Of a stretch of 64,000 nucleotides of DNA, positions 1 through 64,000 are shown piece by piece; positions within the stretch are counted from its first letter, which is position 1; each line of letters begins with the position of its first letter. The position numbers were made by a program, and so were the translations under genes. This DNA is from Agromyces soli. GTDB taxonomy: Bacteria > Actinomycetota > Actinomycetes > Actinomycetales > Microbacteriaceae. Below the pieces are notes generated by a model that was not told the DNA's origin, searched no databases, and was given only the letters and a program-made list of their open reading frames with translations. The stretch is taken from contig NZ_CP094533.1 in assembly GCF_022811605.1 (NCBI RefSeq), forward strand, positions 1,550,001 through 1,614,000. The letters are read 5' to 3'.

Positions 1-422
1 ATCTGGGATCGCGCTGGGTCCGCGACGCGACGGCCGGCATCCCCTCGTTGCTCAGGCACCCGGATGGGGTTGAGGTCATCGCCGTCGCCTCATCTCGAAC
101 GACCGATCCGGAGGTCCCGGTGAAGCACCCACGGCTGACACTCGTCGCCTCGGACGTGGACCTGGCAGTGCTGATTCGCGCGGTCGAGCGTGGATTCGGT
201 GACGCTCCGTCTGGCAGTCTCACGCAGGGCGTCGAATTGACGCCGCGCCAGCGCGACGTGCTCCTGCTGGTCGCCGGTGCCCGGTCGAACAAAGAGATCA
301 GCCAGCAGTTGTCGATCGCACCCGGCACGGTCAAGCGTCATCTGAACGATGTGTTCACCGTGCTCGAAGCGCGCTCCCGAATCGATGCGGTGAACCGAGC
401 ACGATCGCTCGGGCTGATCTGA
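1..422 (+). CDS. LuxR-type DNA-binding regulator, C-terminal part (5' end outside window)
   Basis: The frame is open from the window edge (first full codon at base 3) to a TGA at 420, so this is the 3' end of a longer gene; the TTG at 48 is not a convincing start. The last 65 or so residues form a LuxR/FixJ helix-turn-helix: ELTPRQRDVLLLVA, then NKEISQQLSIAPGTVKRHL, the usual recognition helix pattern. The preceding residues (LTLVASDVDLAVLIRAVERG) resemble the end of a receiver domain, which suggests an orphan or two-component response regulator, but the phosphorylation site is not in view. Target genes are unknown. Confidence 0.8.
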   Translation, partial: LGSRWVRDATAGIPSLLRHPDGVEVIAVASSRTTDPEVPVKHPRLTLVASDVDLAVLIRAVERGFGDAPSGSLTQGVELTPRQRDVLLLVAGARSNKEISQQLSIAPGTVKRHLNDVFTVLEARSRIDAVNRARSLGLI

Positions 423-500
423 AACCTGAGTCGGACTGCTACTTAAGACACATCGACTCGGCACTCGGACCAGCTGATCCCGAGGCGAGAAAGGACCCTC

Positions 501-998
501 ATGACGAACTCGTCATCGTTGACGATGCGGCTGCTGAGCATTGCGGTCGTTTTCAGTACTACCGTCGCGCTGACTGCGTGCGCAGGTGGTCTCTGGGACC
601 GGGCAGAACAGACTGAGCCAGCGAGGGACCCCGAGAGCACTTCGTCGGAGGCCGACGGTGTTACGGCCAGAGAAACTTGCCTGGAGTTGAGTATCCCGGA
701 GTCCGCGGCATTCAACGCGTTCAATGAACTCCGGAAGGGCAACATCGGGGCTGAGGCGCGAAACCAACTGCTTGAGGAGGCATCCGTCGGATATCGGACG
801 GTGCCCGTCGAACCCGGTAGCGAGCTCGAGACCGGAATTCACGCGGTGATCGCGTACATCGACTCGAGTACTCCGACTCCCGATGGCGCGATCTTCGATC
901 CGAGCACTGACGAGTTCGCCAGGCTCGGTTCCAACCTCGGGAGCCTCTGCAGCGCGGCAGGCACAGAGCTCGTGATCAACGCGTCCAGCGGAGGGTAG
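501..998 (+). CDS. putative lipoprotein, unknown function
   Basis: 165 residues. The N terminus has a short polar stretch, a hydrophobic run and a lipobox ending LTAC at about residue 27, so it should be lipidated and anchored outside the membrane. An AAAGGA ribosome site lies six bases or so before the ATG. The mature part is acidic and Ser/Glu-rich and contains two further Cys residues (ETCLEL, GSLCSAA) that could pair. No family was recognised. The next gene, two bases downstream, has the same size and layout, so the two are probably co-transcribed and may be distant paralogues. Confidence 0.72.
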   Translation: MTNSSSLTMRLLSIAVVFSTTVALTACAGGLWDRAEQTEPARDPESTSSEADGVTARETCLELSIPESAAFNAFNELRKGNIGAEARNQLLEEASVGYRTVPVEPGSELETGIHAVIAYIDSSTPTPDGAIFDPSTDEFARLGSNLGSLCSAAGTELVINASSGG

Positions 999-1000
999 GG

Positions 1001-1486
1001 GTGCTTGGTCCGCGATACGGGATGAATTGGACGAAAGCCTGCCTCGCGGCGGGGCTCCTGGTGTCCCTGGTGATCGGAACGGTCGGGTGCTCAGCGGTCG
1101 AGCCCCCGACTTCGCGTGAGGCTGCGGTCTCGCCCGCAGTGGAGAACGCTTCCGGCGAAACCGGCGATGTCGGTGTGTGCCATTCGGTCTCGCTCGTGAT
1201 GACCATGCTGGAGAAGGGCTCGGCTGCGTACTCGGCGGGTGCGTTGGACCGATCGAGCTTCACCATCGTGGCGGCCGACCTCGCCGACTCCCTCCGTTTG
1301 CTGCGCATCATGCACTCGGAGGCGACGTTGATCCCTGCGGTGGATTCGCTCAGATCGGCGATCGGTGACCTCGCGACAGCGGAGGGTGCGCCGCAGACAG
1401 GTGACGGGTCGCCCGTCGCGCTGAGCCTGGATCCGATCGTCAAGCGCTGCGACGAGATCGATGCGCCCGTGAGTATCTCGCAGTGA
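1001..1486 (+). CDS. putative lipoprotein, unknown function
   Basis: 161 residues starting at GTG 1001, chosen because GGAGGG lies five bases upstream; an ATG at 1022 is the alternative. A hydrophobic segment ends in a lipobox (GTVGC), predicting a surface lipoprotein. The mature part has one Cys early (VGVCHSV) and one near the end (VKRCDE), as in the preceding lipoprotein, which has cysteines at similar places. It begins two bases after that gene stops, so the pair is likely one transcript. No catalytic motif or named domain was seen. Confidence 0.7.
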   Translation: MLGPRYGMNWTKACLAAGLLVSLVIGTVGCSAVEPPTSREAAVSPAVENASGETGDVGVCHSVSLVMTMLEKGSAAYSAGALDRSSFTIVAADLADSLRLLRIMHSEATLIPAVDSLRSAIGDLATAEGAPQTGDGSPVALSLDPIVKRCDEIDAPVSISQ

Positions 1487-1524
1487 ATTGAATCGAGTGG
1501 AGTCGCCCGCTTGCGGTGCGATCG

Positions 1525-1617
1525 CACAACTCAGGAAGCCGCACCCGGCGATCCCCGCGCTTCCGCGGATCGGCGGATGCCTCGGCGCCCATAACCCCGG
1601 GATGTTCCTGAGTTGTG
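1525..1617. repeat. 93-bp element with 13-bp terminal inverted repeats
   Basis: The arms CACAACTCAGGAA (1525-1537) and TTCCTGAGTTGTG (1605-1617) are perfect inverted copies. The interior holds a second imperfect palindrome built on CCGCG/CGCGG and GATC. It fills the space between the lipoprotein gene and the convergent ABM gene. The structure looks like a small non-autonomous palindromic element (REP or MITE-like); it could also act as a terminator for the converging transcripts. No second copy was noticed in this window. Confidence 0.6.
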
Positions 1618-1640
1618 TGAGCGGGCGGGGCGGGGAGGCG

Positions 1641-2219
1641 TCAGGTGCGCGGTGTCAGCCAGCGGCGCAGCGAACGGGTCACGAACGGCAGCACCCAGTA
1701 CGTCATGATCGGCGTGAGCACGAGGGTCGTCACGAGCACCCGCAGCCACAGCGGCAGCTCGCCCCAGCCCGGCACGGGCGTCATGAGGTACGAGAACACG
1801 AGGTTCACGGGGAAGAAGCCGAGCCAGATCGTCACGGCCTGCTTCCAGCGCGGCGGGGCGGGCGGGGCCTCCATCGGTTCGGCGTCGACGGCGGGGATGG
1901 AGCCGGTGGCGGGTTCGTCGAACCATCCCTCGATCCCGGTGCGGCGCTTGGAGCGTTCGCTGCGCACGAAGCCCTCGCCCATCGAGAGCCACCAGCTGCG
2001 CTCGGGGGAGCGTTCCCACGCCTCGAGCGTCTCCTCGCTCGTGAAGCGGTAGAGCATGTGCCAGACCTGGGAGTCGCCGCCGGCGCGCACCCAGCCGGAA
2101 CCGAGGAAGCCGGGATGCTTGTTCGCGAGGTTCACGCCGGTCTGCACCCAGGCGGTGGCCTCGGAGATGCGGGCGGGGTCGACCTCGCGGCGGATCGACA
2201 CGGTGATGGGCTCTGACAT
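1641..2219 (-). CDS. antibiotic biosynthesis monooxygenase (ABM) domain membrane protein
   Basis: 192 residues. Residues 1-95 match the dimeric alpha/beta barrel ABM fold: ITVSIRREVDP near the start, then GFLGSGWV and WHMLYRFTSEETLEAW, as in the COG3224 group of ABM proteins. The C-terminal third has two hydrophobic segments (around residues 130-150 and 158-180), so the domain is tethered at the cytoplasmic membrane. GAGGT precedes the ATG. Proteins of this type are usually annotated only by domain; the haem or quinone substrate of true ABM enzymes is not implied here. Confidence 0.8.
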   Translation of the reverse strand: MSEPITVSIRREVDPARISEATAWVQTGVNLANKHPGFLGSGWVRAGGDSQVWHMLYRFTSEETLEAWERSPERSWWLSMGEGFVRSERSKRRTGIEGWFDEPATGSIPAVDAEPMEAPPAPPRWKQAVTIWLGFFPVNLVFSYLMTPVPGWGELPLWLRVLVTTLVLTPIMTYWVLPFVTRSLRRWLTPRT

Positions 2220-2402
2220 GGGACCTCGGGGGTGGTGAGTTCGCGTGGGCTCGCGCAGGGTGGTCGCGAGACTCGGGCAGATTCGGTCGTTTCGTTGGTG
2301 ACGTGGTGACCGCGGCCGTCAGCGAGTGTAGCTCGGGCGCATTTCGCGCTGGTTTCGGCTGCCGGAGGAGTGCGCTGAGCGAACCCCGGCCGTACAGGCT
2401 CG

Positions 2403-2769
2403 CTTGATCCCGGTCGAGGTCCGGCAGCATCACCCTCTGGTATCGCATCGCCCAGGCCCACTGCAGTCCGCCGCACAGGATGGCGAGGAGGAACGCCAAC
2501 GGCATCGCGATCCGACCCGCGAGCGTGTCGGGGTGCTCGGTCGTCAGGTTCGTGGCGAACGGCACGAGCACGATGAAGAGCAGCCGGATGTTGTTCAGCC
2601 AGACCATCGTCGTGTCGACCCGGGCGATGTGCTCGAACTGGTCGACGTGGACCATCCAGAGCAGGCAGAGCAGCCGGAAGCTGACGACGAAGTTCACGAA
2701 CAGCGGGGCGGCGCTGGCGAGCGCCGTCCACGCGAACGGGTGCGGCGCGGAGCACGACGCTGCTCGGGC
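2403..2769 (-). pseudogene. TMEM175 (DUF1211)-type channel fragment, both ends missing
   Basis: The minus-strand frame beginning just after the stop at 2770 encodes hydrophobic segments matching the middle of bacterial TMEM175 potassium channels: a helix ending FRLLCLLWMVHVDQFEHI, the conserved RVDTTMVWLNNIRLLFIVLVPF helix-loop, and one more helix (IAMPLAFLLAILCGG). The family hallmark FSDG at the start of helix 1 is absent and no start codon precedes the region; after VMLPDLD the sequence loses membrane character, so the last helix is absent too. A GTG at 2697 is the only candidate start. A decayed remnant is the simplest reading. Confidence 0.6.
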
Positions 2770-2940
2770 TCAGCCGGGACGCCGCCCGGTGTCCTCGGGG
2801 TCCTCGGCGATCGGCGGGGGCCCGTCAGGGGAGACGGCGCCGCCTTCATTCACCCAATCCGCGATCTCGGCGGCGTCCTCCTTCGTCACCGGCCGAGGCC
2901 GTCGGAACAACGACTTCAACTTCTCCGTGAACTTGGACAT
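2770..2940 (-). CDS. small acidic hypothetical protein, 56 aa
   Basis: Starts ATG at 2940 and stops TGA at 2772-2770. The protein begins with a basic amphipathic stretch (KLKSLFRRPR) and continues with an acidic, Pro/Gly-rich tail. It has no membrane segment and no recognised family. It lies 67 bases downstream of the XRE regulator gene on the same strand and is in the same frame as, but separated by a stop from, the TMEM175 remnant that follows. A clear ribosome site is not visible, which keeps confidence moderate. Confidence 0.5.
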   Translation of the reverse strand: MSKFTEKLKSLFRRPRPVTKEDAAEIADWVNEGGAVSPDGPPPIAEDPEDTGRRPG

Positions 2941-3007
2941 ATCGAAACTCTACGACCGCACCGCAATCACGCGGGCGCGCTGCTCGGTCGCCTGCTGGAG
3001 TTCGTGC

Positions 3008-3244
3008 TCATCCGCGCGGGCGCAGCACGAGCAGTTCGCCGATCTCGCAGTCGAGCGCGCGGCAGATCGCCTGCAGCGTCGAGAAGCGGATGGCCCGGGC
3101 CCGATCGTTCTTCAGCACGCTGAGGTTCACGACCGTCACGCCGACGATCTCGGCGAGCCGGGTGAGGGTCAGCCCGCGCTCCTCGAGCAGCTCGTCGAGC
3201 CGGCAGTGCACGTCCGTGCCGTCCTCGATCTCGGCCGGCGCCAT
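3008..3244 (-). CDS. XRE-family (YozG-like) helix-turn-helix regulator
   Basis: 78 residues, essentially one Cro/C1-type HTH: LDELLEERGLTLTRLAEIVG followed by VTVVNLSVLKNDRARAIRF and the closing LQAICRALDCEIGELL, which is typical of the small YozG-like group. Its ATG overlaps the stop of the DUF2975 membrane gene by one base (TGATG), so translation is coupled. DUF2975 plus a YozG-type regulator is a common gene pair; the regulator probably controls its own operon through the AT-rich inverted repeat at 3890-3916. Confidence 0.87.
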   Translation of the reverse strand: MAPAEIEDGTDVHCRLDELLEERGLTLTRLAEIVGVTVVNLSVLKNDRARAIRFSTLQAICRALDCEIGELLVLRPRG

Positions 3245-3885
3245 CAGACGAGGCCCTCGGTGTCGCGCTGCAGTCGTTCCCCGATCGAGAAGACGGTGCA
3301 CAGGAGGGCCACGGCGAACGCCCACAGCACGAGGGCGAAGGGGTCGACGCTCATGATCACGTTGTCGAAGGTGCGCTCGCTGAGCACGGCGAACCCGCCG
3401 TTCGCCGCCATGTTGCCGAAGAAGGGCACGGCGATGAAGCCGGCGAGGCCGACGAACCCGGCGGTGGCGACCAGCACGGTATTGGTGCGGCAGAAGACGA
3501 CGCCGCGGGCCACGTTCCGGATGAGCCAGACGAGGGCTGCGACGCCGACGATGACCGCGACCATCAGCACGAGCTGCTGGATGACGATGGCCCACTGCGA
3601 CGCGACCGGGAGCGCGGGAACCGTGAGAACGGCTTGATCCAGGGCGACGGGCACGGGCGCCCCGTCTGGGCCGATCGGGGCCTCAGCGGGGGTCCCGGCG
3701 AACGTGGCCAGCACGGCGACGTCGCGGTTCGGCAGTACTTCGATGATCCGCGTGACGGCCGACCAGGCGACCCAGGCCGCGATGACCGCCCCGGCCGCGG
3801 CGAAGAGCCAGAGGCTCACCCGGTCGGCGAGCTTGATGGCGTGGGCCGTGTTCGGCGTGGTGTTCGTCTGCATGGGCAGCAGCAT
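3244..3885 (-). CDS. DUF2975-family membrane protein
   Basis: 213 residues with about four membrane helices: one near residues 25-50, then after a periplasmic loop of roughly 50 residues three more (ILVLMVAVIVGVAALVWLI region, the GFVGLAGFIAVPFFG region and a final FALVLWAFAVALL helix). The internal pattern (helix, FRxxN-type turn, helix, ending IGERLQRDTEGLV just before a coupled HTH gene) is characteristic of DUF2975. The start could be ATG 3885 or ATG 3873; neither has a strong ribosome site. Function of the family is unknown. Confidence 0.78.
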   Translation of the reverse strand: MLLPMQTNTTPNTAHAIKLADRVSLWLFAAAGAVIAAWVAWSAVTRIIEVLPNRDVAVLATFAGTPAEAPIGPDGAPVPVALDQAVLTVPALPVASQWAIVIQQLVLMVAVIVGVAALVWLIRNVARGVVFCRTNTVLVATAGFVGLAGFIAVPFFGNMAANGGFAVLSERTFDNVIMSVDPFALVLWAFAVALLCTVFSIGERLQRDTEGLV

Positions 3886-3889
3886 ACCG

Positions 3890-3916
3890 ATATTCGATAA
3901 TAATGGAAATCGATAT
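3890..3916. promoter_or_regulatory. AT-rich imperfect inverted repeat upstream of the DUF2975/XRE operon
   Basis: ATATTCGAT (3890-3898) faces ATCGATAT (3909-3916) across a 10-base AT-rich spacer, directly before the first ATG of the DUF2975 gene. The local AT content stands out sharply from the surroundings, so this is probably the promoter with an operator for the coupled XRE regulator. The arms differ by one inserted T. Confidence 0.5.
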
Positions 3917-3923
3917 GTTGAGG

Positions 3924-4826
3924 TCAGCGGGGCAGAGCGGAGCCGAGCGTTCCCAACCCCTCGACCACCACGTCGGCCAGCAGCCTGGCGTAGCGCCCGT
4001 CGGGGTCGAGCTCGGGGTCGAAGACCGTCACCGAGGCGCCGATCGCGGCGGGTGCGAGCTCGGCGAGCAGCGCCGTCAGCGTCTCGACGTCGAGCCCGCC
4101 GGGGTCGGGGCTGTCGACCGCCGGCATGACGCTCGGGTCGAGCAGATCGACGTCGAGCTGCAGCCAGTACCCGACGCCGGCGGTCGCCCGGATGCGCTCG
4201 GCGAGCCGCGACGCAGGCTGGGCCAGGGCCTCCGCCGCGGAGACGACGAGCCCGAGCGTGCGGCGTGCCTCGTCGGCGTGCTCGTCGTCGTCGCGGTGGC
4301 CGAGGTGCACTGCGCGCGCCGCGTCGAAGGAGGGTCCCGCGCCGTCGAGGTCGGCGATCGCGGGCCAGTGCAGGCCGACCACGGCCGCGAGGTCCTCGCC
4401 GGCGACGCTGGCGCAGGCCTCGCTGTTGCCGGGATGCCGGAAGTCGGTGTGCCCGTCGAGGTGCACGAGCCCGGTGCCGCCGCGGCGGGCCAAGGCGAGC
4501 CCCGCGCCGAGCAGGATGCTGCAGTCGCCGCCGAGGATGAGCGGCGCGTCACCGGCGTCGAGCACTGCGTCGAGGCGCTGCGCGAGCCCCCGAGCGTGTT
4601 CGACCAGGGCGGCCTCGTTGCGCACGTGGCCGGGCGCTCGGCTCGCGTCGTCGTCGAGATACGGCCCCGCGGGGACCGTACCGGCGTCGCGGGCACCGGC
4701 CGTGAGCAGCCGCTCGAAGAGTCCGGCCGCACGCAGCGCCTCGGGCGCTCGCCACGCCCCGGGCACCGCGCCGGGCCGCGGCGGGCGCAGGCCGAGGCTG
4801 CTCGGGGCGGCGACGAGCGCGATCAT
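3924..4826 (-). CDS. arginase/agmatinase-family ureohydrolase
   Basis: 300 residues, usual length for the family. The three metal-binding signatures of binuclear Mn ureohydrolases are present: LGGDCS, then LDGHTDF and LDVDLLDPSVMP with the catalytic Asp/His set. Related enzymes split guanidino compounds such as arginine, agmatine, guanidinobutyrate or formiminoglutamate to release urea or formamide. The substrate loop does not identify the compound and no arginine or histidine pathway genes lie beside it, so only the family is assigned. Confidence 0.88.
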   Translation of the reverse strand: MIALVAAPSSLGLRPPRPGAVPGAWRAPEALRAAGLFERLLTAGARDAGTVPAGPYLDDDASRAPGHVRNEAALVEHARGLAQRLDAVLDAGDAPLILGGDCSILLGAGLALARRGGTGLVHLDGHTDFRHPGNSEACASVAGEDLAAVVGLHWPAIADLDGAGPSFDAARAVHLGHRDDDEHADEARRTLGLVVSAAEALAQPASRLAERIRATAGVGYWLQLDVDLLDPSVMPAVDSPDPGGLDVETLTALLAELAPAAIGASVTVFDPELDPDGRYARLLADVVVEGLGTLGSALPR

Positions 4827-4860
4827 GGACTCAGGCTGTCATGCACGGCCGACATCACGA

Positions 4861-5004
4861 CTACGGCCGGTACTCCTCGCGCGGCTCCGGATGACGCACC
4901 TCGGGCCGGGCCGGGGGGAGGCCGCCGAGGCCGTCGAGCGCGGCCGCGAGGCTCGCGAACAGGGCGCGGACGACCCGCCAGAATCCGCTTCTCCGTCTCT
5001 GCAT
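4861..5004 (-). CDS. small basic hypothetical protein, 47 aa
   Basis: Short minus-strand ORF from ATG 5004 to TAG 4863-4861. A very good ribosome site (GGAGGT, about six bases before the ATG) supports it. The protein starts with a basic run (MQRRRSGFWRVVR), has an amphipathic Ala/Leu helix and ends in an acidic/basic EPREEYRP tail. It sits between the convergently placed arginase-family gene and the divergent HExxH membrane protein gene. No family was recognised. Confidence 0.5.
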   Translation of the reverse strand: MQRRRSGFWRVVRALFASLAAALDGLGGLPPARPEVRHPEPREEYRP

Positions 5005-5164
5005 GGCCCACCTCCGGGGGTGAACCCTCAACATACCGGAGGAAACGCTTCAGTTCTTCCCGGAATCGTGGGCCGGCGCGACATACTGGAGTGCTGGCCG
5101 CGGGGAGCTTCCGCGGCCGCAGCCATGAGCCCTGCGCAGCGCCGCCCAGAGAAACGAGCCCGAG

Positions 5165-6316
5165 TTGCCCGATCCCCGCACGACTCCCAGCGACGAACCC
5201 GTGCAGCCGACCGAGGCCGTACAGCCTGCCGAGGACGCGCTGCCCGACGAGGTCGAGCCGGCCGGCCCGCCGTCCGCGTCGGAGGCGCCCGAGGCATCCG
5301 CCCCCGAGCCTTCCGAGGCCGAGGCGCCCGCCCCCGAGCCTTCCGAGGCCGAGGCGCCCGCCCCCGAGGCTTCCGCCCCCGGCGCATCCGTCCCCGATGC
5401 CTCCCCCGCCGACGCGCCCGCCCCCGTGCGCCGTCGCCGCTGGCCGATCGTCGTCATCTCGATCCTCGGCGTGCTGCTGCTCGGCGCGGGCGCCGTCGCC
5501 GGCTGGCTGTACGTGCAGCTCGGCGACGCGAGCGACCGCATCGTCGAGCAGAACCAGGAGCTCGAGGAGCAGCGTGAGCTCATCGAGAAGAAGGAGGTCT
5601 TCGGCGCTGCGATGACCCGGCTCCACGAGGGTGTCGTGCCGCTGGAGGGGCTGCCGTTCACCGCGCTCGCCGACTGGGAGCGGTATCAGTCGATCGCGAC
5701 GAGCGGCTGGTTCCACCGCTGGGACGCGGACGCGCTCGACACCGACATCGCGCGCGCCGAGCAGGCGGCCGAGCAGCTCGAGAGCCTGCACGCGGCGGCG
5801 GCCGCCGAGGCCGCGACGAACGCGAGCGGCTCCGCCTGGGAGGCGACGCTCGATCGGCTGGGTCGTGGCTACGTGACCACCCGGATCGAGCGCGGCGACA
5901 CCCCGTGCGGCGCCGAGGCGCTCGCGTGCGTCAGCAGCAACGAGCCCACGATCGTGCGCGTCTCCGCAGGCCAGGACGCGGCCGAGTCGATGACCGACTG
6001 GCTCCGCACCGGCGTCGCCTATCACGAGTTCGCGCACACGCTGCAGAATCTGAACCCCGAGGCGGGCGAGGCCGCCGCACAGGCCTTCGGCGGCGACTAC
6101 GAGACCATGGCCGACTGCTATTCGCTGACGTTCCTCGACGGCTGGACGCTCGACCACGAGATCTGGACGAGCGACACCACCTACTGGGAAGTGAGCATCG
6201 GCTACGGCTACACCTGCACCGAGAGCCAGCGCCAGGTCATCCGCGACTGGAACGCGCAGCTGCCCGTCGTGATCCAGCCGATCACGCAGGATGGCTCGGG
6301 CCGGGCGGCGAGCTGA
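5165..6316 (+). CDS. membrane-anchored HExxH putative zinc peptidase
   Basis: 383 residues from a TTG start. Order of parts: a long Pro/Ala/Glu-rich cytoplasmic stretch with two tandem APEPSEAEAP copies (residues 1-95), a basic anchor and one membrane helix (about 97-120), a short coiled coil (RIVEQNQELEEQRELIEKK), then an external domain. That domain holds YHEFAHTLQ (His287-His291) and FGGDYE, whose Glu313 is 22 residues after the last His, the arrangement of a gluzincin active site. Cys pairs near CGAEALAC suggest an extracellular fold. The protein encoded at 16983-18116 shares the same motif and spacing. Substrate unknown. Confidence 0.65.
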   Translation: MPDPRTTPSDEPVQPTEAVQPAEDALPDEVEPAGPPSASEAPEASAPEPSEAEAPAPEPSEAEAPAPEASAPGASVPDASPADAPAPVRRRRWPIVVISILGVLLLGAGAVAGWLYVQLGDASDRIVEQNQELEEQRELIEKKEVFGAAMTRLHEGVVPLEGLPFTALADWERYQSIATSGWFHRWDADALDTDIARAEQAAEQLESLHAAAAAEAATNASGSAWEATLDRLGRGYVTTRIERGDTPCGAEALACVSSNEPTIVRVSAGQDAAESMTDWLRTGVAYHEFAHTLQNLNPEAGEAAAQAFGGDYETMADCYSLTFLDGWTLDHEIWTSDTTYWEVSIGYGYTCTESQRQVIRDWNAQLPVVIQPITQDGSGRAAS

Positions 6317-7418
6317 CCGCCGCCGGCAGCCGCACGCTCACCCGCAGGCCCCCGCGCGGGCCGGGCTCGACGACGAGCACGCCGTCGTGCGCGGTCACGA
6401 TGCTCTGCACGATCGCGAGTCCGAGTCCCACGCCGGCGTGATCGCCGCGGATCCGTTCCGCGCCGCGCTGGAACGGTTCGGTGAGCGTCGCCACGACGTG
6501 GGGTGCGAGCGCGGGCCCGGTGTTCTCGACCACGAGCACCGCGCGGCCCGGCGCCGCGACCGTCGTGACCGTCACCTCGCCGCCCTCGGGCAGGTTGTGC
6601 ACGATGGCGTTGTGCACGAGATTGGTGGTGAGCTGCAGCAGGAGCGCGGGCGATCCGAGGGCCGCGACGACGTCGCCGGATGCCTCGACGGCGACCCCGC
6701 GCCGCTCCGCGAGCGGCAGCAGCGTCTCGACCGACTCCTCGGCGAGCAGCGAGAGGTCGACCGCGTCGCGGTGGAACGCCCGCCGGTCGGCCCGGCTGAG
6801 CAGCAGCAGCGCCTCGGTCAGTTCGATCGCTCGACCGTTCACGAGTCGGAGCCGTTCGACGAGCGCCTGGTCGGCCCCGGGGTCGTCGCGGGCGACCTCG
6901 AGCATCGTCTGCGTGATCGCGAGCGGCGTGCGCAGCTCGTGCGAGGCGTTCGCGGCGAAGCGCTGCTGCTCGGCGATGTGCGCCTCGAGCCGGGCGAGCA
7001 TCGCGTCGAAGCTGTCGGCGAGCTCGCGGAACTCGTCGCTGCGACCCTCGAGCTCGATCCGGTGCGAGAGCGAGCCCTCCGCCGTCTTGCGCGTCGCGCT
7101 CGTGATGCGGCCGAGCGGGGCGAGCATCCGGCCGGCCAGGAACCAGCCGCCGGCGAGCCCGAAGGCCAGCAGGAACAGCAGGGCCCAGGCCGCGGCCGGG
7201 GCGAAGGCGCGCACGAGGTCGTCGCGGCCGGGCGTGAAACCGTCCATCGTGACGGAGGCATCGGCCGGCACGTAGCGCAGCAGGAACAGCCAGACGACGG
7301 CGAGCAGCAGCAGCATCGCGAGCAGCAGGAAGCCCGCGTAGCTGAGGGTCAGCTTCCAGCGGACGGAGAGCCCGGGCCGCCGAGCCACCCGCGCCTCAGG
7401 CATCCGATGCCCCAGCAT
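6282..7418 (-). CDS. sensor histidine kinase (VanS-like)
   Basis: 378 residues. Two membrane helices (about 25-48 and 75-97) flank a short external loop; a HAMP linker follows, then the dimerisation/phosphoacceptor box NASHELRTPLA with His160, an N box (NLVHNAIVHN) and ATP-binding G boxes (ENTGP, GVGLGLAI). The gene starts within the last bases of the response regulator gene (overlap 7396-7418), so the pair is one operon. An internal ATG at 7403 is an alternative start. Its 3' end overlaps the convergent HExxH gene by 35 bases. Confidence 0.93.
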   Translation of the reverse strand: MLGHRMPEARVARRPGLSVRWKLTLSYAGFLLLAMLLLLAVVWLFLLRYVPADASVTMDGFTPGRDDLVRAFAPAAAWALLFLLAFGLAGGWFLAGRMLAPLGRITSATRKTAEGSLSHRIELEGRSDEFRELADSFDAMLARLEAHIAEQQRFAANASHELRTPLAITQTMLEVARDDPGADQALVERLRLVNGRAIELTEALLLLSRADRRAFHRDAVDLSLLAEESVETLLPLAERRGVAVEASGDVVAALGSPALLLQLTTNLVHNAIVHNLPEGGEVTVTTVAAPGRAVLVVENTGPALAPHVVATLTEPFQRGAERIRGDHAGVGLGLAIVQSIVTAHDGVLVVEPGPRGGLRVSVRLPAAVSSPPGPSHPA

Positions 7419-8100
7419 CCGCGCCGCCGCCGCCCGCGTCCCCGGTGTCGATGCGGTAGCCGACGCCCGGCACCGTCGCGATCACCCACGGGGTGCCGAG
7501 GCGCTTGCGCAGCGCGGACACCGTGATGCGCACGGCGTTCGTGAACGGGTCGGCGTTCTCGTCCCAGGCGCGCTCGAGCAGCTCCTCGGCGCTGATCACG
7601 CCGCCCTCCGCGGCGACGAGCACCTCGAGCACGGCGAACTGCTTGCGGGTGAGCGCCACGTAGCGGCCGTCGCGGTAGACCTCGCGGCGGAAGGGGTCGA
7701 GCCGGAGCCCGGCGAGCTCGCGCACGGGCGGGCGCACCTGGCTGCGCCGGCGGTCGAGCGCCCGAAGTCGCAGCACCAGCTCGCGCAGCTCGAACGGCTT
7801 CGTGAGGTAGTCGTCGGCGCCGAGCTCGAAGCCGGAGGCCTTGTCGTCGATGCGGTCGGCGGCGGTGAGCATGAGGATCGGCATCCCGACCCCGGAGGCG
7901 ACGATGCTCGCCGCGACCTCGTCGCCGCTGGGACCGGGGATGTCGCGGTCGAGCACGGCCAGGTCGTAGCTGTTGATCGACAGCAGCTCGAGGGCGGTGT
8001 CGCCGTCGCCGGCCACGTCGGCGGCGATCGCCTCCCGGCGGAGTCCCGTGCGGATGGCCTCGGCCATCAGGGGTTCGTCCTCGACGATCAGCACGCGCAT
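7396..8100 (-). CDS. OmpR-family response regulator (VanR-like)
   Basis: 234 residues. The receiver has the acidic pair in VEDEP, the phosphoacceptor Asp51 in VLDRDIPG and the conserved Lys in DYLTKPF; the winged-helix output domain carries ELLERAW, TNAVRITVSALRKRL and the closing GVGYRI. The first ATG of the domain (8100) is the start, although the frame is open further upstream. It is transcribed with the kinase gene and divergently from a VanZ-like gene 87 bases away, which is a plausible target. Confidence 0.94.
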   Translation of the reverse strand: MRVLIVEDEPLMAEAIRTGLRREAIAADVAGDGDTALELLSINSYDLAVLDRDIPGPSGDEVAASIVASGVGMPILMLTAADRIDDKASGFELGADDYLTKPFELRELVLRLRALDRRRSQVRPPVRELAGLRLDPFRREVYRDGRYVALTRKQFAVLEVLVAAEGGVISAEELLERAWDENADPFTNAVRITVSALRKRLGTPWVIATVPGVGYRIDTGDAGGGGADAGASDA

Positions 8101-8187
8101 GACACCGATGGTACGAGGCGGGCCGTATCGCGAGCGTATGCGGAACGGCCTACGCGGCGGCAACACGCCCGCGCGTGGACTGGGAGC

Positions 8188-8646
8188 ATGACCACCACGA
8201 CGAGGCCAGCGGCCGGACGGCGAGGGGGCGCCTCGGTCCTCGGCGTGCTCTTCGGGGTATACCTCGTGCTGCTCGTCTGGCTCGTGCTGTGGAAGCTGCA
8301 GCTGCCGTGGGAGGCGGTGCCGGTGCAGCGCAGTCTGAAGCTCGTGCCCTTCGTCGCGGCCGAGGGCTACGGCGCGAACGCGGCGCGCGAGGTCGCCGGC
8401 AACGTCGCGGTGTTCGTGCCCTTCGGGCTCGGGCTCGCCCGGCTGCGCCCGCGTTTCGGATGGTGGCGGATCGCCGCGGCGGCGGCCGGGCTCAGCGCCG
8501 GGCTCGAGCTCGCGCAGTTCGCGCTGGCGGTCGGGCACACGGACCTCACCGATGTGCTCACGAACACCGCGGGCGCCCTGCTCGGGACGGTGCTGGCCGG
8601 GCGCCGCCGCCGCAACCCCCTTGTCGAGTCCGCGCGGAGCACGTAG
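8188..8646 (+). CDS. VanZ-like membrane protein
   Basis: 152 residues with four predicted helices. The family signature is present: SLKLVPF after helix 1, the AREVAGNVAVFVPFGLGL segment, then GLELAQF and the polar TDLTDVLTNTAGALLG motif near the end. VanZ proteins lie in the membrane and some confer low teicoplanin resistance in enterococci; most actinobacterial members have no known role. The neighbouring kinase/regulator genes diverge from it and may control it, but vanHAX-type ligase genes are absent here. Confidence 0.85.
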   Translation: MTTTTRPAAGRRGGASVLGVLFGVYLVLLVWLVLWKLQLPWEAVPVQRSLKLVPFVAAEGYGANAAREVAGNVAVFVPFGLGLARLRPRFGWWRIAAAAAGLSAGLELAQFALAVGHTDLTDVLTNTAGALLGTVLAGRRRRNPLVESARST

Positions 8647-8678
8647 ACCAGAAGGTGACCGGGGAGGAGGACCCATTC

Positions 8679-9029
8679 ATGACGATCCGGTTGAACGAGA
8701 CGGCCCTGCGGCACGCCCGCTCGCTCGTGCGCGAGGGCCAGGTGGTGCGCGACGAGCGCGACGCCTGGAGCGAGGATGCGCCGAGCGCCGAGGAGGAGAA
8801 CGCCTTCGTCGAGCGTGAGGGCTGGACGGAGTACCGGCACTGGCACCTCGGGGTGGACGACGACGAGAACGACGAGACGAAGGGGGCGTACTCCTTCCCC
8901 TACGGCGACTTCCGTCGGGTGCACCGCTGCGCGGTGATCTCGCTCGAGAGCCGCGCGGGGCAGTACGACCACGACGACATCCGCGACGCCGCCCGGGCGC
9001 TGCTCGAGCTGATCGACGCGGAGGGCTGA
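8679..9029 (+). CDS. conserved-looking hypothetical protein, 116 aa
   Basis: Starts at ATG 8679, just after a GGGGAGGAGG ribosome site. The protein is soluble and acidic, with an aromatic/His cluster (EYRHWHLGVDDDENDETK), a hydrophobic core segment (VHRCAVISLESRAGQYDHDDI) and an alpha-helical end (DAARALLELID). The single-domain layout suggests a small globular protein with a central beta hairpin. No named family was recognised. It follows the VanZ-like gene by 32 bases and precedes a basic protein gene by two bases, so it is probably in an operon. Confidence 0.75.
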   Translation: MTIRLNETALRHARSLVREGQVVRDERDAWSEDAPSAEEENAFVEREGWTEYRHWHLGVDDDENDETKGAYSFPYGDFRRVHRCAVISLESRAGQYDHDDIRDAARALLELIDAEG

Positions 9030-9031
9030 GG

Positions 9032-9502
9032 ATGGCGACGGTCACCGAGCGCCGCGACCGGCGGCGCGCGAAGGCGGCGCTCGCGCACGCGAAGTCCGCC
9101 GAGAAGGAGGCGAAGCGTCTGGCCGACGGACTCCCGCCGGGCCGGGCGAAGCAGCGTCTGGAGGCGATCGTGGCGCAGTCTCGGGCGACGCGACGCGCGG
9201 CCAGAGCGGATCGCAAGCGCGCCCCGCGCCGGGCGGCGCGGACCGCGGCGCGGGCGACGGCCGGATTGGATGCCTGGTCGCGCCGGGTCGTGCCCTCGAC
9301 GGTTCACCGGGGCGCCGCGGCCGAGCCTGGGGCGGCGATCACGGATGCCGCGGCCGCCGCGAAGCGTCGGGCCGCCCTGCTGAAGCAGCGGCGCAAGCAG
9401 GCCGACCGGGTGCGCAAGTGGGCGAAGAGCGCCGCCGCGCACACGGTGGTGCAGGCCGTGACGACACCGGAGGAGCCTGCGCCGCGGAAGCGTCGGGAGT
9501 AG
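9032..9502 (+). CDS. Arg/Ala-rich basic hypothetical protein
   Basis: 156 residues, about half Arg, Lys and Ala in helical patterns, with no membrane segment. Stretches such as AKRRAALLKQRRKQADRVRKW look like basic amphipathic helices that could bind nucleic acid, but this is inference from composition only. It starts two bases after the preceding gene, so translation may be coupled. The long-range Arg/Ala bias is also what random reading of GC-rich DNA gives; the strand agreement with neighbours and lack of overlap support it as real. Confidence 0.6.
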   Translation: MATVTERRDRRRAKAALAHAKSAEKEAKRLADGLPPGRAKQRLEAIVAQSRATRRAARADRKRAPRRAARTAARATAGLDAWSRRVVPSTVHRGAAAEPGAAITDAAAAAKRRAALLKQRRKQADRVRKWAKSAAAHTVVQAVTTPEEPAPRKRRE

Positions 9503-9545
9503 CCTCGGACGCGCGGGCGGGGGCCCGCGGGGAGGAGCGCCGCTG

Positions 9546-9983
9546 ATGGCGAAGGACGAGGGATCCGGACTGAGCGCGGAGGAGCGCGCGGCGGTCAAGC
9601 AGCGCGCGAAGGAACTGCGCGAGCAGGAGAAGGCCGGCAAGAGCCGGGCCGCGGGCGAGCAGGCGGTGCGCGAGGCGATCGCCGCGCTCGAGCCCGAGGA
9701 CCGGGAGCTGGCCGAGGGGCTCGACCGCGTCGTGCACGAGGTCGCGCCGGAGCTCGTGCCGAAGACGTATTACGGCATGCCGGGCTACGCGAACGGCGAG
9801 GGCAAGATCGTGGTCTTCCTGCAGCCGGCGAAGAAGTTCAAGACCCGCTACGCGACGATCGGTTTCGAGGATCGGGCGAAGCTCGACGACGGCGAGCTGT
9901 GGCCCGTCGGCTTCGCGATCCGCGCGTGGACCGACGCCGTCGAGCGCGAGGTCACCGAGCTCGTCCGCCGCGCCGTCGGCTGA
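9546..9983 (+). CDS. DUF1801 domain protein
   Basis: 145 residues with a good GGAGGAG ribosome site. After a charged helical lead (EERAAVKQRAKELREQEK), the second half matches the DUF1801/YdhG-like fold: VVHEVAPELVPKTYYGMPGYANGEGKIVVFLQPAKKFK followed in pieces by TRYATIGFEDRAKLDDGELWP. Proteins of this family are small and soluble and are mostly uncharacterised. It is convergent with the NCS1 permease gene, with a GC-rich hairpin between the two stops. Confidence 0.85.
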   Translation: MAKDEGSGLSAEERAAVKQRAKELREQEKAGKSRAAGEQAVREAIAALEPEDRELAEGLDRVVHEVAPELVPKTYYGMPGYANGEGKIVVFLQPAKKFKTRYATIGFEDRAKLDDGELWPVGFAIRAWTDAVEREVTELVRRAVG

Positions 9984-9989
9984 CGACGC

Positions 9990-10021
9990 GGCCGGGCGGG
10001 ATCCACGGATCCGGCCCGGCC
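9990..10021. terminator. GC-rich hairpin between convergent genes
   Basis: Fifteen-base arms GGCCGGGCGGGATCC (9990-10004) and GGATCCGGCCCGGCC (10007-10021) pair at 13 of 15 positions around a two-base centre. It lies between the stop of the DUF1801 gene and the stop of the permease gene. There is no T tract on either side, so a bidirectional terminator is likely but not proven. Confidence 0.5.
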
Positions 10022-10050
10022 ACGTCGTCGCGTCATCGAGTGCTCGGCGA

Positions 10051-11643
10051 TCAGTCCGCTGCGGTGAGGGTGGCGTGCTCGCGGCGGCTCGCCTGCAGGT
10101 ACGCCGTGCTCAGCACGCCGCACGCGGCGCAGATGGGCGGCTGCCCCTCGGCGCTGGGGTCGCGGTCCATCTCGACGGCGACGTAGCTGTGGTCGCAGAC
10201 GTGGCAGCGCACGCGCGCCTCCCAGGGGTCGTCGAGCTCGCTGCGCGGGTCGTGCGCCCGGCGGAGCAGCCCGCCGCGGCCGGTGCGGTCGACCACGGCG
10301 GCGAGCACGACGGCGAGCACGAGCGTGATGGGCGTCGACCAGGCGGCGCCGAAGGCCCCGCCGAACTGGTAGAGCAGGATGCCGAGCAGCGAGGTCGCGA
10401 CCCAGACGGCACCGTTCCAGGTGAAGCGGCGCACGCGCCCGGCGCGGAACTCCTCGAGCTCGCGGGTGTTCCAGGTGCGCACGAGGTGCACGAGGGCCAC
10501 GCCGACCCACGAGGCGATGAAGGCGCCCTGCCAGGCGAGTGCGACGAGCAGGTAGCTGACGACGTCGGTGAGCATGAACACGTAGGTGATCGCCCCGCAG
10601 AACAGCACGGCGGCGACGCGCGGCACGCGGACGCGGAACAGCCGGAAGACGAGCGCCTCCATGTTCGTCGAGGCGACGTAGAAGTTCGCGGTGTTGATGC
10701 GGGCCTGGGTCACCCAGACGAGGAACAGCCCCCAGCCGCCGAGCAGGCTCACCATGGTGTTGCCGACGAGCTCGGAGGAGACGGCGCCGTCGAGGCCCGC
10801 ACTGTAGGCGATGAAGATGCCGATGAGGCCATTGGCGAGGTAGACGAAGGCGTAGAAGACCGGGCCGAACACGGCGATGCCGTTCGAGCGCGCCTGCTCG
10901 GGCTTGCCGAAGCGGGCGAAGTCGACCGTGAACATCATCAGCACGAGCACGCCGAGGTAGACGAAGAAGGCGTAGAGCCAGCCCGGGGCGGCGAAGTCGG
11001 CGCCCTCCTGCGGCGGGTGCGCGAGCCAGCCCGAGGAGTCGTTGCGCATGGCGAGCATGACGACGACGACCATGAGGCCGATCCAGTAGACGGGCAGCAG
11101 GATGGCGTTGTACTTGTCCATCCAGCGGCGGATGCCGCCCATCACGAGCGGCAGGTTGATCGCGACCGCGATGGCGCTCCAGAGCGCGAGCGAGAGCTGC
11201 GGGAACGCGACGTGGAAGGCGTTCGCGATCATCGACGACTCGAACACCGCGTAGTAGATCGCGGTGGCCGCGAGCACGAGGGCGCCGAGCAGCGAGCCGG
11301 AGGTGCCGAAGATGCGCTGCGACATGAGCGCGACCGTGAGGCCCGTGCGCGCGGCGTAGCGGCTGAAGGCGTAGCCGAGCGCGCCGAACGCGGCGCAGGC
11401 GAGCACGATGCCGATGAGCGCGTCGGTCGTGCCGACGGTCGCCGCGAGCGTGGCGGCGGTCACGAGGTAGAACATGCCGCTCACGAGGGCGTAGAAGGAC
11501 ATCGCGAGGGATGGCCGGGGCATCCGCCAGGAGAGCGGCACGACGTGGGTCGTGTAATCCTCGGTGGCAGCCTCCTTGACGACCTTGGGGTCGTCGTGGT
11601 GCTGCACGTCGAGCGGGGCGAGAGCAGGGAGTTGAGTCGTCAT
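10051..11643 (-). CDS. NCS1-family nucleobase/hydantoin-type permease with C-terminal zinc ribbon
   Basis: 530 residues with about twelve membrane helices. The start (EDYTTHVVPLSWRMPRPSL), the GxxxG-rich first helices and the GGIRRWMDKYNAILLP segment fit the NCS1 purine/cytosine/allantoin/hydantoin permease family. After the last helix comes a cytoplasmic tail of about 75 residues containing RCHVCDHSY and ICAACGV, a Cys4 zinc-ribbon pattern that is not part of the classical transporter. The gene diverges from a RidA-family gene and its promoter overlaps FadR-type operators, so uptake is probably substrate-controlled. Substrate is not determined. Confidence 0.85.
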   Translation of the reverse strand: MTTQLPALAPLDVQHHDDPKVVKEAATEDYTTHVVPLSWRMPRPSLAMSFYALVSGMFYLVTAATLAATVGTTDALIGIVLACAAFGALGYAFSRYAARTGLTVALMSQRIFGTSGSLLGALVLAATAIYYAVFESSMIANAFHVAFPQLSLALWSAIAVAINLPLVMGGIRRWMDKYNAILLPVYWIGLMVVVVMLAMRNDSSGWLAHPPQEGADFAAPGWLYAFFVYLGVLVLMMFTVDFARFGKPEQARSNGIAVFGPVFYAFVYLANGLIGIFIAYSAGLDGAVSSELVGNTMVSLLGGWGLFLVWVTQARINTANFYVASTNMEALVFRLFRVRVPRVAAVLFCGAITYVFMLTDVVSYLLVALAWQGAFIASWVGVALVHLVRTWNTRELEEFRAGRVRRFTWNGAVWVATSLLGILLYQFGGAFGAAWSTPITLVLAVVLAAVVDRTGRGGLLRRAHDPRSELDDPWEARVRCHVCDHSYVAVEMDRDPSAEGQPPICAACGVLSTAYLQASRREHATLTAAD

Positions 11644-11663
11644 CGAGCTCCTCCGGACGTCGG

Positions 11664-11721
11664 GGTCTGATGGTCAGACCAGTTGGGGGATCGGAACTAG
11701 TATGGTCTGATGGTCGGACCA
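11664..11721. promoter_or_regulatory. two FadR/GntR-type operators in the permease-RidA divergent promoter
   Basis: Two copies of a 17-base palindrome occur 40 bases apart: GGTCTGA-TGG-TCAGACC (11664-11680) and GGTCTGA-TGG-TCGGACC (11704-11720). Each contains TGGTNNNACCA (11671-11681 and 11711-11721), the half-site pattern typical of FadR-subfamily GntR regulators. A minus-strand promoter TTGCAC-17-CATACT (-10 at 11704-11699) would place the second copy in its spacer and the first just after the start point. The FadR-type gene at 12338 is the obvious binder. Confidence 0.75.
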
Positions 11722-11780
11722 GTGCAATACTGATCCGCGCAGCGCCGGGAATCCGGCGCGAAACCGGACAAGGAGGTCAC

Positions 11781-12305
11781 ATGACGGACACGCAGGACCA
11801 GGCCGCCGCCGCGGCCGAGACCCCGGAGCAGCGCGTCGCGCGGCTCGGGCTCGAGATCCCCGACTTCGCCAAGGAGGGCTACTACGGCGCCGACGTCTAC
11901 GGCTCGATGAAGCCGCACCACATCTCGGGGAACATCCTCTTCCTGAGCGGCCACACCCCCGACCAGCCCGACGGCACGGTGCGCTACCCGGGCCGCCTCG
12001 GCGACACGCTCACCGTCGAGGAGGGCTACGAGGCCGCCCGTCTCACCGCCCTCAACTGCCTGGGCGGCATCCGCCTCGCCCTCGGCTCCCTCGACCGCGT
12101 CGAAGCCGTCGTCCGCTCGCTCTGCTTCGTCGTGTCGACGCCCGAGTTCACCGAGGTGCACCGCGTCTCCTCCGGTTACAGCGACCTCTTCGCCGAGGTC
12201 TTCGGCCCCGTCGCCGGACTCGGCGGACGCGCGACGATCGGCGTGACGAGCCTCGCCGGCGGATCCTCCTTCGAGAACTGGGTCACCGTGGAGATAAAGT
12301 CGTAG
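11781..12305 (+). CDS. RidA/YjgF-family protein
   Basis: 174 residues; AAGGAGG lies seven bases before the ATG. The core NILFLSGHTPDQPDG, then LTALNCLGGIRLALGSLDRVEAVV and the TEVHRVSSGYSDLF helix match the trimeric RidA/YjgF fold; the closing GRATIGVTSLAGGSSFENWVTVEI corresponds to the last strands. The extra N-terminal 40 residues place it with the larger YjgF-endoribonuclease-like subgroup rather than short RidA. Such proteins hydrolyse reactive enamine or imine intermediates or act as pathway deaminases. It faces a nucleobase-type permease and precedes the FadR regulator. Confidence 0.87.
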   Translation: MTDTQDQAAAAAETPEQRVARLGLEIPDFAKEGYYGADVYGSMKPHHISGNILFLSGHTPDQPDGTVRYPGRLGDTLTVEEGYEAARLTALNCLGGIRLALGSLDRVEAVVRSLCFVVSTPEFTEVHRVSSGYSDLFAEVFGPVAGLGGRATIGVTSLAGGSSFENWVTVEIKS

Positions 12306-12337
12306 CACTCGAGTGGGGCGCGCGACGGGAGGCCGAG

Positions 12338-13066
12338 GTGGATCTCAAGGTCTCGCGCGACGCCGGGGCGCCGGAGAAACTGGCCAACCGGCTGCTCGAA
12401 CTCATCGAGTCGGGCGAGCTCAAGCCGGGCGACAAGCTGCCGAGCGAGCGCGAGCTCGCCGAGCTCGGCGGCGTCGCCCGCAGCACCGTGCGCGAGGCGC
12501 TCTCCGCTCTCGAGATGCGCGGCCTCGTCAGCCGACGGCCCGGCCGCGGCAGCGTGGTCGAAGCCGTCGCCCGGCCCAAGCTCGCCGACTCGCTGCGCGG
12601 CGTGCTGCCGCCGAGCGAACGGCTCCTCGCCGAGGTGATGGACCTCCGCGGGGTGGTCGAGCCCCCGTTGGCCGAGCGTGCGGCGCTGCGGGCGGGTGCC
12701 TCGGGCCTCGCCGCGCTCGACCGGGTGCTCGCCTCCGCGGAGGAGGAGCTCGGCCGGCCCGAGCCCTCCGCCGCCCGCCTCGTCGCGCTCGACCTCGAGT
12801 TCCACACCACGGTCGCCACGCTCGCGCAGAACGCGATGCTCGTCGAGCTCATCGACGTCGTGAACGAGTGGACGGCGCCCTCGCGCGACGAGACGCTGCA
12901 GAGCCTCGAACGGATGCTGCGCTCGCACCGGGCGCACGGCCGCATCGCCGACGCCATCCGGGCGGGCGACCCCGCCGCCGCCCACGAGGCGATGGCCGCG
13001 CACCTCGGGCAGATCGCCGAGGTCATCTCGGCCCCGCAGCCCGGCGCCGAGGCGCTCCCCGCCTGA
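12338..13066 (+). CDS. GntR-family regulator, FadR/FCD subgroup
   Basis: 242 residues from a GTG with GGGAGG upstream. Residues 10-75 form the winged HTH (KLANRLLELIESGELKPGDKLPSERELAEL in two helices, then RSTVREALSALEMRGLV and RPGRGSVV). The C-terminal FCD domain shows DLEFHTTVATLAQN and the His-containing RSHRAHGRIADAI and AHEAMAAHL helices that bind metal and ligand. It follows the RidA gene by 32 bases, so it is likely autoregulated through the paired operators at 11664-11721. Confidence 0.92.
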   Translation: MDLKVSRDAGAPEKLANRLLELIESGELKPGDKLPSERELAELGGVARSTVREALSALEMRGLVSRRPGRGSVVEAVARPKLADSLRGVLPPSERLLAEVMDLRGVVEPPLAERAALRAGASGLAALDRVLASAEEELGRPEPSAARLVALDLEFHTTVATLAQNAMLVELIDVVNEWTAPSRDETLQSLERMLRSHRAHGRIADAIRAGDPAAAHEAMAAHLGQIAEVISAPQPGAEALPA

Positions 13067-13176
13067 GCGGCGCGCAATCCTTCGCGGCGAGGCATCCGCA
13101 TCTCCTCCAATCCGCTGCCGCGACGGTTCCGAATCCCACATGACGGCCCGCACGGGCCCGGGATCAAGGAGGAACC

Positions 13177-13584
13177 ATGCGAAACTCACCGAACCGCATC
13201 GTCGCCACGGTGTTCGGCGCGGTCTACCTGCTCGTCGGACTGCTCGGCTTCGCCGTGACGGGCGGCGTCTCGTTCATCGCGACCGAGGGCGGGCTGCTGC
13301 TCGGCATCTTCGCGGTGAACCCGCTGCACAACATCGCGCACCTCCTGATCGGCGCGGCGCTGCTCGTCGCCGGCCTCATGAGCGCGCGTGCCGCGAAGAC
13401 GGTGAACACCATCGTGGGCGCCGCCTACCTGCTGCTCGGCATCGTCGGATTCTTCCTCGCGGGCACCGCGGCGAACATCCTCGCGCTGAACACGCCGGAC
13501 CACTTCCTCCACCTCGCGAGCGCGCTCGTGCTGCTCGGCGTCGGCCTCGGGGCCGAGCGCGGCGGCCGGCTGGCGACGGCCTGA
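13177..13584 (+). CDS. DUF4383 membrane protein
   Basis: 135 residues with four membrane helices and an ideal AGGAGGAACC ribosome site. The pattern FGAVYLLVGLLGF, then NPLHNIAHLLIGAALLVAGL, and a second half with NTIVGAAYLLLGIVGF and DHFLHLASALVLL is diagnostic of DUF4383, an actinobacterial family with an internal repeat and conserved His in each half. Function unknown. Confidence 0.9.
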   Translation: MRNSPNRIVATVFGAVYLLVGLLGFAVTGGVSFIATEGGLLLGIFAVNPLHNIAHLLIGAALLVAGLMSARAAKTVNTIVGAAYLLLGIVGFFLAGTAANILALNTPDHFLHLASALVLLGVGLGAERGGRLATA

Positions 13585-13591
13585 GGCCGCC

Positions 13592-14149
13592 GTGCTCCCC
13601 GCCGCGCTCCGCAGCTGGCCGGCGCTCGCCGCGCTCGGCGCCGGGCTCGTCCTCGCGGCGCTCGCCGCGGGGGCGACCGGACCGGTCGCCATGGGGGTGC
13701 TCGGCTCGGCGGGGCTCGCGGCGCTCGCCTGGGCGTTCGCCGCGCTCCGAGCGGGCGGCGCGGTGCTGCCGCGCACGACGCTCACGGCCGGCCTGACGGT
13801 CGTCGTCGGACTCGCGCTCGTCGTGGGGGCGGGCGCGGCGCCGGCGCTCGGCCTCGCCGGGCTGCCGACGATCGCGGCGGCGGGCTTCGCGCTCGTCGTC
13901 GCGGTCGGGGCGGCGGCGCGGCTGCGCGATGCACGCACTCCGGGCCTGGGGCCCGATCAGACCCGGGATGCCGCGCCGGCATCCGCATCCCCGGCCGCAC
14001 CCGCGGCCACCCGGACGCGGCATCCCGTGGCAGCCACCCTCGGACTCGTCGCGGGCGCCGCGCTCGTCGCCGCGCTCGCGACCCCGGCCCTCGCCGGGAC
14101 CGAGCCCGGCGAGCTCGCCGTCCCGCACGGCGAGCTGCACCAGCACTGA
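13592..14149 (+). CDS. hypothetical membrane protein
   Basis: 185 residues from GTG 13592, eight bases after the DUF4383 gene. Four hydrophobic segments fill residues 8-110, followed by a Pro/Ala-rich loop and a fifth hydrophobic segment that resembles an internal signal (ATLGLVAGAALVAALATPALA). The tail ends in HGELHQH, which could bind metal. The protein is almost wholly Ala, Leu, Gly and Val, and no family was recognised. Probably co-transcribed with the DUF4383 gene. Confidence 0.6.
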   Translation: MLPAALRSWPALAALGAGLVLAALAAGATGPVAMGVLGSAGLAALAWAFAALRAGGAVLPRTTLTAGLTVVVGLALVVGAGAAPALGLAGLPTIAAAGFALVVAVGAAARLRDARTPGLGPDQTRDAAPASASPAAPAATRTRHPVAATLGLVAGAALVAALATPALAGTEPGELAVPHGELHQH

Positions 14150-14164
14150 GGGGCGCGGCCCCGG

Positions 14165-15793
14165 CTACTCGCCCGCGGGCGAGGGGTCGGGGATCTCCTC
14201 CGGCTTGTACCGCGGCAGGCGCGACGCGGGCAGCGCCGCCGCGAGGCTGAGGCCCGCGAGCACGAGGAAGCCCATCCGCAGCGTGCGCAACCGCTCCTCC
14301 TCGTTGATCGCGACGGCCGCATCGATCTGCTCGGCGCTCGCGTCGGTCTCGGCGAACTTCTCGCGCAGCTCGTCGTTGCTGATGAAGTTCACCTGATCGA
14401 GGTCGACCTGGGCGACGAGCTCGTCCGGCAGCTCCGGGTGCTCCGTCACGGCCTGGGTGAAGTTCAGGCTCAGCATGGTCACGAGCAGCGCGCCCATCAC
14501 GGCGGTGCCGACGGCCGACGCGAGGTTCTGCGTCGTGCCGCGGATCGAGCCGACGTCGCCCGCGAGCTCCTTCGGTGCGGCGGTCACGAGCACGTTGAAC
14601 ACGAGCGTGACGAGCGCCCCCTGGCCGATGCCGAACACGATGAGGCCGAGAATCGTCGGCAGCGTCTCCCAGTTGTTCGTCACGACGAAGGCGAGCCAGA
14701 CGAGGGCGACCGTCGTCAGGCCGAACGAGAACAGGCCGATCGCCCGCGGGCTGTACCGGCGGTAGAACCGCACGATCAGCGTCGCCGTGACGAACACCGT
14801 CAGGTTGAACGGCATCATCGCGAGCGAGGTGTCGAACGGCGTGCGCCCCTGCACCACCTGGATGTACGTCGGCACCGTGAAGTTCACCGCCGCCTCCATC
14901 GCGACGATGATGAACATCGCGTACACCGCGGCGCGCTCTCGGGCGCTGCCGAGCACCGAGAGGTCCACGAGCGGCACCCGGCCGAGGCGCATCCGCCGTC
15001 TCGTCCACAGGAAGAACGTCTGCCCGAGCACGAGACCCAGCACCACGAAGACCGGCGCGGGCGAGAGGCCCAGCACGTCGAACGGCGCACCCGGCTCGGC
15101 GAGCACGATGCCCCAGGCGTTCAGGTTGTTGAAGCCGAGCGTCAGCAGCACGATCGCGCCGCCGATGAGGGCGGAGGCGACGAGGTCGATGCGAACCGAG
15201 GCATCCCCCTTGTCCGAACGCAGCCCGAAGCTCAGCGCGAAGACCGCGACGGCGAGGCCGAGGGTGATCATGAACACCGGCCGCCAGCCGACGAGGGTGC
15301 CGAGCGTGCCGCCGATCAGGAACGCGCTGATGCCCGAGAACGCGCGCGCCGAGCCGAGCGAGCCGACCGCGGTCGCCTGCTGCGCACCGCGGTAGTTCTC
15401 CGCGATGAGCGCGACGAGCGACGGCACGATGATGGCGGCGGACGCCCCGGCCAGCACCTGCCCCGCGATCGCCCAGCCGATCGTCGGCGAGAGGATCATC
15501 AGCACCGACGACACGCCGAACACGACGACGACGCAGCGGAAGATCAGCACCCAGCCGACCCGCTGGCCGAGCTTCGCACCGGTCATCACGAGAGCCGCGA
15601 CCGCGAGGCCGTAGACCACGATCGTCGTGCTCGCGACCGTCGGCGGCACGCCGAAGTCCTCGACCATGCCGCCGAGCGAGATCGGCAGGGCGGCGACGTT
15701 GAACGACATCAGCACCTGGGCGAGGAACAGTCCGATCATGGGCGCCCAGGAGCGGCGCTCCTCGGCGCGGGGTGCGGCGGTCTGCGCGGTCAT
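14165..15793 (-). CDS. MFS transporter, DHA2-like drug/proton antiporter type
   Basis: 542 residues with about fourteen membrane helices. Helix 1 carries LFLAQVLMSFNVAALP, helix 4 GQVLAGASAAIIVPSLVALI (the acidic/Pro-containing motif C region), and the loop between helices 2 and 3 the GAKLGQRVG motif A variant. A charged segment near residue 480 separates the last two helices. Its ATG overlaps the stop of the glutaminase gene by four bases (ATGA), so the two are translated together. The exported compound is unknown; coupling to a glutaminase suggests an amino acid or acid-stress role, but that is inference. Confidence 0.85.
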   Translation of the reverse strand: MTAQTAAPRAEERRSWAPMIGLFLAQVLMSFNVAALPISLGGMVEDFGVPPTVASTTIVVYGLAVAALVMTGAKLGQRVGWVLIFRCVVVVFGVSSVLMILSPTIGWAIAGQVLAGASAAIIVPSLVALIAENYRGAQQATAVGSLGSARAFSGISAFLIGGTLGTLVGWRPVFMITLGLAVAVFALSFGLRSDKGDASVRIDLVASALIGGAIVLLTLGFNNLNAWGIVLAEPGAPFDVLGLSPAPVFVVLGLVLGQTFFLWTRRRMRLGRVPLVDLSVLGSARERAAVYAMFIIVAMEAAVNFTVPTYIQVVQGRTPFDTSLAMMPFNLTVFVTATLIVRFYRRYSPRAIGLFSFGLTTVALVWLAFVVTNNWETLPTILGLIVFGIGQGALVTLVFNVLVTAAPKELAGDVGSIRGTTQNLASAVGTAVMGALLVTMLSLNFTQAVTEHPELPDELVAQVDLDQVNFISNDELREKFAETDASAEQIDAAVAINEEERLRTLRMGFLVLAGLSLAAALPASRLPRYKPEEIPDPSPAGE

Positions 15794-16836
15794 GCGCGAC
15801 TCCCTTCGGTGGGCGGTGCGGATGTCTCGGGACGCACGGATGCCGCGGCGGGCGCGGCCGTCGAGGCGAAGAGGTTCAGGCCGAGCGCACGCGAGAGGTA
15901 GGCGCAGGCGCGCTGGCCGCGCACGCTGTTGCCCGCCGGGTCGAGGCGGGGCGAGTAGGCGCCCACGGCGCCCTTGCCCGGGGCGACCGCGACGATGCCG
16001 CCCGCCACGCCCGACTTCGCCGGCAGCCCGATCTCGAACAGCCACTCGCCCGAGCGTTCGTACATGCCGCACGAGGCGAGCAGCGCGAGCGTGTCGCGGC
16101 ACACCTCCGCGGAGACGACGCGCGCGCCCGTCACCGGGTTCACCCCGCCGTCGGCGAGGGTCGCGCCCATCACGGCGAGATCCTCGGCCGTCACCGAGAG
16201 GGCGCACTGCTTCGTGTACACGTCGACGACGGCGAGCGGGTCGGCATCCAGGCGTCCGTAGCTCTGCAGCAGACGTCCGATCGCCTGATTGCGCTGGTTC
16301 GTCTCGACCTCGGAGCGGTACACCTCGCCGTCGAGGGCGAGCTCGCGGCCGGCGAAGGCGGACAGCCCGGTGCGCACGAGCTCCCACTGCTCGGCCGGGG
16401 TCGCGGCGGGCACGAGCGCGGTCGTCGCGATCGCCCCCGCGTTCACCATGGGGTTCATCGGGCTGCCGCCGTTCAGCTCGATCGCCATGACCGAGTTGAA
16501 CGGCAGCCCCGTGTTGTTCACGCCGACGGTCTCGTGCACGGCCTCGTGCCCGATCGCCTCGCAGACGAGCGCGAACACGAAGGCCTTCGAGATGGACTGG
16601 ATCGAGAACGCGACCCCGGCGTCGCCCGCGCGGTGCACCGCGCCGTCGACCTGCGCGACGACGAGCCCGAAGTGCGCCGGATCCGCCTCGGCGAGGATCG
16701 GGATGTAGTCGGCGACGACGCCCTCGTCGAGTCCGGCGTAGCGTTCGTACGCGGCGGCGACCGTCTCGGCGAGCCGAGCCGGGAGTGCTCCCGTCGATGC
16801 GTGCTGAGCGATGTCCGCCACGTCGGCTTCGAACAT
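15790..16836 (-). CDS. glsA: glutaminase A
   Basis: 348 residues from ATG 16836, chosen for the GGGGGAGGG ribosome site directly upstream; the frame is open further but without one. The beta-lactamase-like serine glutaminase signatures are present: SIQSISKAF with catalytic Ser81 and Lys84, GVNNTGLPFNS, NPMVNAGAIA, VYTKQCAL and the closing KSGVAGGIVAVAPGKGAVG. The enzyme converts glutamine to glutamate and ammonia in the cytoplasm. It is translationally coupled to an MFS transporter gene, an arrangement that could serve glutamine-dependent acid resistance or amino acid exchange. Confidence 0.95.
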   Translation of the reverse strand: MFEADVADIAQHASTGALPARLAETVAAAYERYAGLDEGVVADYIPILAEADPAHFGLVVAQVDGAVHRAGDAGVAFSIQSISKAFVFALVCEAIGHEAVHETVGVNNTGLPFNSVMAIELNGGSPMNPMVNAGAIATTALVPAATPAEQWELVRTGLSAFAGRELALDGEVYRSEVETNQRNQAIGRLLQSYGRLDADPLAVVDVYTKQCALSVTAEDLAVMGATLADGGVNPVTGARVVSAEVCRDTLALLASCGMYERSGEWLFEIGLPAKSGVAGGIVAVAPGKGAVGAYSPRLDPAGNSVRGQRACAYLSRALGLNLFASTAAPAAASVRPETSAPPTEGSRA

Positions 16837-16982
16837 GCGCCCTCCCCCCGGAGCCAGCTGTCGCTCGGAGTCTAGACCCGCCGGCCGCTCAGCGGGAGTA
16901 CCCCGTGGCCCGCGGATCGCCCGCTCGCTACGCTGCATCCAGGCGCGATCGCGGGGGATCGCTGGACCAGGCGGGGAGACGC

Positions 16983-18116
16983 GTGAACGACGGCATCAAG
17001 TGGGGCCTGCCGGTGCTCGGCGCCGCAGCCCTCGGTACCCTCGGGCTCGTGCTCGGCACGACCGCGCTCGCCGACGGCGTCGTCGCGCGGAGCGTGATCG
17101 CCGGGGCGGTCGCCGAGTCCCGCGCCGAGGAGGCGCTCGGCGATCTGCGCGGCGCGACGACGCTCGCGAGAGGGCAGGTCCTGGAGGGCGAAGCGCTCGC
17201 CGGCGCGTTCGTGGACGGCCTCGGCGACCCCGCGCTCGCCGAGGCGCTGACGGCGGATGTCGCGTCCGCACGCGAGATCATCGACGACGCCGCGCTCGAG
17301 CTGCCGGAGCCGCCCGCCTACGATCACGGGCCGCTGACGCCGGTCTGGACGAGCCTCGCCGAGGCGGTCGCGACCCAGGAGCGCACCGCACGGCTCGCCG
17401 AGCTCGAGCAGGAGGCCGAGTCGGGCCTCGCCGGCCTGCACGATGCGGAGCAGCAGCTCGCCGAGGCGCGCAGCGCGTTCTACGCGGACGCCGCCGCCGA
17501 TGCGCAGGCGGTGCTCGACGCGAGCACGGTCGCGAGCTACGAGTCGCGCGTGCCCGCGATGCACGCGATCGCCCAGGACGGCGAGACCTGGCTCGTCGAG
17601 CAGGACGACAGCGCCGAGGGGTACCAGCAGCTCGCCGCCGCCGTGGCCGCCGTGCGCGCCTCGCAGACCGCCGAGACCGCCCGTCGGGCGGCGCCCGAGT
17701 ACGCGAGCCGCGGGCCGATCGAGGAGTTCGCCCGCTCCATCGCGCACGGCGTGCACCTCGACTTCGCGTGGGACCACGTCGTCAACGGGCTCTCGAGCGA
17801 CGAGTGGTACTCGGGCACCGCGCAGTACTGGTACGGCGACGGGGGCTGGGCGAAGCTGCACCTCAGCTACTCGATCGACTGGAGCTACGCCGACGACGTC
17901 AACGCCAAGGCGGTCGTCGTGCACGAGGTCGGGCACACCCAGGTCGTGCGGCCCGAGTGCACGCCGATCTTCGAGAGCGCGGTGTTCGGCAGCGACGACG
18001 AGATGTGGGCGACCGCGTGGGCGATCGCCGCGGGCTACGACGTGCCGGGGTCGGGTATCGAGGCCTACGGGCGGCCGAGCGACGAGCAGATCGCCGAGGC
18101 CGGCCGCTGCGTGTAG
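16983..18116 (+). CDS. membrane-anchored HExxH putative zinc peptidase, second copy
   Basis: 377 residues; GTG 16983 is preferred because GGGGAG lies about five bases upstream. One membrane helix near the start (residues 6-30) is followed by long Ala/Glu-rich helices and an external domain with VVVHEVGHTQ (His314-His318). Glu340 in FGSDDE is 22 residues after the last His, exactly as in the protein at 5165-6316 (FGGDYE). Outside this core the two proteins differ, and this one lacks the Pro/Glu-rich cytoplasmic tail. A gluzincin-type zinc site is likely; the substrate is unknown. Confidence 0.62.
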   Translation: MNDGIKWGLPVLGAAALGTLGLVLGTTALADGVVARSVIAGAVAESRAEEALGDLRGATTLARGQVLEGEALAGAFVDGLGDPALAEALTADVASAREIIDDAALELPEPPAYDHGPLTPVWTSLAEAVATQERTARLAELEQEAESGLAGLHDAEQQLAEARSAFYADAAADAQAVLDASTVASYESRVPAMHAIAQDGETWLVEQDDSAEGYQQLAAAVAAVRASQTAETARRAAPEYASRGPIEEFARSIAHGVHLDFAWDHVVNGLSSDEWYSGTAQYWYGDGGWAKLHLSYSIDWSYADDVNAKAVVVHEVGHTQVVRPECTPIFESAVFGSDDEMWATAWAIAAGYDVPGSGIEAYGRPSDEQIAEAGRCV

Positions 18117-18120
18117 TGCG

Positions 18121-18150
18121 CGGTTCGCTTCGACGGGCTCAGCGGGCCGG
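18121..18150. repeat. interspersed palindromic repeat half-copy, supplies the LacI stop codon
   Basis: The sequence from 18121 contains GGTTCGCTTCGACGGGCTCA then GCGGGCCGG, a variant of the repeat GGTTCGCTGAGCC-GTCGAAGCG that recurs at 32767 and 46790. Read on the minus strand it gives GCC CGC TGA, which is the last two codons and the stop of the LacI gene. It fills the space between two convergent genes. Confidence 0.6.
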
Positions 18151-19176
18151 GCGCGCCGTGCTGCCGCGCACCCGGAGCACCGCGTCGGAGAGCAGCGGGC
18201 CGTCGATCGGCTCTCCCTCGATGCGGCGCAGCAGCATGCCGACGGCGAGCTCCGCCTGCCGGTCCGGCTGCAGGTCGATTGCGGTGAGCGGCGGGTCGTG
18301 TCGTTCGGACCCCGGGCTGTCGATGCCGACGGCGACGAGCACGTCTTCGGGGATCCGCACCTCGGCGTCCCGGGCCGCCCGCAGCACGCCCTCGCGGTAC
18401 TGCTCCGCGGTCGCGATGACGGCGTCGGGGCGCTCGGTGCCGCGCAGCAGAGCGAGCGTCGACTCGTAGGGGTCGTTGTGGGCGTGGTCGAGGGGGATCA
18501 GCCGCACGACCTCCGGCATCCCGTGCTCGGCCGCCCAGTCGCGGTACGCCGCCGCGCTCTCCTCCGCCCACGACCAGCTCGCGTCGGCGCTGATCAGCGC
18601 GATCCGCCGGGCGCCTTGCTCGTGCAGGTGGTCGAGCAGCGTCCGCATGTTCTCGCCGTGATCGCTCGTGACGGCGTAGGGCCAGTCGGGGCGCGCGGCA
18701 TCCCGCTCCACCGTGACGACCGGCGTGCCGAGCCGCTCGAGCGCGGCGAGCCGTTCGTCGTTGCGCACGGGGTCGCAGAGCACGACCCCGTCGGCGCCGA
18801 TGAGCCGCCAGCCGTCCTCGCTCGTGACCGTCGGCGGCGTGAGCGTGAGCGCGTACCCGGCCTCGAAGGCCTTCGTCGCGGCCGCGCGCGCCGCGGTCAT
18901 GTAGAAGTCGAGGTCGAGCATCGGCACCGCGCCCTCGTCGACCGAGGGCAGGGCGAACGCGATCGTGCCGGTGCGGCCGAGGCGGAAGGCGAGCGCCGCG
19001 CGGCTCGGCCGGTAGCCGAGCTCGTCCGCGGTGCGCTGCACCCGGTCCCTGGTCGACTGGCGGAGCTTGCCGCTGCCGTTGAGCGCGGCCGAGACCGTGC
19101 TCGTGGACAGGCCGAGCTCGCGGGCGACGTCGTGGATGGTGACGCGTTTCGTCGCCGGCTGATCACGCTCCGTCAT
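18139..19176 (-). CDS. LacI-family transcriptional regulator
   Basis: 345 residues from ATG 19176 (GAGAGG upstream; a GTG at 19200 is the alternative). The N-terminal HTH reads VTIHDVARELGLSTSTVSAALNG with the hinge region GYRPSRAALAFRL, followed by a periplasmic-binding-protein-like sensor domain (GADGVVLCDPV, ARRIALISAD, AVIATAEQYREGVLRAARD). It lies 42 bases after the amidohydrolase at 19219 on the same strand and so appears to be the last gene of the hydrolase operon. LacI operators characteristically have a central CG, as in the GGAACGTTCC pair at 25804-25834, its probable targets. Confidence 0.92.
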   Translation of the reverse strand: MTERDQPATKRVTIHDVARELGLSTSTVSAALNGSGKLRQSTRDRVQRTADELGYRPSRAALAFRLGRTGTIAFALPSVDEGAVPMLDLDFYMTAARAAATKAFEAGYALTLTPPTVTSEDGWRLIGADGVVLCDPVRNDERLAALERLGTPVVTVERDAARPDWPYAVTSDHGENMRTLLDHLHEQGARRIALISADASWSWAEESAAAYRDWAAEHGMPEVVRLIPLDHAHNDPYESTLALLRGTERPDAVIATAEQYREGVLRAARDAEVRIPEDVLVAVGIDSPGSERHDPPLTAIDLQPDRQAELAVGMLLRRIEGEPIDGPLLSDAVLRVRGSTARPAR

Positions 19177-19218
19177 GGACCTCGACCTCTCCGTCGGCAC
19201 CAGGCGCGGGGAACGCCA

Positions 19219-20496
19219 TCAACTGTAGACGAGCTCGGTGCTGACGCGGCGCGACGCGACGAGCGCGCCGCGGCGCACCGTCCAGCGCGATCCCGCCTCA
19301 TTGCGCAGCGCGTGCAGGCGGTTGCCCGCGGCCAGCACGACGAAGGAGGCCTCCGCGCCCGCCTCGAGCCGCGGCGCCGGCCGGCCGACGGCGGCGCGGG
19401 CCGAGCTCGTCACCATCCGCCAGGCGTCGTCCACGCCCTCGCCCGCGCGGTCGGCGAGGGGCAGCGCGTGCCAGGCGAAGCGGGCCCGCTCGAGCGGGTC
19501 GAGGGTGCCGAGCGACTCCCAGTTGTCCTCGTGGTTGCCGGTGCCGATCGTCACGGTCACCCCGGCATCGAGCAGCTCGTTCGGCCGCGAGACGCCGCGG
19601 TACGGGTACGAGCTCTGCAGGTTCGACGGGCAGACGGTGATCGCGATGCCCGCTTCGGCGACCTTCTCGATCACGCGGGCGGCGTCGGCGTCGGCGTAGG
19701 TCTCGAGGGCGCCGACGTGGTTCGCGTTGACGAGCCCCTGCATGCCGTACGCGACGGTGAGCTCGGCGAGCGGCTCCAGCAGGCGCTCGCTCGGGTCGGT
19801 GAAGTAGTCGACGTTGATGTCGATCGGCCGGCCGAACCGTTCGGCGAGCTCGAAGACGAGCCGCAGGTGCGTGAGCCGCGCCTCGTCGTCGGCCTCGTTG
19901 TTGGGCCAGCCGCCGACGCGGTCCGCACCCATCGCGAGAGCCTCGGCGACGAGCCCGTAGGCGCGCGCGTCGCCGACCATGCCCTCCTGCGGGAACGCGG
20001 TGACGACGGTCTCGATCACGCCGTCGCACTCGGCTCGCGCGCGCAGCACCCCCTCCACCGAGGCGAGCCCGGTCACCGAGTCGATGTCGGCCTGCCCGGC
20101 GAGGAGGCCGACGCCCTCGAGCGCCGAGGCGCGCAGGAAGCGGCCGGCGCGCTCGGCGACGTCGTCGACGGTGAACGCCGCCTTGAGGTCGCGCTGGCGC
20201 TGCATGAGCACGGGGCGGGGGCCGTGCGCGACGAGCCCGAGCTCGGCGATTCGCTGCCGGCTGTAGACCTTGTCGGGGTGGCTGTGCGGCTCGACGAACG
20301 GGGTGGTCACGAGGCCGCCATCGGCGTCGATGACCTCGTCGGCGGCCGTGCCGGCCGCGGCATCCGGTCCGATCGCGGCGATCGCGCCGTCGCGGACGAC
20401 GACGTCCACGAGCGCGCCGGCCGGCGCGCCGGTGCCCGCGGCGTCCCGGTCGAGCCGGGCGCCGCGCACGATGAGCTGGGCGGTCTCAGAAGCCAT
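19219..20496 (-). CDS. CodA-like amidohydrolase (cytosine-deaminase family), copy A
   Basis: 425 residues. Metal-dependent amidohydrolase fold with the CodA-type motif FVEPHSHPDK (His71, His73), an interior NANHVGA His, and the GTGNHEDNW segment where cytosine deaminase has its catalytic Asp. QADIDSVTGLASVEGVLRAR and AFPQEG are shared nearly word for word with copy B at 23702, so the two are paralogues. Related enzymes deaminate or open cyclic amidines and amides. It overlaps the bicupin gene by 11 bases. The exact substrate cannot be read from sequence. Confidence 0.82.
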   Translation of the reverse strand: MASETAQLIVRGARLDRDAAGTGAPAGALVDVVVRDGAIAAIGPDAAAGTAADEVIDADGGLVTTPFVEPHSHPDKVYSRQRIAELGLVAHGPRPVLMQRQRDLKAAFTVDDVAERAGRFLRASALEGVGLLAGQADIDSVTGLASVEGVLRARAECDGVIETVVTAFPQEGMVGDARAYGLVAEALAMGADRVGGWPNNEADDEARLTHLRLVFELAERFGRPIDINVDYFTDPSERLLEPLAELTVAYGMQGLVNANHVGALETYADADAARVIEKVAEAGIAITVCPSNLQSSYPYRGVSRPNELLDAGVTVTIGTGNHEDNWESLGTLDPLERARFAWHALPLADRAGEGVDDAWRMVTSSARAAVGRPAPRLEAGAEASFVVLAAGNRLHALRNEAGSRWTVRRGALVASRRVSTELVYS

Positions 20497-21241
20497 CGCG
20501 GTTCACGTCCTTGTAGAGCAGGTAGGCGGATGCCTCGGGGCCGGTCGCGGTGAAGGCCTGCGTGCAGTACGGCGCCATGTAGATGAAGTCGCCCTGCTGC
20601 ACGTCGACGTGCTCGCCGTCGAGGTGGTACACGCCGCCGCCCTCGAGGAGGTAGAGGCCGTGCTCCTGGTGGTGGATCTCGACCATGCGGAACCGGGCGC
20701 CGCCCTGGAACCGCATCACGTTCATCGCGAGGTCGAAGCGCTCGTCGTCGGGCAGCAGCTGTCCGTAGCTGCCGTCGATGCCGTCGTCGTCGATGCCGAT
20801 GATGTCGCCGAGCCGGCCGGCCACGACGGGCGGCGCCTCGACGCCCTCGACGGCGAGGTACCGCTTCTTCACCCACAGGGCGCGGGAGGCCGCGACGGCC
20901 TCGAGCTCGAAGGTGCGGCCCTCGGGGAGGAAGAGGTAGCCCCCGTCCTCGAGCAGCCACTCCTCGCCGGCGGAGCGCACGCGGAGCCCGCCGTCGAGCG
21001 CGATGAGGAAGTTCTCGAAGCCCGAGCCCTGCGGGAGCGTGCTCGCGGCGCCGGCCTCGAGCTGCAGCAGGTACTGCCCGAAGCGGGCGGGGCTGCCCTG
21101 CGGTGCGGCGAGCACGGTCGCGGCGTACGGCGGCAGGCCGGGCAGCGTGTTCTCGACCATCGTGTCGGGCGTCATCAGGTAGTAGCGGTCGCCGACGCGG
21201 CCGCGGCTCGCGCTCAGGTAGTCGTTGCGGTAGCTCGTCAC
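20486..21241 (-). CDS. AllE-like bicupin ((S)-ureidoglycine aminohydrolase family)
   Basis: 251 residues from GTG 21241, whose bases overlap the upstream stop as GTGA. Two cupin barrels: the first around FENFLIALDGGLRVR and EDGGYLFLPEG, the second with the metal-binding set FRMVEIHHQEHGLYLLEGGGVYHL and VQQGDFIYMAPYCTQAF. The opening RNDYLSASRGRVGDRYYLMTPDTMVENTLPG region is typical of the AllE/YlbA group, which releases ammonia from (S)-ureidoglycine during allantoin breakdown. No allantoate amidohydrolase was found beside it, so a related but different substrate is possible. Confidence 0.82.
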   Translation of the reverse strand: MTSYRNDYLSASRGRVGDRYYLMTPDTMVENTLPGLPPYAATVLAAPQGSPARFGQYLLQLEAGAASTLPQGSGFENFLIALDGGLRVRSAGEEWLLEDGGYLFLPEGRTFELEAVAASRALWVKKRYLAVEGVEAPPVVAGRLGDIIGIDDDGIDGSYGQLLPDDERFDLAMNVMRFQGGARFRMVEIHHQEHGLYLLEGGGVYHLDGEHVDVQQGDFIYMAPYCTQAFTATGPEASAYLLYKDVNRDGF

Positions 21242-22323
21242 TCGGGGCTCCAATCGGCCGGAAGGGGGTCGGGGTAGCGGCCGTCGACGAGGAGCGGTGC
21301 GCCGTCGACGGTGATGGTGGGGCGTTCGACGACGAGGTCGACGTGCACCTCGGAGTGCCAGTGCGCGCCGGTGTAGTCGCCGAAGGGATGGCCGAGGGCG
21401 ATGTGGCAGCCGGGCACGTTCTCGTCGAAGAGGAGGTTCCCGCTGAGCGCCGTGCAGGCGCGATTGGTGCCGACGGCGAACTCGCCGATGCGGCCGGCGT
21501 GCTCGTCGCGGTCGAACCAGGCGCGCAGCCGCGCGGCGAGTTCCGCGTCGGGGTGGTCGAGCGCGACGAGCCGCCCGCCGCGCACCTCGAAGCGCGCGGG
21601 CTCGGCGAGCAGGCCGGTCGAGGCGTTGAAGGGGTAGCCGAGCACGCTCGCCGCGATGACGCCGTCGGCGCCGATCGGCGAGCAGAACACCTCGCCCTGC
21701 GGCAGTCGGCCGCCCTCGCCCGGCGCGTGGTAGAGCCCGGTGAACGCGGTCCAGGGTCGGTCAGGGTCGAGGGTGAAGCGGATGTCCGTGCCGAGGGCGT
21801 TCCGCACCTCGGCGGTCGTCGCGTCGGTGAGCCGCGTGCGGACGAGCTCGCTGAAGCGGGCCACTTCGCGGTAGTCGGCGGCGAGGCCGATGCCGAGGCT
21901 CGGCCGGTCGAGCGCCGTGAGCTGGGCGTGCCTGGCGCCCACGGCATCGAGCCGGGCCCAGAAGCGCTCGTCCCAGGCGAGGCGGTCGTCGCCGTCGCGC
22001 GCGGCGAACGCCGTCACGGTGGGCCGGTGCGCGGCGATCGCCCGCTCGATCTCGGCGAAGGCGGCCGGGTAGTCGTCGTCGAGCCCGGGCACGAGGTGCA
22101 GCCGGGCCTCGTCGGCGACGCGGGCCGCGGCAGTGACGATGCGCTCGGCGAGCTCCCGCGTCGCCTCGTCGGTGAGGACGAGCACCCGGTCGCTCGCGCT
22201 CACGGCGAGGCAGATGTCGATGAGCTCGCGCGCCCCGCGGTCGAGGTCGGCGTCGCTGACGGGCGGCAGCGTGCTCGGGCGCCGGAGCCCGGACGCGGCG
22301 CTGCTCGCGCCCGGCCCGCTCAC
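21238..22323 (-). CDS. M29 aminopeptidase-like / NicX-like metalloenzyme
   Basis: 361 residues from GTG 22323, again a GTGA overlap with the gene before it. The N-terminal half (DRVLVLTDEATRELAERIV) and the C-terminal half with GEVFCSPIGADGVIAASV, TALSGNLLFDENVPGCHIALG, and HWHSEVHVDLV match the COG2309 family, which includes M29 aminopeptidases and the Fe-dependent 2,5-dihydroxypyridine dioxygenase NicX. The HxD pair in VHVDLV is a metal ligand in both. Peptidase or ring-cleaving oxygenase activity cannot be decided; the operon of ring-opening hydrolases makes the second worth testing. Confidence 0.72.
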   Translation of the reverse strand: MSGPGASSAASGLRRPSTLPPVSDADLDRGARELIDICLAVSASDRVLVLTDEATRELAERIVTAAARVADEARLHLVPGLDDDYPAAFAEIERAIAAHRPTVTAFAARDGDDRLAWDERFWARLDAVGARHAQLTALDRPSLGIGLAADYREVARFSELVRTRLTDATTAEVRNALGTDIRFTLDPDRPWTAFTGLYHAPGEGGRLPQGEVFCSPIGADGVIAASVLGYPFNASTGLLAEPARFEVRGGRLVALDHPDAELAARLRAWFDRDEHAGRIGEFAVGTNRACTALSGNLLFDENVPGCHIALGHPFGDYTGAHWHSEVHVDLVVERPTITVDGAPLLVDGRYPDPLPADWSPE

Positions 22324-23705
22324 GCGGAGCTCCTCGCTGGCGCGGGGACCGCGAGCGGCACGAAGGCGCCGGGCCCCCGGTCGGTCACGAGTCCGCCGTC
22401 GAGCACGACGAACTCGCCGCGGGCGACCGTCGCGCGCACCCGGACGGTGCTCGGCCGGCCCTCGTAGGGCGACCAGCGGTCGGGTCCGAACTGGCCGGAC
22501 GCCTGCACCGGCCGGGCCTCGCCGAGCTGCAGCACCGTGAGGTCGGCGTCCGCGCCGGGCGCGATGCGCCCCTTCGCGGGCGCCGCGCCGCAGCGCTCGG
22601 CCGGGCGGCTCGTGACGAGGGCGAGCGCCTCGGACAGCGTCCAGCCGCGCCGCAGCGCCTCGTCCAGGAAGAGGGGCGCGAACTCGCGGGCGCTCTGGAT
22701 GCCGAACGGGCCGCCGAGCGCGTCGTGCTCGGCCACGGCCTTGTCGGCGACGGAGTAGACGCAGTGGTCCGACACGACGGCATCGATCGCCCCGTCGCGG
22801 AGCCGCCGCCACATCCCCTCGACCTCGGGCCGAGCGCGCAGCGGCGGTGCGCAGAGCGCGGTCCAGCCGAGCCGCAGGAAGTCCTCGGCGTCGAGCAACA
22901 GGTGGTGGGCGGTGACCTCGCAGCTCGCGGGGACGCCGCGCTCCCGTGCCGCGGTGACGAGGTCGACCGCCTCCGGCAGCGAGAGGTGCACGAAGTGCAC
23001 GGCCCCGCCGGTCTCTTCGGCGATCGCGAGAACGCGGCGCACCGCCTCGAGTTCGAGCTCGGGGCTGCGTGCGTCGAGCACGGCCGCGTAGTCGGTGCGG
23101 CCGGCGGCGCGCTCGGCGGCGATCCGGGCGCTCAGCCCCTCGCGGTCCTCGGCGTGCACGAGCACGAGCCCGCCGTGCCGCGCGGTCTCGGCGAGCCCCT
23201 GGCGGAGGTCGTCGTCGCTCGCCGAGGGGTAGTCCATGTCGTTCTCGGGCAGGAACGCCTTGAACCCGGGGGCGCCGAGCTCGCGCTGCCCGCCGAGCTC
23301 GCCGAGCCCCGGCCCGGTGAGCGCGCCCCACAGGCCGAAGTCGACGATCGCGCCGTGCGCGCCGAGCTCGGACTTCGCCGCATAGCGCGCGGCGGTGGTC
23401 GTCGGCGGGGTCGTGAAGGGGTGCTCGATGACGAAGGTGCAGCCGCCGAGCGCGGCGTTCGCCGTGCCGATGCGGTAGTCGGCGGCGAGGTCGTCGCCGG
23501 GGTTGTCGAAGTGCACGTGCAGGTCGACGAAGCCGGGGGAGACGACGTCGTCGCCGGCGTCGAAGACGCGCTCGGCGTCGACCTCGCGGTCGGCCCCTCG
23601 GCGCACGGCCGTGATCCGGCCGCCCTCGACGAGCACCGTGGCGGGCACGAGCTCGTCGCCGAGGAGCACCCGCTCGCCGACGACCGCGAGCTCGGCGCGG
23701 CTCAT
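22320..23705 (-). CDS. allantoinase/dihydroorotase-like cyclic amidohydrolase
   Basis: 461 residues. Binuclear amidohydrolase motifs in order: DLHVHFDNPG (His63, His65), the carbamylated Lys149 in GFKAFLP, His184 in LVHAED, a later VHFVHLS His, and Asp in VVSDHC. The spacing and C-terminal GRIAPGADADLTVL and PYEGR segments are those of allantoinases and hydantoinases, which open five- or six-membered cyclic ureides or imides. Its ATG overlaps the stop of the amidohydrolase B gene as ATGA, and its own stop overlaps the M29-like gene as GTGA. Confidence 0.87.
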   Translation of the reverse strand: MSRAELAVVGERVLLGDELVPATVLVEGGRITAVRRGADREVDAERVFDAGDDVVSPGFVDLHVHFDNPGDDLAADYRIGTANAALGGCTFVIEHPFTTPPTTTAARYAAKSELGAHGAIVDFGLWGALTGPGLGELGGQRELGAPGFKAFLPENDMDYPSASDDDLRQGLAETARHGGLVLVHAEDREGLSARIAAERAAGRTDYAAVLDARSPELELEAVRRVLAIAEETGGAVHFVHLSLPEAVDLVTAARERGVPASCEVTAHHLLLDAEDFLRLGWTALCAPPLRARPEVEGMWRRLRDGAIDAVVSDHCVYSVADKAVAEHDALGGPFGIQSAREFAPLFLDEALRRGWTLSEALALVTSRPAERCGAAPAKGRIAPGADADLTVLQLGEARPVQASGQFGPDRWSPYEGRPSTVRVRATVARGEFVVLDGGLVTDRGPGAFVPLAVPAPARSSA

Positions 23706-25024
23706 GCGCCGGCCCCCGCCGCGAGCCGGGCGTCGGCTCCGGCGATCGCCTCGTCGACGCTCCGCCGGGCGACGATGCGCCCGGCCTTGATCGTGGTGAG
23801 CGGGCCGCCCGGGCGGCGGAGCGCCTCGAGCCGGTCGCGGGCGCCGAGCAGCACGAGGTCGGCGGGCATGCCCGCCGTCACGTCCGGGGCGCGCCAGGCC
23901 TCGGCATCCGCCCGGCCGCGATCGTCGAGCGCGTGCGCCGCGCCCGAGGTGACCATGTGCCAGACGAGGTCGACGTCGTCGTCGCCGTAGCCGCCGCCGA
24001 CGAGGGTCATGTAGGCGCGGTCGAGCGGGCTCAGCGTGCCGAGCGGGTACCAGCCGTCGTTCAGGTTGTCGCTGCCGACGACGAGCTCGGCGCCGGCCCG
24101 GCGCAGCTCGTGCGGGCGGGAGAGCCCGCGCGGGCCGCCGTCGACGAGGTTCAGCGGGATGATCGCGACGCGCACGTCGGCCTCGGCGACCCGGGCGGCG
24201 ACGCGGAGGGCGTCCTCCTCGGAGTAGCGCTCGATGCCGCAGCAGTGGCTCGCGAGCACGCGGCCCTGGTAGCCGCGGGCGATGGTCTCCTCGGCGACGA
24301 CCTCGAGCATCCGCTCGCGCTCGTCGAGCCAGCAGTCGGCGTGGATGTCGACGTCGACGTCGAACTCCTCGGCGAGTTCGAACACCGTGCGCACGTGGGC
24401 GCGCTGCTCGGCGTCCCCCTCCTCGACATTGGGCCAGCCGCCGATGAGGTCCGCGCCCGAGCGCAGCGCCTCGCGGAGCAGCGGGAGCGCGCCGGGATCG
24501 CGGCCGAGGCCCTCCTGCGGGAAGGCGACGAGGTCGACGTCGAGGATGCCGCGCACCTCCTCGCGCGCCTGCAGCACGCCCTCGAATCCGCGGAGGCCGG
24601 CGATGGAGTCGATGTCGATGTTCGCGCGCAGCCGGGTGACGCCGTTCGCGACGGCGAGCTCGAACGCCCGGCGGGCGCGGCGGGCGACCCGCTCCGGCGT
24701 GAAGCCGGCCTTGATGCGGCTGGAGCGGGCGAAGTGGTCGAGTCCGGATGCCTCGGCGGGGTCGAGCTCGGAGAGGCTGAACGACTTGTCGGGGTGCAGG
24801 TGCGGTTCGACGAAGGCGCGGGCGAGGAGGCCGCCGCGCGCGTCGAGGCGTTCGGCCCCGGCGCGTTCGGCCCACTCGGCGAGGGCGGCCGCGCCGATGG
24901 AGCCGCTCGGCTCGATCGCGGCGACGGCGCCGTCGCGGAGCAGTGCATCGTGCTCGCCGGGGCGGCCGTGCAGCGCGGCGCCGGTGACGAGGAGGGCGGG
25001 GGCGTCCGTCGGCATGCCGGTCAC
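23702..25024 (-). CDS. CodA-like amidohydrolase (cytosine-deaminase family), copy B
   Basis: 440 residues if started at GTG 25024, which overlaps the upstream stop as GTGA; ATG 25015 is the alternative. It carries FVEPHLHPDK (His75, His77), ANIDIDSIAGLRGFEGVLQAR in sequence, the VDIHADCW strand and the LASHCCGIERYS His, followed by GSDNLNDGW near the metal-binding Asp. It is clearly homologous to copy A at 19219 yet differs enough to act on another intermediate or isomer. Two such paralogues in one operon suggest consecutive deaminations or ring openings. Confidence 0.82.
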   Translation of the reverse strand: MTGMPTDAPALLVTGAALHGRPGEHDALLRDGAVAAIEPSGSIGAAALAEWAERAGAERLDARGGLLARAFVEPHLHPDKSFSLSELDPAEASGLDHFARSSRIKAGFTPERVARRARRAFELAVANGVTRLRANIDIDSIAGLRGFEGVLQAREEVRGILDVDLVAFPQEGLGRDPGALPLLREALRSGADLIGGWPNVEEGDAEQRAHVRTVFELAEEFDVDVDIHADCWLDERERMLEVVAEETIARGYQGRVLASHCCGIERYSEEDALRVAARVAEADVRVAIIPLNLVDGGPRGLSRPHELRRAGAELVVGSDNLNDGWYPLGTLSPLDRAYMTLVGGGYGDDDVDLVWHMVTSGAAHALDDRGRADAEAWRAPDVTAGMPADLVLLGARDRLEALRRPGGPLTTIKAGRIVARRSVDEAIAGADARLAAGAGA

Positions 25025-25710
25025 CACTCCCACTCGTTCGCGGGCGCGTCGAGGTCGCCGTCGGGGTTCGCGATCGCGGCGGCGGCGGCGATGCGCACGG
25101 CCTCGGCCTGGAGCCGGAGGTCCATGCTCGGGCCGTTGCTGCCGAGGCTCGCGACGTGACCGGGGGTGTCGGGCAGGTGGATGAACCCGGCGCGGCTGCC
25201 GAGGCCGCGCTCGGCCACGAGGTGCAGCGCGGTGTACATCACGGCGTTGCAGCCGTGGGTCGACGCGGAGTTCGAGAGGAGGGCGGGGATGCCGCGCTCG
25301 CGGATCGCGTGCGTGATGGCCTTGATCGGCACCGTCGCGAGGTAGGCCGTGGGGCCGTCGGTGTAGACGGGGTCGCCGGCGGGGCGGTAGCCGTCGTCGT
25401 CGGCGAACTGGAAGTCCTGCACGTTCGCGGCGATGCGCTCGATCGAAACGGTGCTGCGACCGGAGAACACCCCGGTGGAGAGGATGACGGCGGGGGGCGT
25501 GCCGGCCTCGTCGAGGATCGGGGCGAGCGCCTCGGCGGGGTGGCGGTGCCAGGCGAGGCTCCGGCCGACCAGCAGGTGCCCCGCCACGGTCTCGCCGTCG
25601 AGCTCGGCGGCGAGCTCGGAACTCGGGTTGACCGGGTAGCGCAGATCGGCTCGTTCGGCGGTGTCGCCGAACCCGCCGTTGCCGGTGATCAGGATCCACG
25701 GTTGGCTCAC
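25021..25710 (-). CDS. pyroglutamyl-peptidase I-like (C15) hydrolase
   Basis: 229 residues, first gene of the leftward operon. The cysteine-peptidase triad aligns well: Glu91 in SIERIAANV, Cys154 in THGCNAVMYT and His178 in GFIHLPDTP. These are each exactly ten positions later than Glu81, Cys144 and His168 of classical pyroglutamyl peptidase I. The segment before Cys (PALLSNSAS) matches the usual SNTAG loop, but the N-terminal GFxPFGG signature is altered to TGNGGFGD, so the pyroglutamyl-binding pocket may have changed. In this context it may open or release a cyclic amide. Confidence 0.8.
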   Translation of the reverse strand: MSQPWILITGNGGFGDTAERADLRYPVNPSSELAAELDGETVAGHLLVGRSLAWHRHPAEALAPILDEAGTPPAVILSTGVFSGRSTVSIERIAANVQDFQFADDDGYRPAGDPVYTDGPTAYLATVPIKAITHAIRERGIPALLSNSASTHGCNAVMYTALHLVAERGLGSRAGFIHLPDTPGHVASLGSNGPSMDLRLQAEAVRIAAAAAIANPDGDLDAPANEWEW

Positions 25711-25803
25711 GTCTCGCTCCTTCGCATCACGGATTCGACGTGCCGGGAAGCCACCGGACCACGTCGTCGCCGGACCTCACGGTAGCCCATGCCGAGACGA
25801 AAA

Positions 25804-25834
25804 GGAACGTTCCATTCGAAAAAAAGAACGTTCC
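25804..25834. promoter_or_regulatory. paired GGAACGTTCC operators, LacI type
   Basis: GGAACGTTCC (25804-25813) and AGAACGTTCC (25825-25834) are each followed by ATTC and have centres 21 bases apart, two helical turns. The perfect palindrome with a central CG is the form bound by LacI-family proteins. They lie between the leftward hydrolase operon and the rightward transporter operon, just upstream of the TTGACA at 25841, in an unusually AT-rich patch. The LacI regulator ending the hydrolase operon (18139) is the likely binder. Confidence 0.75.
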
Positions 25835-25840
25835 ATTCCC

Positions 25841-25870
25841 TTGACAGCGATCCAGGCCGCCGTGTTTACT
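25841..25870 (+). promoter_or_regulatory. predicted promoter of the peptide-type ABC transporter operon
   Basis: A perfect -35 TTGACA (25841-25846) is followed after 18 bases by TTTACT (25865-25870), a usable -10. The transporter ATG is about 100 bases downstream. The LacI-type operators end seven bases before the -35, where binding could hinder polymerase or loop the divergent region. Confidence 0.6.
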
Positions 25871-25970
25871 CATCGGCAGACGGCCCCCATCGGCCACCGC
25901 AGGCGGAATCCCCCGACCGCACCAGCTACGCCGTCGATCGCACGTACCCACGACGAGGTGAGGAGCAGTG

Positions 25971-27608
25971 ATGAGGCGCACAGCCAAGGCCGCCAGACGG
26001 GCCATGATCGCAGGAGGCGCGGCGGCCGTCGTCGTGCTCGCCGGATGCGCGTCGCCCGCGGCACCCGAACGGCGCGACGCGGCCGTCGAGGTCGTCGAGC
26101 TCACCCCGGCCCCCGCCGGCGAGCTCGACCGCATCACCTGGGCCGTCTCGAGCGAGCCGGCCTCGCTCGACTGGATCTACAACGCCGACAACACCACCGG
26201 CTCGATCCTCGCGAACGTCTGCGAGGGCCTGCTCCGGCTCGCCCCCGACCTCTCGCTCGAGCCCGCGCTCGCCGAGTCCTTCGACCACCCCGACGCGACC
26301 ACCTGGGTCTACACCCTGCGCGACGGGGCGAGGTTCCACGACGGCTCGCCGCTCACCGCCGACGACGTCGTGTTCAGCCTGCAGCGCCACCTCGACCCCG
26401 CCGCCGGCTCGTTCTGGTCCGGCGCGTTCGCGAACGTCGCCTCGATCGCCGCGACCGGGCCGCTCGAGGTCACCGTCACCCTGAGCGCCCCCGACGAGCT
26501 GTTCAACGCCTACATGTCGAGCCCCGCCGGCATCGTCGAGCGCGCCGCCACCGTGCAGGAGCTCGGCGAGCGCTACGGCACGCCGCAGGGCGGCGTGAAC
26601 TGCATCGGCCCGTACGCGTTCGACAGCTGGGACTCCGGCCAGACGATCACCCTCGTCCGCGACGACGACTACTTCGACCCCGAGCTGCGGGCGAAGACCG
26701 AGACCGTGGAGTTCGCGATCGTCCGCGACCCCGCCGCCGTCGTCAACGGCCTGCTCTCCGGCTCGCTCGACGGCACCTGGGAGGTCGCCCCCTCCGCGAT
26801 CACCCGGCTCTCGGGCAGCGGCGTCGGCACCGTCTCCTACGGGCCGAGCACGCAGGGCTACAACGCGATCGTGATGGATCCCACCGGCCCCCTCGCCGAC
26901 CCCGTCGTGCGCGAGGCCCTCTCCATGGTCATCGACCGGCAGGCCATCATCGACGTCGCCATCGCCGGCGCCGGCCAGGAACAGCGCGCCCCCGCGGTGC
27001 CCGGCACCTGGGGCTACGAGCGCGACGCGTTCCAGGCCGCCTGGGACGACATCGACTCGGCGACCCTCGACCTGGATGCCGCGAAGGAACTGCTCGCCAC
27101 CACCACGGCGCCCACCGAGCCCATCGTGCTCGCCACGACGAGCGCCGAGGCGCAGACGCCCGTGATCGGCGCCGAGATCCAATCGGCCGCCGCCAAGATC
27201 GGCCTCGACGTCGAGATCAGCTCGGTCCCCGTCGACCAGTACTACGCCGTCTACACCGACGCCGAGGCGCGGAAGGGCATCGACCTCTACCTCACCGCCT
27301 GGGGCACCGACTTCGCCGACCCGCTGCAGATGTACCGCTACTTCGAGACGGGCAACTTCTACAACTTCTTCGGCTTCTCGAACCCCGACTACGACGCCCT
27401 CATCGCGCAGGCGGGCACCCAGTCCGACCCCGCGGAGCGCGCGGCATCCATCGTCGAGGCGCAGCGGATCGTCGTCGACGAGTCGCTCTGGATCCCGCTC
27501 TACGCGCCCTACAACACGATGTTCCTGAACGCCCGCGCCACGGGGGCCCCGGCCTCCTACGTGCAGCTGCACTCGCCGTGGGCGGCGATGATCGGGGCCG
27601 CCGGATGA
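25971..27608 (+). CDS. ABC transporter substrate-binding lipoprotein, peptide type (SBP 1)
   Basis: 545 residues. ATG 25971 has AGGAG five bases upstream; a GTG three bases earlier is possible. Signal peptide with lipobox VLAGC near residue 23. The solute-binding family 5 pattern follows: ANVCEGLLRLAPDLSLEPALAES in parts, VYTLRDGARFHDGSPLTADDVVFSL and a C-terminal FSNPDYDALIAQA. Family 5 proteins bind di/oligopeptides, nickel, opines or glycosides. It is the first gene of a six-gene importer operon and is a paralogue of SBP 2 at 31129. Confidence 0.93.
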   Translation: MRRTAKAARRAMIAGGAAAVVVLAGCASPAAPERRDAAVEVVELTPAPAGELDRITWAVSSEPASLDWIYNADNTTGSILANVCEGLLRLAPDLSLEPALAESFDHPDATTWVYTLRDGARFHDGSPLTADDVVFSLQRHLDPAAGSFWSGAFANVASIAATGPLEVTVTLSAPDELFNAYMSSPAGIVERAATVQELGERYGTPQGGVNCIGPYAFDSWDSGQTITLVRDDDYFDPELRAKTETVEFAIVRDPAAVVNGLLSGSLDGTWEVAPSAITRLSGSGVGTVSYGPSTQGYNAIVMDPTGPLADPVVREALSMVIDRQAIIDVAIAGAGQEQRAPAVPGTWGYERDAFQAAWDDIDSATLDLDAAKELLATTTAPTEPIVLATTSAEAQTPVIGAEIQSAAAKIGLDVEISSVPVDQYYAVYTDAEARKGIDLYLTAWGTDFADPLQMYRYFETGNFYNFFGFSNPDYDALIAQAGTQSDPAERAASIVEAQRIVVDESLWIPLYAPYNTMFLNARATGAPASYVQLHSPWAAMIGAAG

Positions 27609-28561
27609 GCGCCTGGCTGCTCCCGCTCGCGCGGCGCGTCGGATCCCTCGCCCTCGTGCTCCTCGCGACCTCCTTCATCGTCTTCGGCGCCATGTACCTC
27701 GCGCCCGGCTCGCCCGAGTCCTTCCTCGTGCGCGGCAACTCGGTGACGGCGGAGACGCTGCAGGCCATCCGCGACCAGTACCACCTCGACGAACCGTTCC
27801 TGTCGCAGTACGTGCTGTGGCTCGGCGGCGTCGTGCACGGCGACTTCGGCCTCTCGATCCAGTTCCGCCAGCCCGTTGCGGAGCTCATCGCGAGCCGGGT
27901 GCCGACGACGGCGATGCTCGTCGGCTACGCCGCGGTGCTGATCCTCGTGGTCGGCGTGCTCGTCGGCGTCCTCGCCGCGGTCAAGCGCGGCGGCGTCGAC
28001 GGCACCGCGATCGTCGTCAGCACGGTCGCGATGGCCACCCCGTCGTTCGTCGTCGCGATGGCGCTCACCTCGCTGTTCGCGGTGACCCTCGGCTGGTTCC
28101 CGGCGTTCGGCGCGGGGGAGGGCTTCGGCGACCGGCTCTGGCACCTGACCCTGCCGGCGGTCGCGCTCGCGCTCTCCTCCGCCGCGCTCGTGCTGAGAAC
28201 CACGCGCACCTCGATGATCGGCGCCCTCGGCAAGGAGTACGTCGAGACCGCCCGGGTGCGCGGCTTCTCCTCCTCCCGCGTGGTGTGGGGGCAGGCGTTC
28301 CGCGGCGGCATCGTGCCCGTCGTGACCCTCGCCGGCCTCGTCATCTCCGGCCTGCTCGTGACGACCACGATCGTCGAAACGGTGTTCGGCCTGAACGGCA
28401 TCGGTTCGCTGCTCGTGCAGGCCGTCAACGTGAAGGACTTCCCCGTCGTGCAGGCCGTCATCCTCATCATCGTCGCCGTGTTCGTGCTCTCGAACCTCGT
28501 CGTCGACCTGCTCTACCCGGTGCTCGAACCCCGCGCCCGGGCGAAGGGAGGCGCACGGTGA
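27605..28561 (+). CDS. ABC transporter permease, DppB type
   Basis: 318 residues, six membrane helices. The first helix and the loop containing FLVRGNSVTAETLQAIRDQYHLDEP and the permease EAA loop EYVETARVRGFSSSRV are typical of DppB/OppB subunits of peptide-type importers. ATG overlaps the SBP 1 stop as ATGA. It forms the channel with the DppC-type protein encoded next and takes substrate from the extracellular lipoproteins. Confidence 0.94.
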   Translation: MSAWLLPLARRVGSLALVLLATSFIVFGAMYLAPGSPESFLVRGNSVTAETLQAIRDQYHLDEPFLSQYVLWLGGVVHGDFGLSIQFRQPVAELIASRVPTTAMLVGYAAVLILVVGVLVGVLAAVKRGGVDGTAIVVSTVAMATPSFVVAMALTSLFAVTLGWFPAFGAGEGFGDRLWHLTLPAVALALSSAALVLRTTRTSMIGALGKEYVETARVRGFSSSRVVWGQAFRGGIVPVVTLAGLVISGLLVTTTIVETVFGLNGIGSLLVQAVNVKDFPVVQAVILIIVAVFVLSNLVVDLLYPVLEPRARAKGGAR

Positions 28562-29436
28562 CGCTCCCCACCACCGAGACGCGCTCGACGCACCTGCTCA
28601 CGCGGCGCTCCTGGCTCGCCATCCGCCACCGCGGCAACGCGCTCACGCTCGCCGCCGTCATCGCGCTCGGCGTGCTCGTGCTCGTCGCGATCCTCGCCCC
28701 CGTCATCGCGCCCTACGACCCCAACCAGGTCTCCCTGATCGACGCGCTGCAGCCGCCCTCGGCGGCCCACCTGCTCGGCACCGACGAGGCCGGCCGCGAC
28801 GTGCTCTCCCGGGTCATCTGGGGCGCGCGGATCTCGCTCCTCGGCCCGCTCGGCGTCGTGCTCGGCTCGACCCTCATCGGCGTCACCGTCGGCGTGTTGT
28901 CGGCGTGGCGCGGCGGCTGGGTCGACGCGACGGCCTCGCGCTTCGTCGAGATCCTCTTCGCGTTCCCCGGCGTGCTGCTCGCCATCCTCATCGTCGCCGT
29001 CTTCGGCCCGGGCCTCGCCTCGACCGTCGTCGCCCTCGCCGTCGCGTACATCCCGTACATGGCGCGCACGACCCGCAGCGTCGCGCTCGCCGAGCGGCAG
29101 ACGCCCTACATCCGGGCGCTCGAACTGCAGGGCATGTCGGCCTGGCGGATCACCTCGCTGCACCTCGTGCCGAACATCGCCCCGTTCGTGCTCGCCCAGG
29201 CGACGCTGTGCTTCGGCTACGCCATGATCGACCTCGCCGGCCTCTCCTTCCTCGGCTTCGGCGTGCAGCCGCCCGAGGCGGACTGGGGCGCCATGGTCGC
29301 GGCCGGCCAGGCCGCCCTGATCCAGGGCTCGCCCGCCCCGGCGCTCGCGCCCGGCGCGGTCATCGTCATCGCCGTCGTCAGCTTCAGCCTGCTGGGCGAG
29401 GGCATCGCGGAGCGCGTGAGGAGGACGAGCGCATGA
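28558..29436 (+). CDS. ABC transporter permease, DppC type
   Basis: 292 residues, starting GTG inside the previous stop (GTGA). Helix 1 is followed by YDPNQVSLIDALQPPSAAHLLGTDEAGRDVLSRVIWGARISL in successive pieces, the unmistakable DppC/OppC signature, and an EAA loop PYIRALELQGMSAWRI. Six predicted helices. Partner of the DppB-type permease. Confidence 0.94.
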   Translation: MTLPTTETRSTHLLTRRSWLAIRHRGNALTLAAVIALGVLVLVAILAPVIAPYDPNQVSLIDALQPPSAAHLLGTDEAGRDVLSRVIWGARISLLGPLGVVLGSTLIGVTVGVLSAWRGGWVDATASRFVEILFAFPGVLLAILIVAVFGPGLASTVVALAVAYIPYMARTTRSVALAERQTPYIRALELQGMSAWRITSLHLVPNIAPFVLAQATLCFGYAMIDLAGLSFLGFGVQPPEADWGAMVAAGQAALIQGSPAPALAPGAVIVIAVVSFSLLGEGIAERVRRTSA

Positions 29437-30278
29437 GCGGCTCGAAGCAGATGGTGGATGGCCCGGTGCTCGCGACCGAGGAGCTGCGCCTCGACGTCGG
29501 CGCCGGCGAGACCGCCGTGCGCATCCTCGACGGCGTCGGCCTCAGCTGCGCCGCCGGCGAGATCGTCGGCCTCGTCGGCGAATCCGGCTCGGGCAAGTCG
29601 ATGACGCTTCGCACCGCGGTCGGCCTCGCGCCGAAGGGGGCCCGGCTCACCGGTTCGGTGCGGGTCGCCGGGCGGGAGCTCGTCGGGGCGGGCCGTCGCG
29701 AGGTGCTGCGCGTGCGCCGCGAGATCGCCGCGATGATCTTCCAGGACCCCCGCGCCCACGTGAACCCGTACCAGCGCATCGGCGCGTTCGTCGCCGACGG
29801 CCTGCGCCGCACCCGCGGCTGGAGCCGCGCCCGCGCCGCGCAGCAGGTCGTCTCGCTCCTCGACGAGGTCGGCCTGCCCGACCCGGAGACGCTCGCCGAT
29901 CGCTACCCGCACGAGCTCTCGGGCGGCATGCTGCAGCGCGTGATGATCGCCTCGGCGCTCTCCACCGAACCCCGGCTGCTGCTCGCCGACGAGGCCACCA
30001 CCGCACTCGACGTCACCACGCAGGCCGAGATCATGGGCCTGCTGCGCCGCCTCCGTGAGGAGCGCGGCCTCGCGATCGTCTTCGTCACCCACGACCTCGA
30101 CCTCGCCGCGGCGAGCTGCGACCGCATCCACGTGATGCAGTCCGGCGTCGTCGTCGAGGAGGGCCCCGCCCTCGAGGTCTTCGAGCGACCCGAGCACCCC
30201 TACACCCGCAAGCTCCTCGACGCGATGCCCTCCCGGCTCGACGCCGAGGCGCCGATGCCGATCGGAGGCGCCGCATGA
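29433..30278 (+). CDS. ABC transporter ATPase, DppD type
   Basis: 281 residues. Walker A GESGSGKS, Q loop in MIFQDPRAHVNPYQ, signature LSGGMLQR, Walker B LLLADEATTALD and the switch His in VTHDL. The C-terminal PEHPYTRKLLDAMPSRL extension is that of peptide-type ATPases. ATGA overlap with the permease gene. The protein is somewhat shorter than typical DppD and lacks the C-terminal Cys cluster that binds an iron-sulfur centre in E. coli DppD. Confidence 0.94.
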   Translation: MSGSKQMVDGPVLATEELRLDVGAGETAVRILDGVGLSCAAGEIVGLVGESGSGKSMTLRTAVGLAPKGARLTGSVRVAGRELVGAGRREVLRVRREIAAMIFQDPRAHVNPYQRIGAFVADGLRRTRGWSRARAAQQVVSLLDEVGLPDPETLADRYPHELSGGMLQRVMIASALSTEPRLLLADEATTALDVTTQAEIMGLLRRLREERGLAIVFVTHDLDLAAASCDRIHVMQSGVVVEEGPALEVFERPEHPYTRKLLDAMPSRLDAEAPMPIGGAA

Positions 30279-31090
30279 GCATCCTCACCGTCGACGGGCT
30301 GAGCAAGAGCTACGACCACGGCCGCGTGAAGGCCGTCACCGACGTCTCCTTCGAGCTCGCCCAGGGCGGCTCGCTCGGCGTCGTCGGCGAATCGGGCTCC
30401 GGCAAGACGACGCTCTCCCGGCTCATCACCGGCATCGAGCAGCCCGACGCCGGCCGCATCGTCGTCGCCGGCACCGAGCTCGAGGCCCGCACCACGCGGC
30501 GGGCCCGGCACGAGCGCGCCGGCATCATGCAGATGGTCTTCCAGGACCCGTACCAGAGCCTCGACCCGCGGCAGACCCCAGAGGAGGCGATCGACGAGAT
30601 CATCACGCTGCACGGCGGACTCCGCGGCGCCGCCCGCACCGCCCGCCGCCGCGAGGTGCTCGACCAGGTCGACCTGCCGGAGCGGGCCCGGCGCGCCCTG
30701 CCCCGCGAGCTCTCCGGCGGGCAGCGGCAGCGCGTCGCGATCGCCCGGGCGCTCGCGGCATCCCCGCGCCTCCTGCTCCTCGACGAGGCGACGAGCGCGC
30801 TCGACGTCTCAGTGCAGGCGCAGATCCTCCGGCTGCTCGCGCGCATCCGCGCCGACACCGGCGTCGCCATCGTCTTCGTCAGCCACGACCTCGAGGTCGT
30901 CCGCTCGATCACCGAGGAGCTCATCGTGATGTTCCGCGGCGAGGTGGTCGAATCGGGCGAGACGAGCCGGGTGCTGCGCGATCCGCAGCACCCGTACACA
31001 CGCCTGCTCCTCAGCAGCGTGCCCCGCCCCGGATGGGACCCCGATCAGGTCTCCCGGGATCGCCGCACCTTCCTCCGTCAGCTCGCGTGA
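30275..31090 (+). CDS. ABC transporter ATPase, DppF type
   Basis: 271 residues. Walker A GESGSGKT, Q loop MVFQDPYQSLDPR, signature LSGGQRQR, Walker B LLLLDEATSALD and VSHDL. The tail DPQHPYTRLLLSSVPRPGWDP is the oligopeptide-type C terminus. ATGA overlap with the DppD-type gene; together they drive the importer. Confidence 0.94.
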   Translation: MSILTVDGLSKSYDHGRVKAVTDVSFELAQGGSLGVVGESGSGKTTLSRLITGIEQPDAGRIVVAGTELEARTTRRARHERAGIMQMVFQDPYQSLDPRQTPEEAIDEIITLHGGLRGAARTARRREVLDQVDLPERARRALPRELSGGQRQRVAIARALAASPRLLLLDEATSALDVSVQAQILRLLARIRADTGVAIVFVSHDLEVVRSITEELIVMFRGEVVESGETSRVLRDPQHPYTRLLLSSVPRPGWDPDQVSRDRRTFLRQLA

Positions 31091-31128
31091 CGGCCCGTCC
31101 GTCCCGCATCCCCCGCAAGGAGAGATCA

Positions 31129-32763
31129 ATGTCGATGTCCCGCCGCACGCCGCGACTGGCCGGGGGCGCCGCCGCCCTCGCCGCCGCCGTGCTCCTCGCC
31201 GGCTGCACCGCCGCCGGCCCGTCCCCTTCCAAAGGCACCGCCCCCGAGCTCACCGAGTCGCTGCCCGCCCCGAGCACCCAGGTCGAGCGCCTCGACTGGG
31301 CGCTCTACGCCGAGCCGTCCTCGCTCGACCCCATCTACCCGAACGACTTCCCGCCGATGGAGGTGCTCTCGAACGTCTGCGAGAGCCTCATGCGCATCGC
31401 GCCGGACTTCACGATCGAGCCCGCGCTCGCCGAGTCGTTCGAGCAGCCCGACCCGCTGACCCTCGTCTACACGCTCCGCGACGGGGTGACCTTCCACAGC
31501 GGCGCACCGCTCACGGCGGACGACGTGGTCTACAGCCTGAACCGCTCGCGCAGCGACGAGCTCGGCTCGTTCCACACCGCCGTCTACGCGAACGTCGCCG
31601 ACATCGTCGCGACCGCGCCGAACGAGGTGACGATCACGCTCACAGCCCCCGACCAGACGCTCTCGCAGGCGCTCGCCACGGGCGCCGGCCGCATCGTGAA
31701 CCAGGCGTCGACCGAGGCGCAGGGCACCGACTTCGGCACCCCCGGCTCCGACATCGACTGCACCGGCCCGTACTCGCTCGCCTCCTGGCGCGCCGGCGAG
31801 GCGATCACCCTCGAGCGCTTCGACGACTACTGGGACGACTCGCTGCCCTCCCTCGTCGCCGAGGTCGACTTCTCCTTCGTGCGCGACCCCGCCGCGCGGG
31901 TGAACGCGCTGCTCTCCGGCGAGGTCGACGGCACCTGGGGCGTCCCCGCCTCCGGCTTCGCCCGACTGCAGGGCGGCGGGCAGGGCACGCTCGCCTTCGG
32001 TCGCACCTCCGGCAGCTACGTCGCGATGGTGACCTCCCTCGACGGCGCGCTCGCCGACCCGCGCATCCGGCAGGCGCTCGCGATGAGCATCGACCGGGAG
32101 GGCATCATCGCCGCCGCCGTCGCCGGCGCGGCCGACCCGCTCGCCGCACCCGCCTCGCCCGGCACCTGGGGCTTCGCCCGCGAGGACTTCGAGCAGGCGT
32201 ACCAGGAGATCGCGAACGCGAGCGGCGGCCTCGAGGAGGCGAAGGCGCTCGTCGCCGAGGCCGGCGTGCCGAGCGAGACCCTCACCATCGCGGTGACGAA
32301 CTCGCAGGCGGAGATGCCGATCATCGGCGCCGAGGTGCAGCGCGCCGCGAAAGCGATCGGACTCGAGGCGGAACTCACGTCGCTGCCCGCCGACGGCTAC
32401 AACGCGCTCTACAGCGACCCGGCCGCCCGCGACGGCATCGACCTGATCTTCTCGCTCTGGCAGACAGACTTCCCGGACCCGACGCAGATCTACCAGTACC
32501 TCGAGAGCGACAACTTCTTCAACCTCTCGGGATGGTCGAACGCGGAGTTCGACCAGGCGATCGACGCCTCGCGGGCGAGCTCGGACGACGCCGAGCGGGC
32601 CGCCTCGCTCATCGCGGCCCAGTCGATCGAGATCGCCGACCCGACCTGGCTGCCGATCTACACCCCGTACAACGCGGTGTTCCTCGGCAAGGGGCTGACC
32701 GGGGCGCCGACCGCCGCCGTGCAGCTCAACTACCCCTGGGCGGCCATGATCGGCGGCGAGTAG
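31129..32763 (+). CDS. ABC transporter substrate-binding lipoprotein, peptide type (SBP 2)
   Basis: 544 residues, with AAGGAG before the ATG. Lipobox VLLAGC near residue 26. Family 5 layout as in SBP 1 (SNVCESLMRIAPDFTIEPALAESF, TLRDGVTFHSGAPLTADDVVYSLNRS in parts; C-terminal WSNAEFDQAIDASRAS). It is clearly homologous to SBP 1 over its whole length, and ends the transporter operon. Two paralogous receptors for one channel imply two related ligands, for example isomers or a substrate and its metabolite. Confidence 0.93.
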   Translation: MSMSRRTPRLAGGAAALAAAVLLAGCTAAGPSPSKGTAPELTESLPAPSTQVERLDWALYAEPSSLDPIYPNDFPPMEVLSNVCESLMRIAPDFTIEPALAESFEQPDPLTLVYTLRDGVTFHSGAPLTADDVVYSLNRSRSDELGSFHTAVYANVADIVATAPNEVTITLTAPDQTLSQALATGAGRIVNQASTEAQGTDFGTPGSDIDCTGPYSLASWRAGEAITLERFDDYWDDSLPSLVAEVDFSFVRDPAARVNALLSGEVDGTWGVPASGFARLQGGGQGTLAFGRTSGSYVAMVTSLDGALADPRIRQALAMSIDREGIIAAAVAGAADPLAAPASPGTWGFAREDFEQAYQEIANASGGLEEAKALVAEAGVPSETLTIAVTNSQAEMPIIGAEVQRAAKAIGLEAELTSLPADGYNALYSDPAARDGIDLIFSLWQTDFPDPTQIYQYLESDNFFNLSGWSNAEFDQAIDASRASSDDAERAASLIAAQSIEIADPTWLPIYTPYNAVFLGKGLTGAPTAAVQLNYPWAAMIGGE

Positions 32764-32766
32764 CAA

Positions 32767-32861
32767 GTGGTTCGCTGAGCTCGTCTTGGTTCGCTGAGCT
32801 CGTCGAAGCGAGGGGTCCGCTTCGACGGGCTCAGCGAACCAAGACGAGCTCAGCGAACCAC
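32767..32861. repeat. double palindromic repeat forming a 44-bp-arm hairpin
   Basis: Two tandem copies of the interspersed repeat GGTTCGCTGAGCTCGTC face two inverted copies: arms 32767-32810 and 32818-32861 pair at 43 of 44 positions with a seven-base loop. A further half-copy (32862-32875) runs into the esterase gene and provides its TGA stop. The structure lies between the convergent SBP 2 and esterase genes and may act as a bidirectional terminator. Confidence 0.8.
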
Positions 32862-32865
32862 GGGC

Positions 32866-33909
32866 TCAGCGGGCCATCCGGTCCAGCGCCGCGTGCAGGA
32901 ACGCCGCCACCCGCGCGCGCATCGGCGCGTCGAGGATGCCGATCGAGTGCGCCGACCCCGGCACCACGAGCGACTCGACGGGGACCCCGGCCGCCTCCAG
33001 CGCCGCGACGAACGCGGTCTGCTGCCCGAGCGGGATGACCTCCGCATCCGACTGGGCGAGGAACACCGGCGGATCGCTCGCATCCAGATGCGTCGCCGCG
33101 GACGCCTCGGCCGCCGCCCCGCACGCGGCGTCCCCCGGTTCGCAGCCGAGGTAGTCGGCCACGACGGATCGCAGCCACGGGGAGGCGCCGTCGGTGTCGA
33201 GCGCGCGCCGGGTGAGCCCGAGCGGGCCGGACAGCTCGGCGACGGCCGCCACCCGTGAGCCGGTGTCGAGCGGCCCGTCGCCGCGAGTGCCGAGCAGTGC
33301 GGCCAGGCTGCCGCCGGCCGAACCGCCGAAGGCGCCGATGCGCCCGGGATCGATGCCGAACTCCGCCAGCTGCTCGGGCTCGCGCAGCCACTCGACCGCG
33401 AGCGCCACGTCGTCGAGCTGCGCGGGGTACACCGCGTCGGGCACGAGCCGATAGTTCACCGAGACGGCCACGAAGCCCTCGCTCGCGAGCCAGAGGCAGA
33501 CGTTGCGCCAGTCGGCGTTCGCCTTGTCGCCGCGGGCCCAGCTGCCGCCGTGGATCGAGACGACCGCGGGCAGCGCGCCCGCCGCGGCATCCGTTCCGCC
33601 CTCCACCGCCGCGAGCGCGTCCGCGGGGCGGCACACGTCGAGCGTGAGCAGCGTGCCGTCCTCGCGCACGCCGTACGCGAGGTCCTCGTCGACGACGAGA
33701 TCGGCCGGAGCCTCGAAGGTGCGGATGCCGATCGGCACGACGCTCGTGAGCTCGCTGCGCGACTCCGCGGCGTCGGGGTCGATGGGCTGCAGCGGCAGGT
33801 GGAAGCCGGAGAGCACGCCGGTCACGGCGACGCCGGCGAGGGCGGCAGCGGCGACCAGCACCAGGCGCGTGCGCCCGCCGCGACCGCCGGAGGATCGAGT
33901 GCGGGTCAC
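32866..33909 (-). CDS. secreted or membrane-anchored alpha/beta hydrolase (esterase)
   Basis: 347 residues from GTG 33909. A hydrophobic segment after a basic start (residues 15-35) is a signal or anchor. The BD-FAE/Hsl-type esterase motifs are present: VVSIHGGSW oxyanion loop, FGGSAGG nucleophile elbow, a DPPVFLAQSD acid strand and SAHSIGIL with the catalytic His. Such enzymes hydrolyse carboxylic esters. The last codons ATG GCC CGC TGA fall in a repeat copy, so the present C terminus may have been set by the repeat. It follows the acetyltransferase gene by 13 bases. Confidence 0.85.
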   Translation of the reverse strand: MTRTRSSGGRGGRTRLVLVAAAALAGVAVTGVLSGFHLPLQPIDPDAAESRSELTSVVPIGIRTFEAPADLVVDEDLAYGVREDGTLLTLDVCRPADALAAVEGGTDAAAGALPAVVSIHGGSWARGDKANADWRNVCLWLASEGFVAVSVNYRLVPDAVYPAQLDDVALAVEWLREPEQLAEFGIDPGRIGAFGGSAGGSLAALLGTRGDGPLDTGSRVAAVAELSGPLGLTRRALDTDGASPWLRSVVADYLGCEPGDAACGAAAEASAATHLDASDPPVFLAQSDAEVIPLGQQTAFVAALEAAGVPVESLVVPGSAHSIGILDAPMRARVAAFLHAALDRMAR

Positions 33910-33922
33910 GGGGGCTCCGGGT

Positions 33923-34462
33923 TCAGGGGTGCAGCGATGCTACCTCCGCGTCGGCCGAACGCGAAGTCAGGGCCTTCGCCATGCAGATGCTGTACTCCTC
34001 GCCGACGTACGGGCCGAACAGCGGGACGGGCCGGTAGCCGTGCTTCGCGTACAGCGCCTGGGCGGGCAGGTGCAGCGTGCCGGTCTCGAGCACGAGCTCG
34101 CGGATGCCTCGGCTCGCGGCATCCGCCTCGATCGCGTCGAGCAGGCGACCGGCGATGCCGAGCCCCCTGGCGCGCTCGTCGACGTACATGCGCTTGAGCT
34201 CGCCGCGCCCGGCGAAGTCGGCCGCGTGCTCGTCGTCCGCGTGACCACCCACCACGAGCGCGGCGATGCCGAGCGCGGCACCCGACCCGTTGCGGGCGAC
34301 GAAGAGCCGCACACCCGGCTGCTCGAGTTGGCCGACGTCGAGCAGGAAGCAGGCCTCGGGCGGGTAGCCGAGTGAGAAGGAGTACTCACTGCTGCCGGCG
34401 AGGAGGCGCTCGACCTCCGGCTGGCGGGGCGGTTCGATGCGGACGGTCACGGTGCTGGTCAC
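33923..34462 (-). CDS. GNAT-family N-acetyltransferase
   Basis: 179 residues. The acetyl-CoA binding signature is seen as ELKRMYVDERARGLGIAGRLLDAIE (R/QxxGxG/A type) with a following LVLETGTLHLPAQALYAKHGY, the typical beta5/alpha4 region and closing Tyr. Likely acetylates a small molecule or peptide; substrate unknown. First gene of a two-gene leftward operon with the esterase and divergent from the DEAD-box helicase. Confidence 0.87.
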   Translation of the reverse strand: MTSTVTVRIEPPRQPEVERLLAGSSEYSFSLGYPPEACFLLDVGQLEQPGVRLFVARNGSGAALGIAALVVGGHADDEHAADFAGRGELKRMYVDERARGLGIAGRLLDAIEADAASRGIRELVLETGTLHLPAQALYAKHGYRPVPLFGPYVGEEYSICMAKALTSRSADAEVASLHP

Positions 34463-34539
34463 GCGGCGAGGGTACGCGCCGCGTGTTTCCGCGGGATTTC
34501 GGCGCTCGGCGCGGATGCCCGGCGCTTTCCCAGCGGCGA

Positions 34540-34741
34540 TCGGGTATCGTTGGCGGGTCGGTTCTGGACACCGCGCTGTGCGCGGATGGGTTTGTGAGTC
34601 CTGAGGGCCGGTTCCGCAGCATCAGGCTGCGGATAGTCACCGTATGTGAACGGCCCCGGTCGACGATGCTCCCGGGTTCTCGGTGTGCCGCGCCTCGCGG
34701 CGGCACCGCCATGTACTCGAATACAACCCAGGAAGCACCAC
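34540..34741 (+). promoter_or_regulatory. structured 5' leader of the DEAD-box helicase gene
   Basis: About 280 bases without a gene separate the divergent acetyltransferase from the helicase ATG. The last 200 bases contain several hairpins: CCGCG/CGCGG (34571-34585), a perfect CCGCAGC-ATCAG-GCTGCGG (34614-34632) and GCCGCG/CGCGGC near 34684. Long folded leaders before cold-shock DEAD-box genes often control expression; no member of a named RNA family was recognised and the transcription start is not known. Confidence 0.4.
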
Positions 34742-37021
34742 ATGCCGAAGAACAAGAAGCCCGCGGGCGGACGAGCCCACGACTTCGACCCCTCGTACGC
34801 GAAGAGCAGCCGCGCCGGTCGCCCGGCCGGCAGCGGCAAGCCCGGCTCGCGCAGCCCCGGTCACCGCGGCTACCGCCCCGAGGAGCCCTCCGAGCGCAAG
34901 CCGCGCTGGACGCGCGACGAGCGCACCGCGAGCGGCCGCGCACCGCACCGCTCCGAGCGGGACGGGCGGGACGACCGTCCGGCCCGTTCGTACGATCGTG
35001 ACGACCGGGCTCCGCGTCGTTCGTTCGATCGGGACGACCGTCCGGCTCGTTCGTACGATCGTGACGAGCGCGCTCCGCGTCGCTTCGATCGGGACGACCG
35101 GGCTCCGCGTCGTTTCGACCGGGATGATCGTGCCCCGCGTCGTGACGACCGGGCCCCGCGCCGTTTCGATCGGGATGATCGTGCGCCGCGTCGTGACGAC
35201 CGTCCGGCTCGTTCCTTCGATCGTGACGACCGGGCTCCGCGTCGTTTCGATCGGGATGATCGTGCGCCGCGTCGTGACGACCGTCCGGCTCGTTCCTTCG
35301 ATCGTGACGAGCGTGCGCCGCGCCGCTTCGATCGGGACGAGCGTCCCGCGCGTTCGTTCGATCGGGATGACCGTCCGCGTCGTTCCTTCGATCGCGACGA
35401 CCGCGCCCCGCGTCGTTCGTTCGATCGGGACGAGCGTGCGCCGCGCCGCTTCGATCGGGACGAGCGTCCCGCGCGTTCGTTCGATCGGGACGACCGTCCG
35501 CGTCGTTCCTTCGATCGTGACGAGCGTGCGCCGCGCCGCTTCGATCGTGACGAGCGCCCCGCGCGGTCCTTCGACCGCCCCGGCTTCCGCGACTCGGAGC
35601 GCCGTCCCTCGGCGTTCTACCCGGCGAAGGACGAGCGCAGCCGCTTCACCGCGGAGGACGACGTCGTGCTCGAGCGTCTCGAGGCCCAGGCCATCCAGGC
35701 CGACGCGGTCGACGGCATCGGCTTCGGCGAGCTCGGTCTCGGCGGCAACATCGTCCGCGCCCTGAAGGAGCTCGGCGCCGAGTCGCCGTTCCCGATCCAG
35801 GCGGCGACGATCCCCGTCGTGCTCGAGGGCCGCGACGTGCTCGGTCGCGGCCGCACCGGCTCCGGCAAGACGATCGCCTTCGGCGCGCCGACCGTCGAGC
35901 GGCTGATGCAGCTCTGGGCGGAGCAGCAGCGCGACGTCGAGAACGGCCCCGACGGCCGCCGCAAGCGCCAGATGGGTCGCGCGCCCCGCGCCCTGATCCT
36001 CGCGCCGACCCGCGAGCTCGCCCTCCAGATCGACCGCACCGTGCAGCCGATCGCCCAGTCGGTCGGGCTCTTCACCACGCAGGTCTACGGCGGCGTGCCG
36101 CAGGCCCGCCAGGTCGGTGCGCTCCGCCGGGGCGTCGACATCGTCATCGGCACTCCGGGCCGCATCGAGGATCTGCTCGCCCAGGGCCACCTCGACCTCT
36201 CGGACATCCGCATCACGGTGCTCGACGAGGCCGACCACATGTGCGACCTCGGCTTCCTCGAGCCGGTGCAGCGCATCCTCCGGGAGACCCGCGACGGTGG
36301 CCAGAAGCTGCTGTTCTCGGCGACGCTCGACACCGGCGTGGCCGCCCTCGTCGAGGAGTTCCTCGTCGACCCGGCCGTGCACGAGGTCGCCGGTGAGGAC
36401 CAGGCGTCCGGCACCATCGAGCACCGCGTCTTCGTCATCGACAACCGCGACAAGCGCGACATCGTCGCCCAGCTCGCCGACCGCGACGGCAAGACCCTCG
36501 TGTTCTCGCGCACCCGCGCGTTCGCCGAGGACCTCACCGAGCACCTCGAGGACGCCGGCGTGCGCGCCGTCGCCCTGCACGGCGACCTGAACCAGTCGCG
36601 CCGCACGCGCAACCTGCAGCAGCTCACGAGCGGCCGCGTCGACGTGCTCGTCGCGACGGACGTCGCGGCCCGAGGCATCCACGTCGACGACATCGACCTC
36701 GTGATCCAGGCCGACGCGCCCGACGAGTACAAGACCTACCTGCACCGCTCCGGCCGTACCGGCCGCGCCGGTCGCACGGGCCGGGTCGTGACCCTCATCC
36801 CGCGCAACCGTCAGCGTCGCATGAACGAGCTGCTCGACCGCGCCGAGATCGAGGTCGACTTCGAGGACGTGCGGCTCGGCGACGAGCTCCTGTTCGACCT
36901 CGGGCCGGTCGAGGTCGCGGCGCCGGTCGCGGCTGCTGCCGAGTTGGTTTCTGCCGAGCCGGCTGACGACGAGGTGACTGACGACGCAACCGTCGAGCAG
37001 GGCGAGACGCCCGCCGAGTAG
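34742..37021 (+). CDS. DEAD-box RNA helicase with Arg/Asp-rich repeat domain
   Basis: 759 residues. Residues 1-75 are basic; about 78-280 are a low-complexity domain of repeated units such as FDRDDRAPRR and FDRDERPARS. The helicase core follows: Q motif around GFGELGLGG (326 on), motif I GRTGSGKT, Ia PTRELALQI, Ib GTPGRI, motif II DEAD, III FSAT, then ATDVAARGIHVDD and HRSGRTGRAG in lobe 2. Such proteins unwind structured RNA in cold shock, ribosome assembly or mRNA decay. Unusually, the disordered arginine-rich part precedes the core and is very long. The strong hairpin at 37056 ends the transcript. Confidence 0.95.
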   Translation: MPKNKKPAGGRAHDFDPSYAKSSRAGRPAGSGKPGSRSPGHRGYRPEEPSERKPRWTRDERTASGRAPHRSERDGRDDRPARSYDRDDRAPRRSFDRDDRPARSYDRDERAPRRFDRDDRAPRRFDRDDRAPRRDDRAPRRFDRDDRAPRRDDRPARSFDRDDRAPRRFDRDDRAPRRDDRPARSFDRDERAPRRFDRDERPARSFDRDDRPRRSFDRDDRAPRRSFDRDERAPRRFDRDERPARSFDRDDRPRRSFDRDERAPRRFDRDERPARSFDRPGFRDSERRPSAFYPAKDERSRFTAEDDVVLERLEAQAIQADAVDGIGFGELGLGGNIVRALKELGAESPFPIQAATIPVVLEGRDVLGRGRTGSGKTIAFGAPTVERLMQLWAEQQRDVENGPDGRRKRQMGRAPRALILAPTRELALQIDRTVQPIAQSVGLFTTQVYGGVPQARQVGALRRGVDIVIGTPGRIEDLLAQGHLDLSDIRITVLDEADHMCDLGFLEPVQRILRETRDGGQKLLFSATLDTGVAALVEEFLVDPAVHEVAGEDQASGTIEHRVFVIDNRDKRDIVAQLADRDGKTLVFSRTRAFAEDLTEHLEDAGVRAVALHGDLNQSRRTRNLQQLTSGRVDVLVATDVAARGIHVDDIDLVIQADAPDEYKTYLHRSGRTGRAGRTGRVVTLIPRNRQRRMNELLDRAEIEVDFEDVRLGDELLFDLGPVEVAAPVAAAAELVSAEPADDEVTDDATVEQGETPAE
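34973..35580 (+). repeat. degenerate coding tandem repeats, Arg/Asp-rich
   Basis: Units of roughly 24-36 bases such as CGTTCGTTCGATCGGGACGA and its variants recur for about 600 bases inside the helicase gene. Codons within copies are nearly identical, including long stretches shared exactly, so the region probably grows and shrinks by slippage or recombination. It encodes alternating RDD/RDE and PRR or PARS blocks. Confidence 0.85.
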
Positions 37022-37055
37022 GCGCGTCGCCCGCCCGGCGACCTGCCTCCGAACG

Positions 37056-37098
37056 AACCCGTCCGCACCCGAGCAGGGCTGCGGACGGGTTCTTCGTC
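37056..37098 (+). terminator. intrinsic-type terminator after the helicase gene
   Basis: Perfect 12-base arms AACCCGTCCGCA (37056-37067) and TGCGGACGGGTT (37080-37091) flank a 12-base loop and are followed by TCTTCGT. The T-rich run is short, as is common in GC-rich actinobacteria. It lies 35 bases after the helicase stop and before the convergent recQ-like gene. Confidence 0.82.
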
Positions 37099-37126
37099 TG
37101 CCGGGGGCGACGCGGCGGGGCCCGCC

Positions 37127-39259
37127 TCAGCCCCGGAGCGCGAGCACGAAGGGCAGTACCTCTGCAGCGCCCGCCTCGCGCAGGGTGCGGGCGGCGACCG
37201 TGAGGGTCCACCGGCTGTCGGCCTGGTCGTCGACGAGCAGCACCGGGCCGTCGGGCAGTTCGAGGCCGTCGGCCGAGAAGCGCCCCCACACGCCGGCCAG
37301 CCGGAACGCGCTGTTGCCGCCGGGCTCGCCGCTCGGTCCGCCGCCGACGGGCTGCAGCGCGCCGAGATAGGGCAGCCGGCCGATCTCGGCGAGCCCGCGG
37401 GCGAGCGAGTCGACGAGCTGCGGGCGCGAGCGCGAGGGCATCGCGACGACGGCCGCCGGGCGCTCGGCCCAGCCCCAGCCGGCGAGCACGCGGACGCAGG
37501 CGTCGAGCACGCGCGGAGGCACGGGCTGGTCGGGTGCGCCGGCGGCGAAGAGTTCGCGGAGCACGCCGCCCCAGCCGAGATCGGTGAGGCGGGCGAGCGC
37601 GCGCCCCTCGGCCGCCCTGGCCTCGACGGGAATGCGGCCCTTGACCGGCACGCCGAGCGTATCGGCGCCCGTGGGCCACTGCGCGCGCGGTTCGATCGGG
37701 ACGCCGACCCGGTCGAGCGCGCCACGGGCGGCTGCCGTCGCCTCCTGGGCGATGGCGGCCGGGTACCAGGGCCCGGCGCAGGTGTCGCATCGCCCGCACG
37801 GGGTCGCGGTGTCATCGTCGAGGCTGCGCTGCAGGTAGGCCATGCGGCACTCGGTCGTGCGCTCGTACTCGAGCATGTGCTGCTGCTCGGCGACCCGCTC
37901 GGCCGCGATGCGGCGGTAGCGCTCGGCGTCGTAGACCCACGGCTCGCCGGTCGCCACCCAGCCGCCCTGCACCCGGCGCACCGCGCCGTCGACGTCGAGC
38001 ACTTTGAGCAGCAGCTCGAGCGGAGTGCGGCGGATGTCGACCATCGCCTCGAGCGCCGGCGTCGACACGGGCTGCTCGCCGAGGGCGGCGATGACGCGGC
38101 TCGCGCGGTCTTCGTCGGGCATGGATGCGGTGGCGAAGTAGTGCCAGATGTCGCGGTCTTCGACGCCGGGCAGGAGCAGGACGTCGGCGTTGTCGGTCGC
38201 GCGCCCCGCGCGGCCCACCTGCTGGTAGTAGGCCACGGGCGAGGAGGGTGCGCCGAGGTGCAGCACGAAGCCGAGGTCGGGCTTGTCGAAGCCCATGCCG
38301 AGCGCGCTCGTGGCGACGAGGGCCTTGACCTCGTTGCGCTTCAGCATGCCCTCGGACTCGGCGCGCTCGTCGGGGTCGGTCTGGCCCGTGTACGCGCGGA
38401 CCTCGTGGCCGTGCTCGCGCAGCAGCCGGGCGGTGTCGACGGCCGCGGCGACCGTGAGCGTGTAGATGATGCCCGAGCCCGGCAGCTCGTCGAGATGGCC
38501 GAGCAGCCAGGCGAGCCGGCTCGGCGAGTCGGGCAGCTCGAGCACCCCGAGGCGCAGCGAGGCCCGGGCGAGCGGCCCGCGGATGGTCAGCACCTCGGCC
38601 GAGGCATCCGCCCCGCCCGTCGTGAGCCGGCCCGAGTCGTCGGCGACGGTCGCGCCCAACTGTTCGGCGACGTCGGCGACGACGCGGCTGTTCGCGGTCG
38701 CCGTCGTCGCGAGCACCGGCACGCCGGCCGGCATGCGCGCGATGAGCTCGCGCAGCCGCCGGTAGTCGGGCCGGAAGTCGTGCCCCCAGTCGCTGATGCA
38801 GTGCGCCTCGTCGATGACGAGCAGGCCGATGCGCTCGACGAGCCGGGGCAGCTGCGTCTCGCGGAAGGCGGGGTTGTTGAGCCGTTCGGGGGAGACGAGC
38901 AGCACGTCGACCTCGTCGTCGGCGAGGCGCTGCTCGACCTCGCGCCACTCGTGCGCGTTGGTCGAGTTGATGGCGACCGCGCGCACTCCGGCGCGCTCGG
39001 CTGCGGCGATCTGGTCGCGCATGAGCGCGATGAGCGGCGAGACGAGCAGGGTGGGGCCCGCGCCGGCGCGGCGCAGCAGCAGGGTCGAGACGAAGTAGAC
39101 GGCCGACTTGCCCCAACCGGTGCGCTGCACGACGAGGGCGCGGCGGCGCTCCTCGACGAGGGCGCGGATGGCCTCGAACTGGCCGTCGTGGAAGTCGACG
39201 TCGTCGCGGCCGACGAGCTCGCGGAGGGCGTCGAGGGCGGCGGTGCGCAGTTCGGTCAT
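37127..39259 (-). CDS. recQ: RecQ-family DNA helicase with phosphoribosyltransferase-like C terminus
   Basis: 710 residues from ATG 39259. Motifs: QRTGWGKS (45-52), DEAH (150-153) followed by CISDWGHDFRPDY, which is specific for RecQ, SALGMGFDKPD and QQVGRAGR. A Cys cluster (TECRMAY then CGRCDTC) forms the RecQ zinc site. The C-terminal 200 residues lack a recognisable HRDC domain; instead GPVLLVDDQADSRWTL followed by AARTLREAGAAEVLP matches the PRPP-loop region of phosphoribosyltransferases, with the TGxT Gly/Thr changed. Unwinds DNA during repair; the role of the fused domain is unknown. Confidence 0.92.
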   Translation of the reverse strand: MTELRTAALDALRELVGRDDVDFHDGQFEAIRALVEERRRALVVQRTGWGKSAVYFVSTLLLRRAGAGPTLLVSPLIALMRDQIAAAERAGVRAVAINSTNAHEWREVEQRLADDEVDVLLVSPERLNNPAFRETQLPRLVERIGLLVIDEAHCISDWGHDFRPDYRRLRELIARMPAGVPVLATTATANSRVVADVAEQLGATVADDSGRLTTGGADASAEVLTIRGPLARASLRLGVLELPDSPSRLAWLLGHLDELPGSGIIYTLTVAAAVDTARLLREHGHEVRAYTGQTDPDERAESEGMLKRNEVKALVATSALGMGFDKPDLGFVLHLGAPSSPVAYYQQVGRAGRATDNADVLLLPGVEDRDIWHYFATASMPDEDRASRVIAALGEQPVSTPALEAMVDIRRTPLELLLKVLDVDGAVRRVQGGWVATGEPWVYDAERYRRIAAERVAEQQHMLEYERTTECRMAYLQRSLDDDTATPCGRCDTCAGPWYPAAIAQEATAAARGALDRVGVPIEPRAQWPTGADTLGVPVKGRIPVEARAAEGRALARLTDLGWGGVLRELFAAGAPDQPVPPRVLDACVRVLAGWGWAERPAAVVAMPSRSRPQLVDSLARGLAEIGRLPYLGALQPVGGGPSGEPGGNSAFRLAGVWGRFSADGLELPDGPVLLVDDQADSRWTLTVAARTLREAGAAEVLPFVLALRG

Positions 39260-39448
39260 GGCATCCAGCCTGCCCGATCCCGCTGACAGCCGATTCAGTC
39301 GGCGGGGACAAGGGCGAAAGCGGTCGGTCTGTGCGGGTGCGCAGCCGCCTCGACCCACGAATACTGCCGTCTTGCTTGCCCTGGGATGGCCTTCCAGGAC
39401 GGTGGCGGTACTTCCAGGACGGGGCGCGCATGCGCTACGCTCGGGATT

Positions 39449-39470
39449 CCCGACCGAACAATCGGTCAGG
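39449..39470. promoter_or_regulatory. PaaR-type operator upstream of the MHS transporter
   Basis: CCCGACCGAACAATCGGTCAGG matches the actinobacterial PaaR consensus (half-sites ACTNACCG and CGGTNAGT around a six-base centre) in most informative positions; ACCGA and TCGGT are exact inverted copies. It lies 80 bases before the transporter ATG. Two similar boxes precede the thiolase and paaA operons. Confidence 0.7.
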
Positions 39471-39549
39471 AAATGTCCCATGATCCTGCCAGGGGTCCCT
39501 GCCCGGCATCCCCCGTGCCGGCCCCGCCCGAACGAACAACGGAGTTCGC

Positions 39550-40869
39550 ATGTCGACAGCTGTCACCGATCCCGCTCGCGCCGAGCGGATGTCCCCCGAG
39601 GAGCGGAAGGTGCTCGCGGGCACCCTCGTCGGCACCTCGATCGAGTGGTACGACTTCTTCATCTACGCCCAGGCGGCCGGCCTCGTGCTCGCGCCCCTCT
39701 TCCTCGCCCCGGTCGCCGAGTCGAACCCGGGCCTCGCCCAGGTCCTGTCCTTCGCGACGATCGGCATCTCCTTCCTCTTCCGCCCGCTCGGCGCGATCGT
39801 CGCCGGCTACCTCGGCGACAAGCTCGGCCGCAAGAAGATGCTCGTCTTCACGCTCATCATGATGGGCCTGTCGACCGCGCTCATCGGCGTGCTGCCGACG
39901 TACGCGGCGATCGGCATCGCCGCGCCGATGCTGCTCATCCTGCTGCGCATCCTGCAGGGCTTCTCGGCCGGCGGCGAGTGGGGCGGCGCGGCCCTGATGG
40001 CCGTCGAGCACGCCCCGAACGGCAAGCGCGGCTTCTTCGGCGCGTTCCCGCAGATCGGCGTGCCCGTCGGCATGATCCTCGCGACGTTCACGCTCTGGCT
40101 GCTGACGAGCTCGATGTCGCCGGAGGCGTTCCTCGAGTGGGGCTGGCGCATCCCCTTCCTGCTCTCGATCGTGCTCATCGTCGTCGGCTACGTCATCCGC
40201 CGCGCCGTCGAGGAGAGCCCCGTCTTCGAGGAGCTGCTGCGCCGCCGCAAGGAGTCCTCGGCCCCGCTCGGCCAGCTCTTCCGCCGCAACACCAAGCAGG
40301 TGCTGCTCACGGCGGTCATCTTCATCGCGAACAACGCCGCGGGGTACCTCCTCATCGCGTACTTCGCGACCTACGCCGTCGCGGCGCTCGGCATGGACCG
40401 TCCCACCGTGCTGCTCGCCACGACGCTCGCCTCGTTCGGCTGGCTGATCTTCACCCTCTGGGGCGGTCGCCTGTCCGATCGGCTCGGCCGGGTGCGCACC
40501 TTCCAGATCGGCTACGTGTTCCTCGCGCTGTGGGCGGTGCCGATGTGGTTCCTGATCGACACCGGCAACATCGTCTGGTACTTCGTCGCGCTGTTCGTGA
40601 TGACGTTCGGGCTCGGGCTGTCCTACGGCCCGCAGGCGGCGCTCTACGCCGAGATGTTCCCGGCGAACGTGCGGTACTCGGGCGTCTCGATCGGCTACGC
40701 GCTCGGGGCCATCCTGGGCGGCGCCTTCGCGCCGATGATCGCCGAGGCGCTCATGAACACCTTCCACGCCTCGTGGACGATCGGCCTCTACATCGCGATC
40801 GCGGCGGTCATCTCGCTCATCGGCGTCTCGCTCGTGAAGGAGACGAAGGGCGTCGACCTGCTCGACTGA
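39550..40869 (+). CDS. MHS-family MFS transporter, probable phenylacetate uptake
   Basis: 439 residues, twelve membrane helices, GGAG before the ATG. TSIEWYDFFIYAQAAGL in helix 1, RPLGAIVAGYLGDKLGRKKML (motif A, split across the loop) and RILQGFSAGGEWGGA in helix 4 mark the metabolite:H+ symporter family (ProP, KgtP, ShiA). Members import organic acids. A PaaR-type box upstream and the adjoining paa genes suggest that phenylacetate or a related aromatic acid is the substrate; this is inference from context. Confidence 0.87.
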   Translation: MSTAVTDPARAERMSPEERKVLAGTLVGTSIEWYDFFIYAQAAGLVLAPLFLAPVAESNPGLAQVLSFATIGISFLFRPLGAIVAGYLGDKLGRKKMLVFTLIMMGLSTALIGVLPTYAAIGIAAPMLLILLRILQGFSAGGEWGGAALMAVEHAPNGKRGFFGAFPQIGVPVGMILATFTLWLLTSSMSPEAFLEWGWRIPFLLSIVLIVVGYVIRRAVEESPVFEELLRRRKESSAPLGQLFRRNTKQVLLTAVIFIANNAAGYLLIAYFATYAVAALGMDRPTVLLATTLASFGWLIFTLWGGRLSDRLGRVRTFQIGYVFLALWAVPMWFLIDTGNIVWYFVALFVMTFGLGLSYGPQAALYAEMFPANVRYSGVSIGYALGAILGGAFAPMIAEALMNTFHASWTIGLYIAIAAVISLIGVSLVKETKGVDLLD

Positions 40870-40890
40870 TCGTCTCCCGCCGCCCTGGTG

Positions 40891-40928
40891 CCGACTTGCC
40901 CGACTTTCATGAAAGTCGGGCAAGTCGG
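40891..40928. repeat. 38-bp perfect palindrome
   Basis: From 40891 to 40928 the sequence is its own reverse complement, with the centre TTTCATGAAA and flanks CCGACTTGCCCGAC. It starts 22 bases after the transporter stop. The same element, slightly extended and with one mismatch, is found inside paaD at 54215-54263. It may act as a terminator here, but there is no T tract. Confidence 0.85.
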
Positions 40929-40972
40929 TTTCGAGGGTGGGCGTGCGGGGCGGGGCTGGGCATGCCATAATT

Positions 40973-40994
40973 ACTTTCCGAACGCTCGGTCAGG
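40973..40994. promoter_or_regulatory. PaaR-type operator upstream of the thiolase operon
   Basis: ACTTTCCGAACGCTCGGTCAGG matches the PaaR pattern ACTNACCG-6-CGGTNAGT with two changes in conserved positions. It lies about 50 bases before the thiolase ATG in a locally AT-rich stretch. CCGAAC and TCGGTCAGGAA are shared with the box at 39449. Confidence 0.72.
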
Positions 40995-41044
40995 AATTCG
41001 AACGGGCGCACCGCCGTCGCAGACAACGCAGTCAGGAGACCCGC

Positions 41045-42237
<1,193 letters not shown>

Positions 42238-42241
<4 letters not shown>

Positions 42242-42987
42242 GTGCCGCCGGCGGCCGCGTGCTCCGCATCGAGCGCCTCGACGACCGGGTCGTCGCCACC
42301 CTCGACCGCCCCGAGAAGCGCAACGCGATCGACCAGGCCATGATCGACGAGCTGCACGAGCTCTGCGCCGAGCTCGAGGCCGAGCCGCGCATCCTGATCC
42401 TGACGGGCGCGGGCGGCGTGTTCGCCTCGGGCGCCGACATCGCCGAGCTGCGCGAGCGCCGGGCCGACGACGCACGGAAGGGCATCAACGCGCACGCCTT
42501 CGTCCGCGTCGCCGAGCTGCCGATGCCCGTCATCGCCGCGCTCGACGGCTACGCGCTCGGCGGCGGGGCCGAGCTGGCCTACGCCGCCGACCTGCGGCTC
42601 GGCACCCCGGCGCTGAAGATCGGCAACCCGGAGACGGGGCTCGGCATCCTCGCCGCGGCCGGTGCGAGCTGGCGGCTGCGCGAGATCGTCGGCGACGCGC
42701 GCGCCATGGAGCTGCTGCTCACCGGCCGCGCCGTCGGCGCCGAGGAAGCCCTCGCGATGGGCCTGGTCTCGGCGGTGCATCCGCCCGAGGAGCTGCTGCC
42801 CGCCGCTCACGCGCTCGCCGACCGGATCGCCCGCAACGACCGCGCGGCGACGATGGCGACGAAGCGCGTGTTCCGTGCGCCGCGCGCGGCGCACCCCGCC
42901 GTCGACCTCGAGGAGCAGGCGGCGCTGTTCGAGAGCCCGGAGAAGTTCCGGCGGATGACCGAGTTCCTGGAACGGCGGAACGGATGA
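42238..42987 (+). CDS. paaF: enoyl-CoA hydratase, PaaF type
   Basis: 249 residues, crotonase fold. Both catalytic Glu positions of hydratases are present: GGGAELAYA and NPETGLGI. The oxyanion-hole segments FASGADI and YALGGGAE are normal. In the pathway PaaF hydrates 2,3-dehydroadipyl-CoA to 3-hydroxyadipyl-CoA. ATGA overlap with the thiolase gene and with the dehydrogenase gene following. Confidence 0.87.
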
Positions 42988-43892
42988 GCGGGGCGGAACG
43001 GATGCCGGAGGCGGCACACGTACGGGAAGGCGGCGTCGGCGGCGCCCCCGCCGCGGTCGGGGTGCTCGGCGGCGGCCGGATGGGCGCGGGCATCGCGCAC
43101 GCCTTCCTGCTCGCCGGATCCCGGGTCACGGTCGTCGAGCGCGACACCGACGCGGCGGAGGCCGCCGCGCGGCGGGTGCGCGACGCCGTCGCCGTCTCGA
43201 TCGAGCGCGGCACGGCCGACGAGGCCGCCGGCGCCTACAACGCGCGTTTCGCGACGAGCACCGAGGTGGGCGACTTCGCCGCGTGCGGGCTCGTCGTCGA
43301 GGCGGTCCCCGAGGAGCTGTCGCTGAAAGCCGACGCCCTCACCCGCGTCGAGGCCGTGCTCGCGCCCGACGCCGCCCTCGCGACGAACACCTCCTCGATC
43401 TCCGTCGACGAGCTGGCGGCGCTCCTCGACCGGCCGCAGCGCTTCCTCGGCATGCATTTCTTCAACCCGGTGCCGGCATCGGCGCTCGTCGAGCTCGTGC
43501 GCGGCGACGCCACCGACGCGACGCTCGTCGTCGAGGCGCAGTCGTGGGTGCAGGCGCTCGGCAAGACGCCGATCGTCGTGGCCGACGCCCCCGGCTTCGC
43601 GTCCTCGCGGCTCGGCGTCGCGCTGGGGCTGGAGGCGATCCGCATGCTCGAAGCCGGCGTCGCCTCCGCCGAGGACATCGACCGGGCGATGACGCTCGGC
43701 TACAAGCATCCCGTCGGGCCGCTCCGGCTCACCGATCTCGTCGGGCTGGACGTGCGGCTCGGCATCGCCGAGTACCTCGCGAGCACGCTCGGCGAGCGCT
43801 TCGAACCGCCGGCGCTGCTGCGGCGGATGGTCGCCGAGGGCCGCCTCGGCCGCAAGAGCGGTGAGGGCTTCTACCTGTGGGACGCGCCGTGA
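42984..43892 (+). CDS. paaH: 3-hydroxyacyl-CoA dehydrogenase, PaaH type
   Basis: 302 residues, single-domain-pair enzyme. NAD-binding VGVLGGGRMGAGIAHAFLLAG, the TNTSSISVDELA loop, catalytic His in GMHFFNPVP and Glu in the VVEAVPEEL strand are present, followed by the C-terminal domain motif HPVGPLRLTDLVGLDV. It oxidises 3-hydroxyadipyl-CoA to 3-oxoadipyl-CoA. ATGA overlap with paaF. Some extra residues (1-22) precede the Rossmann fold; the second ATG at 43002 could be used. Confidence 0.88.
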   Translation: MSGAERMPEAAHVREGGVGGAPAAVGVLGGGRMGAGIAHAFLLAGSRVTVVERDTDAAEAAARRVRDAVAVSIERGTADEAAGAYNARFATSTEVGDFAACGLVVEAVPEELSLKADALTRVEAVLAPDAALATNTSSISVDELAALLDRPQRFLGMHFFNPVPASALVELVRGDATDATLVVEAQSWVQALGKTPIVVADAPGFASSRLGVALGLEAIRMLEAGVASAEDIDRAMTLGYKHPVGPLRLTDLVGLDVRLGIAEYLASTLGERFEPPALLRRMVAEGRLGRKSGEGFYLWDAP

Positions 43893-43918
43893 GCGCGCAG
43901 ACGAGCGAGAGGAACACG

Positions 43919-46015
43919 ATGAGCGAGACCCTGACGGACGCGGCGCTGCCGAGCTACGTGCGCGATGCCTGGTGGAGCCCGGATGCCTCGGCCGCGACGA
44001 GCGAGGTGCGCGACGCCGCGACCGGCGAGCTCGTGGCCCGCGTCTCGACCGAGGGGCTCGACCTCGCCGGCGCGCTCGAGCACGCCCGCACGGTGGGGCA
44101 GGCAGGCCTCGGCGAGCTCACCTTCCACCAGCGCGCGGTGCTGCTGAAGCGCATGGCGCTCGCCCTCACCGAGCGCAAGGCGGAGCTGTACGAGCTCTCG
44201 AGCCGCACCGGCGCCACGAAGCAGGATTCCTGGGTCGACATCGACGGCGGCATCGGGGTGCTCTTCACCTACTCGAGCAAAGGTCGGCGCGAGATGCCGA
44301 ACGCGAAGGTCTACGTCGACGGCGCGGTCGAGCAGCTCTCGAAGGACGGCACATTCCTCGGGCGGCATGTGTACACGCGACTGCCCGGCGTGGCCGTGCA
44401 GATCAACGCCTTCAACTTCCCGGTGTGGGGCTCCCTCGAGAAGTTCGCGCCCGCGTTCCTCGCCGGGGTGCCGACGCTCGTGAAGCCCGCGACGCCGAGC
44501 GGCTACCTCGCCGTCGCGATGGTGCGCATCCTCGTGGAGTCGGGTCTGCTGCCCGCGGGCTCGCTGCAGCTCGTCGCCGGGAGCGTACCGGGACTCTTCG
44601 ACGAGCTGCGGCTCGGCGACCTCGTCGCGTTCACCGGCTCCGCCTCGACGGCGGAGCGGCTGCGCGCGCACGACTCTGTGCAGACGGGTGGGGTGCGCTT
44701 CACGAGCGAGACCGACTCGATCAACGCCTCGGTGCTCGGCACCGACGCGACCGCGGGCACGCCCGAGTTCGACGCCTACGTGAAGCAGCTCGTCGTCGAG
44801 CTGACGACGAAGGCGGGGCAGAAGTGCACCGCCATCCGCCGGGCGATCGTGCCCGAGGCATCCGTCGACGACGTCATCGCCGCGGTGCGGGCCCGCATCG
44901 CGGAGCGCGTCGTCGTCGGAGATCCGCGCGCCGAGGGGGTCACGATGGGCCCGCTCGCCTCGACCGAGCAGCGCGAAGAAGTGCTGCGGCAGCTCGCGAA
45001 GCTCGAGGCCGCCGGCGGCGAGCGCGTCATCGGCGAACCGGGGGAGCCCGAGGTGCTGCGCGCCGACGGCACGCGCGGCACGCTGCCGGACGGCGCCTTC
45101 GTCGTGCCCACGGTGCTGCGCTTCGCGGATGCCGACACGCCCGCCCTGCACGAGGTCGAGGCCTTCGGGCCGGTGTCCTCGATCTTCGGCTACCGCTCGC
45201 TCGCCGAGGCGGCCGAGCTCGTCGCGCGCGGCGGCGGCTCGCTCGTGACGAGTGTCGCGACGCACGACCCGGAGGTCGCGGTCGCGCTCGCCGGCACGGT
45301 CGCGGCGTACAACGGCCGGCTGCTGTTCCTCGATCGCGACGACGCCCGCACCTCGACGGGGCACGGTTCGCCGCTGCCGAACCTCGTGCACGGCGGCCCG
45401 GGTCGGGCCGGCGGCGGCGAGGAGCTCGGCGGCATCCGGGCCGTGCTGCACCACATGCAGCGCACCGCGGTGCAGGGCTCGCCCGAGATGCTGACCGCGC
45501 TGACGGGCGTGTGGCACGCCGGGGCATCCGCCCGGGCCTACGAGGAGAGCGGCGAGCGGCACCCGTTCCGCAAGTCGCTCGCGGAGCTGCGCATCGGCGA
45601 TCAGGTGCAGAGCCCGGCGCGCACGGTCACCCTCGACGACATCGAGACGTTCGCAGCGTTCACGGGCGACACCTTCTACGCCCACATGGACGAGACCTCG
45701 GCAGCGGCGAACCCGTTCTTCCCGGGGCGCGTCGCGCACGGCTACCTGCTCGTGTCGTGGGCGGCCGGGTTGTTCGTCGACCCCGAGCCGGGGCCGGTGC
45801 TCGCGAACTCGGGGCTCGAGAACCTGCGTTTCGTGACGCCGGTGTCGCCGGGCGACGAGATCCGCGTCGAGCTCACGGCGAAGCAGATCACGCCGCGCGA
45901 GACCGACGAGTACGGCGAGGTGCGCTGGGACGCGGTGCTGCGCAACCAGCGCGACGAGCTCGTCGCGAGCTACGACGTGCTGACCCTCGTCGCGAAGGAG
46001 CCGGCGGCGGCGTAG
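43919..46015 (+). CDS. paaZ: bifunctional oxepin-CoA hydrolase/3-oxo-5,6-dehydrosuberyl-CoA semialdehyde dehydrogenase
   Basis: 698 residues, close to the usual 680-690. The first 530 residues are an aldehyde dehydrogenase with NAFNFPVWGSLEK, GSASTAERLR and the nucleophile Cys303 in KAGQKCTAIR. The last 140 are a MaoC hot-dog domain (TFAAFTGDTFYAHMD, FFPGRVAHGYLL) that opens the oxepin ring. ATG 43919 has GAGAGGA upstream; GTG 43889, overlapping the paaH stop as GTGA, would add ten residues. Fourth gene of the operon, and the step that links ring opening to beta-oxidation. Confidence 0.95.
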   Translation: MSETLTDAALPSYVRDAWWSPDASAATSEVRDAATGELVARVSTEGLDLAGALEHARTVGQAGLGELTFHQRAVLLKRMALALTERKAELYELSSRTGATKQDSWVDIDGGIGVLFTYSSKGRREMPNAKVYVDGAVEQLSKDGTFLGRHVYTRLPGVAVQINAFNFPVWGSLEKFAPAFLAGVPTLVKPATPSGYLAVAMVRILVESGLLPAGSLQLVAGSVPGLFDELRLGDLVAFTGSASTAERLRAHDSVQTGGVRFTSETDSINASVLGTDATAGTPEFDAYVKQLVVELTTKAGQKCTAIRRAIVPEASVDDVIAAVRARIAERVVVGDPRAEGVTMGPLASTEQREEVLRQLAKLEAAGGERVIGEPGEPEVLRADGTRGTLPDGAFVVPTVLRFADADTPALHEVEAFGPVSSIFGYRSLAEAAELVARGGGSLVTSVATHDPEVAVALAGTVAAYNGRLLFLDRDDARTSTGHGSPLPNLVHGGPGRAGGGEELGGIRAVLHHMQRTAVQGSPEMLTALTGVWHAGASARAYEESGERHPFRKSLAELRIGDQVQSPARTVTLDDIETFAAFTGDTFYAHMDETSAAANPFFPGRVAHGYLLVSWAAGLFVDPEPGPVLANSGLENLRFVTPVSPGDEIRVELTAKQITPRETDEYGEVRWDAVLRNQRDELVASYDVLTLVAKEPAAA

Positions 46016-46037
46016 ACGCGCAGGGCCGCGGGCGCCG

Positions 46038-46562
46038 TCAGTGGGCGGCGTGGCGCTCGCGATGCCGGCGGACGGCGGCGCGGTTCGCGCAGCGCACCGA
46101 GCAGTAGCGCTGACGGCCGTTGCGGGTGACGTCGACGACGACGTTCGTGCAGGGAGATGCCTCGCAGCGCCCGAGCCGGTTCATCCCGCGGGTGGTGAGG
46201 TGCAGCGCGGTGCCGACCGCGATGACCGCGGCGAGTACCTCGGGCAGGGTCTGCAAGTCGTCGCGGTAGTGCAGGTGCCAGCCTTCGCCGTCGTGGTCGG
46301 TGAGGCGCGGGTAGGCGGCGACGGCCGCCATCCGGGCGTTCAGGATGGCGGCGCGCTCGGGATCGCTCGGGGCGTCCACGACCTCGAGCCAGTCGTCGAT
46401 GACGCGGCGGGTGCCCGCGTGGTCATCGACGTGCACCGGGAAGGTCATCGTCATGCCGAACTCGCGCGTGCGCGCTTCGATGCCTGCCCGGTCGTCGGGC
46501 CAGTCGTCGGCGAGCGAAGCGGCGAGCAGCACCGCGTACTCGCCGTAAGGGTTGAGATGCAT
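46038..46562 (-). CDS. CGNR zinc-finger protein (ABATE domain)
   Basis: 174 residues. The C terminus is the CGNR zinc finger: GRCEASPCTNVVVDVTRNGRQ, then RYCSVRCANRAAVRRHRER, four Cys with the R-x-CS-x-xCANR signature. The N-terminal part fits the ABATE domain usually joined to it (VLLAASLADDW, ARMAAVAAYPRL). Such proteins are presumed stress-related transcription regulators. It stands between the two paa blocks and is convergent with paaZ. Confidence 0.88.
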   Translation of the reverse strand: MHLNPYGEYAVLLAASLADDWPDDRAGIEARTREFGMTMTFPVHVDDHAGTRRVIDDWLEVVDAPSDPERAAILNARMAAVAAYPRLTDHDGEGWHLHYRDDLQTLPEVLAAVIAVGTALHLTTRGMNRLGRCEASPCTNVVVDVTRNGRQRYCSVRCANRAAVRRHRERHAAH

Positions 46563-46587
46563 AACGGCATTACATCATCGTTGAGTC

Positions 46588-46785
46588 ATGACCGGAAGCC
46601 CCGCCACTCGAACGCCCCCCGCGGCGGCGGCCGTGCACGAGCACGGCTGGCTCGTCGAGTCCGCGCACCGCACCTCCGAGGGGATCGTGCAGTACGTGCG
46701 CTGCGCCGACTGCGGCGTGCGCCGGGTGGATGTCGCGGCGGTCCCGGCCGTCGTGCCCGGGGCGGTGAGCCGCGAGCTCGGTTGA
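46588..46785 (+). CDS. small hypothetical protein with one CxxC knuckle
   Basis: 65 residues divergent from the CGNR gene, 25 bases away. It contains HEHGWLVESAHRTSEGIVQYVRC in pieces followed by ADCGVRRVD, so a single zinc knuckle with CADC and nearby His residues is possible. No family recognised. The short intergenic space means the two genes share a promoter region. Confidence 0.6.
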   Translation: MTGSPATRTPPAAAAVHEHGWLVESAHRTSEGIVQYVRCADCGVRRVDVAAVPAVVPGAVSRELG

Positions 46786-46789
46786 CGGG

Positions 46790-46838
46790 CGCTTCGACAG
46801 GCTCAGCGAACCACCGGTTCGCTGAGCCGGTCGAAGCG
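46790..46838. repeat. interspersed palindromic repeat, full copy
   Basis: CGCTTCGACAGGCTCAGCG-AACC (46790-46812) and GGTTCGCTGAGCC-GGTCGAAGCG (46816-46838) form a 23-base-arm hairpin with one mismatch and a three-base loop. This is the same repeat seen at 18121 and 32767. It sits between convergent genes, a common place for such elements. Confidence 0.8.
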
Positions 46839-46846
46839 CGTCCGCC

Positions 46847-47335
46847 TCACCCGGCCGGGATGTTCATGACCGGGCAGTCCGCCTGGGCGCGTTCGAGGTC
46901 GTCGACGAACTCCCACGGAATCCAGGGCGCGGTGTCGTAGGTGTCGCGGAACCGCTCCTCGCTCGGCCGCTCCGGGGCATCCCAGCCATGTGCGCGCAGG
47001 CACGATTCGATCTCCCGGTACCAGCGGTAGGCGGTCTCGAACTCCTCGTCGGTGAGGCCGGCGTCGGGGTCGACTCCCGCCTCCTCCAGGCAGGCGAGGT
47101 TGTCCGCCTCGAACGCTGCTTCCTGCTCGGGCGGATAGTTGGCGAGCATGGCGCCCTGCGCATCGAGGCTCACGTCCCATCCGCGATCCGCGAGGCATGC
47201 CGTGCGGGCCTCAGCGACCTCCATCCCGCTGAACAGCGAACCCGGATCGACCGATGGGGACTCGTTCGTACTGCATCCCGTCAGCACGACCGCGAGGAGC
47301 GCGGCGGCCGCGACCGCCGCGGTGCGGACGCTCAC
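46847..47335 (-). CDS. putative lipoprotein, unknown function
   Basis: 162 residues from GTG 47335, which overlaps the preceding stop as GTGA. Signal segment AAVAAAALLAVVLTGC with a clear lipobox. The mature protein is acidic, with repeated Cys in EARTACLADRGWD, NLACLEEAGVD, IESCLRAHGWD and AQADCPVMN: a spaced Cys/Trp pattern suggesting two disulfides and an internal helical repeat. No named family recognised. It is coupled to the secreted protein gene at 47332. Confidence 0.75.
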   Translation of the reverse strand: MSVRTAAVAAAALLAVVLTGCSTNESPSVDPGSLFSGMEVAEARTACLADRGWDVSLDAQGAMLANYPPEQEAAFEADNLACLEEAGVDPDAGLTDEEFETAYRWYREIESCLRAHGWDAPERPSEERFRDTYDTAPWIPWEFVDDLERAQADCPVMNIPAG

Positions 47336-47754
47336 GCCTGGCAATACCGAGCGGCCTTGGTCACATTGCCGCTGGCAGTGAGGCCGTAGGCGTAGAAGTT
47401 CCCCGCGCCGGACGTGATCCACTTGTACCCCCACGGAGCGTAGGTGGACGACTTGCCGAGGTAGACGGTTCCGATGGTGCCGAGATTGTCCTTCCGGTTG
47501 AGCTGGAATTTCACGTCTCCTCGAGCGGTGGCGCTCGTGCCGACCCAGATGGCGGGCCAGGAGCGGCATTCGATCACGCCGGTGACCGACTTCATGCCGA
47601 CGGCGTGAGCGGGGGCGGGTGCGACTGCGGTGAGCAGGAGTGCGGCTGCCGCAGACGCGGCCGCGGCCCCGAGTCGAGCGCGCCGCAGGGGGGTGCCTCG
47701 CCGCTTCGACGTCAGGCGGGTGTCGGTCGCGGTGGCCTGATTCTGATGCTCCAT
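47332..47754 (-). CDS. small secreted protein, unknown function
   Basis: 140 residues. After a basic start a signal peptide (AAAASAAAALLLTAVAPAPAHA) is followed by a mature part of about 85 residues rich in Gly, Ser, Tyr and Lys with only two Cys (ECRSW and ARYCQA at the very end), so one disulfide may close the fold. The mature part looks like a beta-rich small protein; size and secretion resemble bacteriocin-like peptides but no such family motif is present. The upstream 130 bases are distinctly AT-richer than the surroundings. Confidence 0.7.
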   Translation of the reverse strand: MEHQNQATATDTRLTSKRRGTPLRRARLGAAAASAAAALLLTAVAPAPAHAVGMKSVTGVIECRSWPAIWVGTSATARGDVKFQLNRKDNLGTIGTVYLGKSSTYAPWGYKWITSGAGNFYAYGLTASGNVTKAARYCQA

Positions 47755-47975
47755 GGTTCTCCTCGATTGGTTGGAATCGTGAAACCATGTCTAACGGACT
47801 GGCGGTCAAAAAACTAGAGGCTGAAACACTCCAAATGGCGCTCGCAAAAAGTTCAGTCGAACTGGCGTCATGATCCGTCCGGTCCGCCATCTCTCAAGTG
47901 GCGGCATTGACGGCCGCCCGTCCTGACCCGACAGGACGCCCGGTCCGCGCCCGAACGCGAACCGGCGCTCGCATT

Positions 47976-48006
47976 GCGCGCGGACGTGCCCGGCACGTCC
48001 GCGCGC
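47976..48006. repeat. 31-bp GC-rich palindrome
   Basis: GCGCGCGGACGTGCC (47976-47990) and its exact inverse (47992-48006) meet around one base. It lies in the 400-base gap between the divergent secreted-protein and DUF2871 genes. A second small hairpin, CGTCCTG/CAGGACG, is at 47919-47938. Otherwise nothing gene-like was seen in that gap. Confidence 0.7.
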
Positions 48007-48157
48007 AGGCCCCGCTGCGTCGCAGGCGGCCGCGCCACGAGGGCGCACGCCGAACGTTCGATGGATGCGGCGACGCGCTCGCGGGACCAGACTCGTCGTG
48101 ATCGTGCGCATCCGGGTCCCGCGAACGGGACCGCGCCGCGAACCGGAAGGACGCCCC

Positions 48158-48616
48158 ATGAACCGCCTGTTCACCGCCGTCGTCGTCTACCTCGTGCTCG
48201 GGCTCGGCTCCGGGCTGTTCTACCGCGAGTTCACGAAGGCGAACGACTTCCTCGAGGGCGGCGCGACGCAGCTCTCGGTGGTGCACACGCACCTGTTGAC
48301 GCTCGGCTTCCTCGCGATGCTCATCGTGCTCGCCCTCGAGAAGTCCTTCGTACTGAGCGCCTCGCCGCTGTTCGGCTGGTTCTTCTGGGTCTACAACGCC
48401 GGGGTGCTGCTGACGAGCGCCATGATGGTCTGGCACGGCTCGCTGACCGTGCTCGGCCAGGAGTCGAACGCCGCGATCGCCGGCGTCGCCGGGCTCGGCC
48501 ACATCGTCGTGACGGCCGGGCTGGTGCTGCTCATGATGGCGCTCCGGAAGGGGATCGTCGCGGCGAAGGCCGCCGCCTCGGATGGCGCGGATGCCTCGCG
48601 CGCGGCATCCGTCTGA
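48158..48616 (+). CDS. DUF2871 membrane protein
   Basis: 152 residues with four helices; ATG 48158 has GGAAGGA upstream, although the frame is open earlier. The pattern GLGSGLFYREFTKANDF, VVHTHLLTLGFLAMLIVLAL, and GWFFWVYNAGVLLTSAMM is diagnostic of DUF2871. The conserved His and Tyr in helices hint at a haem or metal site as in other cytochrome-like families, but function is unknown. Confidence 0.87.
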   Translation: MNRLFTAVVVYLVLGLGSGLFYREFTKANDFLEGGATQLSVVHTHLLTLGFLAMLIVLALEKSFVLSASPLFGWFFWVYNAGVLLTSAMMVWHGSLTVLGQESNAAIAGVAGLGHIVVTAGLVLLMMALRKGIVAAKAAASDGADASRAASV

Positions 48617-48736
48617 GGCATCCGCCTGAGGCGGACCCGCGAACCGAGGCGCGCGCCCGTCAGGAATAGGGCGATCCTCCGATGTCGGGCGCCCACCTCA
48701 GCGCCGAGGCTGAATGTCGACGAACAAGGAGTCGAC

Positions 48737-48955
48737 ATGCACATCTCGGAGACGGCGTTCCCGCACCTCGTGGCCGCGGCGGACGAGCGGATGGTCCGTG
48801 AACTCGAAACGCGCCGGGTGGCCGCCGAGCGGCAGGCCGAGGCGCAGGGGGCCGCGCGGGCCGCCGGTGGCGAAGCCGGTGCCCGGCCGCGCCGCGGGTG
48901 GCTGCGGCGCCACTTCGGCCCCGCTGCGCCAGCGGAACTGGCGCGCTCGCACTGA
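48737..48955 (+). CDS. small helical hypothetical protein with repeat-derived C terminus
   Basis: 72 residues; AAGGAG stands eight bases before the ATG. It is mostly one helix (LVAAADERMVRELETRRVAAERQAEAQ) followed by a basic tail. The last 16 or so codons (RRHFGPAAPAELARSH) lie inside the palindromic element at 48907-48963, so the present C terminus was probably set by that element. No family recognised. Confidence 0.6.
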   Translation: MHISETAFPHLVAAADERMVRELETRRVAAERQAEAQGAARAAGGEAGARPRRGWLRRHFGPAAPAELARSH

Positions 48956-48963
48956 AGTGGCGC
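48907..48963. repeat. nested palindromic element, copy 1
   Basis: Outer arms GCGCCACTTC (48907-48916) and GAAGTGGCGC (48954-48963) enclose an inner hairpin GCGCCAG-CGGAA-CTGGCGC (48927-48945). A related element with the same outer arms lies at 49834-49890 on the other side of the paaR gene. Confidence 0.7.
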
Positions 48964-48995
48964 GCGCGGCCCACCCTCCCCGCCGCCCTGCGCAT

Positions 48996-49047
48996 GACGT
49001 CAGTATTTGTGGGTGGCCGCGCGGCGCCACCCACAAATACTGACGTC
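48996..49047. repeat. 22-bp-arm perfect inverted repeat
   Basis: The arms 48996-49017 and 49026-49047 are exact inverse copies (each beginning or ending GACGTC and containing CAGTATTTGTGGG), with an eight-base GC loop. The arms include an AT-rich stretch that is unusual here. It lies between the convergent small protein gene and paaR. Confidence 0.85.
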
Positions 49048-49050
49048 GTG

Positions 49051-49128
49051 CCGGCGGGGCAGGCCGGCGGGGCAGGCCGGCGGGGCAGGCCGGCGGGGCA
49101 GGCCGGCGGGGCAGGCCGGCGGGGCAGG
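49051..49128. repeat. six tandem copies of a 13-bp unit
   Basis: CCGGCGGGGCAGG is repeated six times without change, followed by the start of a seventh. The 13-base period shifts the reading frame at each copy, so it is not a coding repeat. It lies three bases after the 22-bp hairpin and 17 bases before the paaR stop. Confidence 0.92.
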
Positions 49129-49145
49129 CCGGCCGCGCCCCGGGC

Positions 49146-49802
49146 TCAGCCGAGCAGTTCCTCGACGCGGTTCGAGGTGGGCATGCGCAGGCCGTCGAGG
49201 GCGATCGCGATGACGTCGTCCGCGAGGCCGTCGGCGTTCTCGCGGCCGCCGGGCCGGTACCACTCGACGATCGAGTTGATCATGCCGAACGCGAGCCGCG
49301 AGACGACGCTCGCGTCGATGTCGCTGCGCAGCGACCCCTCGCGCTGGGCTTCGGCGACGAGCGCCGTCACCCGCTTGTCGAAGTCGCGGCGGCGCGCGAG
49401 CGCACGGCGCTCGACCTCGGTGTTGCCGCGCACCCGCAGCAGCAGCGTCACCGACGGCAGCTGCTCGACGAGCACGTGCACGGCGCCGCGCAGCACCCGG
49501 TCGAGCCGGTCCGCGGCCCGGTCGGCCGTAGTCCCCTCGACCAGCTCCGGGTGGGCCGCGTCGGCGACGACCGCCTCGAGTCCGCTGAGCGCCGTGTCGA
49601 GCGCCTGCTCGAGGATCTCGTCCTTCGAGGCGAAGTGGTGGTAGATCGCCGACTTCGAGAGTCCGAGCCGTTCGGCCAGCACGCCCATCGAGGTGGCGTC
49701 GTAGCCGTACTCGTTGAACGCGGCGACGGCGACGTCGAGGATGCCCTGCCGGTCGTACCCCGGGCGTCCACGACGCATGCTCTGGTTCTCGGTCATCGGC
49801 AT
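49146..49802 (-). CDS. paaR: TetR-family regulator, PaaR type
   Basis: 218 residues. N-terminal HTH: RQGILDVAVAAFNEYGYDATSMGVLAERLGLSKSAIYHHFASKDEIL in three helices. The C-terminal ligand domain (RGNTEVERRALARRRDFDKRVTAL, GMINSIVEWYRPGG) resembles PaaR of actinobacteria, which releases its operators when phenylacetyl-CoA is present. It is on the same strand as paaK and paaI, 219 bases downstream of paaK, and three PaaR-type boxes occur in the window. GAGAGA precedes ATG 49802. Confidence 0.88.
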   Translation of the reverse strand: MPMTENQSMRRGRPGYDRQGILDVAVAAFNEYGYDATSMGVLAERLGLSKSAIYHHFASKDEILEQALDTALSGLEAVVADAAHPELVEGTTADRAADRLDRVLRGAVHVLVEQLPSVTLLLRVRGNTEVERRALARRRDFDKRVTALVAEAQREGSLRSDIDASVVSRLAFGMINSIVEWYRPGGRENADGLADDVIAIALDGLRMPTSNRVEELLG

Positions 49803-49833
49803 CAGTCTCTCACTCGCGTTGCCCGGTGCGTCT

Positions 49834-50013
49834 GCGCCACTTCGGCGTCCACGCGCCAGCAGAAGTGGCGCGTGGCGGCGGAAGTGGCGCGTGCGCCCCC
49901 GGACGGGCCCCGGCTGGGCCCCGAGCGGGCCCCGGCCCGCGGATCCAGATGCGGATGCGGGTCGCCGCGGCATCCGCGCCCGGGCCGCCGCGGCATCCGC
50001 GCCCGCCGCCGGT
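49834..50013. repeat. repeat-rich spacer between paaK and paaR
   Basis: The first part is copy 2 of the nested element: GCGCCACTTC (49834-49843) with two inverted GAAGTGGCGC copies (49862-49871 and 49881-49890). Then come three GGGCCCCG blocks and a direct duplication containing GCCGCGGCATCCGCGCCCG. No gene is supported in this 219-base gap. Confidence 0.65.
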
Positions 50014-50021
50014 GCCCATGC

Positions 50022-51359
50022 TCAGCGCAGGTCGTAGACCCGCCGGTACTTGCCCTCGCTGCGGGGCAGCGCGCCCGGCTCCTCGAGCCGCACGGCGACG
50101 GTCGAGCCGACGTGCACCTTGATCCGCTCGGCGAGCACGACCGCCGCCGCCTCGCACGTCTCGACGGACAGCGCGGGGTGCCGTTCGATGCGCACGGTCA
50201 GCGAGTCCATGCGCCCCTCCTTGGTGAGCTCGAGCACGAAGTGCGGCGTGAGCTGCTCGATGCCGAGCACGAGCTCCTCGATCTGGGTCGGGAACAGGTT
50301 CACCCCGCGCAGGATGATCATGTCGTCGTTGCGGCCGGTGATCTTCTCCATCCGCCGCATGCCGGGACGCGCGGTGCCGGGCAGCAGCCGGGTGAGGTCG
50401 CGCGTGCGGTAGCGGATGACGGGGAACGCCTCCTTCGTGAGCGAGGTGAACACCAGCTCGCCGCGCTCGCCGTCGGGCAGCACCGCGCCCGTGTCCCCGT
50501 CGATGATCTCGGGCAGGAAGTGGTCCTCCCAGAGGTGGGGGCCGTCCTTCGTCTCGAGGCACTCGTTGCCGACGCCGGGCCCCATCACCTCGCTGAGCCC
50601 GTAGATGTCGAGGGCGTCGAGGCCGAGGCGCTGCTCGAGCTCGTGCCGCATCTCGTTCGTCCACGGCTCGGCGCCGAGCACGGCGACCTTGAGCGAGGTT
50701 TCGCGCGGATCGATGCCCTGCTCGGCCATGCAGTCGGCGATGGTGAGCAGGTAGCTCGGCGTGCAGAGGATGGCGTCGGGCTCGAAGTCCATGATGAGCT
50801 GCACCTGGCGTGCGGTCTGCCCGCCCGACATCGGGATGACGGTCGCGCCGAGCGCCTCGATGCCGGCGTGCGCGCCGAGCCCGCCGGTGAACAGGCCGTA
50901 GCCGTAGGCGTTGTGCACCTTCATGCCGGGGCGGATGCCGCTCGCCCGCAGCGAGCGGGCGACGAGCGAGCCCCACCGCTCGAGGTCGCCCCTCGTGTAG
51001 CCGACCACGGTGGGCCGCCCCGTGGTGCCGCTGGAGGCGTGGATGCGGGCGACCTCGGCCATCGGCACCGCGAACATGCCGAAGGGGTAGGTCTCGCGCA
51101 GATCGGCCTTCGTGGTGAACGGCAGGCGGGCGACGTCGGCGAGCGTGCGGATGTCGCGCGGGTGCACGCCGGCCTCGTCGAACTTGCGCGTGTAGAGCGG
51201 CACCCGCTCGTACGCCTGCGCGACGGTGCGCTGCAGGCGTTCGAGCTGCAGGGCCTCGATGCCGGGGCGGTCGAGCCGCTCCTCGGGGTCGAGCTCGACC
51301 GCGCCGGGGGCGTGCAGCCCGGAGACGGAGGCGGGGCGGGGGATGGTCGTCGTCGACAC
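50022..51359 (-). CDS. paaK: phenylacetate-CoA ligase
   Basis: 445 residues from GTG 51359 with AGGAG upstream. AMP-forming ligase motifs: the P loop HASSGTTGRPTVVGYT, the LGAEPWTNEMR strand, DIYGLSEVMGPGVG, YRTRDLTRLLPG and the hinge GRNDDMIILRGVNLFP, followed by the C-terminal ACT-like domain of the PaaK family. It activates phenylacetate to phenylacetyl-CoA with ATP, the entry step, and makes the effector that PaaR senses. Co-directional with paaI upstream and paaR downstream. Confidence 0.96.
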   Translation of the reverse strand: MSTTTIPRPASVSGLHAPGAVELDPEERLDRPGIEALQLERLQRTVAQAYERVPLYTRKFDEAGVHPRDIRTLADVARLPFTTKADLRETYPFGMFAVPMAEVARIHASSGTTGRPTVVGYTRGDLERWGSLVARSLRASGIRPGMKVHNAYGYGLFTGGLGAHAGIEALGATVIPMSGGQTARQVQLIMDFEPDAILCTPSYLLTIADCMAEQGIDPRETSLKVAVLGAEPWTNEMRHELEQRLGLDALDIYGLSEVMGPGVGNECLETKDGPHLWEDHFLPEIIDGDTGAVLPDGERGELVFTSLTKEAFPVIRYRTRDLTRLLPGTARPGMRRMEKITGRNDDMIILRGVNLFPTQIEELVLGIEQLTPHFVLELTKEGRMDSLTVRIERHPALSVETCEAAAVVLAERIKVHVGSTVAVRLEEPGALPRSEGKYRRVYDLR

Positions 51360-51400
51360 TGGTGGCTCCTGGAGGTGGACGGGGCTGCGAACGGCCGGGC

Positions 51401-51817
51401 TCAGAAGGTGCGGTTGGTGGAGATCGATCGTCCGCGGAACTCGGCGACCGCCTCGCCGCGCTCGTCGACGACGGAGACGTCGTAGAGGCCGGTGCGGCCC
51501 GAGCGGGTGCGGCGCACGGCGGTCGCGGTGAGCGTCTGGCCGGGCACCGTGGACTTCAGGAAGGCGATGTCGGCGCCGGCCGCGACGGTGACCCGCTCGT
51601 CCTCGTTGCAGGAGATCGCGAAGGCCGTGTCGGCGAGGGCGAACACGATGCCGCCGTGCGTGATACCGAAGCCGTTGGTCATCTCCTCGCGCACGACCAT
51701 GCTGACGACGGCGTGGCCGGGGTCGTCGCGCTCGACGACGAGGCCGAGCCAGGCGGCCGCACGGTCGCGTTGCATCATCTCGCGGTTGAGCGCGGGCTCG
51801 GTCGCGGCATCCGTCAT
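51401..51817 (-). CDS. paaI: hydroxyphenylacetyl-CoA thioesterase
   Basis: 138 residues, hot-dog fold. MTNGFGITHGGIVFALADTAFAISCNE is the PaaI signature with the catalytic Asp in ALADTAF and the HGG turn. PaaI releases CoA from ring-hydroxylated phenylacetyl-CoA dead-end products. It is first in the leftward paaI-paaK-paaR group, opposite paaABCDE, and shares the PaaR box at 51875. Confidence 0.93.
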   Translation of the reverse strand: MTDAATEPALNREMMQRDRAAAWLGLVVERDDPGHAVVSMVVREEMTNGFGITHGGIVFALADTAFAISCNEDERVTVAAGADIAFLKSTVPGQTLTATAVRRTRSGRTGLYDVSVVDERGEAVAEFRGRSISTNRTF

Positions 51818-51874
51818 CTGGCACTCCTCGTCGAGTTCAGCACGCCGTTGCTGCGGCGTCTGGATCGACTATAT

Positions 51875-51896
51875 ACTAACTGAACGATCGGTTGGT
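51875..51896. promoter_or_regulatory. PaaR-type operator between paaI and paaA
   Basis: ACTAACTGAACGATCGGTTGGT agrees with ACTNACCG-6-CGGTNAGT except for two bases. It overlaps TATA-like sequences in both directions (TATAGT on the minus strand at 51873-51868, TAATAT on the plus strand at 51896-51901), so binding would block both divergent promoters. Confidence 0.8.
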
Positions 51897-51973
51897 AATA
51901 TCGGATGCCACGAGCGCCCGCGCTCGCCACGGCCATCCTTCCCCGGCCGCCCGCAGAGACACAGGAGTCGACG

Positions 51974-52981
51974 ATGACCGCACCAGCAGAGCTGCGCCGA
52001 GCGAGCGAACCGGCCGAGCCCACGGCCGACGAGCTCGCCGGCCAGGCCGCCTTCGACGAGCTCATCGCCGCCGACTCCCGCATCGAGCCCCGCGACTGGA
52101 TGCCCGAGGCGTACCGCAAGACCCTCATCCGCCAGATCAGCCAGCATGCGCACTCCGAGATCATCGGCATGCAGCCCGAGTCGAACTGGATCAGCCGGGC
52201 GCCGAGCCTCAAGCGCAAGGCGATCCTGATGGCCAAGGTGCAGGACGAGGCGGGCCACGGCCTCTACCTCTACTCCGCCGCGCAGACCCTCGGCATCGGC
52301 CGCGAGGAGATGATGCGCCAGCTCATCGAGGGCCGCGCCCGCTACTCCTCGATCTTCAACTACCCGACGCCCACCTGGGCCGACATGGGCGCCATCGGCT
52401 GGCTCGTCGACGGCGCCGCGATCTGCAACCAGGTGCCGCTCTGCCGCGCCTCCTACGGCCCGTACGGCCGGGCGATGGTGCGCATCTGCAAGGAGGAGTC
52501 GTTCCACCAGCGGCAGGGCTTCGAGATCCTGCTCGAGCTCATGCAGGGCACCGAGGCGCAGCGGCGGATGGCGCAGGACGCCGTGAACCGCTGGTACTGG
52601 CCGAGCCTCATGATGTTCGGGCCGCCCGACGACGAGTCGCCGAACTCGGCGCAGTCGATGGCGTGGAACATCAAGCGCTTCTCCAACGACGAGCTGCGCC
52701 AGCGCTTCGTCGGCATGCTCGTGCCGCAGGCCGAGGTGCTCGGCGTGACCCTGCCCGACCCGGAACTGGCGTGGAACGAGGAGCGCCAGGCCTACGACAT
52801 GAGCGAGATCGACTGGACCGAGTTCCACGAGGTGCTCGCCGGTCGCGGCCCCGCGAACGCCGAGCGGCTGCGCCGCCGCCGCGAGGCGCACGAGGCGGGC
52901 GCGTGGGTGCGCGAGGCCGCAGCCGAGTACGCGCGCAAGCAGGCGGACCGCGCCGCCGAGCTCGCCGGGGCGGTGGCGTGA
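51974..52981 (+). CDS. paaA: 1,2-phenylacetyl-CoA epoxidase, catalytic subunit
   Basis: 335 residues. Ferritin-like di-iron ligands lie in [20 protein letters not shown] and [16 protein letters not shown], the two ExxH motifs of the bacterial multicomponent epoxidase. The [29 protein letters not shown] segment is highly conserved in PaaA. With PaaB, C, D and E it converts phenylacetyl-CoA to its 1,2-epoxide using O2 and NADPH. First gene of the operon; PaaR box about 80 bases upstream; stop overlaps the paaB start by one base (TGATG). Confidence 0.97.
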
Positions 52982-53322
52982 TGTCGACGCCGGGCGCTTC
53001 GACGGGCGCAGCGGACCAGGCGGGCGCTTCGACGGGCGCAGCGGACCAGTGGCCGCTCTGGGAGGTCTTCGTCCGTGCCGGCCGCGGGCTCAGCCACGTG
53101 CACGTCGGCTCGCTGCACGCGCCCGACGCCGAGCTCGCCGTGCGCAACGCGCGCGACCTCTACACCCGCCGCGGCGAGGGCGTCTCGATCTGGGTCGTGC
53201 CCGCCGACGCCGTCACGACCAGCGACCCCGACGCGAAGGGCGCCTTCTTCGAGAGCCCCGCGGGCAAGAACTACCGGCACGCCGTCTACTACACGAAGAG
53301 CGAGGGGGTGAAGCACCTGTGA
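52981..53322 (+). CDS. paaB: 1,2-phenylacetyl-CoA epoxidase subunit B, with repeat-encoded N terminus
   Basis: 113 residues; typical PaaB is about 95. From WPLWEVFVRAGRGLSHVHVGSLHAPDAELA in parts to GKNYRHAVYYTKSEGVKHL it matches PaaB. The first 23 residues are extra: two copies of GASTGAADQ encoded by a 30-base tandem repeat that is a variant of the interspersed palindrome elsewhere in the window. PaaB bridges PaaA and PaaC in the epoxidase. The start is fixed by the TGATG overlap with paaA and no later ATG or GTG precedes the conserved part closely. Confidence 0.94.
   Translation: MSTPGASTGAADQAGASTGAADQWPLWEVFVRAGRGLSHVHVGSLHAPDAELAVRNARDLYTRRGEGVSIWVVPADAVTTSDPDAKGAFFESPAGKNYRHAVYYTKSEGVKHL
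52991..53050 (+). repeat. in-frame tandem duplication of a 30-bp repeat unit within paaB
   Basis: CGGGCGCTTCGACGGGCGCA followed by GCGGACCAGG occurs twice in a row (52991-53020, 53021-53050; 29 of 30 identical). The unit differs by two bases from the inverse of the interspersed repeat GGTTCGCTGAGCCCGTCGAAGCG. Being 30 bases it keeps the reading frame. Confidence 0.85.
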
Positions 53323-54188
53323 CCCGCCCAACGCCCGACGCGCACGGCGAGGTCTCGGTCGACCGGCTCGCGCTCGCCGAGGAGCTCGCCGGCACCGGCT
53401 CGGCCTCCGGGCCCGGTGAGGGGGCCCGAATCGCCCCGCCCGAGACGGCCGAGTACGCGCTCCGTCTCGGCGACGACGCCCTCGTGCTCGCGCAGCGGCT
53501 CGGCGACTGGATCACCCGCGCCCCCGAGCTCGAGGAGGACGTCGCGCTCGGCAACATCGCGCTCGACCTGATCGGGCACGCCCGCTCGCTGCTGCACTAC
53601 GCCGGCAGCGCGACGGGCCGCAGCGAAGACGAGCTCGCCTACTGGCGCGACGAGCCCGAGTGGCGCAACGCCTGGCTGTTCGAGCAGCCGAACGGCGACT
53701 TCGCGTGCACGATCGCCAGGCAGCTGCTCGCCTCGTGCTACTGGTTCGAGCTGAACACGGCGCTCTCGGCATCCACGGATCCGATCCTCGCCGCCGTCGG
53801 CGCGAAGGCCGTCAAGGAGGTCGACTACCACCGCGACCACGCCGCGCAGTGGACGCTGCGGCTCGCGGGCGGCACCGAGGAGTCGCGGCGCCGCATGATC
53901 CAGGGTGTGGCCGACGTCTGGCCCTACCTCGACGAGCTGTTCGAAGACGACGAGCTCGTCACCCGGCTCGCCGCGGACGGCGTCGCGGTGCTGCCCTCCT
54001 CGCTGCGGGCCGGAACGGAGGCGGCGATCGCGCAGGTCTTCGCCGAGGCGGAGCTCGAGCCCCCTGCCGGGCGCACCGCGTTCACCGCCTCGGGCGGCGG
54101 CCGCCGGGGCAAGCACACCGAGCACCTCGGTCCGCTCCTCGCCGAGCTGCAGGTGCTCGCCCGCCAGCACCCGGGAGCATCGTGGTGA
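53319..54188 (+). CDS. paaC: 1,2-phenylacetyl-CoA epoxidase, structural subunit C
   Basis: 289 residues from GTG 53319 (GTGA overlap with paaB). Ferritin-like fold without a complete iron site: LGDDALVLAQRLGDWITRAPELEEDVALGNIALDLIGHARSLL in succession, then EWRNAWLFEQPNGDFACTI and VKEVDYHRDHAAQWTLRLAGGTEES. PaaC pairs with PaaA as the non-catalytic partner. The first 50 residues include a Gly/Ser-rich extension before PPETAEYALRLGD, which is longer than in E. coli. Confidence 0.96.
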   Translation: MTRPTPDAHGEVSVDRLALAEELAGTGSASGPGEGARIAPPETAEYALRLGDDALVLAQRLGDWITRAPELEEDVALGNIALDLIGHARSLLHYAGSATGRSEDELAYWRDEPEWRNAWLFEQPNGDFACTIARQLLASCYWFELNTALSASTDPILAAVGAKAVKEVDYHRDHAAQWTLRLAGGTEESRRRMIQGVADVWPYLDELFEDDELVTRLAADGVAVLPSSLRAGTEAAIAQVFAEAELEPPAGRTAFTASGGGRRGKHTEHLGPLLAELQVLARQHPGASW

Positions 54189-54790
54189 CCGCGGCTCGGG
54201 GCGCCGCCCCCCACCTCGACTTGCCCGACTTGCCCGACTTTCATGAAAGTCCGGCAAGTCGAGGGGGTGCGGAGGCCGTCGCGCGGCCGGTGCCGAGCGA
54301 CCCGGCGGCGCGCCGGGCGTGGGACGTCGCCGCGACCGTCACCGACCCCGAGATCCCGGTGCTCACGATCGAAGACCTCGGCGTGCTGCGCTCGGTCGAG
54401 CTCGCCGCGGACGGCGCGGTCGAGGTGCGGCTCACCCCCACCTACAGCGGATGCCCCGCCCTCGACGCGATGCGCGACGACGTGCTGCTCGCCCTGACCG
54501 CGGCGGGCTACGCCGAGGTGCGCGTCGAGCTCGTGCTCGCCCCGGCCTGGACCACCGACTGGATGAGCGACGCCGGACGGGCGAAGCTGCGCCGCTACGG
54601 CATCCAGGCCCCCTCCGGCCGCGCCGCCGCGCGCGACGCCGGACCGGTGCGGCTCGCCCTCGCCGTGAAGTGCCCCCGCTGCGACTCGCTGCACACCCGC
54701 GAGCTCGCCCGCTTCGGCTCGACCTCGTGCAAGGCGCTCTACGAGTGCCTGGACTGCCTCGAGCCCTTCGACTACTTCAAGGTGCTCTGA
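54185..54790 (+). CDS. paaD: PaaD, epoxidase maturation protein, with repeat-encoded N terminus
   Basis: 201 residues from GTG 54185 (GTGA overlap with paaC); typical PaaD is about 165. The conserved part begins near AWDVAATVTDPEIPVLTIEDLGVLR (MIP18/DUF59 domain, TDPEIP signature, YSGCPA Cys) and ends with a zinc-finger-like KCPRCDSLHT and SCKALYECLDCLEPF. Residues 11-27 (DLPDLPDFHESPASR region) are encoded by the palindrome at 54215-54263. PaaD is needed for maturation of the iron site of the epoxidase. Confidence 0.93.
   Translation: MTAARGAAPHLDLPDLPDFHESPASRGGAEAVARPVPSDPAARRAWDVAATVTDPEIPVLTIEDLGVLRSVELAADGAVEVRLTPTYSGCPALDAMRDDVLLALTAAGYAEVRVELVLAPAWTTDWMSDAGRAKLRRYGIQAPSGRAAARDAGPVRLALAVKCPRCDSLHTRELARFGSTSCKALYECLDCLEPFDYFKVL
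54215..54263. repeat. palindromic element inside the paaD reading frame
   Basis: The outer arms CTCGACTTGCC (54215-54225) and GGCAAGTCGAG (54253-54263) enclose a duplicated TTGCCCGAC and the centre TTTCATGAAAGT. It is the same element as the 38-bp palindrome at 40891-40928, with one mismatch and one nine-base duplication. It adds in-frame codons near the start of paaD without a stop. Confidence 0.85.
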
Positions 54791-56013
54791 TGGCCGCGCG
54801 CAACCTCGGATCGACGACCCGGGCGGCCGAGTCGCACGCGGGCGGCGACGTCGCAACCGCGTCGGCGCTGCTGCGCTCGGCCGTCGGCGGCGAGGCGCCG
54901 ACGAAGCGCCCGCGCGCCCGATTCCACCGCCTCACGGTCGCCGAGGTGCGCCGGCTCACGGCGGATGCCGTCGAGGTGACCTTCGCGGTGCCCGCCGAGC
55001 TCGCCGCCGAGTACGACTACCTCCCCGGCCAGTACGTCGCGCTCCGGAAGGAGCTCGACGGCTACGAGCGCCGCCGCAGCTACTCGCTGTGCCGCCCGCC
55101 GGAGCCCGCGGCCGACGGGCTCGGCACCAGCATCTCGGTGGCGATCAAGCGCGACCTCGGCGGCATCTTCTCGAGCTGGGCGACCACCGAGCTCGCGGCG
55201 GGCGACGAGCTCGACGTGATGAGCCCGCAGGGCACGTTCACCTCGACGCTCGCCGAGCTCGACGGCAAGCACATCGTCGGCATCGCCGCGGGCAGCGGCA
55301 TCACCCCGCTGATGGCGCTCGCGCACGCCGTGCTCGCGCGCTCGGCCGACGCCACGTTCGAGCTCGTCTACACGAACCGCTCGACGCTCGACGTGATGTT
55401 CCTCGAGGAGCTCGCCGAGCTGAAGGACCGCTACCCGGCGCGTCTCGCGCTGCACCACGTGCTCTCCCGCGAGCAGCGCACCGCGCCCCTGCTCTCCGGC
55501 CGCATCGACGCCGAGAAGCTCGACGCGATGCTCGAGCACCTGATCCGGCCGGAGACGGTCGACGAGTGGTTCCTCTGCGGGCCGCTCGAGCTCGTGCAGC
55601 TCGCGCGGGACGCGCTCGAGGCCAAGGGCGTGCCGGCGGCGCGCGTGCGCTACGAGCTGTTCACGACCGACGCCGACCGCGGGGCGGAGCCGCGCAGCGG
55701 GCGACCGGTCGAGATCCTCGCGGGCGAGCAGACGGTCACGATCGAGTTCACCCTCGACGGGCAGTCGTCGACGGTCGAGAGCCCGGTCGCCGCGAACGAG
55801 AGCATCTTGAACGCGGCGCTTCGGGTGCGGCCGGACGTGCCCTTCGCGTGCGCGGGCGGCGTCTGCGGCACGTGCCGTGCCCGGGTGATCGACGGCAGCG
55901 TGCAGATGACCGAGAACTACGCGCTCGAGCCCGACGAGCTCGAGCGCGGCTACGTGCTCACGTGCCAGTCGCACGTGAAGGGCGAGCGGGTGACGGTGGA
56001 CTATGACGTGTGA
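54790..56013 (+). CDS. paaE: 1,2-phenylacetyl-CoA epoxidase reductase subunit
   Basis: 407 residues. FAD domain with YLPGQYVALR and RRSYSLCRPP, NADPH domain with GIAAGSGITPLMALAHAVL and EWFLCGPLELV, and a C-terminal plant-type 2Fe-2S domain with CAGGVCGTCRARV and TCQSH (first Cys near residue 354). It passes electrons from NADPH to PaaA. TGATG overlap with paaD. A 40-residue extension precedes the flavin domain; it is Ala/Ser-rich and without recognised role. Confidence 0.96.
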   Translation: MAARNLGSTTRAAESHAGGDVATASALLRSAVGGEAPTKRPRARFHRLTVAEVRRLTADAVEVTFAVPAELAAEYDYLPGQYVALRKELDGYERRRSYSLCRPPEPAADGLGTSISVAIKRDLGGIFSSWATTELAAGDELDVMSPQGTFTSTLAELDGKHIVGIAAGSGITPLMALAHAVLARSADATFELVYTNRSTLDVMFLEELAELKDRYPARLALHHVLSREQRTAPLLSGRIDAEKLDAMLEHLIRPETVDEWFLCGPLELVQLARDALEAKGVPAARVRYELFTTDADRGAEPRSGRPVEILAGEQTVTIEFTLDGQSSTVESPVAANESILNAALRVRPDVPFACAGGVCGTCRARVIDGSVQMTENYALEPDELERGYVLTCQSHVKGERVTVDYDV

Positions 56014-56055
56014 GTCGGCGCCCGCGGTGCGCCGACCGGTGAAGGGGGAGCCGAG

Positions 56056-56841
56056 ATGATCCGCTTCGAGGTCGACGGCGGGGTGGCCGAGCTCGTGCTC
56101 GACGCACCCGACAAGCTGAACGCGCTCGACGAGGGCGCGCTGGGCGAGCTCGCCGCGGCCCTCGCCGAGGCCGAGCAGCTCGCCGACGCGGGCGAGCTGC
56201 GGGCGCTCGTGCTGCGCGGCGAGGGACGGGCGTTCTGCGCCGGGCGCGACATCTCCCGCGTCGACCCCCGCGAGGACGACGTCGAGGGCTACCTCGGCGG
56301 GCTCGTCGAGCCACTGCTGCAGCGCCTCGCCGGGCTGCCCGTGCCGACGTTCGCCGTCGCGCACGGCGCGTGCCTCGGCGTCGGGCTGGGCCTGCTGATC
56401 GCGAGCGACGTCGTCTACGTCGCCGACACCGCGAAGATCGGCTCGCCGTTCGCGGCGCTCGGCGCGACCCTCGACTCCGGCGGGCACGCGCTGTTCTTCG
56501 AGCGGCTCGGCGCGCACCGCACCATGGACCTCATCGTCACCGGCCGCCTGATGACGGGGGAGGAAGCGGTCGCCGCCGGCCTCTTCTCACGGGTGTTCCC
56601 GGCCGAGGAGGTGCTGGGTGCGACCCGCGAGGCCGCCCGTGCCGCGGCATCCGGGGCGACCCTCGCCTTCGTCGCGTCGAAGCGGCTCATCGCCGCCCTC
56701 CGTGACGAGCGGCTCGGGCTGTGGGCCTCGATGGCCGAGGAGAACCGGGCGCAGGCCGCGCTCTGCGACACCGCCGACTACCGGGAGGGCTTCGCGGCGT
56801 TCCAGCAGAAGCGCCGCCCGGGGTTCACCGGCCGCGCCTGA
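56056..56841 (+). CDS. paaG: enoyl-CoA isomerase/hydratase, PaaG type
   Basis: 261 residues, crotonase fold, GGGGGAG before the ATG. Oxyanion-hole segments FCAGRDIS and GACLGVGLG are present. Instead of the two catalytic Glu of hydratases, the second site is TLDSGGHALFF with Asp, as in the ring isomerase PaaG (Asp in the equivalent PDCGG). PaaG turns 1,2-epoxyphenylacetyl-CoA into oxepin-CoA, and the gene directly follows the epoxidase operon by 42 bases, which supports this role over general hydratase activity. Confidence 0.83.
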   Translation: MIRFEVDGGVAELVLDAPDKLNALDEGALGELAAALAEAEQLADAGELRALVLRGEGRAFCAGRDISRVDPREDDVEGYLGGLVEPLLQRLAGLPVPTFAVAHGACLGVGLGLLIASDVVYVADTAKIGSPFAALGATLDSGGHALFFERLGAHRTMDLIVTGRLMTGEEAVAAGLFSRVFPAEEVLGATREAARAAASGATLAFVASKRLIAALRDERLGLWASMAEENRAQAALCDTADYREGFAAFQQKRRPGFTGRA

Positions 56842-56866
56842 CGACCGCCCCGCCCGCCCCGCCGGG

Positions 56867-57910
56867 TCAGCCCGCGGCTCGGGCGGCGACGGATGCCTCG
56901 AGCTCGGCGGCGACGGCCGACACCCGCTCCCCGGCGAGGGGCGGGTAGCAGACGCCTTCGACGCGATCCACGGCATCGGGCCACACCGCGCCGAACACCC
57001 CGGCTCCGTGCGCCGCGCCGAGCAGGGCGCCCACGAAGGCCGGCACGCTGTCGGACTCGCGGGCGAACAGCGTCGCGTTCGCGAGCGCCTGCTCGGGCCG
57101 CTCGCCGTCGGCGCGCAGCAGCAGGAAGGCGATCGGCAGCGTCTCGGGCGCGGTGCCGGGCTGGCTGTAGCGGCGCGGGTTCAGCTCGGCGAGCAGGCGC
57201 GGCAGCTCCAGGAGCACCGAGGCGGGGGCGAGCCGGGCGGCGGCGCGGAAGCCCTCGGCGAGCCAGGAGTCCGCGGGCACGAGCGCTTCGGCGTCGTCGA
57301 GCGCCTGAGCGATCGGCGCGCCGACGGCGAGCGCCGAGACCGCGGAGGCCATGCAGGCTGCGGCCCAGACGCCGTCGCGGGCGTGGGTGATCGAGGCCCA
57401 CTCGGTGGCGGCCTCGGCCGCGGCGGCCGGGTCGCCCGCGTGGAACAGGCCCCAGACGACGCCGGCGGCGACCGCGCTGTCCGAGGCGTCCGCGGGGCCG
57501 TCGTTGCCGGTCACCGGGGGGACGAGCCCGCGCTCGGCGTTGATGATGGCCGAGCGCTCGGCGATGCCGGTCCAGACGTCGTCGCCCGCGGTCAGCCGGC
57601 GCCACTCGGCGAAGCGGCCCGCCGAGGCATCCGCGGCTCCAGCCGTCGTGAGTGCGACGCGAGCCGCGAGCACGGCGGTCTCGGTGTCGTCGGTGGGGGC
57701 GAGCCTGGCACCGTCGACCGTCGTCGCGTCGAAGGGGAGCAGGGGCTTGGCGACCCGGGCCTCGTCGAGCTCGGCCGAGCCCGCCCAGAGCCGGCCGCGC
57801 ACCCAGGGCGAGCGCACGGCGCGGTGGTAGTCGGCGGCGAGCCCGATGGCGTCGCCGACGGCGAGTCCGAGGAGGGCGCCGTGGATGCGGTCTGCGCGGT
57901 CAGCCGACAC
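56867..57910 (-). CDS. ADP-ribosylglycohydrolase-family protein, copy 1
   Basis: 347 residues from GTG 57910. HGALLGLAVGDAIGLAADYH at the start and APTDDTETAVLAARVAL carry the family's metal-binding Asp/Thr residues; a later SDSVPAFVGALLGAAHGA replaces the usual DSDT-A-GxxGA-GA motif with DSVPA. The change in that motif suggests altered metal binding or substrate. Its start overlaps the end of copy 2 by 11 bases. Family members cleave ADP-ribose or other N-glycosides; here the sugar importer beyond the divergent promoter suggests small-molecule glycosides. Confidence 0.85.
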   Translation of the reverse strand: MSADRADRIHGALLGLAVGDAIGLAADYHRAVRSPWVRGRLWAGSAELDEARVAKPLLPFDATTVDGARLAPTDDTETAVLAARVALTTAGAADASAGRFAEWRRLTAGDDVWTGIAERSAIINAERGLVPPVTGNDGPADASDSAVAAGVVWGLFHAGDPAAAAEAATEWASITHARDGVWAAACMASAVSALAVGAPIAQALDDAEALVPADSWLAEGFRAAARLAPASVLLELPRLLAELNPRRYSQPGTAPETLPIAFLLLRADGERPEQALANATLFARESDSVPAFVGALLGAAHGAGVFGAVWPDAVDRVEGVCYPPLAGERVSAVAAELEASVAARAAG

Positions 57911-58907
57911 TGGAGGTCCTTTCGTCAGCAGGGGCGGCAGCGGCGGGGGAGCGCTCGAAGAGCCCGTCGGCGAGCTCGACCAGCTCGGTGCCCGCGGTCG
58001 CGAGGATGCAGCGGCCGTGCACGCGCACGACCTGCTCGCGCCACTCGACGGGCATCGCCTCGAAGCCGCACATCGCGCCGGCCAGCGCGCCGTTCATGGC
58101 CGCGATCGTGTCCGAGTCGCGGCCGATGTTCACGGAGGCGATGACGGCGTCGACGAAGTCGCCCTTCGCCGCCTCGTAGAGGCCCATCGCGAGGGCGAGC
58201 GCCTCCGGGGCGGCGTCGGCCCAGGGGTAGTGGAAGAGCGAGATCTCGCGGTAGAGCTCCGGCGCGGCGTCCTCGGCCCGTTCGTAACGGGCGCCGATGG
58301 CGAGCGCGCGGGCGACGAGGCGTCCGGTCCACGAGTCGGCGGGCAGCGCCGCGACGACCGCGTCCACGACCTCGCGGTGGGAGCCGGCGACGAGCGCGGT
58401 GGCGACGCCGGCGGCGACGGCCTCGGCCGCGTAGACGCCGTCGACGGCGTGGCTGACGCTCGCGTCGATCCGGGCGAGGCGGCGCGCCTCGGCGGGGTCG
58501 CCGGCGGCGAGGATGCCGATGGGGGCGACCCGCATGGCGGCGCCGTCGCTCCACCGCTCGTAGTTGCGCAGGCCGGTGGCCGGCGGGCGGAGGCCCGCGG
58601 CGAGGTTCGCGATCGCGACCATCTCGCTGAAGCCCGCGCCGGCGAAGCCGCCCTGCTGCTCGGCGACGGCGGCGGTCCAGGTGGCGGCGACGTCGTCGGC
58701 GGTGAGCTCGAAGCCGTGCGCGAGCAGCGACTGGCCGGTGAGCACCGCGTACTCGGTGTCGTCGGTGCCGGCGGCGTCGGGCAGGAGCCCGGTGACCCGG
58801 CCGAAGCGGCGGGCGATCTCCTCGATGGTCATGCCCTCGGTGGGCGCGCCCATGGCATCGCCGATGGCGAGACCGATGAGCGCTCCGCGAGCTCGATCGC
58901 GGCTCAT
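57900..58907 (-). CDS. ADP-ribosylglycohydrolase-family protein, copy 2
   Basis: 335 residues from ATG 58907 (GGAAACGG upstream; ATG 58919 is possible). ARGALIGLAIGDAMGAPTEGM, AGTDDTEYAVLTGQSLL and the intact RDSDTIAAMNGALAGAMCG motif supply the metal ligands of the dinuclear Mg site. It is first in a two-gene leftward operon with copy 1. A TAGACA-16-TATAGT promoter (58968-58941) and a LacI-type operator half just after it indicate that it is controlled together with the divergent sugar-importer operon. Confidence 0.9.
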   Translation of the reverse strand: MSRDRARGALIGLAIGDAMGAPTEGMTIEEIARRFGRVTGLLPDAAGTDDTEYAVLTGQSLLAHGFELTADDVAATWTAAVAEQQGGFAGAGFSEMVAIANLAAGLRPPATGLRNYERWSDGAAMRVAPIGILAAGDPAEARRLARIDASVSHAVDGVYAAEAVAAGVATALVAGSHREVVDAVVAALPADSWTGRLVARALAIGARYERAEDAAPELYREISLFHYPWADAAPEALALAMGLYEAAKGDFVDAVIASVNIGRDSDTIAAMNGALAGAMCGFEAMPVEWREQVVRVHGRCILATAGTELVELADGLFERSPAAAAPADERTSSVG

Positions 58908-58913
58908 CCGTTT

Positions 58914-59049
58914 CCACATCGTTTTGCGTGCATGCTGGCCACTATAGGCGACCGGCTCACCCTGTCTAGTCCTGGATTTCCCGGGCGCATTGACAAGCAG
59001 GCGAAGATGACGGATGCTTGCTCTCGTCAAATACGCAAAACGTTATGCG
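58914..59049. promoter_or_regulatory. divergent promoters with two LacI-type operators
   Basis: CGCAAAACGTTATGCG (59034-59049) is a near-perfect palindrome with a central CG. The inverse copy on the other side, read as CGCAAAACG from 58928 to 58920, matches 12 of 16 positions. Leftward promoter: TAGACA (58968-58963), 16 bases, TATAGT (58946-58941). Rightward promoter: TTGACA (58990-58995), 17 bases, GATGCT. Each operator falls just downstream of a -10, fitting repression of both arms by the LacI protein at 59067. Confidence 0.7.
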
Positions 59050-59066
59050 GACAGGGAGGTCGGCAC

Positions 59067-60092
59067 GTGACGCAGAAGTCCGGCATCGCCGCGGTCGCCG
59101 AGACCGCCGGGGTCAGCGTGTCCACCGTCTCGCAGGTGCTGAGTGGCAACCGCCCGGTCAGCGAGGCGACGCGCGCCAAGGTGAACGCCGCCATCGCCGA
59201 GCTCGGCTACACCCCGCATCCCGGTGCCCGAAGCCTGCGCAGCCGCCGCACCGAGTCGATCGCCCTGCTCGTGCCCGACATCACGAACCCGTTCTATCCG
59301 CTCGTCGCCGTCGGCATGCAGGACGTGCTGCTGCCCGCCGGCTACCTGCTCTCCATCCTCGACGCCGGCAGTCAGTCGGGCACCGGGCGCCTGCTCGGCC
59401 ACGTGCTCGAGCGCCGCTTCGACGGCATCGCGCTGCACATCGACGGGCTCTCCGACGCCGACCGTGCGCGACTCGCCGAGTCGGGCACCCGCGTCGTCGC
59501 GCTCGGCCGCGACATCGGCATCGAGGGCAGCGACTACGTCGAGTCCGACGACGCCGGCGGCTTCGCGAAGCTCGGCGAGCACCTGCTCGGCACCGGCCGC
59601 CGCCGCATCGGCTTCATCGGCGGCGAGGAGGAGTCCGACCCCTCGCGCCTGCGGCTCGGCGGCCTCCGCCAGGCGTTCGCCGGCGCCGGGCTCGGCTACG
59701 ACGACGCGGCGACCGTCTTCACGAGCTTCACCCGCGACGGCGGCCGCGACGGCATCGCGGCGCTCTACGAGCGCCGCACGGACTGGGACGCGATCGTCTG
59801 CGCGAACGACCTCATCGCGATCGGCGCGATGGACGAACTGCGCCGGCGCGGCCTCAGCATCCCCGCCGACGTCGCCGTCACCGGCTACGACGACATCGAC
59901 GCCGCCGCGCTCGTGCACCCCAGTCTCACCACCGTGGAGAACCCCGCCCGCGAGATCGGCCGCACCGCTGCCCGACTCCTGCTCACCCGGCTCGCCGGCG
60001 ACGGCGACGACGCCCCGACGCAGCACATCACGCTGTCGACGCGGCTCGTCGTGCGCGACTCCACGACCTCCCCCATCCCCCAGGAAAGGTAA
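59067..60092 (+). CDS. LacI-family transcriptional regulator
   Basis: 341 residues from GTG 59067 with GGGAGGT upstream. HTH: SGIAAVAETAGVSVSTVSQVLSGNRPVSEATR in two helices plus GYTPHPGARSLRSRR hinge, then the sugar-binding core (LLVPDITNPFYPLVAVGMQD, RRRIGFIGGEEESD, DAIVCANDLIAIGAM). It leads the sugar-importer operon and should control both that operon and the divergent glycohydrolases through the operators at 58914-59049. Confidence 0.94.
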   Translation: MTQKSGIAAVAETAGVSVSTVSQVLSGNRPVSEATRAKVNAAIAELGYTPHPGARSLRSRRTESIALLVPDITNPFYPLVAVGMQDVLLPAGYLLSILDAGSQSGTGRLLGHVLERRFDGIALHIDGLSDADRARLAESGTRVVALGRDIGIEGSDYVESDDAGGFAKLGEHLLGTGRRRIGFIGGEEESDPSRLRLGGLRQAFAGAGLGYDDAATVFTSFTRDGGRDGIAALYERRTDWDAIVCANDLIAIGAMDELRRRGLSIPADVAVTGYDDIDAAALVHPSLTTVENPAREIGRTAARLLLTRLAGDGDDAPTQHITLSTRLVVRDSTTSPIPQER

Positions 60093-60095
60093 GCA

Positions 60096-61445
60096 ATGCA
60101 CCAGAAGTCGAAGCGTTGGGGCGCCGCAGTGGCCCTCATCGCCGCCGGCGGCCTCCTCGCCGGCTGCGCCTCGTCCGGCTCGTCCGGCGACGTCACCTAC
60201 TGGTCGGCCTTCGTCTCGAAGGACACCGAGCGCTACTACCAGGAGCACTACGTCGACGCGTTCAACGAGCAGTCCGACGACACGAAGGTGAAGATGGAGG
60301 TGAAGCAGCTGCAGAACCTGGGCTCGCTCACCGACACCGCCGTCTCCGCCGGTCGCGGCGCCGACGTCGTCTACTCGGCCGGCCCCTCGAGCGCCCTCGG
60401 CTTCGCCTCGGCGAAGCGCATCGACGCGCTCGACGACTACGCCGCCGAGTACGGCTGGGCCGACAAGCTCCAGCCCTGGGCCTACCAGGCGAGCCAGGTC
60501 GACGGCACCCTCTACTCGGTGCCGGTCGAGTACGGCTCGATCGTCATGTACTACAACCCCGGCGTCTTCGAGGAGCACGGCTGGACCGTGCCGACCACGC
60601 TCGCCGAGTTCGAGAAGGTCGCCACCGAGGCGCAGGCCGCCGGCATGATGCCGGTCGGTGCGGGCAACAGCGGCTACCAGGCGCAGAGCGAGTGGTACCT
60701 CTCGGCGTTCCTGAACATGGCCGTCGGCCCGGAGAAGCTCTACCAGGCGCTCACCGGCGAGGCGAAGTTCACCGACCCCGAGTTCGTCGACGCGATCTCG
60801 CTCTTCCAGCAGCAGATCGACAAGAAGTGGTGGGGCGGCGGCAAGGACCGCTGGTTCACGAACACCGACACCGACCTGTTCACCGGCCTCGCCGACGGCA
60901 CCGTCGCGATGTACATCACCGGCACCTGGTCGTTCGGCGACGCGGGCCGCTACTTCGGCGAGGCGGCCGGCAACGACGCCGAGTGGGACTGGGCGCCGCT
61001 GCCGTCGCTGAGCGACGACGTCGCCCCCGGCGTCTACCCCATGGCGATCGGCACCTCGCTCTCGGTGAACTCCGCGTCGAAGCAGGCGGATGCCGCGGCC
61101 GAGTACATCGACTTCGTGATCGACGACCCGGCGCGCTCCTACGACTACCTCGCCGCGACCGGCCAGAACCCGCCGCCGCTCAGCGACATCGCATCGATGC
61201 CCGACACCGTCGACGAGCGCTCCGCCCGCCTCTACACCGAGGCGCCGGAGAGCGGGAACCTCGGCTACGCGAGCTGGACGTTCTTCCCCGCGGCGACCGA
61301 CACCTACCTGTGGTCGGAGTTCGACAAGATCATCACGGGCGACCTCACCCCGCAGGCCTACCTCGAGGGCCTGCAGAAGGTCTTCGACGGCGAGCTCGCC
61401 GCCGGCAAGGTGATCACCCCCTTCGAGCCGGTGCCGGGCGCGTGA
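60096..61445 (+). CDS. ABC transporter sugar-binding lipoprotein
   Basis: 449 residues; AGGAAAGG before the ATG, three bases after the LacI stop. Lipobox LLAGC near residue 24. Family 1 solute-binding layout: VDGTLYSVPVEYGSIVMYYNPGVFEEHGWTVPTTLAEFEKV in pieces, YITGTWSFGDAGRYFGE, and AAEYIDFVIDDPARSYDY. Such proteins bind mono- or oligosaccharides. Aromatic residues near YWSAFVSKDTERYY may stack on the ligand. No ATPase gene follows, so a shared ATPase from elsewhere must power the system. Confidence 0.93.
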   Translation: MHQKSKRWGAAVALIAAGGLLAGCASSGSSGDVTYWSAFVSKDTERYYQEHYVDAFNEQSDDTKVKMEVKQLQNLGSLTDTAVSAGRGADVVYSAGPSSALGFASAKRIDALDDYAAEYGWADKLQPWAYQASQVDGTLYSVPVEYGSIVMYYNPGVFEEHGWTVPTTLAEFEKVATEAQAAGMMPVGAGNSGYQAQSEWYLSAFLNMAVGPEKLYQALTGEAKFTDPEFVDAISLFQQQIDKKWWGGGKDRWFTNTDTDLFTGLADGTVAMYITGTWSFGDAGRYFGEAAGNDAEWDWAPLPSLSDDVAPGVYPMAIGTSLSVNSASKQADAAAEYIDFVIDDPARSYDYLAATGQNPPPLSDIASMPDTVDERSARLYTEAPESGNLGYASWTFFPAATDTYLWSEFDKIITGDLTPQAYLEGLQKVFDGELAAGKVITPFEPVPGA

Positions 61446-62365
61446 CCTCCGCGACCGCCAGGATCGGGGCGGGGCCGGCCGTGCGCCGGCCCCGCCGCCG
61501 GCGTCGCCTCGTGGCGTGGCTCTTCATCGCGCCGCTCGCGATCGTCAATCTGCTCGTGATCGGCGGTCCGGGGCTCTCCTCCCTGCTGTTCTCCTTCACC
61601 GACTGGGACGGCCTCGGCCAGGCCAACTTCGTCGGCATCGACAACTACGTCGAACTGTTCCAGAGCCCGAACGTGCTGGCCGCGATCTGGCACAACCTGC
61701 TCTGGACGCTCTTCTTCCTGATCGTGCCGATCAGCATGGCCCTGCTCGGGGCGTTCCTGCTCTCGCGGCTCCGCCGCGGCCAGGTGCTGTTCCGCACGCT
61801 GTACTTCATCCCGTACGTGCTCGCGACGATCGTGTCGGCCACCGTCTGGCGGCAGATCCTCAGCCCGGACGCCGGCATCGGCGCCGCGCTCGCGAACCTC
61901 GGCTTCGACGGCCTCGCCGGCGTGAACTTCCTCGGCGACCCGAGTCTCGCCCTCGGCTCCGTCGCGTTCGTCAACAACTGGCAGTGGTGGGGCTTCCTGC
62001 TCGTGCTCTTCCTCGCCGCGATGCAGGGGGTCAACCCGGCGCTCTACGAGGCGGCCCGGCTCGACGGCGCGAACGCGTGGCGGGAGTTCTGGCACATCAC
62101 GCTGCCCGGCATCCGGCCCACCCTGATGTTCCTCGTGCTGATGACCGTGATCTGGTCGTTCCTCGTCTTCGACTACGTCTACATCCTGACCCAGGGCGGC
62201 CCGGCCGGCTCGAGTGACGTCCTCGCGACCGTGCTCTACCGCACGGCGTTCTCGGAGCAGCGCGCGGGCTACGCCTCGGCCATGGCCATGCTGCTCTCCT
62301 CGATCAGCGCGGTCGTCGTCGCCGGCTACCTCATCCTCCGCAAGAAGCTCGATTGGGACGTGTGA
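61442..62365 (+). CDS. ABC transporter permease, MalF/UgpA type
   Basis: 307 residues, six membrane helices, GTG in a GTGA overlap. The first helix follows a basic start; FTDWDGLGQANFVGIDNYVELF and the EAA loop YEAARLDGANAWREFWHITLPGIRP in parts are typical of sugar permeases of the UgpA/LacF group. Works with the following MalG-type permease. Confidence 0.94.
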   Translation: MTSATARIGAGPAVRRPRRRRRLVAWLFIAPLAIVNLLVIGGPGLSSLLFSFTDWDGLGQANFVGIDNYVELFQSPNVLAAIWHNLLWTLFFLIVPISMALLGAFLLSRLRRGQVLFRTLYFIPYVLATIVSATVWRQILSPDAGIGAALANLGFDGLAGVNFLGDPSLALGSVAFVNNWQWWGFLLVLFLAAMQGVNPALYEAARLDGANAWREFWHITLPGIRPTLMFLVLMTVIWSFLVFDYVYILTQGGPAGSSDVLATVLYRTAFSEQRAGYASAMAMLLSSISAVVVAGYLILRKKLDWDV

Positions 62366-63282
62366 TCCGCGTGCAGACCGACACCCTCGCCGCCCCCGCC
62401 GCCTCGCGGCGTGCGGCTCGCGCCGCCGCGCGGCCCCCGCGCCGCGCCGGCTTCCGCCCGGACCACCGCCCCCGACGGCCGTTCAGCGTGCTCATCCTCG
62501 TGGTGCTCGCGTTCTACGCGACCGGCCCGCTCGCCGTGTTCGTCTTCAACTCGCTGAAGTCGCCCGCCGAGATCAGCCGTTCGCCGATCGGCCTGCCGAG
62601 CGAATGGCGCTGGGAGAACTTCGCCACCGCCTTCGAGGACGCGAACATGGGCCAGGGGCTCCTGAACAGCGCGATCATCGCGGTCAGCACGGCGCTCGGC
62701 GTCTGCGTGATCGCGAGCATGGCGGCGTACGCGATGACCCGGCTCGACCTGCCCGGCAAGAGCGCCTGGATCCTCTACATCCTGGTGTCCACCTCGGTGC
62801 CGATCCAGCTGTTCCTCGTGCCGCTGCTGTCCTGGTGGTCGACGCTCGGCCTCTACAACACCCAGTTCGGGCTCATCGTCATCTACTGGGCCGTGTACTC
62901 GCCGTTCGCGACGATGCTGCTGCGCTCGTTCCTGCTGACCATCCCGAAGGAGTACGAGGAGGCGGCCCGCCTCGACGGCGCCGGCGAGTGGCGCCTGTTC
63001 ACGCGGGTGATGGTGCCGATGATCTGGCCGGGCATGCTGACCGTCGCGCTCGTCGCCGGGCTGCAGGCGTACAACGAGTTCCTGCTCGCGGTGACGTTCA
63101 TCCAGGACAGCCAGCTGCTGCCGGTGTCGCTCTCGCTGTACTCGTTCCAGCAGTCCTACGCCGTGGACTGGTCGCTCGTGAGCGCGGCCGGGCTCATCAT
63201 GGCCGCGCCGGTGATCGTGGTGTTCCTGCTGCTGCAGCGCCGCTTCATCGAGGGCTACACGCAGGGCGGGCTCGCGAACTAG
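62362..63282 (+). CDS. ABC transporter permease, MalG/UgpE type
   Basis: 306 residues from GTG 62362 (GTGA overlap). NSLKSPAEISRSPIGLPSEWRWENFATAF, the helix AMAAYAMTRLDLPG region, and the EAA loop YEEAARLDGAGEWRLFTRVMVPMIWPG (in parts) identify the second sugar permease. The operon ends here with a hairpin after the stop and no ATPase, as is common in actinobacteria that use one MsiK-type ATPase for several importers. Confidence 0.94.
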   Translation: MIRVQTDTLAAPAASRRAARAAARPPRRAGFRPDHRPRRPFSVLILVVLAFYATGPLAVFVFNSLKSPAEISRSPIGLPSEWRWENFATAFEDANMGQGLLNSAIIAVSTALGVCVIASMAAYAMTRLDLPGKSAWILYILVSTSVPIQLFLVPLLSWWSTLGLYNTQFGLIVIYWAVYSPFATMLLRSFLLTIPKEYEEAARLDGAGEWRLFTRVMVPMIWPGMLTVALVAGLQAYNEFLLAVTFIQDSQLLPVSLSLYSFQQSYAVDWSLVSAAGLIMAAPVIVVFLLLQRRFIEGYTQGGLAN

Positions 63283-63283
63283 C

Positions 63284-63315
63284 GGGCCGCCCAGGAGCGG
63301 CGGGGCGGGCGGCCC
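63284..63315. terminator. GC-rich hairpin between convergent operons
   Basis: GGGCCGCCC (63284-63292) pairs with GGGCGGCCC (63307-63315) over a 14-base loop, directly after the permease stop and before the stop of mnhG on the other strand. No T tract follows, so confidence is moderate. Confidence 0.5.
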
Positions 63316-63343
63316 CGCGGCTCCGGCTGCGCGGCGGCGCCGC

Positions 63344-63691
63344 TCAGTCCTTCGCGTGCTCCTCGATGTCGCGGCCGAGTTCGTCCTCGATGAGCACGTC
63401 GCGCCGCACGTGGTCGGTGCGGTAGGCGCTGCGGCCGAGCATGTGCGCGGTCATCGGCTGGGTGAGCAGCTGGAACGTCATGATGAGAATGACGGTCGTG
63501 AGCACGCCCCAGGTGGGCACCCGCAGCACGATCGCGAGCAGCACCGCGGCGAGGCCGAACACCTGCGGCTTCGTGGCGGCGTGCAGTCGCGTGAGCACGT
63601 CGGGGAAGCGGACGATGCCGATGCCGGCCGCCATCGACAGGAACGCGCTCACGAGCACGAGCAGGCCGACGGCGACGTCCGCGGCGTTCAC
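63344..63691 (-). CDS. mnhG: Mrp-type Na+/H+ antiporter subunit G
   Basis: 115 residues, three helices. GIGIVRFPDVLTRLHAATKPQVFG is the MnhG/MrpG signature. A charged tail (RRDVLIEDELGRDIEEHAKD) follows helix 3. Its ATG overlaps the mnhF stop as ATGA. Part of the multi-subunit membrane antiporter that exchanges Na+ for H+ at high pH or salt. Confidence 0.94.
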   Translation of the reverse strand: MNAADVAVGLLVLVSAFLSMAAGIGIVRFPDVLTRLHAATKPQVFGLAAVLLAIVLRVPTWGVLTTVILIMTFQLLTQPMTAHMLGRSAYRTDHVRRDVLIEDELGRDIEEHAKD

Positions 63692-63960
63692 GAGGCGTCC
63701 TGCTTCGCCATGAAGCGGGCGATCGAGATCGAGCCGACGACCGCGAACATCGCGAGCACGAGCAGCACCACGAGGGTGTCGGTGTGCCGGTTGATCGCCA
63801 TCTCGGCGCCGAGGGCGCAGATCGCGATCGCGAGCAGCACGTCGGTCGCGAGGGCCCGGTCGAGGATCGAGGGACCGCGGATGATCCGGTAGACCGCCGC
63901 GATCGCGCCGATGCCGAACATCAGGCCCGCGATGATGGAGACGATGGTGAGGAAGGTCAT
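63688..63960 (-). CDS. mnhF: Mrp-type Na+/H+ antiporter subunit F
   Basis: 90 residues, three helices. YRIIRGPSILDRALATDVLLAIAIC is diagnostic of MnhF/MrpF, with the conserved Asp residues in helices 2. ATGA overlaps join it to mnhG downstream and to the partial gene upstream, so the operon is translated as a chain. Confidence 0.95.
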   Translation of the reverse strand: MTFLTIVSIIAGLMFGIGAIAAVYRIIRGPSILDRALATDVLLAIAICALGAEMAINRHTDTLVVLLVLAMFAVVGSISIARFMAKQDAS

Positions 63961-64000
63961 GCGTCCTCCTTCGGGGTGTGGTCGTGCGGTGCCTCCGCCG
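63957..64000 (-). CDS. partial gene upstream of mnhF, probably mnhE C terminus
   Basis: Only the last 13 full codons and the stop (63959-63957) are in the window. They read AEAPHDHTPKEDA, a hydrophilic tail. The ATGA overlap with mnhF and the usual order E-F-G in Mrp operons suggest mnhE, but no family motif is visible. Confidence 0.5.
   Translation of the reverse strand, partial: AEAPHDHTPKEDA

What the first reader, a model, noticed from the sequence alone, without database searches (positions are those of the whole stretch)
18139..32763. Undescribed-looking catabolic system: six ring-opening hydrolase/cupin genes with a dual-receptor peptide-type importer
Seen: a leftward operon with 4-11 base overlaps encodes a pyroglutamyl-peptidase-like protein, CodA-like amidohydrolase B, an allantoinase/dihydroorotase-like enzyme, an M29/NicX-like metalloenzyme, an AllE-like bicupin and CodA-like amidohydrolase A, then a LacI regulator; divergently a six-gene Dpp-type importer. 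Known: these families act on cyclic amides, ureides, pyrimidines, lactams and peptides. Inference: together they import a cyclic amide, pyrimidine- or lactam-containing compound and degrade it stepwise with ammonia release. I know of no described pathway with this gene set; allantoin degradation is incomplete (no allantoate amidohydrolase) and pyrimidine pathways use other enzymes.
Basis: partly seen in the sequence, partly recalled or inferred. Interest (0 to 1): 0.8.

Follow-up and report, generated by a model that had tools for sequence, protein, structure and literature searches.

The report
Mobile 13-gene ring-opening catabolic cassette
A block of thirteen genes that appears to import and dismantle an unidentified nitrogen-rich small molecule is found intact in several unrelated soil bacteria, and our searches found no described degradation pathway that matches it.

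Summary
Window 18139-32763 holds a leftward operon (Pcp-like, AmhB, allantoinase-like, M29, UGHY-like cupin, AmhA, LacI) and a divergent six-gene Opp/Dpp-type importer with two receptors. All 13 genes recur in the same order in 7 further genomes (2 Agromyces, 2 Leucobacter, 2 Streptomyces, one Mesorhizobium MAG). They are rare in each genus searched (3/60, 3/54, 2/343), and flanks are not shared between genera. A twin AACGTT site lies between pcp and sbp1 in all eight. The 21-bp-spaced pair occurs once, only there, in 5 of 6 host genomes searched; the sixth has 20-bp spacing. This is one dedicated, horizontally moving unit. It is not the ordinary allantoin pathway, which this host carries elsewhere. 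Several labels change: M29 has peptidase-type, not NicX-type, ligands; neither CodA-like protein keeps the deaminase Glu; AmhA also lacks two of four CodA metal ligands, invariantly, yet is among the best-conserved enzymes; the Pcp-like pocket is remodelled. Best guess: import and stepwise hydrolysis of a peptide-like compound bearing a cyclic ureide or imide, with ammonia release. Substrate and order of steps are inference.

The parts
18139..19176 (-). lacI: LacI-family regulator, last gene of the leftward operon
   Evidence: PF00356 48.2 bits, Peripla_BP_3 99.1 bits; ortholog directly after amhA in all 7 other complete cassettes and the cut one
19219..20496 (-). amhA: CodA-like amidohydrolase lacking two CodA metal-ligand positions (Asn228, Gly320) and the deaminase Glu (Tyr231)
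   Evidence: Amidohydro_3 67.7 bits; residues invariant in 7 orthologs; aligned to CodA structures
20486..21241 (-). cup: bicupin, (S)-ureidoglycine aminohydrolase-like
   Evidence: TIGR03214 234.3 vs cut-off 200; stricter models not met; metal and substrate residue positions kept
21238..22323 (-). m29: M29-type metallohydrolase
   Evidence: PF02073 62.9 bits vs cut-off 27; E211, E281, H307, H327, D329 invariant in 6 orthologs and aligned with aminopeptidase T
22320..23705 (-). alln: allantoinase/hydantoinase-like cyclic amidohydrolase
   Evidence: TIGR03178 317.6, below cut-off 357.85; nearest solved structures L-hydantoinase 1gkr (206.9) and allantoinase 3hm7 (200.2)
23702..25015 (-). amhB: CodA-like amidohydrolase, metal-ligand positions kept, deaminase Glu replaced by Cys228 (alternative start 25027)
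   Evidence: Amidohydro_3 70.9 bits; H72, H74, H225, C228, H257, D316 invariant in 6 orthologs; 45% identical to AmhA
25021..25710 (-). pcp: pyroglutamyl-peptidase-I-like cysteine amidase with altered pocket and invariant C-terminal PANEWEW
   Evidence: PF01470 159.8 bits; TIGR00504 167.9, below cut-off 201.75; E91, C154, H178, N11, H152, G153 invariant in 6 orthologs
25806..25832 (.). twin AACGTT half-palindromes 21 bp apart, presumed LacI operator pair between the divergent operons
   Evidence: present in all 8 complete cassettes; the 21-bp pair occurs once per genome, here, in 5 of 6 genomes searched
25968..27608 (+). sbp1: solute-binding lipoprotein 1 (SBP_bac_5)
   Evidence: PF00496 248.2 bits
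27605..28561 (+). perm1: OppB/DppB-type permease
   Evidence: PF00528 111 bits, PF19300
28558..29436 (+). perm2: OppC/DppC-type permease
   Evidence: PF00528 102.2 bits, PF12911
29433..30278 (+). atp1: Opp-type ATPase
   Evidence: PF00005 87.9 bits, PF08352 oligo_HPY
30275..31090 (+). atp2: Opp-type ATPase
   Evidence: PF00005 116.4 bits, PF08352 oligo_HPY
31129..32763 (+). sbp2: solute-binding lipoprotein 2 (SBP_bac_5), about 49% identical to SBP1 type
   Evidence: PF00496 248 bits; ortholog beyond atp2 in all 7 other complete cassettes

Best explanation
This is a self-contained catabolic cassette that moves between genomes as one piece. SHOWN by comparison: 13 genes kept together in fixed order in eight genomes, with a site pair private to the cassette between the two operons. 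INFERRED from families: the LacI protein binds that pair and is released by the substrate or an intermediate. The two-receptor Opp/Dpp-type importer brings in a small, peptide-like, nitrogen-rich compound. Inside the cell it is taken apart by hydrolysis only, since no oxidoreductase or ligase is in the cassette: the Pcp-like cysteine amidase splits an amide next to a small ring that is more polar than pyroglutamate, the allantoinase-like enzyme opens a cyclic ureide or imide (hydantoin or dihydroorotate type), AmhB and the M29 enzyme cleave the resulting amide or ureido groups, and the UGHY-like cupin hydrolyses an alpha-amino aminal to a glyoxylate-level product plus ammonia. AmhA is a non-canonical partner, either a metal-poor enzyme with changed chemistry or a conserved non-catalytic subunit acting with its sister AmhB. 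Which bond each enzyme cuts, and in what order, is a guess.
For: Unit: 13 collinear genes in the window and 7 other genomes; rare and scattered, 3 of 60 Agromyces, 3 of 54 Leucobacter (one on a contig that ends inside the cassette), 2 of 343 sampled Streptomyces; flanking genes not shared between genera beyond weak family-level matches. Horizontal movement: in the Mesorhizobium MAG, DNA about 82% identical to two Mesorhizobium plasmids begins about 50 bases after the lacI stop, while the cassette proteins are 69-90% identical to the Agromyces ones. Dedicated regulation: twin site. Importer type. Enzyme chemistry. Own versus L034: dN/dS 0.09-0.26 for the six enzymes, so they are under purifying selection. 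Not ordinary allantoin use here: canonical set elsewhere in this genome. A second cluster in the same genome and in Leucobacter zeae pairs a cupin 44% identical to this one with a dihydropyrimidinase, an M20 peptidase and an Asp/Glu/hydantoin racemase, a parallel use of such cupins beside cyclic amidohydrolases.
Against: No substrate, product or expression data. 7 of 8 hosts have no PF04115 ureidoglycolate lyase, so if the cupin really makes ureidoglycolate its next step is not accounted for. In 3 of 8 hosts (G1043, G1098, G1194) the cassette cupin is the only TIGR03214 protein over cut-off, so there a role in ordinary ureide breakdown is not excluded. No sigma-70-type promoter was found in the divergent region. 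The AlphaFold models of AmhA and M29 were too poor to use (mean pLDDT 64.6 and 57.6). The Mesorhizobium case rests on a MAG contig, and its other flank has only fragmentary plasmid matches.
Confidence: 0.45

Rival explanations
1. A variant ureide pathway: the substrate is allantoin or a derivative (for example N-methylated or imino-allantoin). Alln opens the ring, M29 or AmhB replaces allantoate amidohydrolase, and the cupin is a true ureidoglycine aminohydrolase.
For: Cupin over the TIGR03214 cut-off with metal and substrate positions kept; Alln best NCBIfam match is allantoinase; the three Agromyces genomes have no TIGR01879 protein over cut-off, so a replacement is possible; in 3 of 8 hosts the cassette cupin is the only one of its family over cut-off.
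Against: Alln misses the allantoinase cut-off, while the host has another allantoinase at 558 bits; the cassette cupin falls far short of NF008376, NF008373 and NF040771 (141.6/338, 139.5/445, 148.4/350), which the host's other cupin passes; it branches away from host canonical UGHYs (100/100); Pcp, two CodA-like proteins and a peptide-type importer with two receptors are not needed for allantoin; no ureidoglycolate lyase in 7 of 8 hosts.
Confidence: 0.15
2. Scavenging of pyroglutamyl peptides: Pcp releases pyroglutamate and the others finish off unusual residues.
For: Peptide-type importer; Peptidase_C15 with intact Glu/Cys/His positions.
Against: Below the pyroglutamyl-peptidase cut-offs (TIGR00504 167.9 vs 201.75); Phe to Asn11 and Phe/Tyr-Leu to His152-Gly153 in a conserved way; hydantoinase-type and CodA-like enzymes are unexplained. 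No search for 5-oxoprolinase in the host was made.
Confidence: 0.1
3. Detoxification rather than nutrition: uptake and destruction of a peptide-like antibiotic or other natural product made by neighbours (for example a ureido, hydantoin or imide compound).
For: Patchy horizontal distribution in soil actinomycetes; dedicated regulator and site.
Against: Importing a toxin before destroying it is an unusual strategy; six hydrolases exceed what inactivation needs; no efflux or target-protection gene in the cassette.
Confidence: 0.12
4. Several linked but functionally separate scavenging genes sharing a regulator, not one pathway.
For: The families act on different bonds; no enzyme's substrate is known.
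Against: Strict 13-gene collinearity in eight genomes of at least four genera, overlapping genes, and a single site pair.
Confidence: 0.08

Closest known systems
Allantoin (ureide) degradation AllB-AllC-UGHY
   Same: Has an allantoinase-like enzyme and a UGHY-like cupin over the TIGR03214 cut-off.
   Different: No allantoate amidohydrolase in the cassette; Alln under the allantoinase cut-off; extra Pcp, M29, two CodA-like proteins, peptide-type importer; this host has a separate canonical set.
Hydantoin utilisation (hyu) operons and ergothioneine ErtD
   Same: A hydantoinase-type ring-opening enzyme; nearest solved structure is Arthrobacter L-hydantoinase; ErtD is a sub-threshold match (224.8 vs 600).
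   Different: No M20-type carbamoylase (TIGR01879) in the cassette; cupin, Pcp and CodA-like enzymes are added (hyu gene content is recalled, not searched).
E. coli cytosine deaminase CodA / AtzC branch of amidohydrolases
   Same: Fold family and most active-site positions in AmhB.
   Different: Glu217 position is Cys in AmhB and Tyr in AmhA; AmhA also has Asn for His214 and Gly for Asp313 (CodA numbering recalled).
Pyroglutamyl peptidase I (C15)
   Same: Catalytic Glu/Cys/His positions and fold family.
   Different: N-terminal insertion of about 8 residues, altered pocket positions, invariant C-terminal PANEWEW.
Nicotinate degradation (nic cluster, NicX in the M29 fold)
   Same: M29-like fold family.
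   Different: Ligand positions of peptidases, not of the NicX-like protein; no monooxygenase or hydroxylase in the cassette.
Riboflavin/lumichrome degradation operon (PMC12746152, passages seen)
   Same: Has amidohydrolase and cupin steps, from an actinobacterium.
   Different: A 25-gene operon that needs a P450 and dioxygenase; the passages seen mention no transporter or peptidase.

Membership tests
Allantoinase (TIGR03178) | Score over the curated equivalog cut-off 357.85 | tested here: not met
   317.6 bits; another protein of the same genome scores 558
(S)-ureidoglycine aminohydrolase | Score over TIGR03214 cut-off 200 | tested here: met
   234.3 bits
(S)-ureidoglycine aminohydrolase | Score over stricter models NF008376, NF008373, NF040771 | tested here: not met
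   141.6/338, 139.5/445, 148.4/350
(S)-ureidoglycine aminohydrolase | Metal ligands (Glu, His, His, Gln) and Tyr/Tyr/Lys substrate positions (roles recalled) | tested here: met
   E188, H190, H194, Q228, Y205, Y240, K244 invariant in 7 rows and aligned to 4e2q
(S)-ureidoglycine aminohydrolase | Activity on ureidoglycine | not testable with these tools
   needs an enzyme assay
Allantoin pathway | Allantoate amidohydrolase (TIGR01879 family) in the cassette or host | tested here: not met
   None among the 13 genes; no match over cut-off in the three Agromyces genomes (best about 32 bits vs 204); over cut-off in the other 3 of 6 hosts, elsewhere in the genome
Pyroglutamyl peptidase I | Score over TIGR00504 cut-off 201.75 | tested here: not met
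   167.9 bits; Pfam Peptidase_C15 is met, 159.8 vs 22.7
Pyroglutamyl peptidase I | Catalytic Glu, Cys, His (roles recalled) | tested here: met
   E91, C154, H178 invariant in 6 rows and aligned with known enzymes
Pyroglutamyl peptidase I | Hydrophobic pGlu pocket (Phe in the TG-F loop, Phe/Tyr-Val/Leu before the Cys; roles recalled) | tested here: not met
   Asn11 and His152-Gly153, invariant in 6 rows; two ordinary Pcp, two sequences (Cys side only)
Cytosine deaminase (CodA) | Four metal ligands (His61, His63, His214, Asp313) and Glu217 (numbering recalled) | tested here: not met
   AmhA keeps HxH only (N228, G320, Y231); AmhB keeps the four ligands but has Cys at the Glu
M29 metallopeptidase | Pfam gathering score and five metal-ligand positions (roles recalled) | tested here: met
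   62.9 vs 27; E211, E281, H307, H327, D329 invariant and aligned to 2ayi
NicX (2,5-dihydroxypyridine dioxygenase) | NicX-type ligand set | tested here: not met
   A protein judged NicX-like from its neighbourhood (L094) has Phe, His, Met where this one has E211, E281, H307; one reference only
Opp/Dpp ABC importer | SBP_bac_5 receptor, two BPD_transp_1 permeases, two oligo_HPY ATPases | tested here: met
LacI-family regulation | LacI HTH plus a palindromic operator with central CG | tested here: inconclusive
   HTH and effector domains met; conserved AACGTT pair found, binding not tested

The most novel reading that the evidence does not exclude
The cassette encodes an undescribed catabolic route for a so far unrecognised class of natural compound (a peptide-like molecule with a cyclic ureide or imide). 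AmhA and AmhB form an obligate pair in which a CodA-type barrel that has lost half its metal ligands does new chemistry or governs its sister, and a C15 cysteine peptidase has been turned into a ring-ureide amidase.
Probability: 0.3. Interest if true: 0.75.

Novelty: new variant of a known kind. Interest (0 to 1): 0.55.

Why it matters
A catabolic unit kept intact with its own regulator in Agromyces, Leucobacter, Streptomyces and apparently Mesorhizobium implies a compound worth eating in soil that nobody has named. Finding the substrate would give a new nitrogen source or natural product, a reassigned pyroglutamyl-peptidase fold, and a test case for how an amidohydrolase works, or why it is kept, after losing canonical metal ligands. 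The private twin operator makes the inducer directly testable.

Tried and rejected
Rejected: (1) 'the set is just allantoin degradation': the host has that set elsewhere and Alln misses the cut-off; kept as a rival for hosts without a second UGHY-family cupin. (2) 'M29 is a NicX-like dioxygenase': ligand positions differ. (3) 'The CodA-like proteins are deaminases': Glu position lost in both. (4) 'Cassette is plasmid-borne as a rule': no plasmid record holds a close relative (AmhA best 35%, all 192 records under 60%; M29 8 records and Pcp 95 records, all under 60%). (5) 'It is the lumichrome operon': different content (passages only). (6) Creatinine use, suggested by a CodA-like gene and an FAD oxidoreductase beside lacI in Leucobacter zeae (L057): no related gene beside the other cassettes.

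Led nowhere: AlphaFold models of AmhA and M29 were poor for want of alignment depth, so no fold search was run; no sigma-70 promoter found; searching for the organism names gave no catabolic clue in the listings; M29-like genes in haloarchaeal plasmids and an actinobacterial genome, and Pcp genes in plasmids, lie in other contexts.

Dropped before counts: L039 (38% over 65 residues). The partial Leucobacter contig L036, the same DNA as L081, counts as a carrier in 3 of 54 but not as a complete cassette. Matches at 33-38% identity (1 and 12 genomes) were treated as ordinary CodA paralogs. Own-versus-distant dN/dS values are not used, since synonymous sites are saturated; atp2 and sbp2 were not in that computation.


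Full report
WHAT IS THERE. Window 18139-32763 lies in a 3.81 Mb single-contig genome whose nearest named carriers of this block are Agromyces mediolanus strains (96-98% identity of AmhA). Thirteen genes fill it: a leftward operon pcp-amhB-alln-m29-cup-amhA-lacI and a divergent sbp1-perm1-perm2-atp1-atp2-sbp2.

ONE UNIT. A scan of one genome per species (genome contigs) with the AmhA/AmhB alignment gave 101 pattern stretches, 9 encoding relatives, 7 loci, one of them spurious. Of the six real loci five hold the whole block and one is a 3.6 kb contig that ends inside it. Genus searches added one Leucobacter and one Streptomyces. In total eight complete cassettes: this genome, two A. mediolanus, Leucobacter zeae, another Leucobacter, Streptomyces albipurpureus, another Streptomyces, and a MAG named Mesorhizobium. 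Order and orientation of the 13 genes are the same in all eight. In one A. mediolanus genome (G1047) sbp2 reads a stop at codon 347.

RARE AND MOBILE. Carriers: 3 of 60 Agromyces, 3 of 54 Leucobacter, 2 of 343 sampled Streptomyces; only this genome among 249 sampled from the family, apart from one 34% paralog; only this genome among 396 sampled from the phylum, apart from 12 with matches at 33-38%. The M29 protein alone: this genome and one 35% relative in 394 of the class. Genes beside the cassette are not shared between genera beyond weak family-level matches; the two Streptomyces share theirs and Agromyces share the lacI side (94%). In the MAG the cassette has 67% G+C against 64% around it. 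DNA about 82% identical to Mesorhizobium plasmids pMESCI01 and pMspAR02b begins about 50 bases after the lacI stop. The other side has only fragmentary matches, mostly to Rhizobium. This points to transfer between phyla but rests on one MAG contig.

PRIVATE OPERATOR. Between pcp and sbp1 all eight complete cassettes carry two AACGTT-centred sites, 21 bp apart (20 in both Leucobacter); in Streptomyces albipurpureus both are perfect 16-base palindromes. The 21-bp pair was searched in six whole genomes: exactly one place in each of five, always this one, and none in L. zeae, whose spacing is 20; the reversed-pattern control gave none. That the LacI protein binds it is inference. No sigma-70-type promoter was found there.

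THE ENZYMES. Cup passes the TIGR03214 ureidoglycine aminohydrolase cut-off and keeps the metal and substrate positions of that enzyme (residue roles recalled), but falls far short of the stricter models and stands apart from the hosts' canonical enzymes in a tree (100/100; that the cassette cupins form a single clade is weakly supported, 51/22). Alln is closest to allantoinase and L-hydantoinase but below the allantoinase cut-off. M29 keeps all five M29-peptidase ligand positions; the NicX-like comparator does not. The Pcp-like protein keeps the Glu-Cys-His triad; it has Asn11 where two ordinary Pcp have Phe, and His152-Gly153 before the Cys where four ordinary sequences have Phe/Tyr-Leu; all six orthologs end in PANEWEW. 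AmhA and AmhB are 45% identical sisters. Both lack the CodA deaminase Glu. AmhB keeps the metal-ligand positions. AmhA has Asn and Gly at two of four, invariant in seven orthologs. AmhA is nonetheless the most conserved of the six enzymes against S. albipurpureus (65%) and second or third against the Mesorhizobium MAG and L. zeae (78%, 66%), where Cup leads; own versus L034 its dN/dS is 0.125. It is therefore not decaying.

HOST BACKGROUND. This genome separately encodes xanthine dehydrogenase subunits, uricase, hydroxyisourate hydrolase, OHCU decarboxylase, an allantoinase fused to glycerate kinase, glyoxylate carboligase, malate synthase and a canonical UGHY. So the cassette is an addition. 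In three hosts (G1043, G1098, G1194) the cassette cupin is the only family member over cut-off. The three Agromyces have no TIGR01879 amidohydrolase over cut-off, the other three hosts tested do. Seven of eight hosts have no ureidoglycolate lyase. A second cluster (G000:C1 about 17.7-30.6 kb) pairs a 44%-identical cupin with a dihydropyrimidinase (484 bits, cut-off 393), an M20 peptidase, an Amidohydro_2 protein, an aldehyde dehydrogenase and an Asp/Glu/hydantoin racemase, and recurs in L. zeae. It shows that this cupin branch works beside cyclic amidohydrolases more than once.

HOW IT MOST LIKELY WORKS. See Best explanation: import, exocyclic amide cleavage, ring opening, amide or ureido cleavage, aminal hydrolysis with ammonia release. 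Only the unit, its conservation, the site pair and the residue patterns are shown; the chemistry is inference from families.

LITERATURE. Nine searches of open PMC text listed no paper on such a cassette. I saw passages of two papers (PMC12746152; PMC4016543) and only listings of the rest. Subscription literature was not searched.

VERDICT. It is an undescribed arrangement of known enzyme families, hence a new variant of a known kind, with a real chance of an unknown compound behind it.

Noticed in passing
G000:C1 about 17733-30629 (L089:12733-20000, L090:153-5629); L. zeae L092:7038-19979: A second hydrolase cluster with a UGHY-like cupin, dihydropyrimidinase, M20 peptidase, Amidohydro_2, aldehyde dehydrogenase, Asp/Glu/hydantoin racemase and a sugar-type ABC importer, conserved in two genera.
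   Followed up: partly
L089:6476-9013 (G000:C1:11476-14013): One 845-residue reading frame matches glycerate kinase (TIGR00045) in its first half and allantoinase (TIGR03178, 558 bits) in its second; a similar frame is in L. zeae (L091:14166-16757).
   Followed up: partly
window 32762-32866; also 18126-18144 and 46790-46838; L033 and L034 after lacI: Dispersed REP-like palindromes (TGGTTCGCTGAGCTCGTCGAAGCG type) lie at both ends of the cassette in Agromyces; a 49-base near-perfect inverted repeat follows sbp2.
   Followed up: partly
L094:4121-15673 versus L035 and L093: The Mesorhizobium plasmid backbone next to the MAG cassette carries different cargo in each record (a nicotinate-type cluster with its own LacI regulator in pMspAR02b), which suggests an insertion hot spot.
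   Followed up: partly
L057:12714-15231 (Leucobacter zeae): A CodA-like gene that keeps the deaminase Glu and an FAD oxidoreductase lie next to lacI, convergent with it.
   Followed up: partly
L054:11960-16000 and L079:1-4163 (Streptomyces): Both Streptomyces carry a further peptide-type receptor gene and two more amidohydrolase genes about 8 kb beyond sbp2.
   Followed up: no
L028:6992-7642 (Prescottella equi plasmid p1-WH99): A gene annotated pyroglutamyl-peptidase I sits inside a cluster with an aromatic ring-hydroxylating dioxygenase, VOC proteins and alpha/beta hydrolases, so C15 proteins may serve in other catabolic routes too.
   Followed up: no
L096 / G1047:C4:42615-44246: sbp2 of this A. 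mediolanus genome reads an internal TGA at codon 347 (assembly error or natural loss not decided).
   Followed up: partly
window about 41045-56841: By eye from the translations, genes resembling a phenylacetate degradation (paa) set; not checked with a family search.
   Followed up: no
G000 whole genome: The genome is rich in Amidohydro_3 proteins: 46 match pieces, 17 of them above 150 bits.
   Followed up: no
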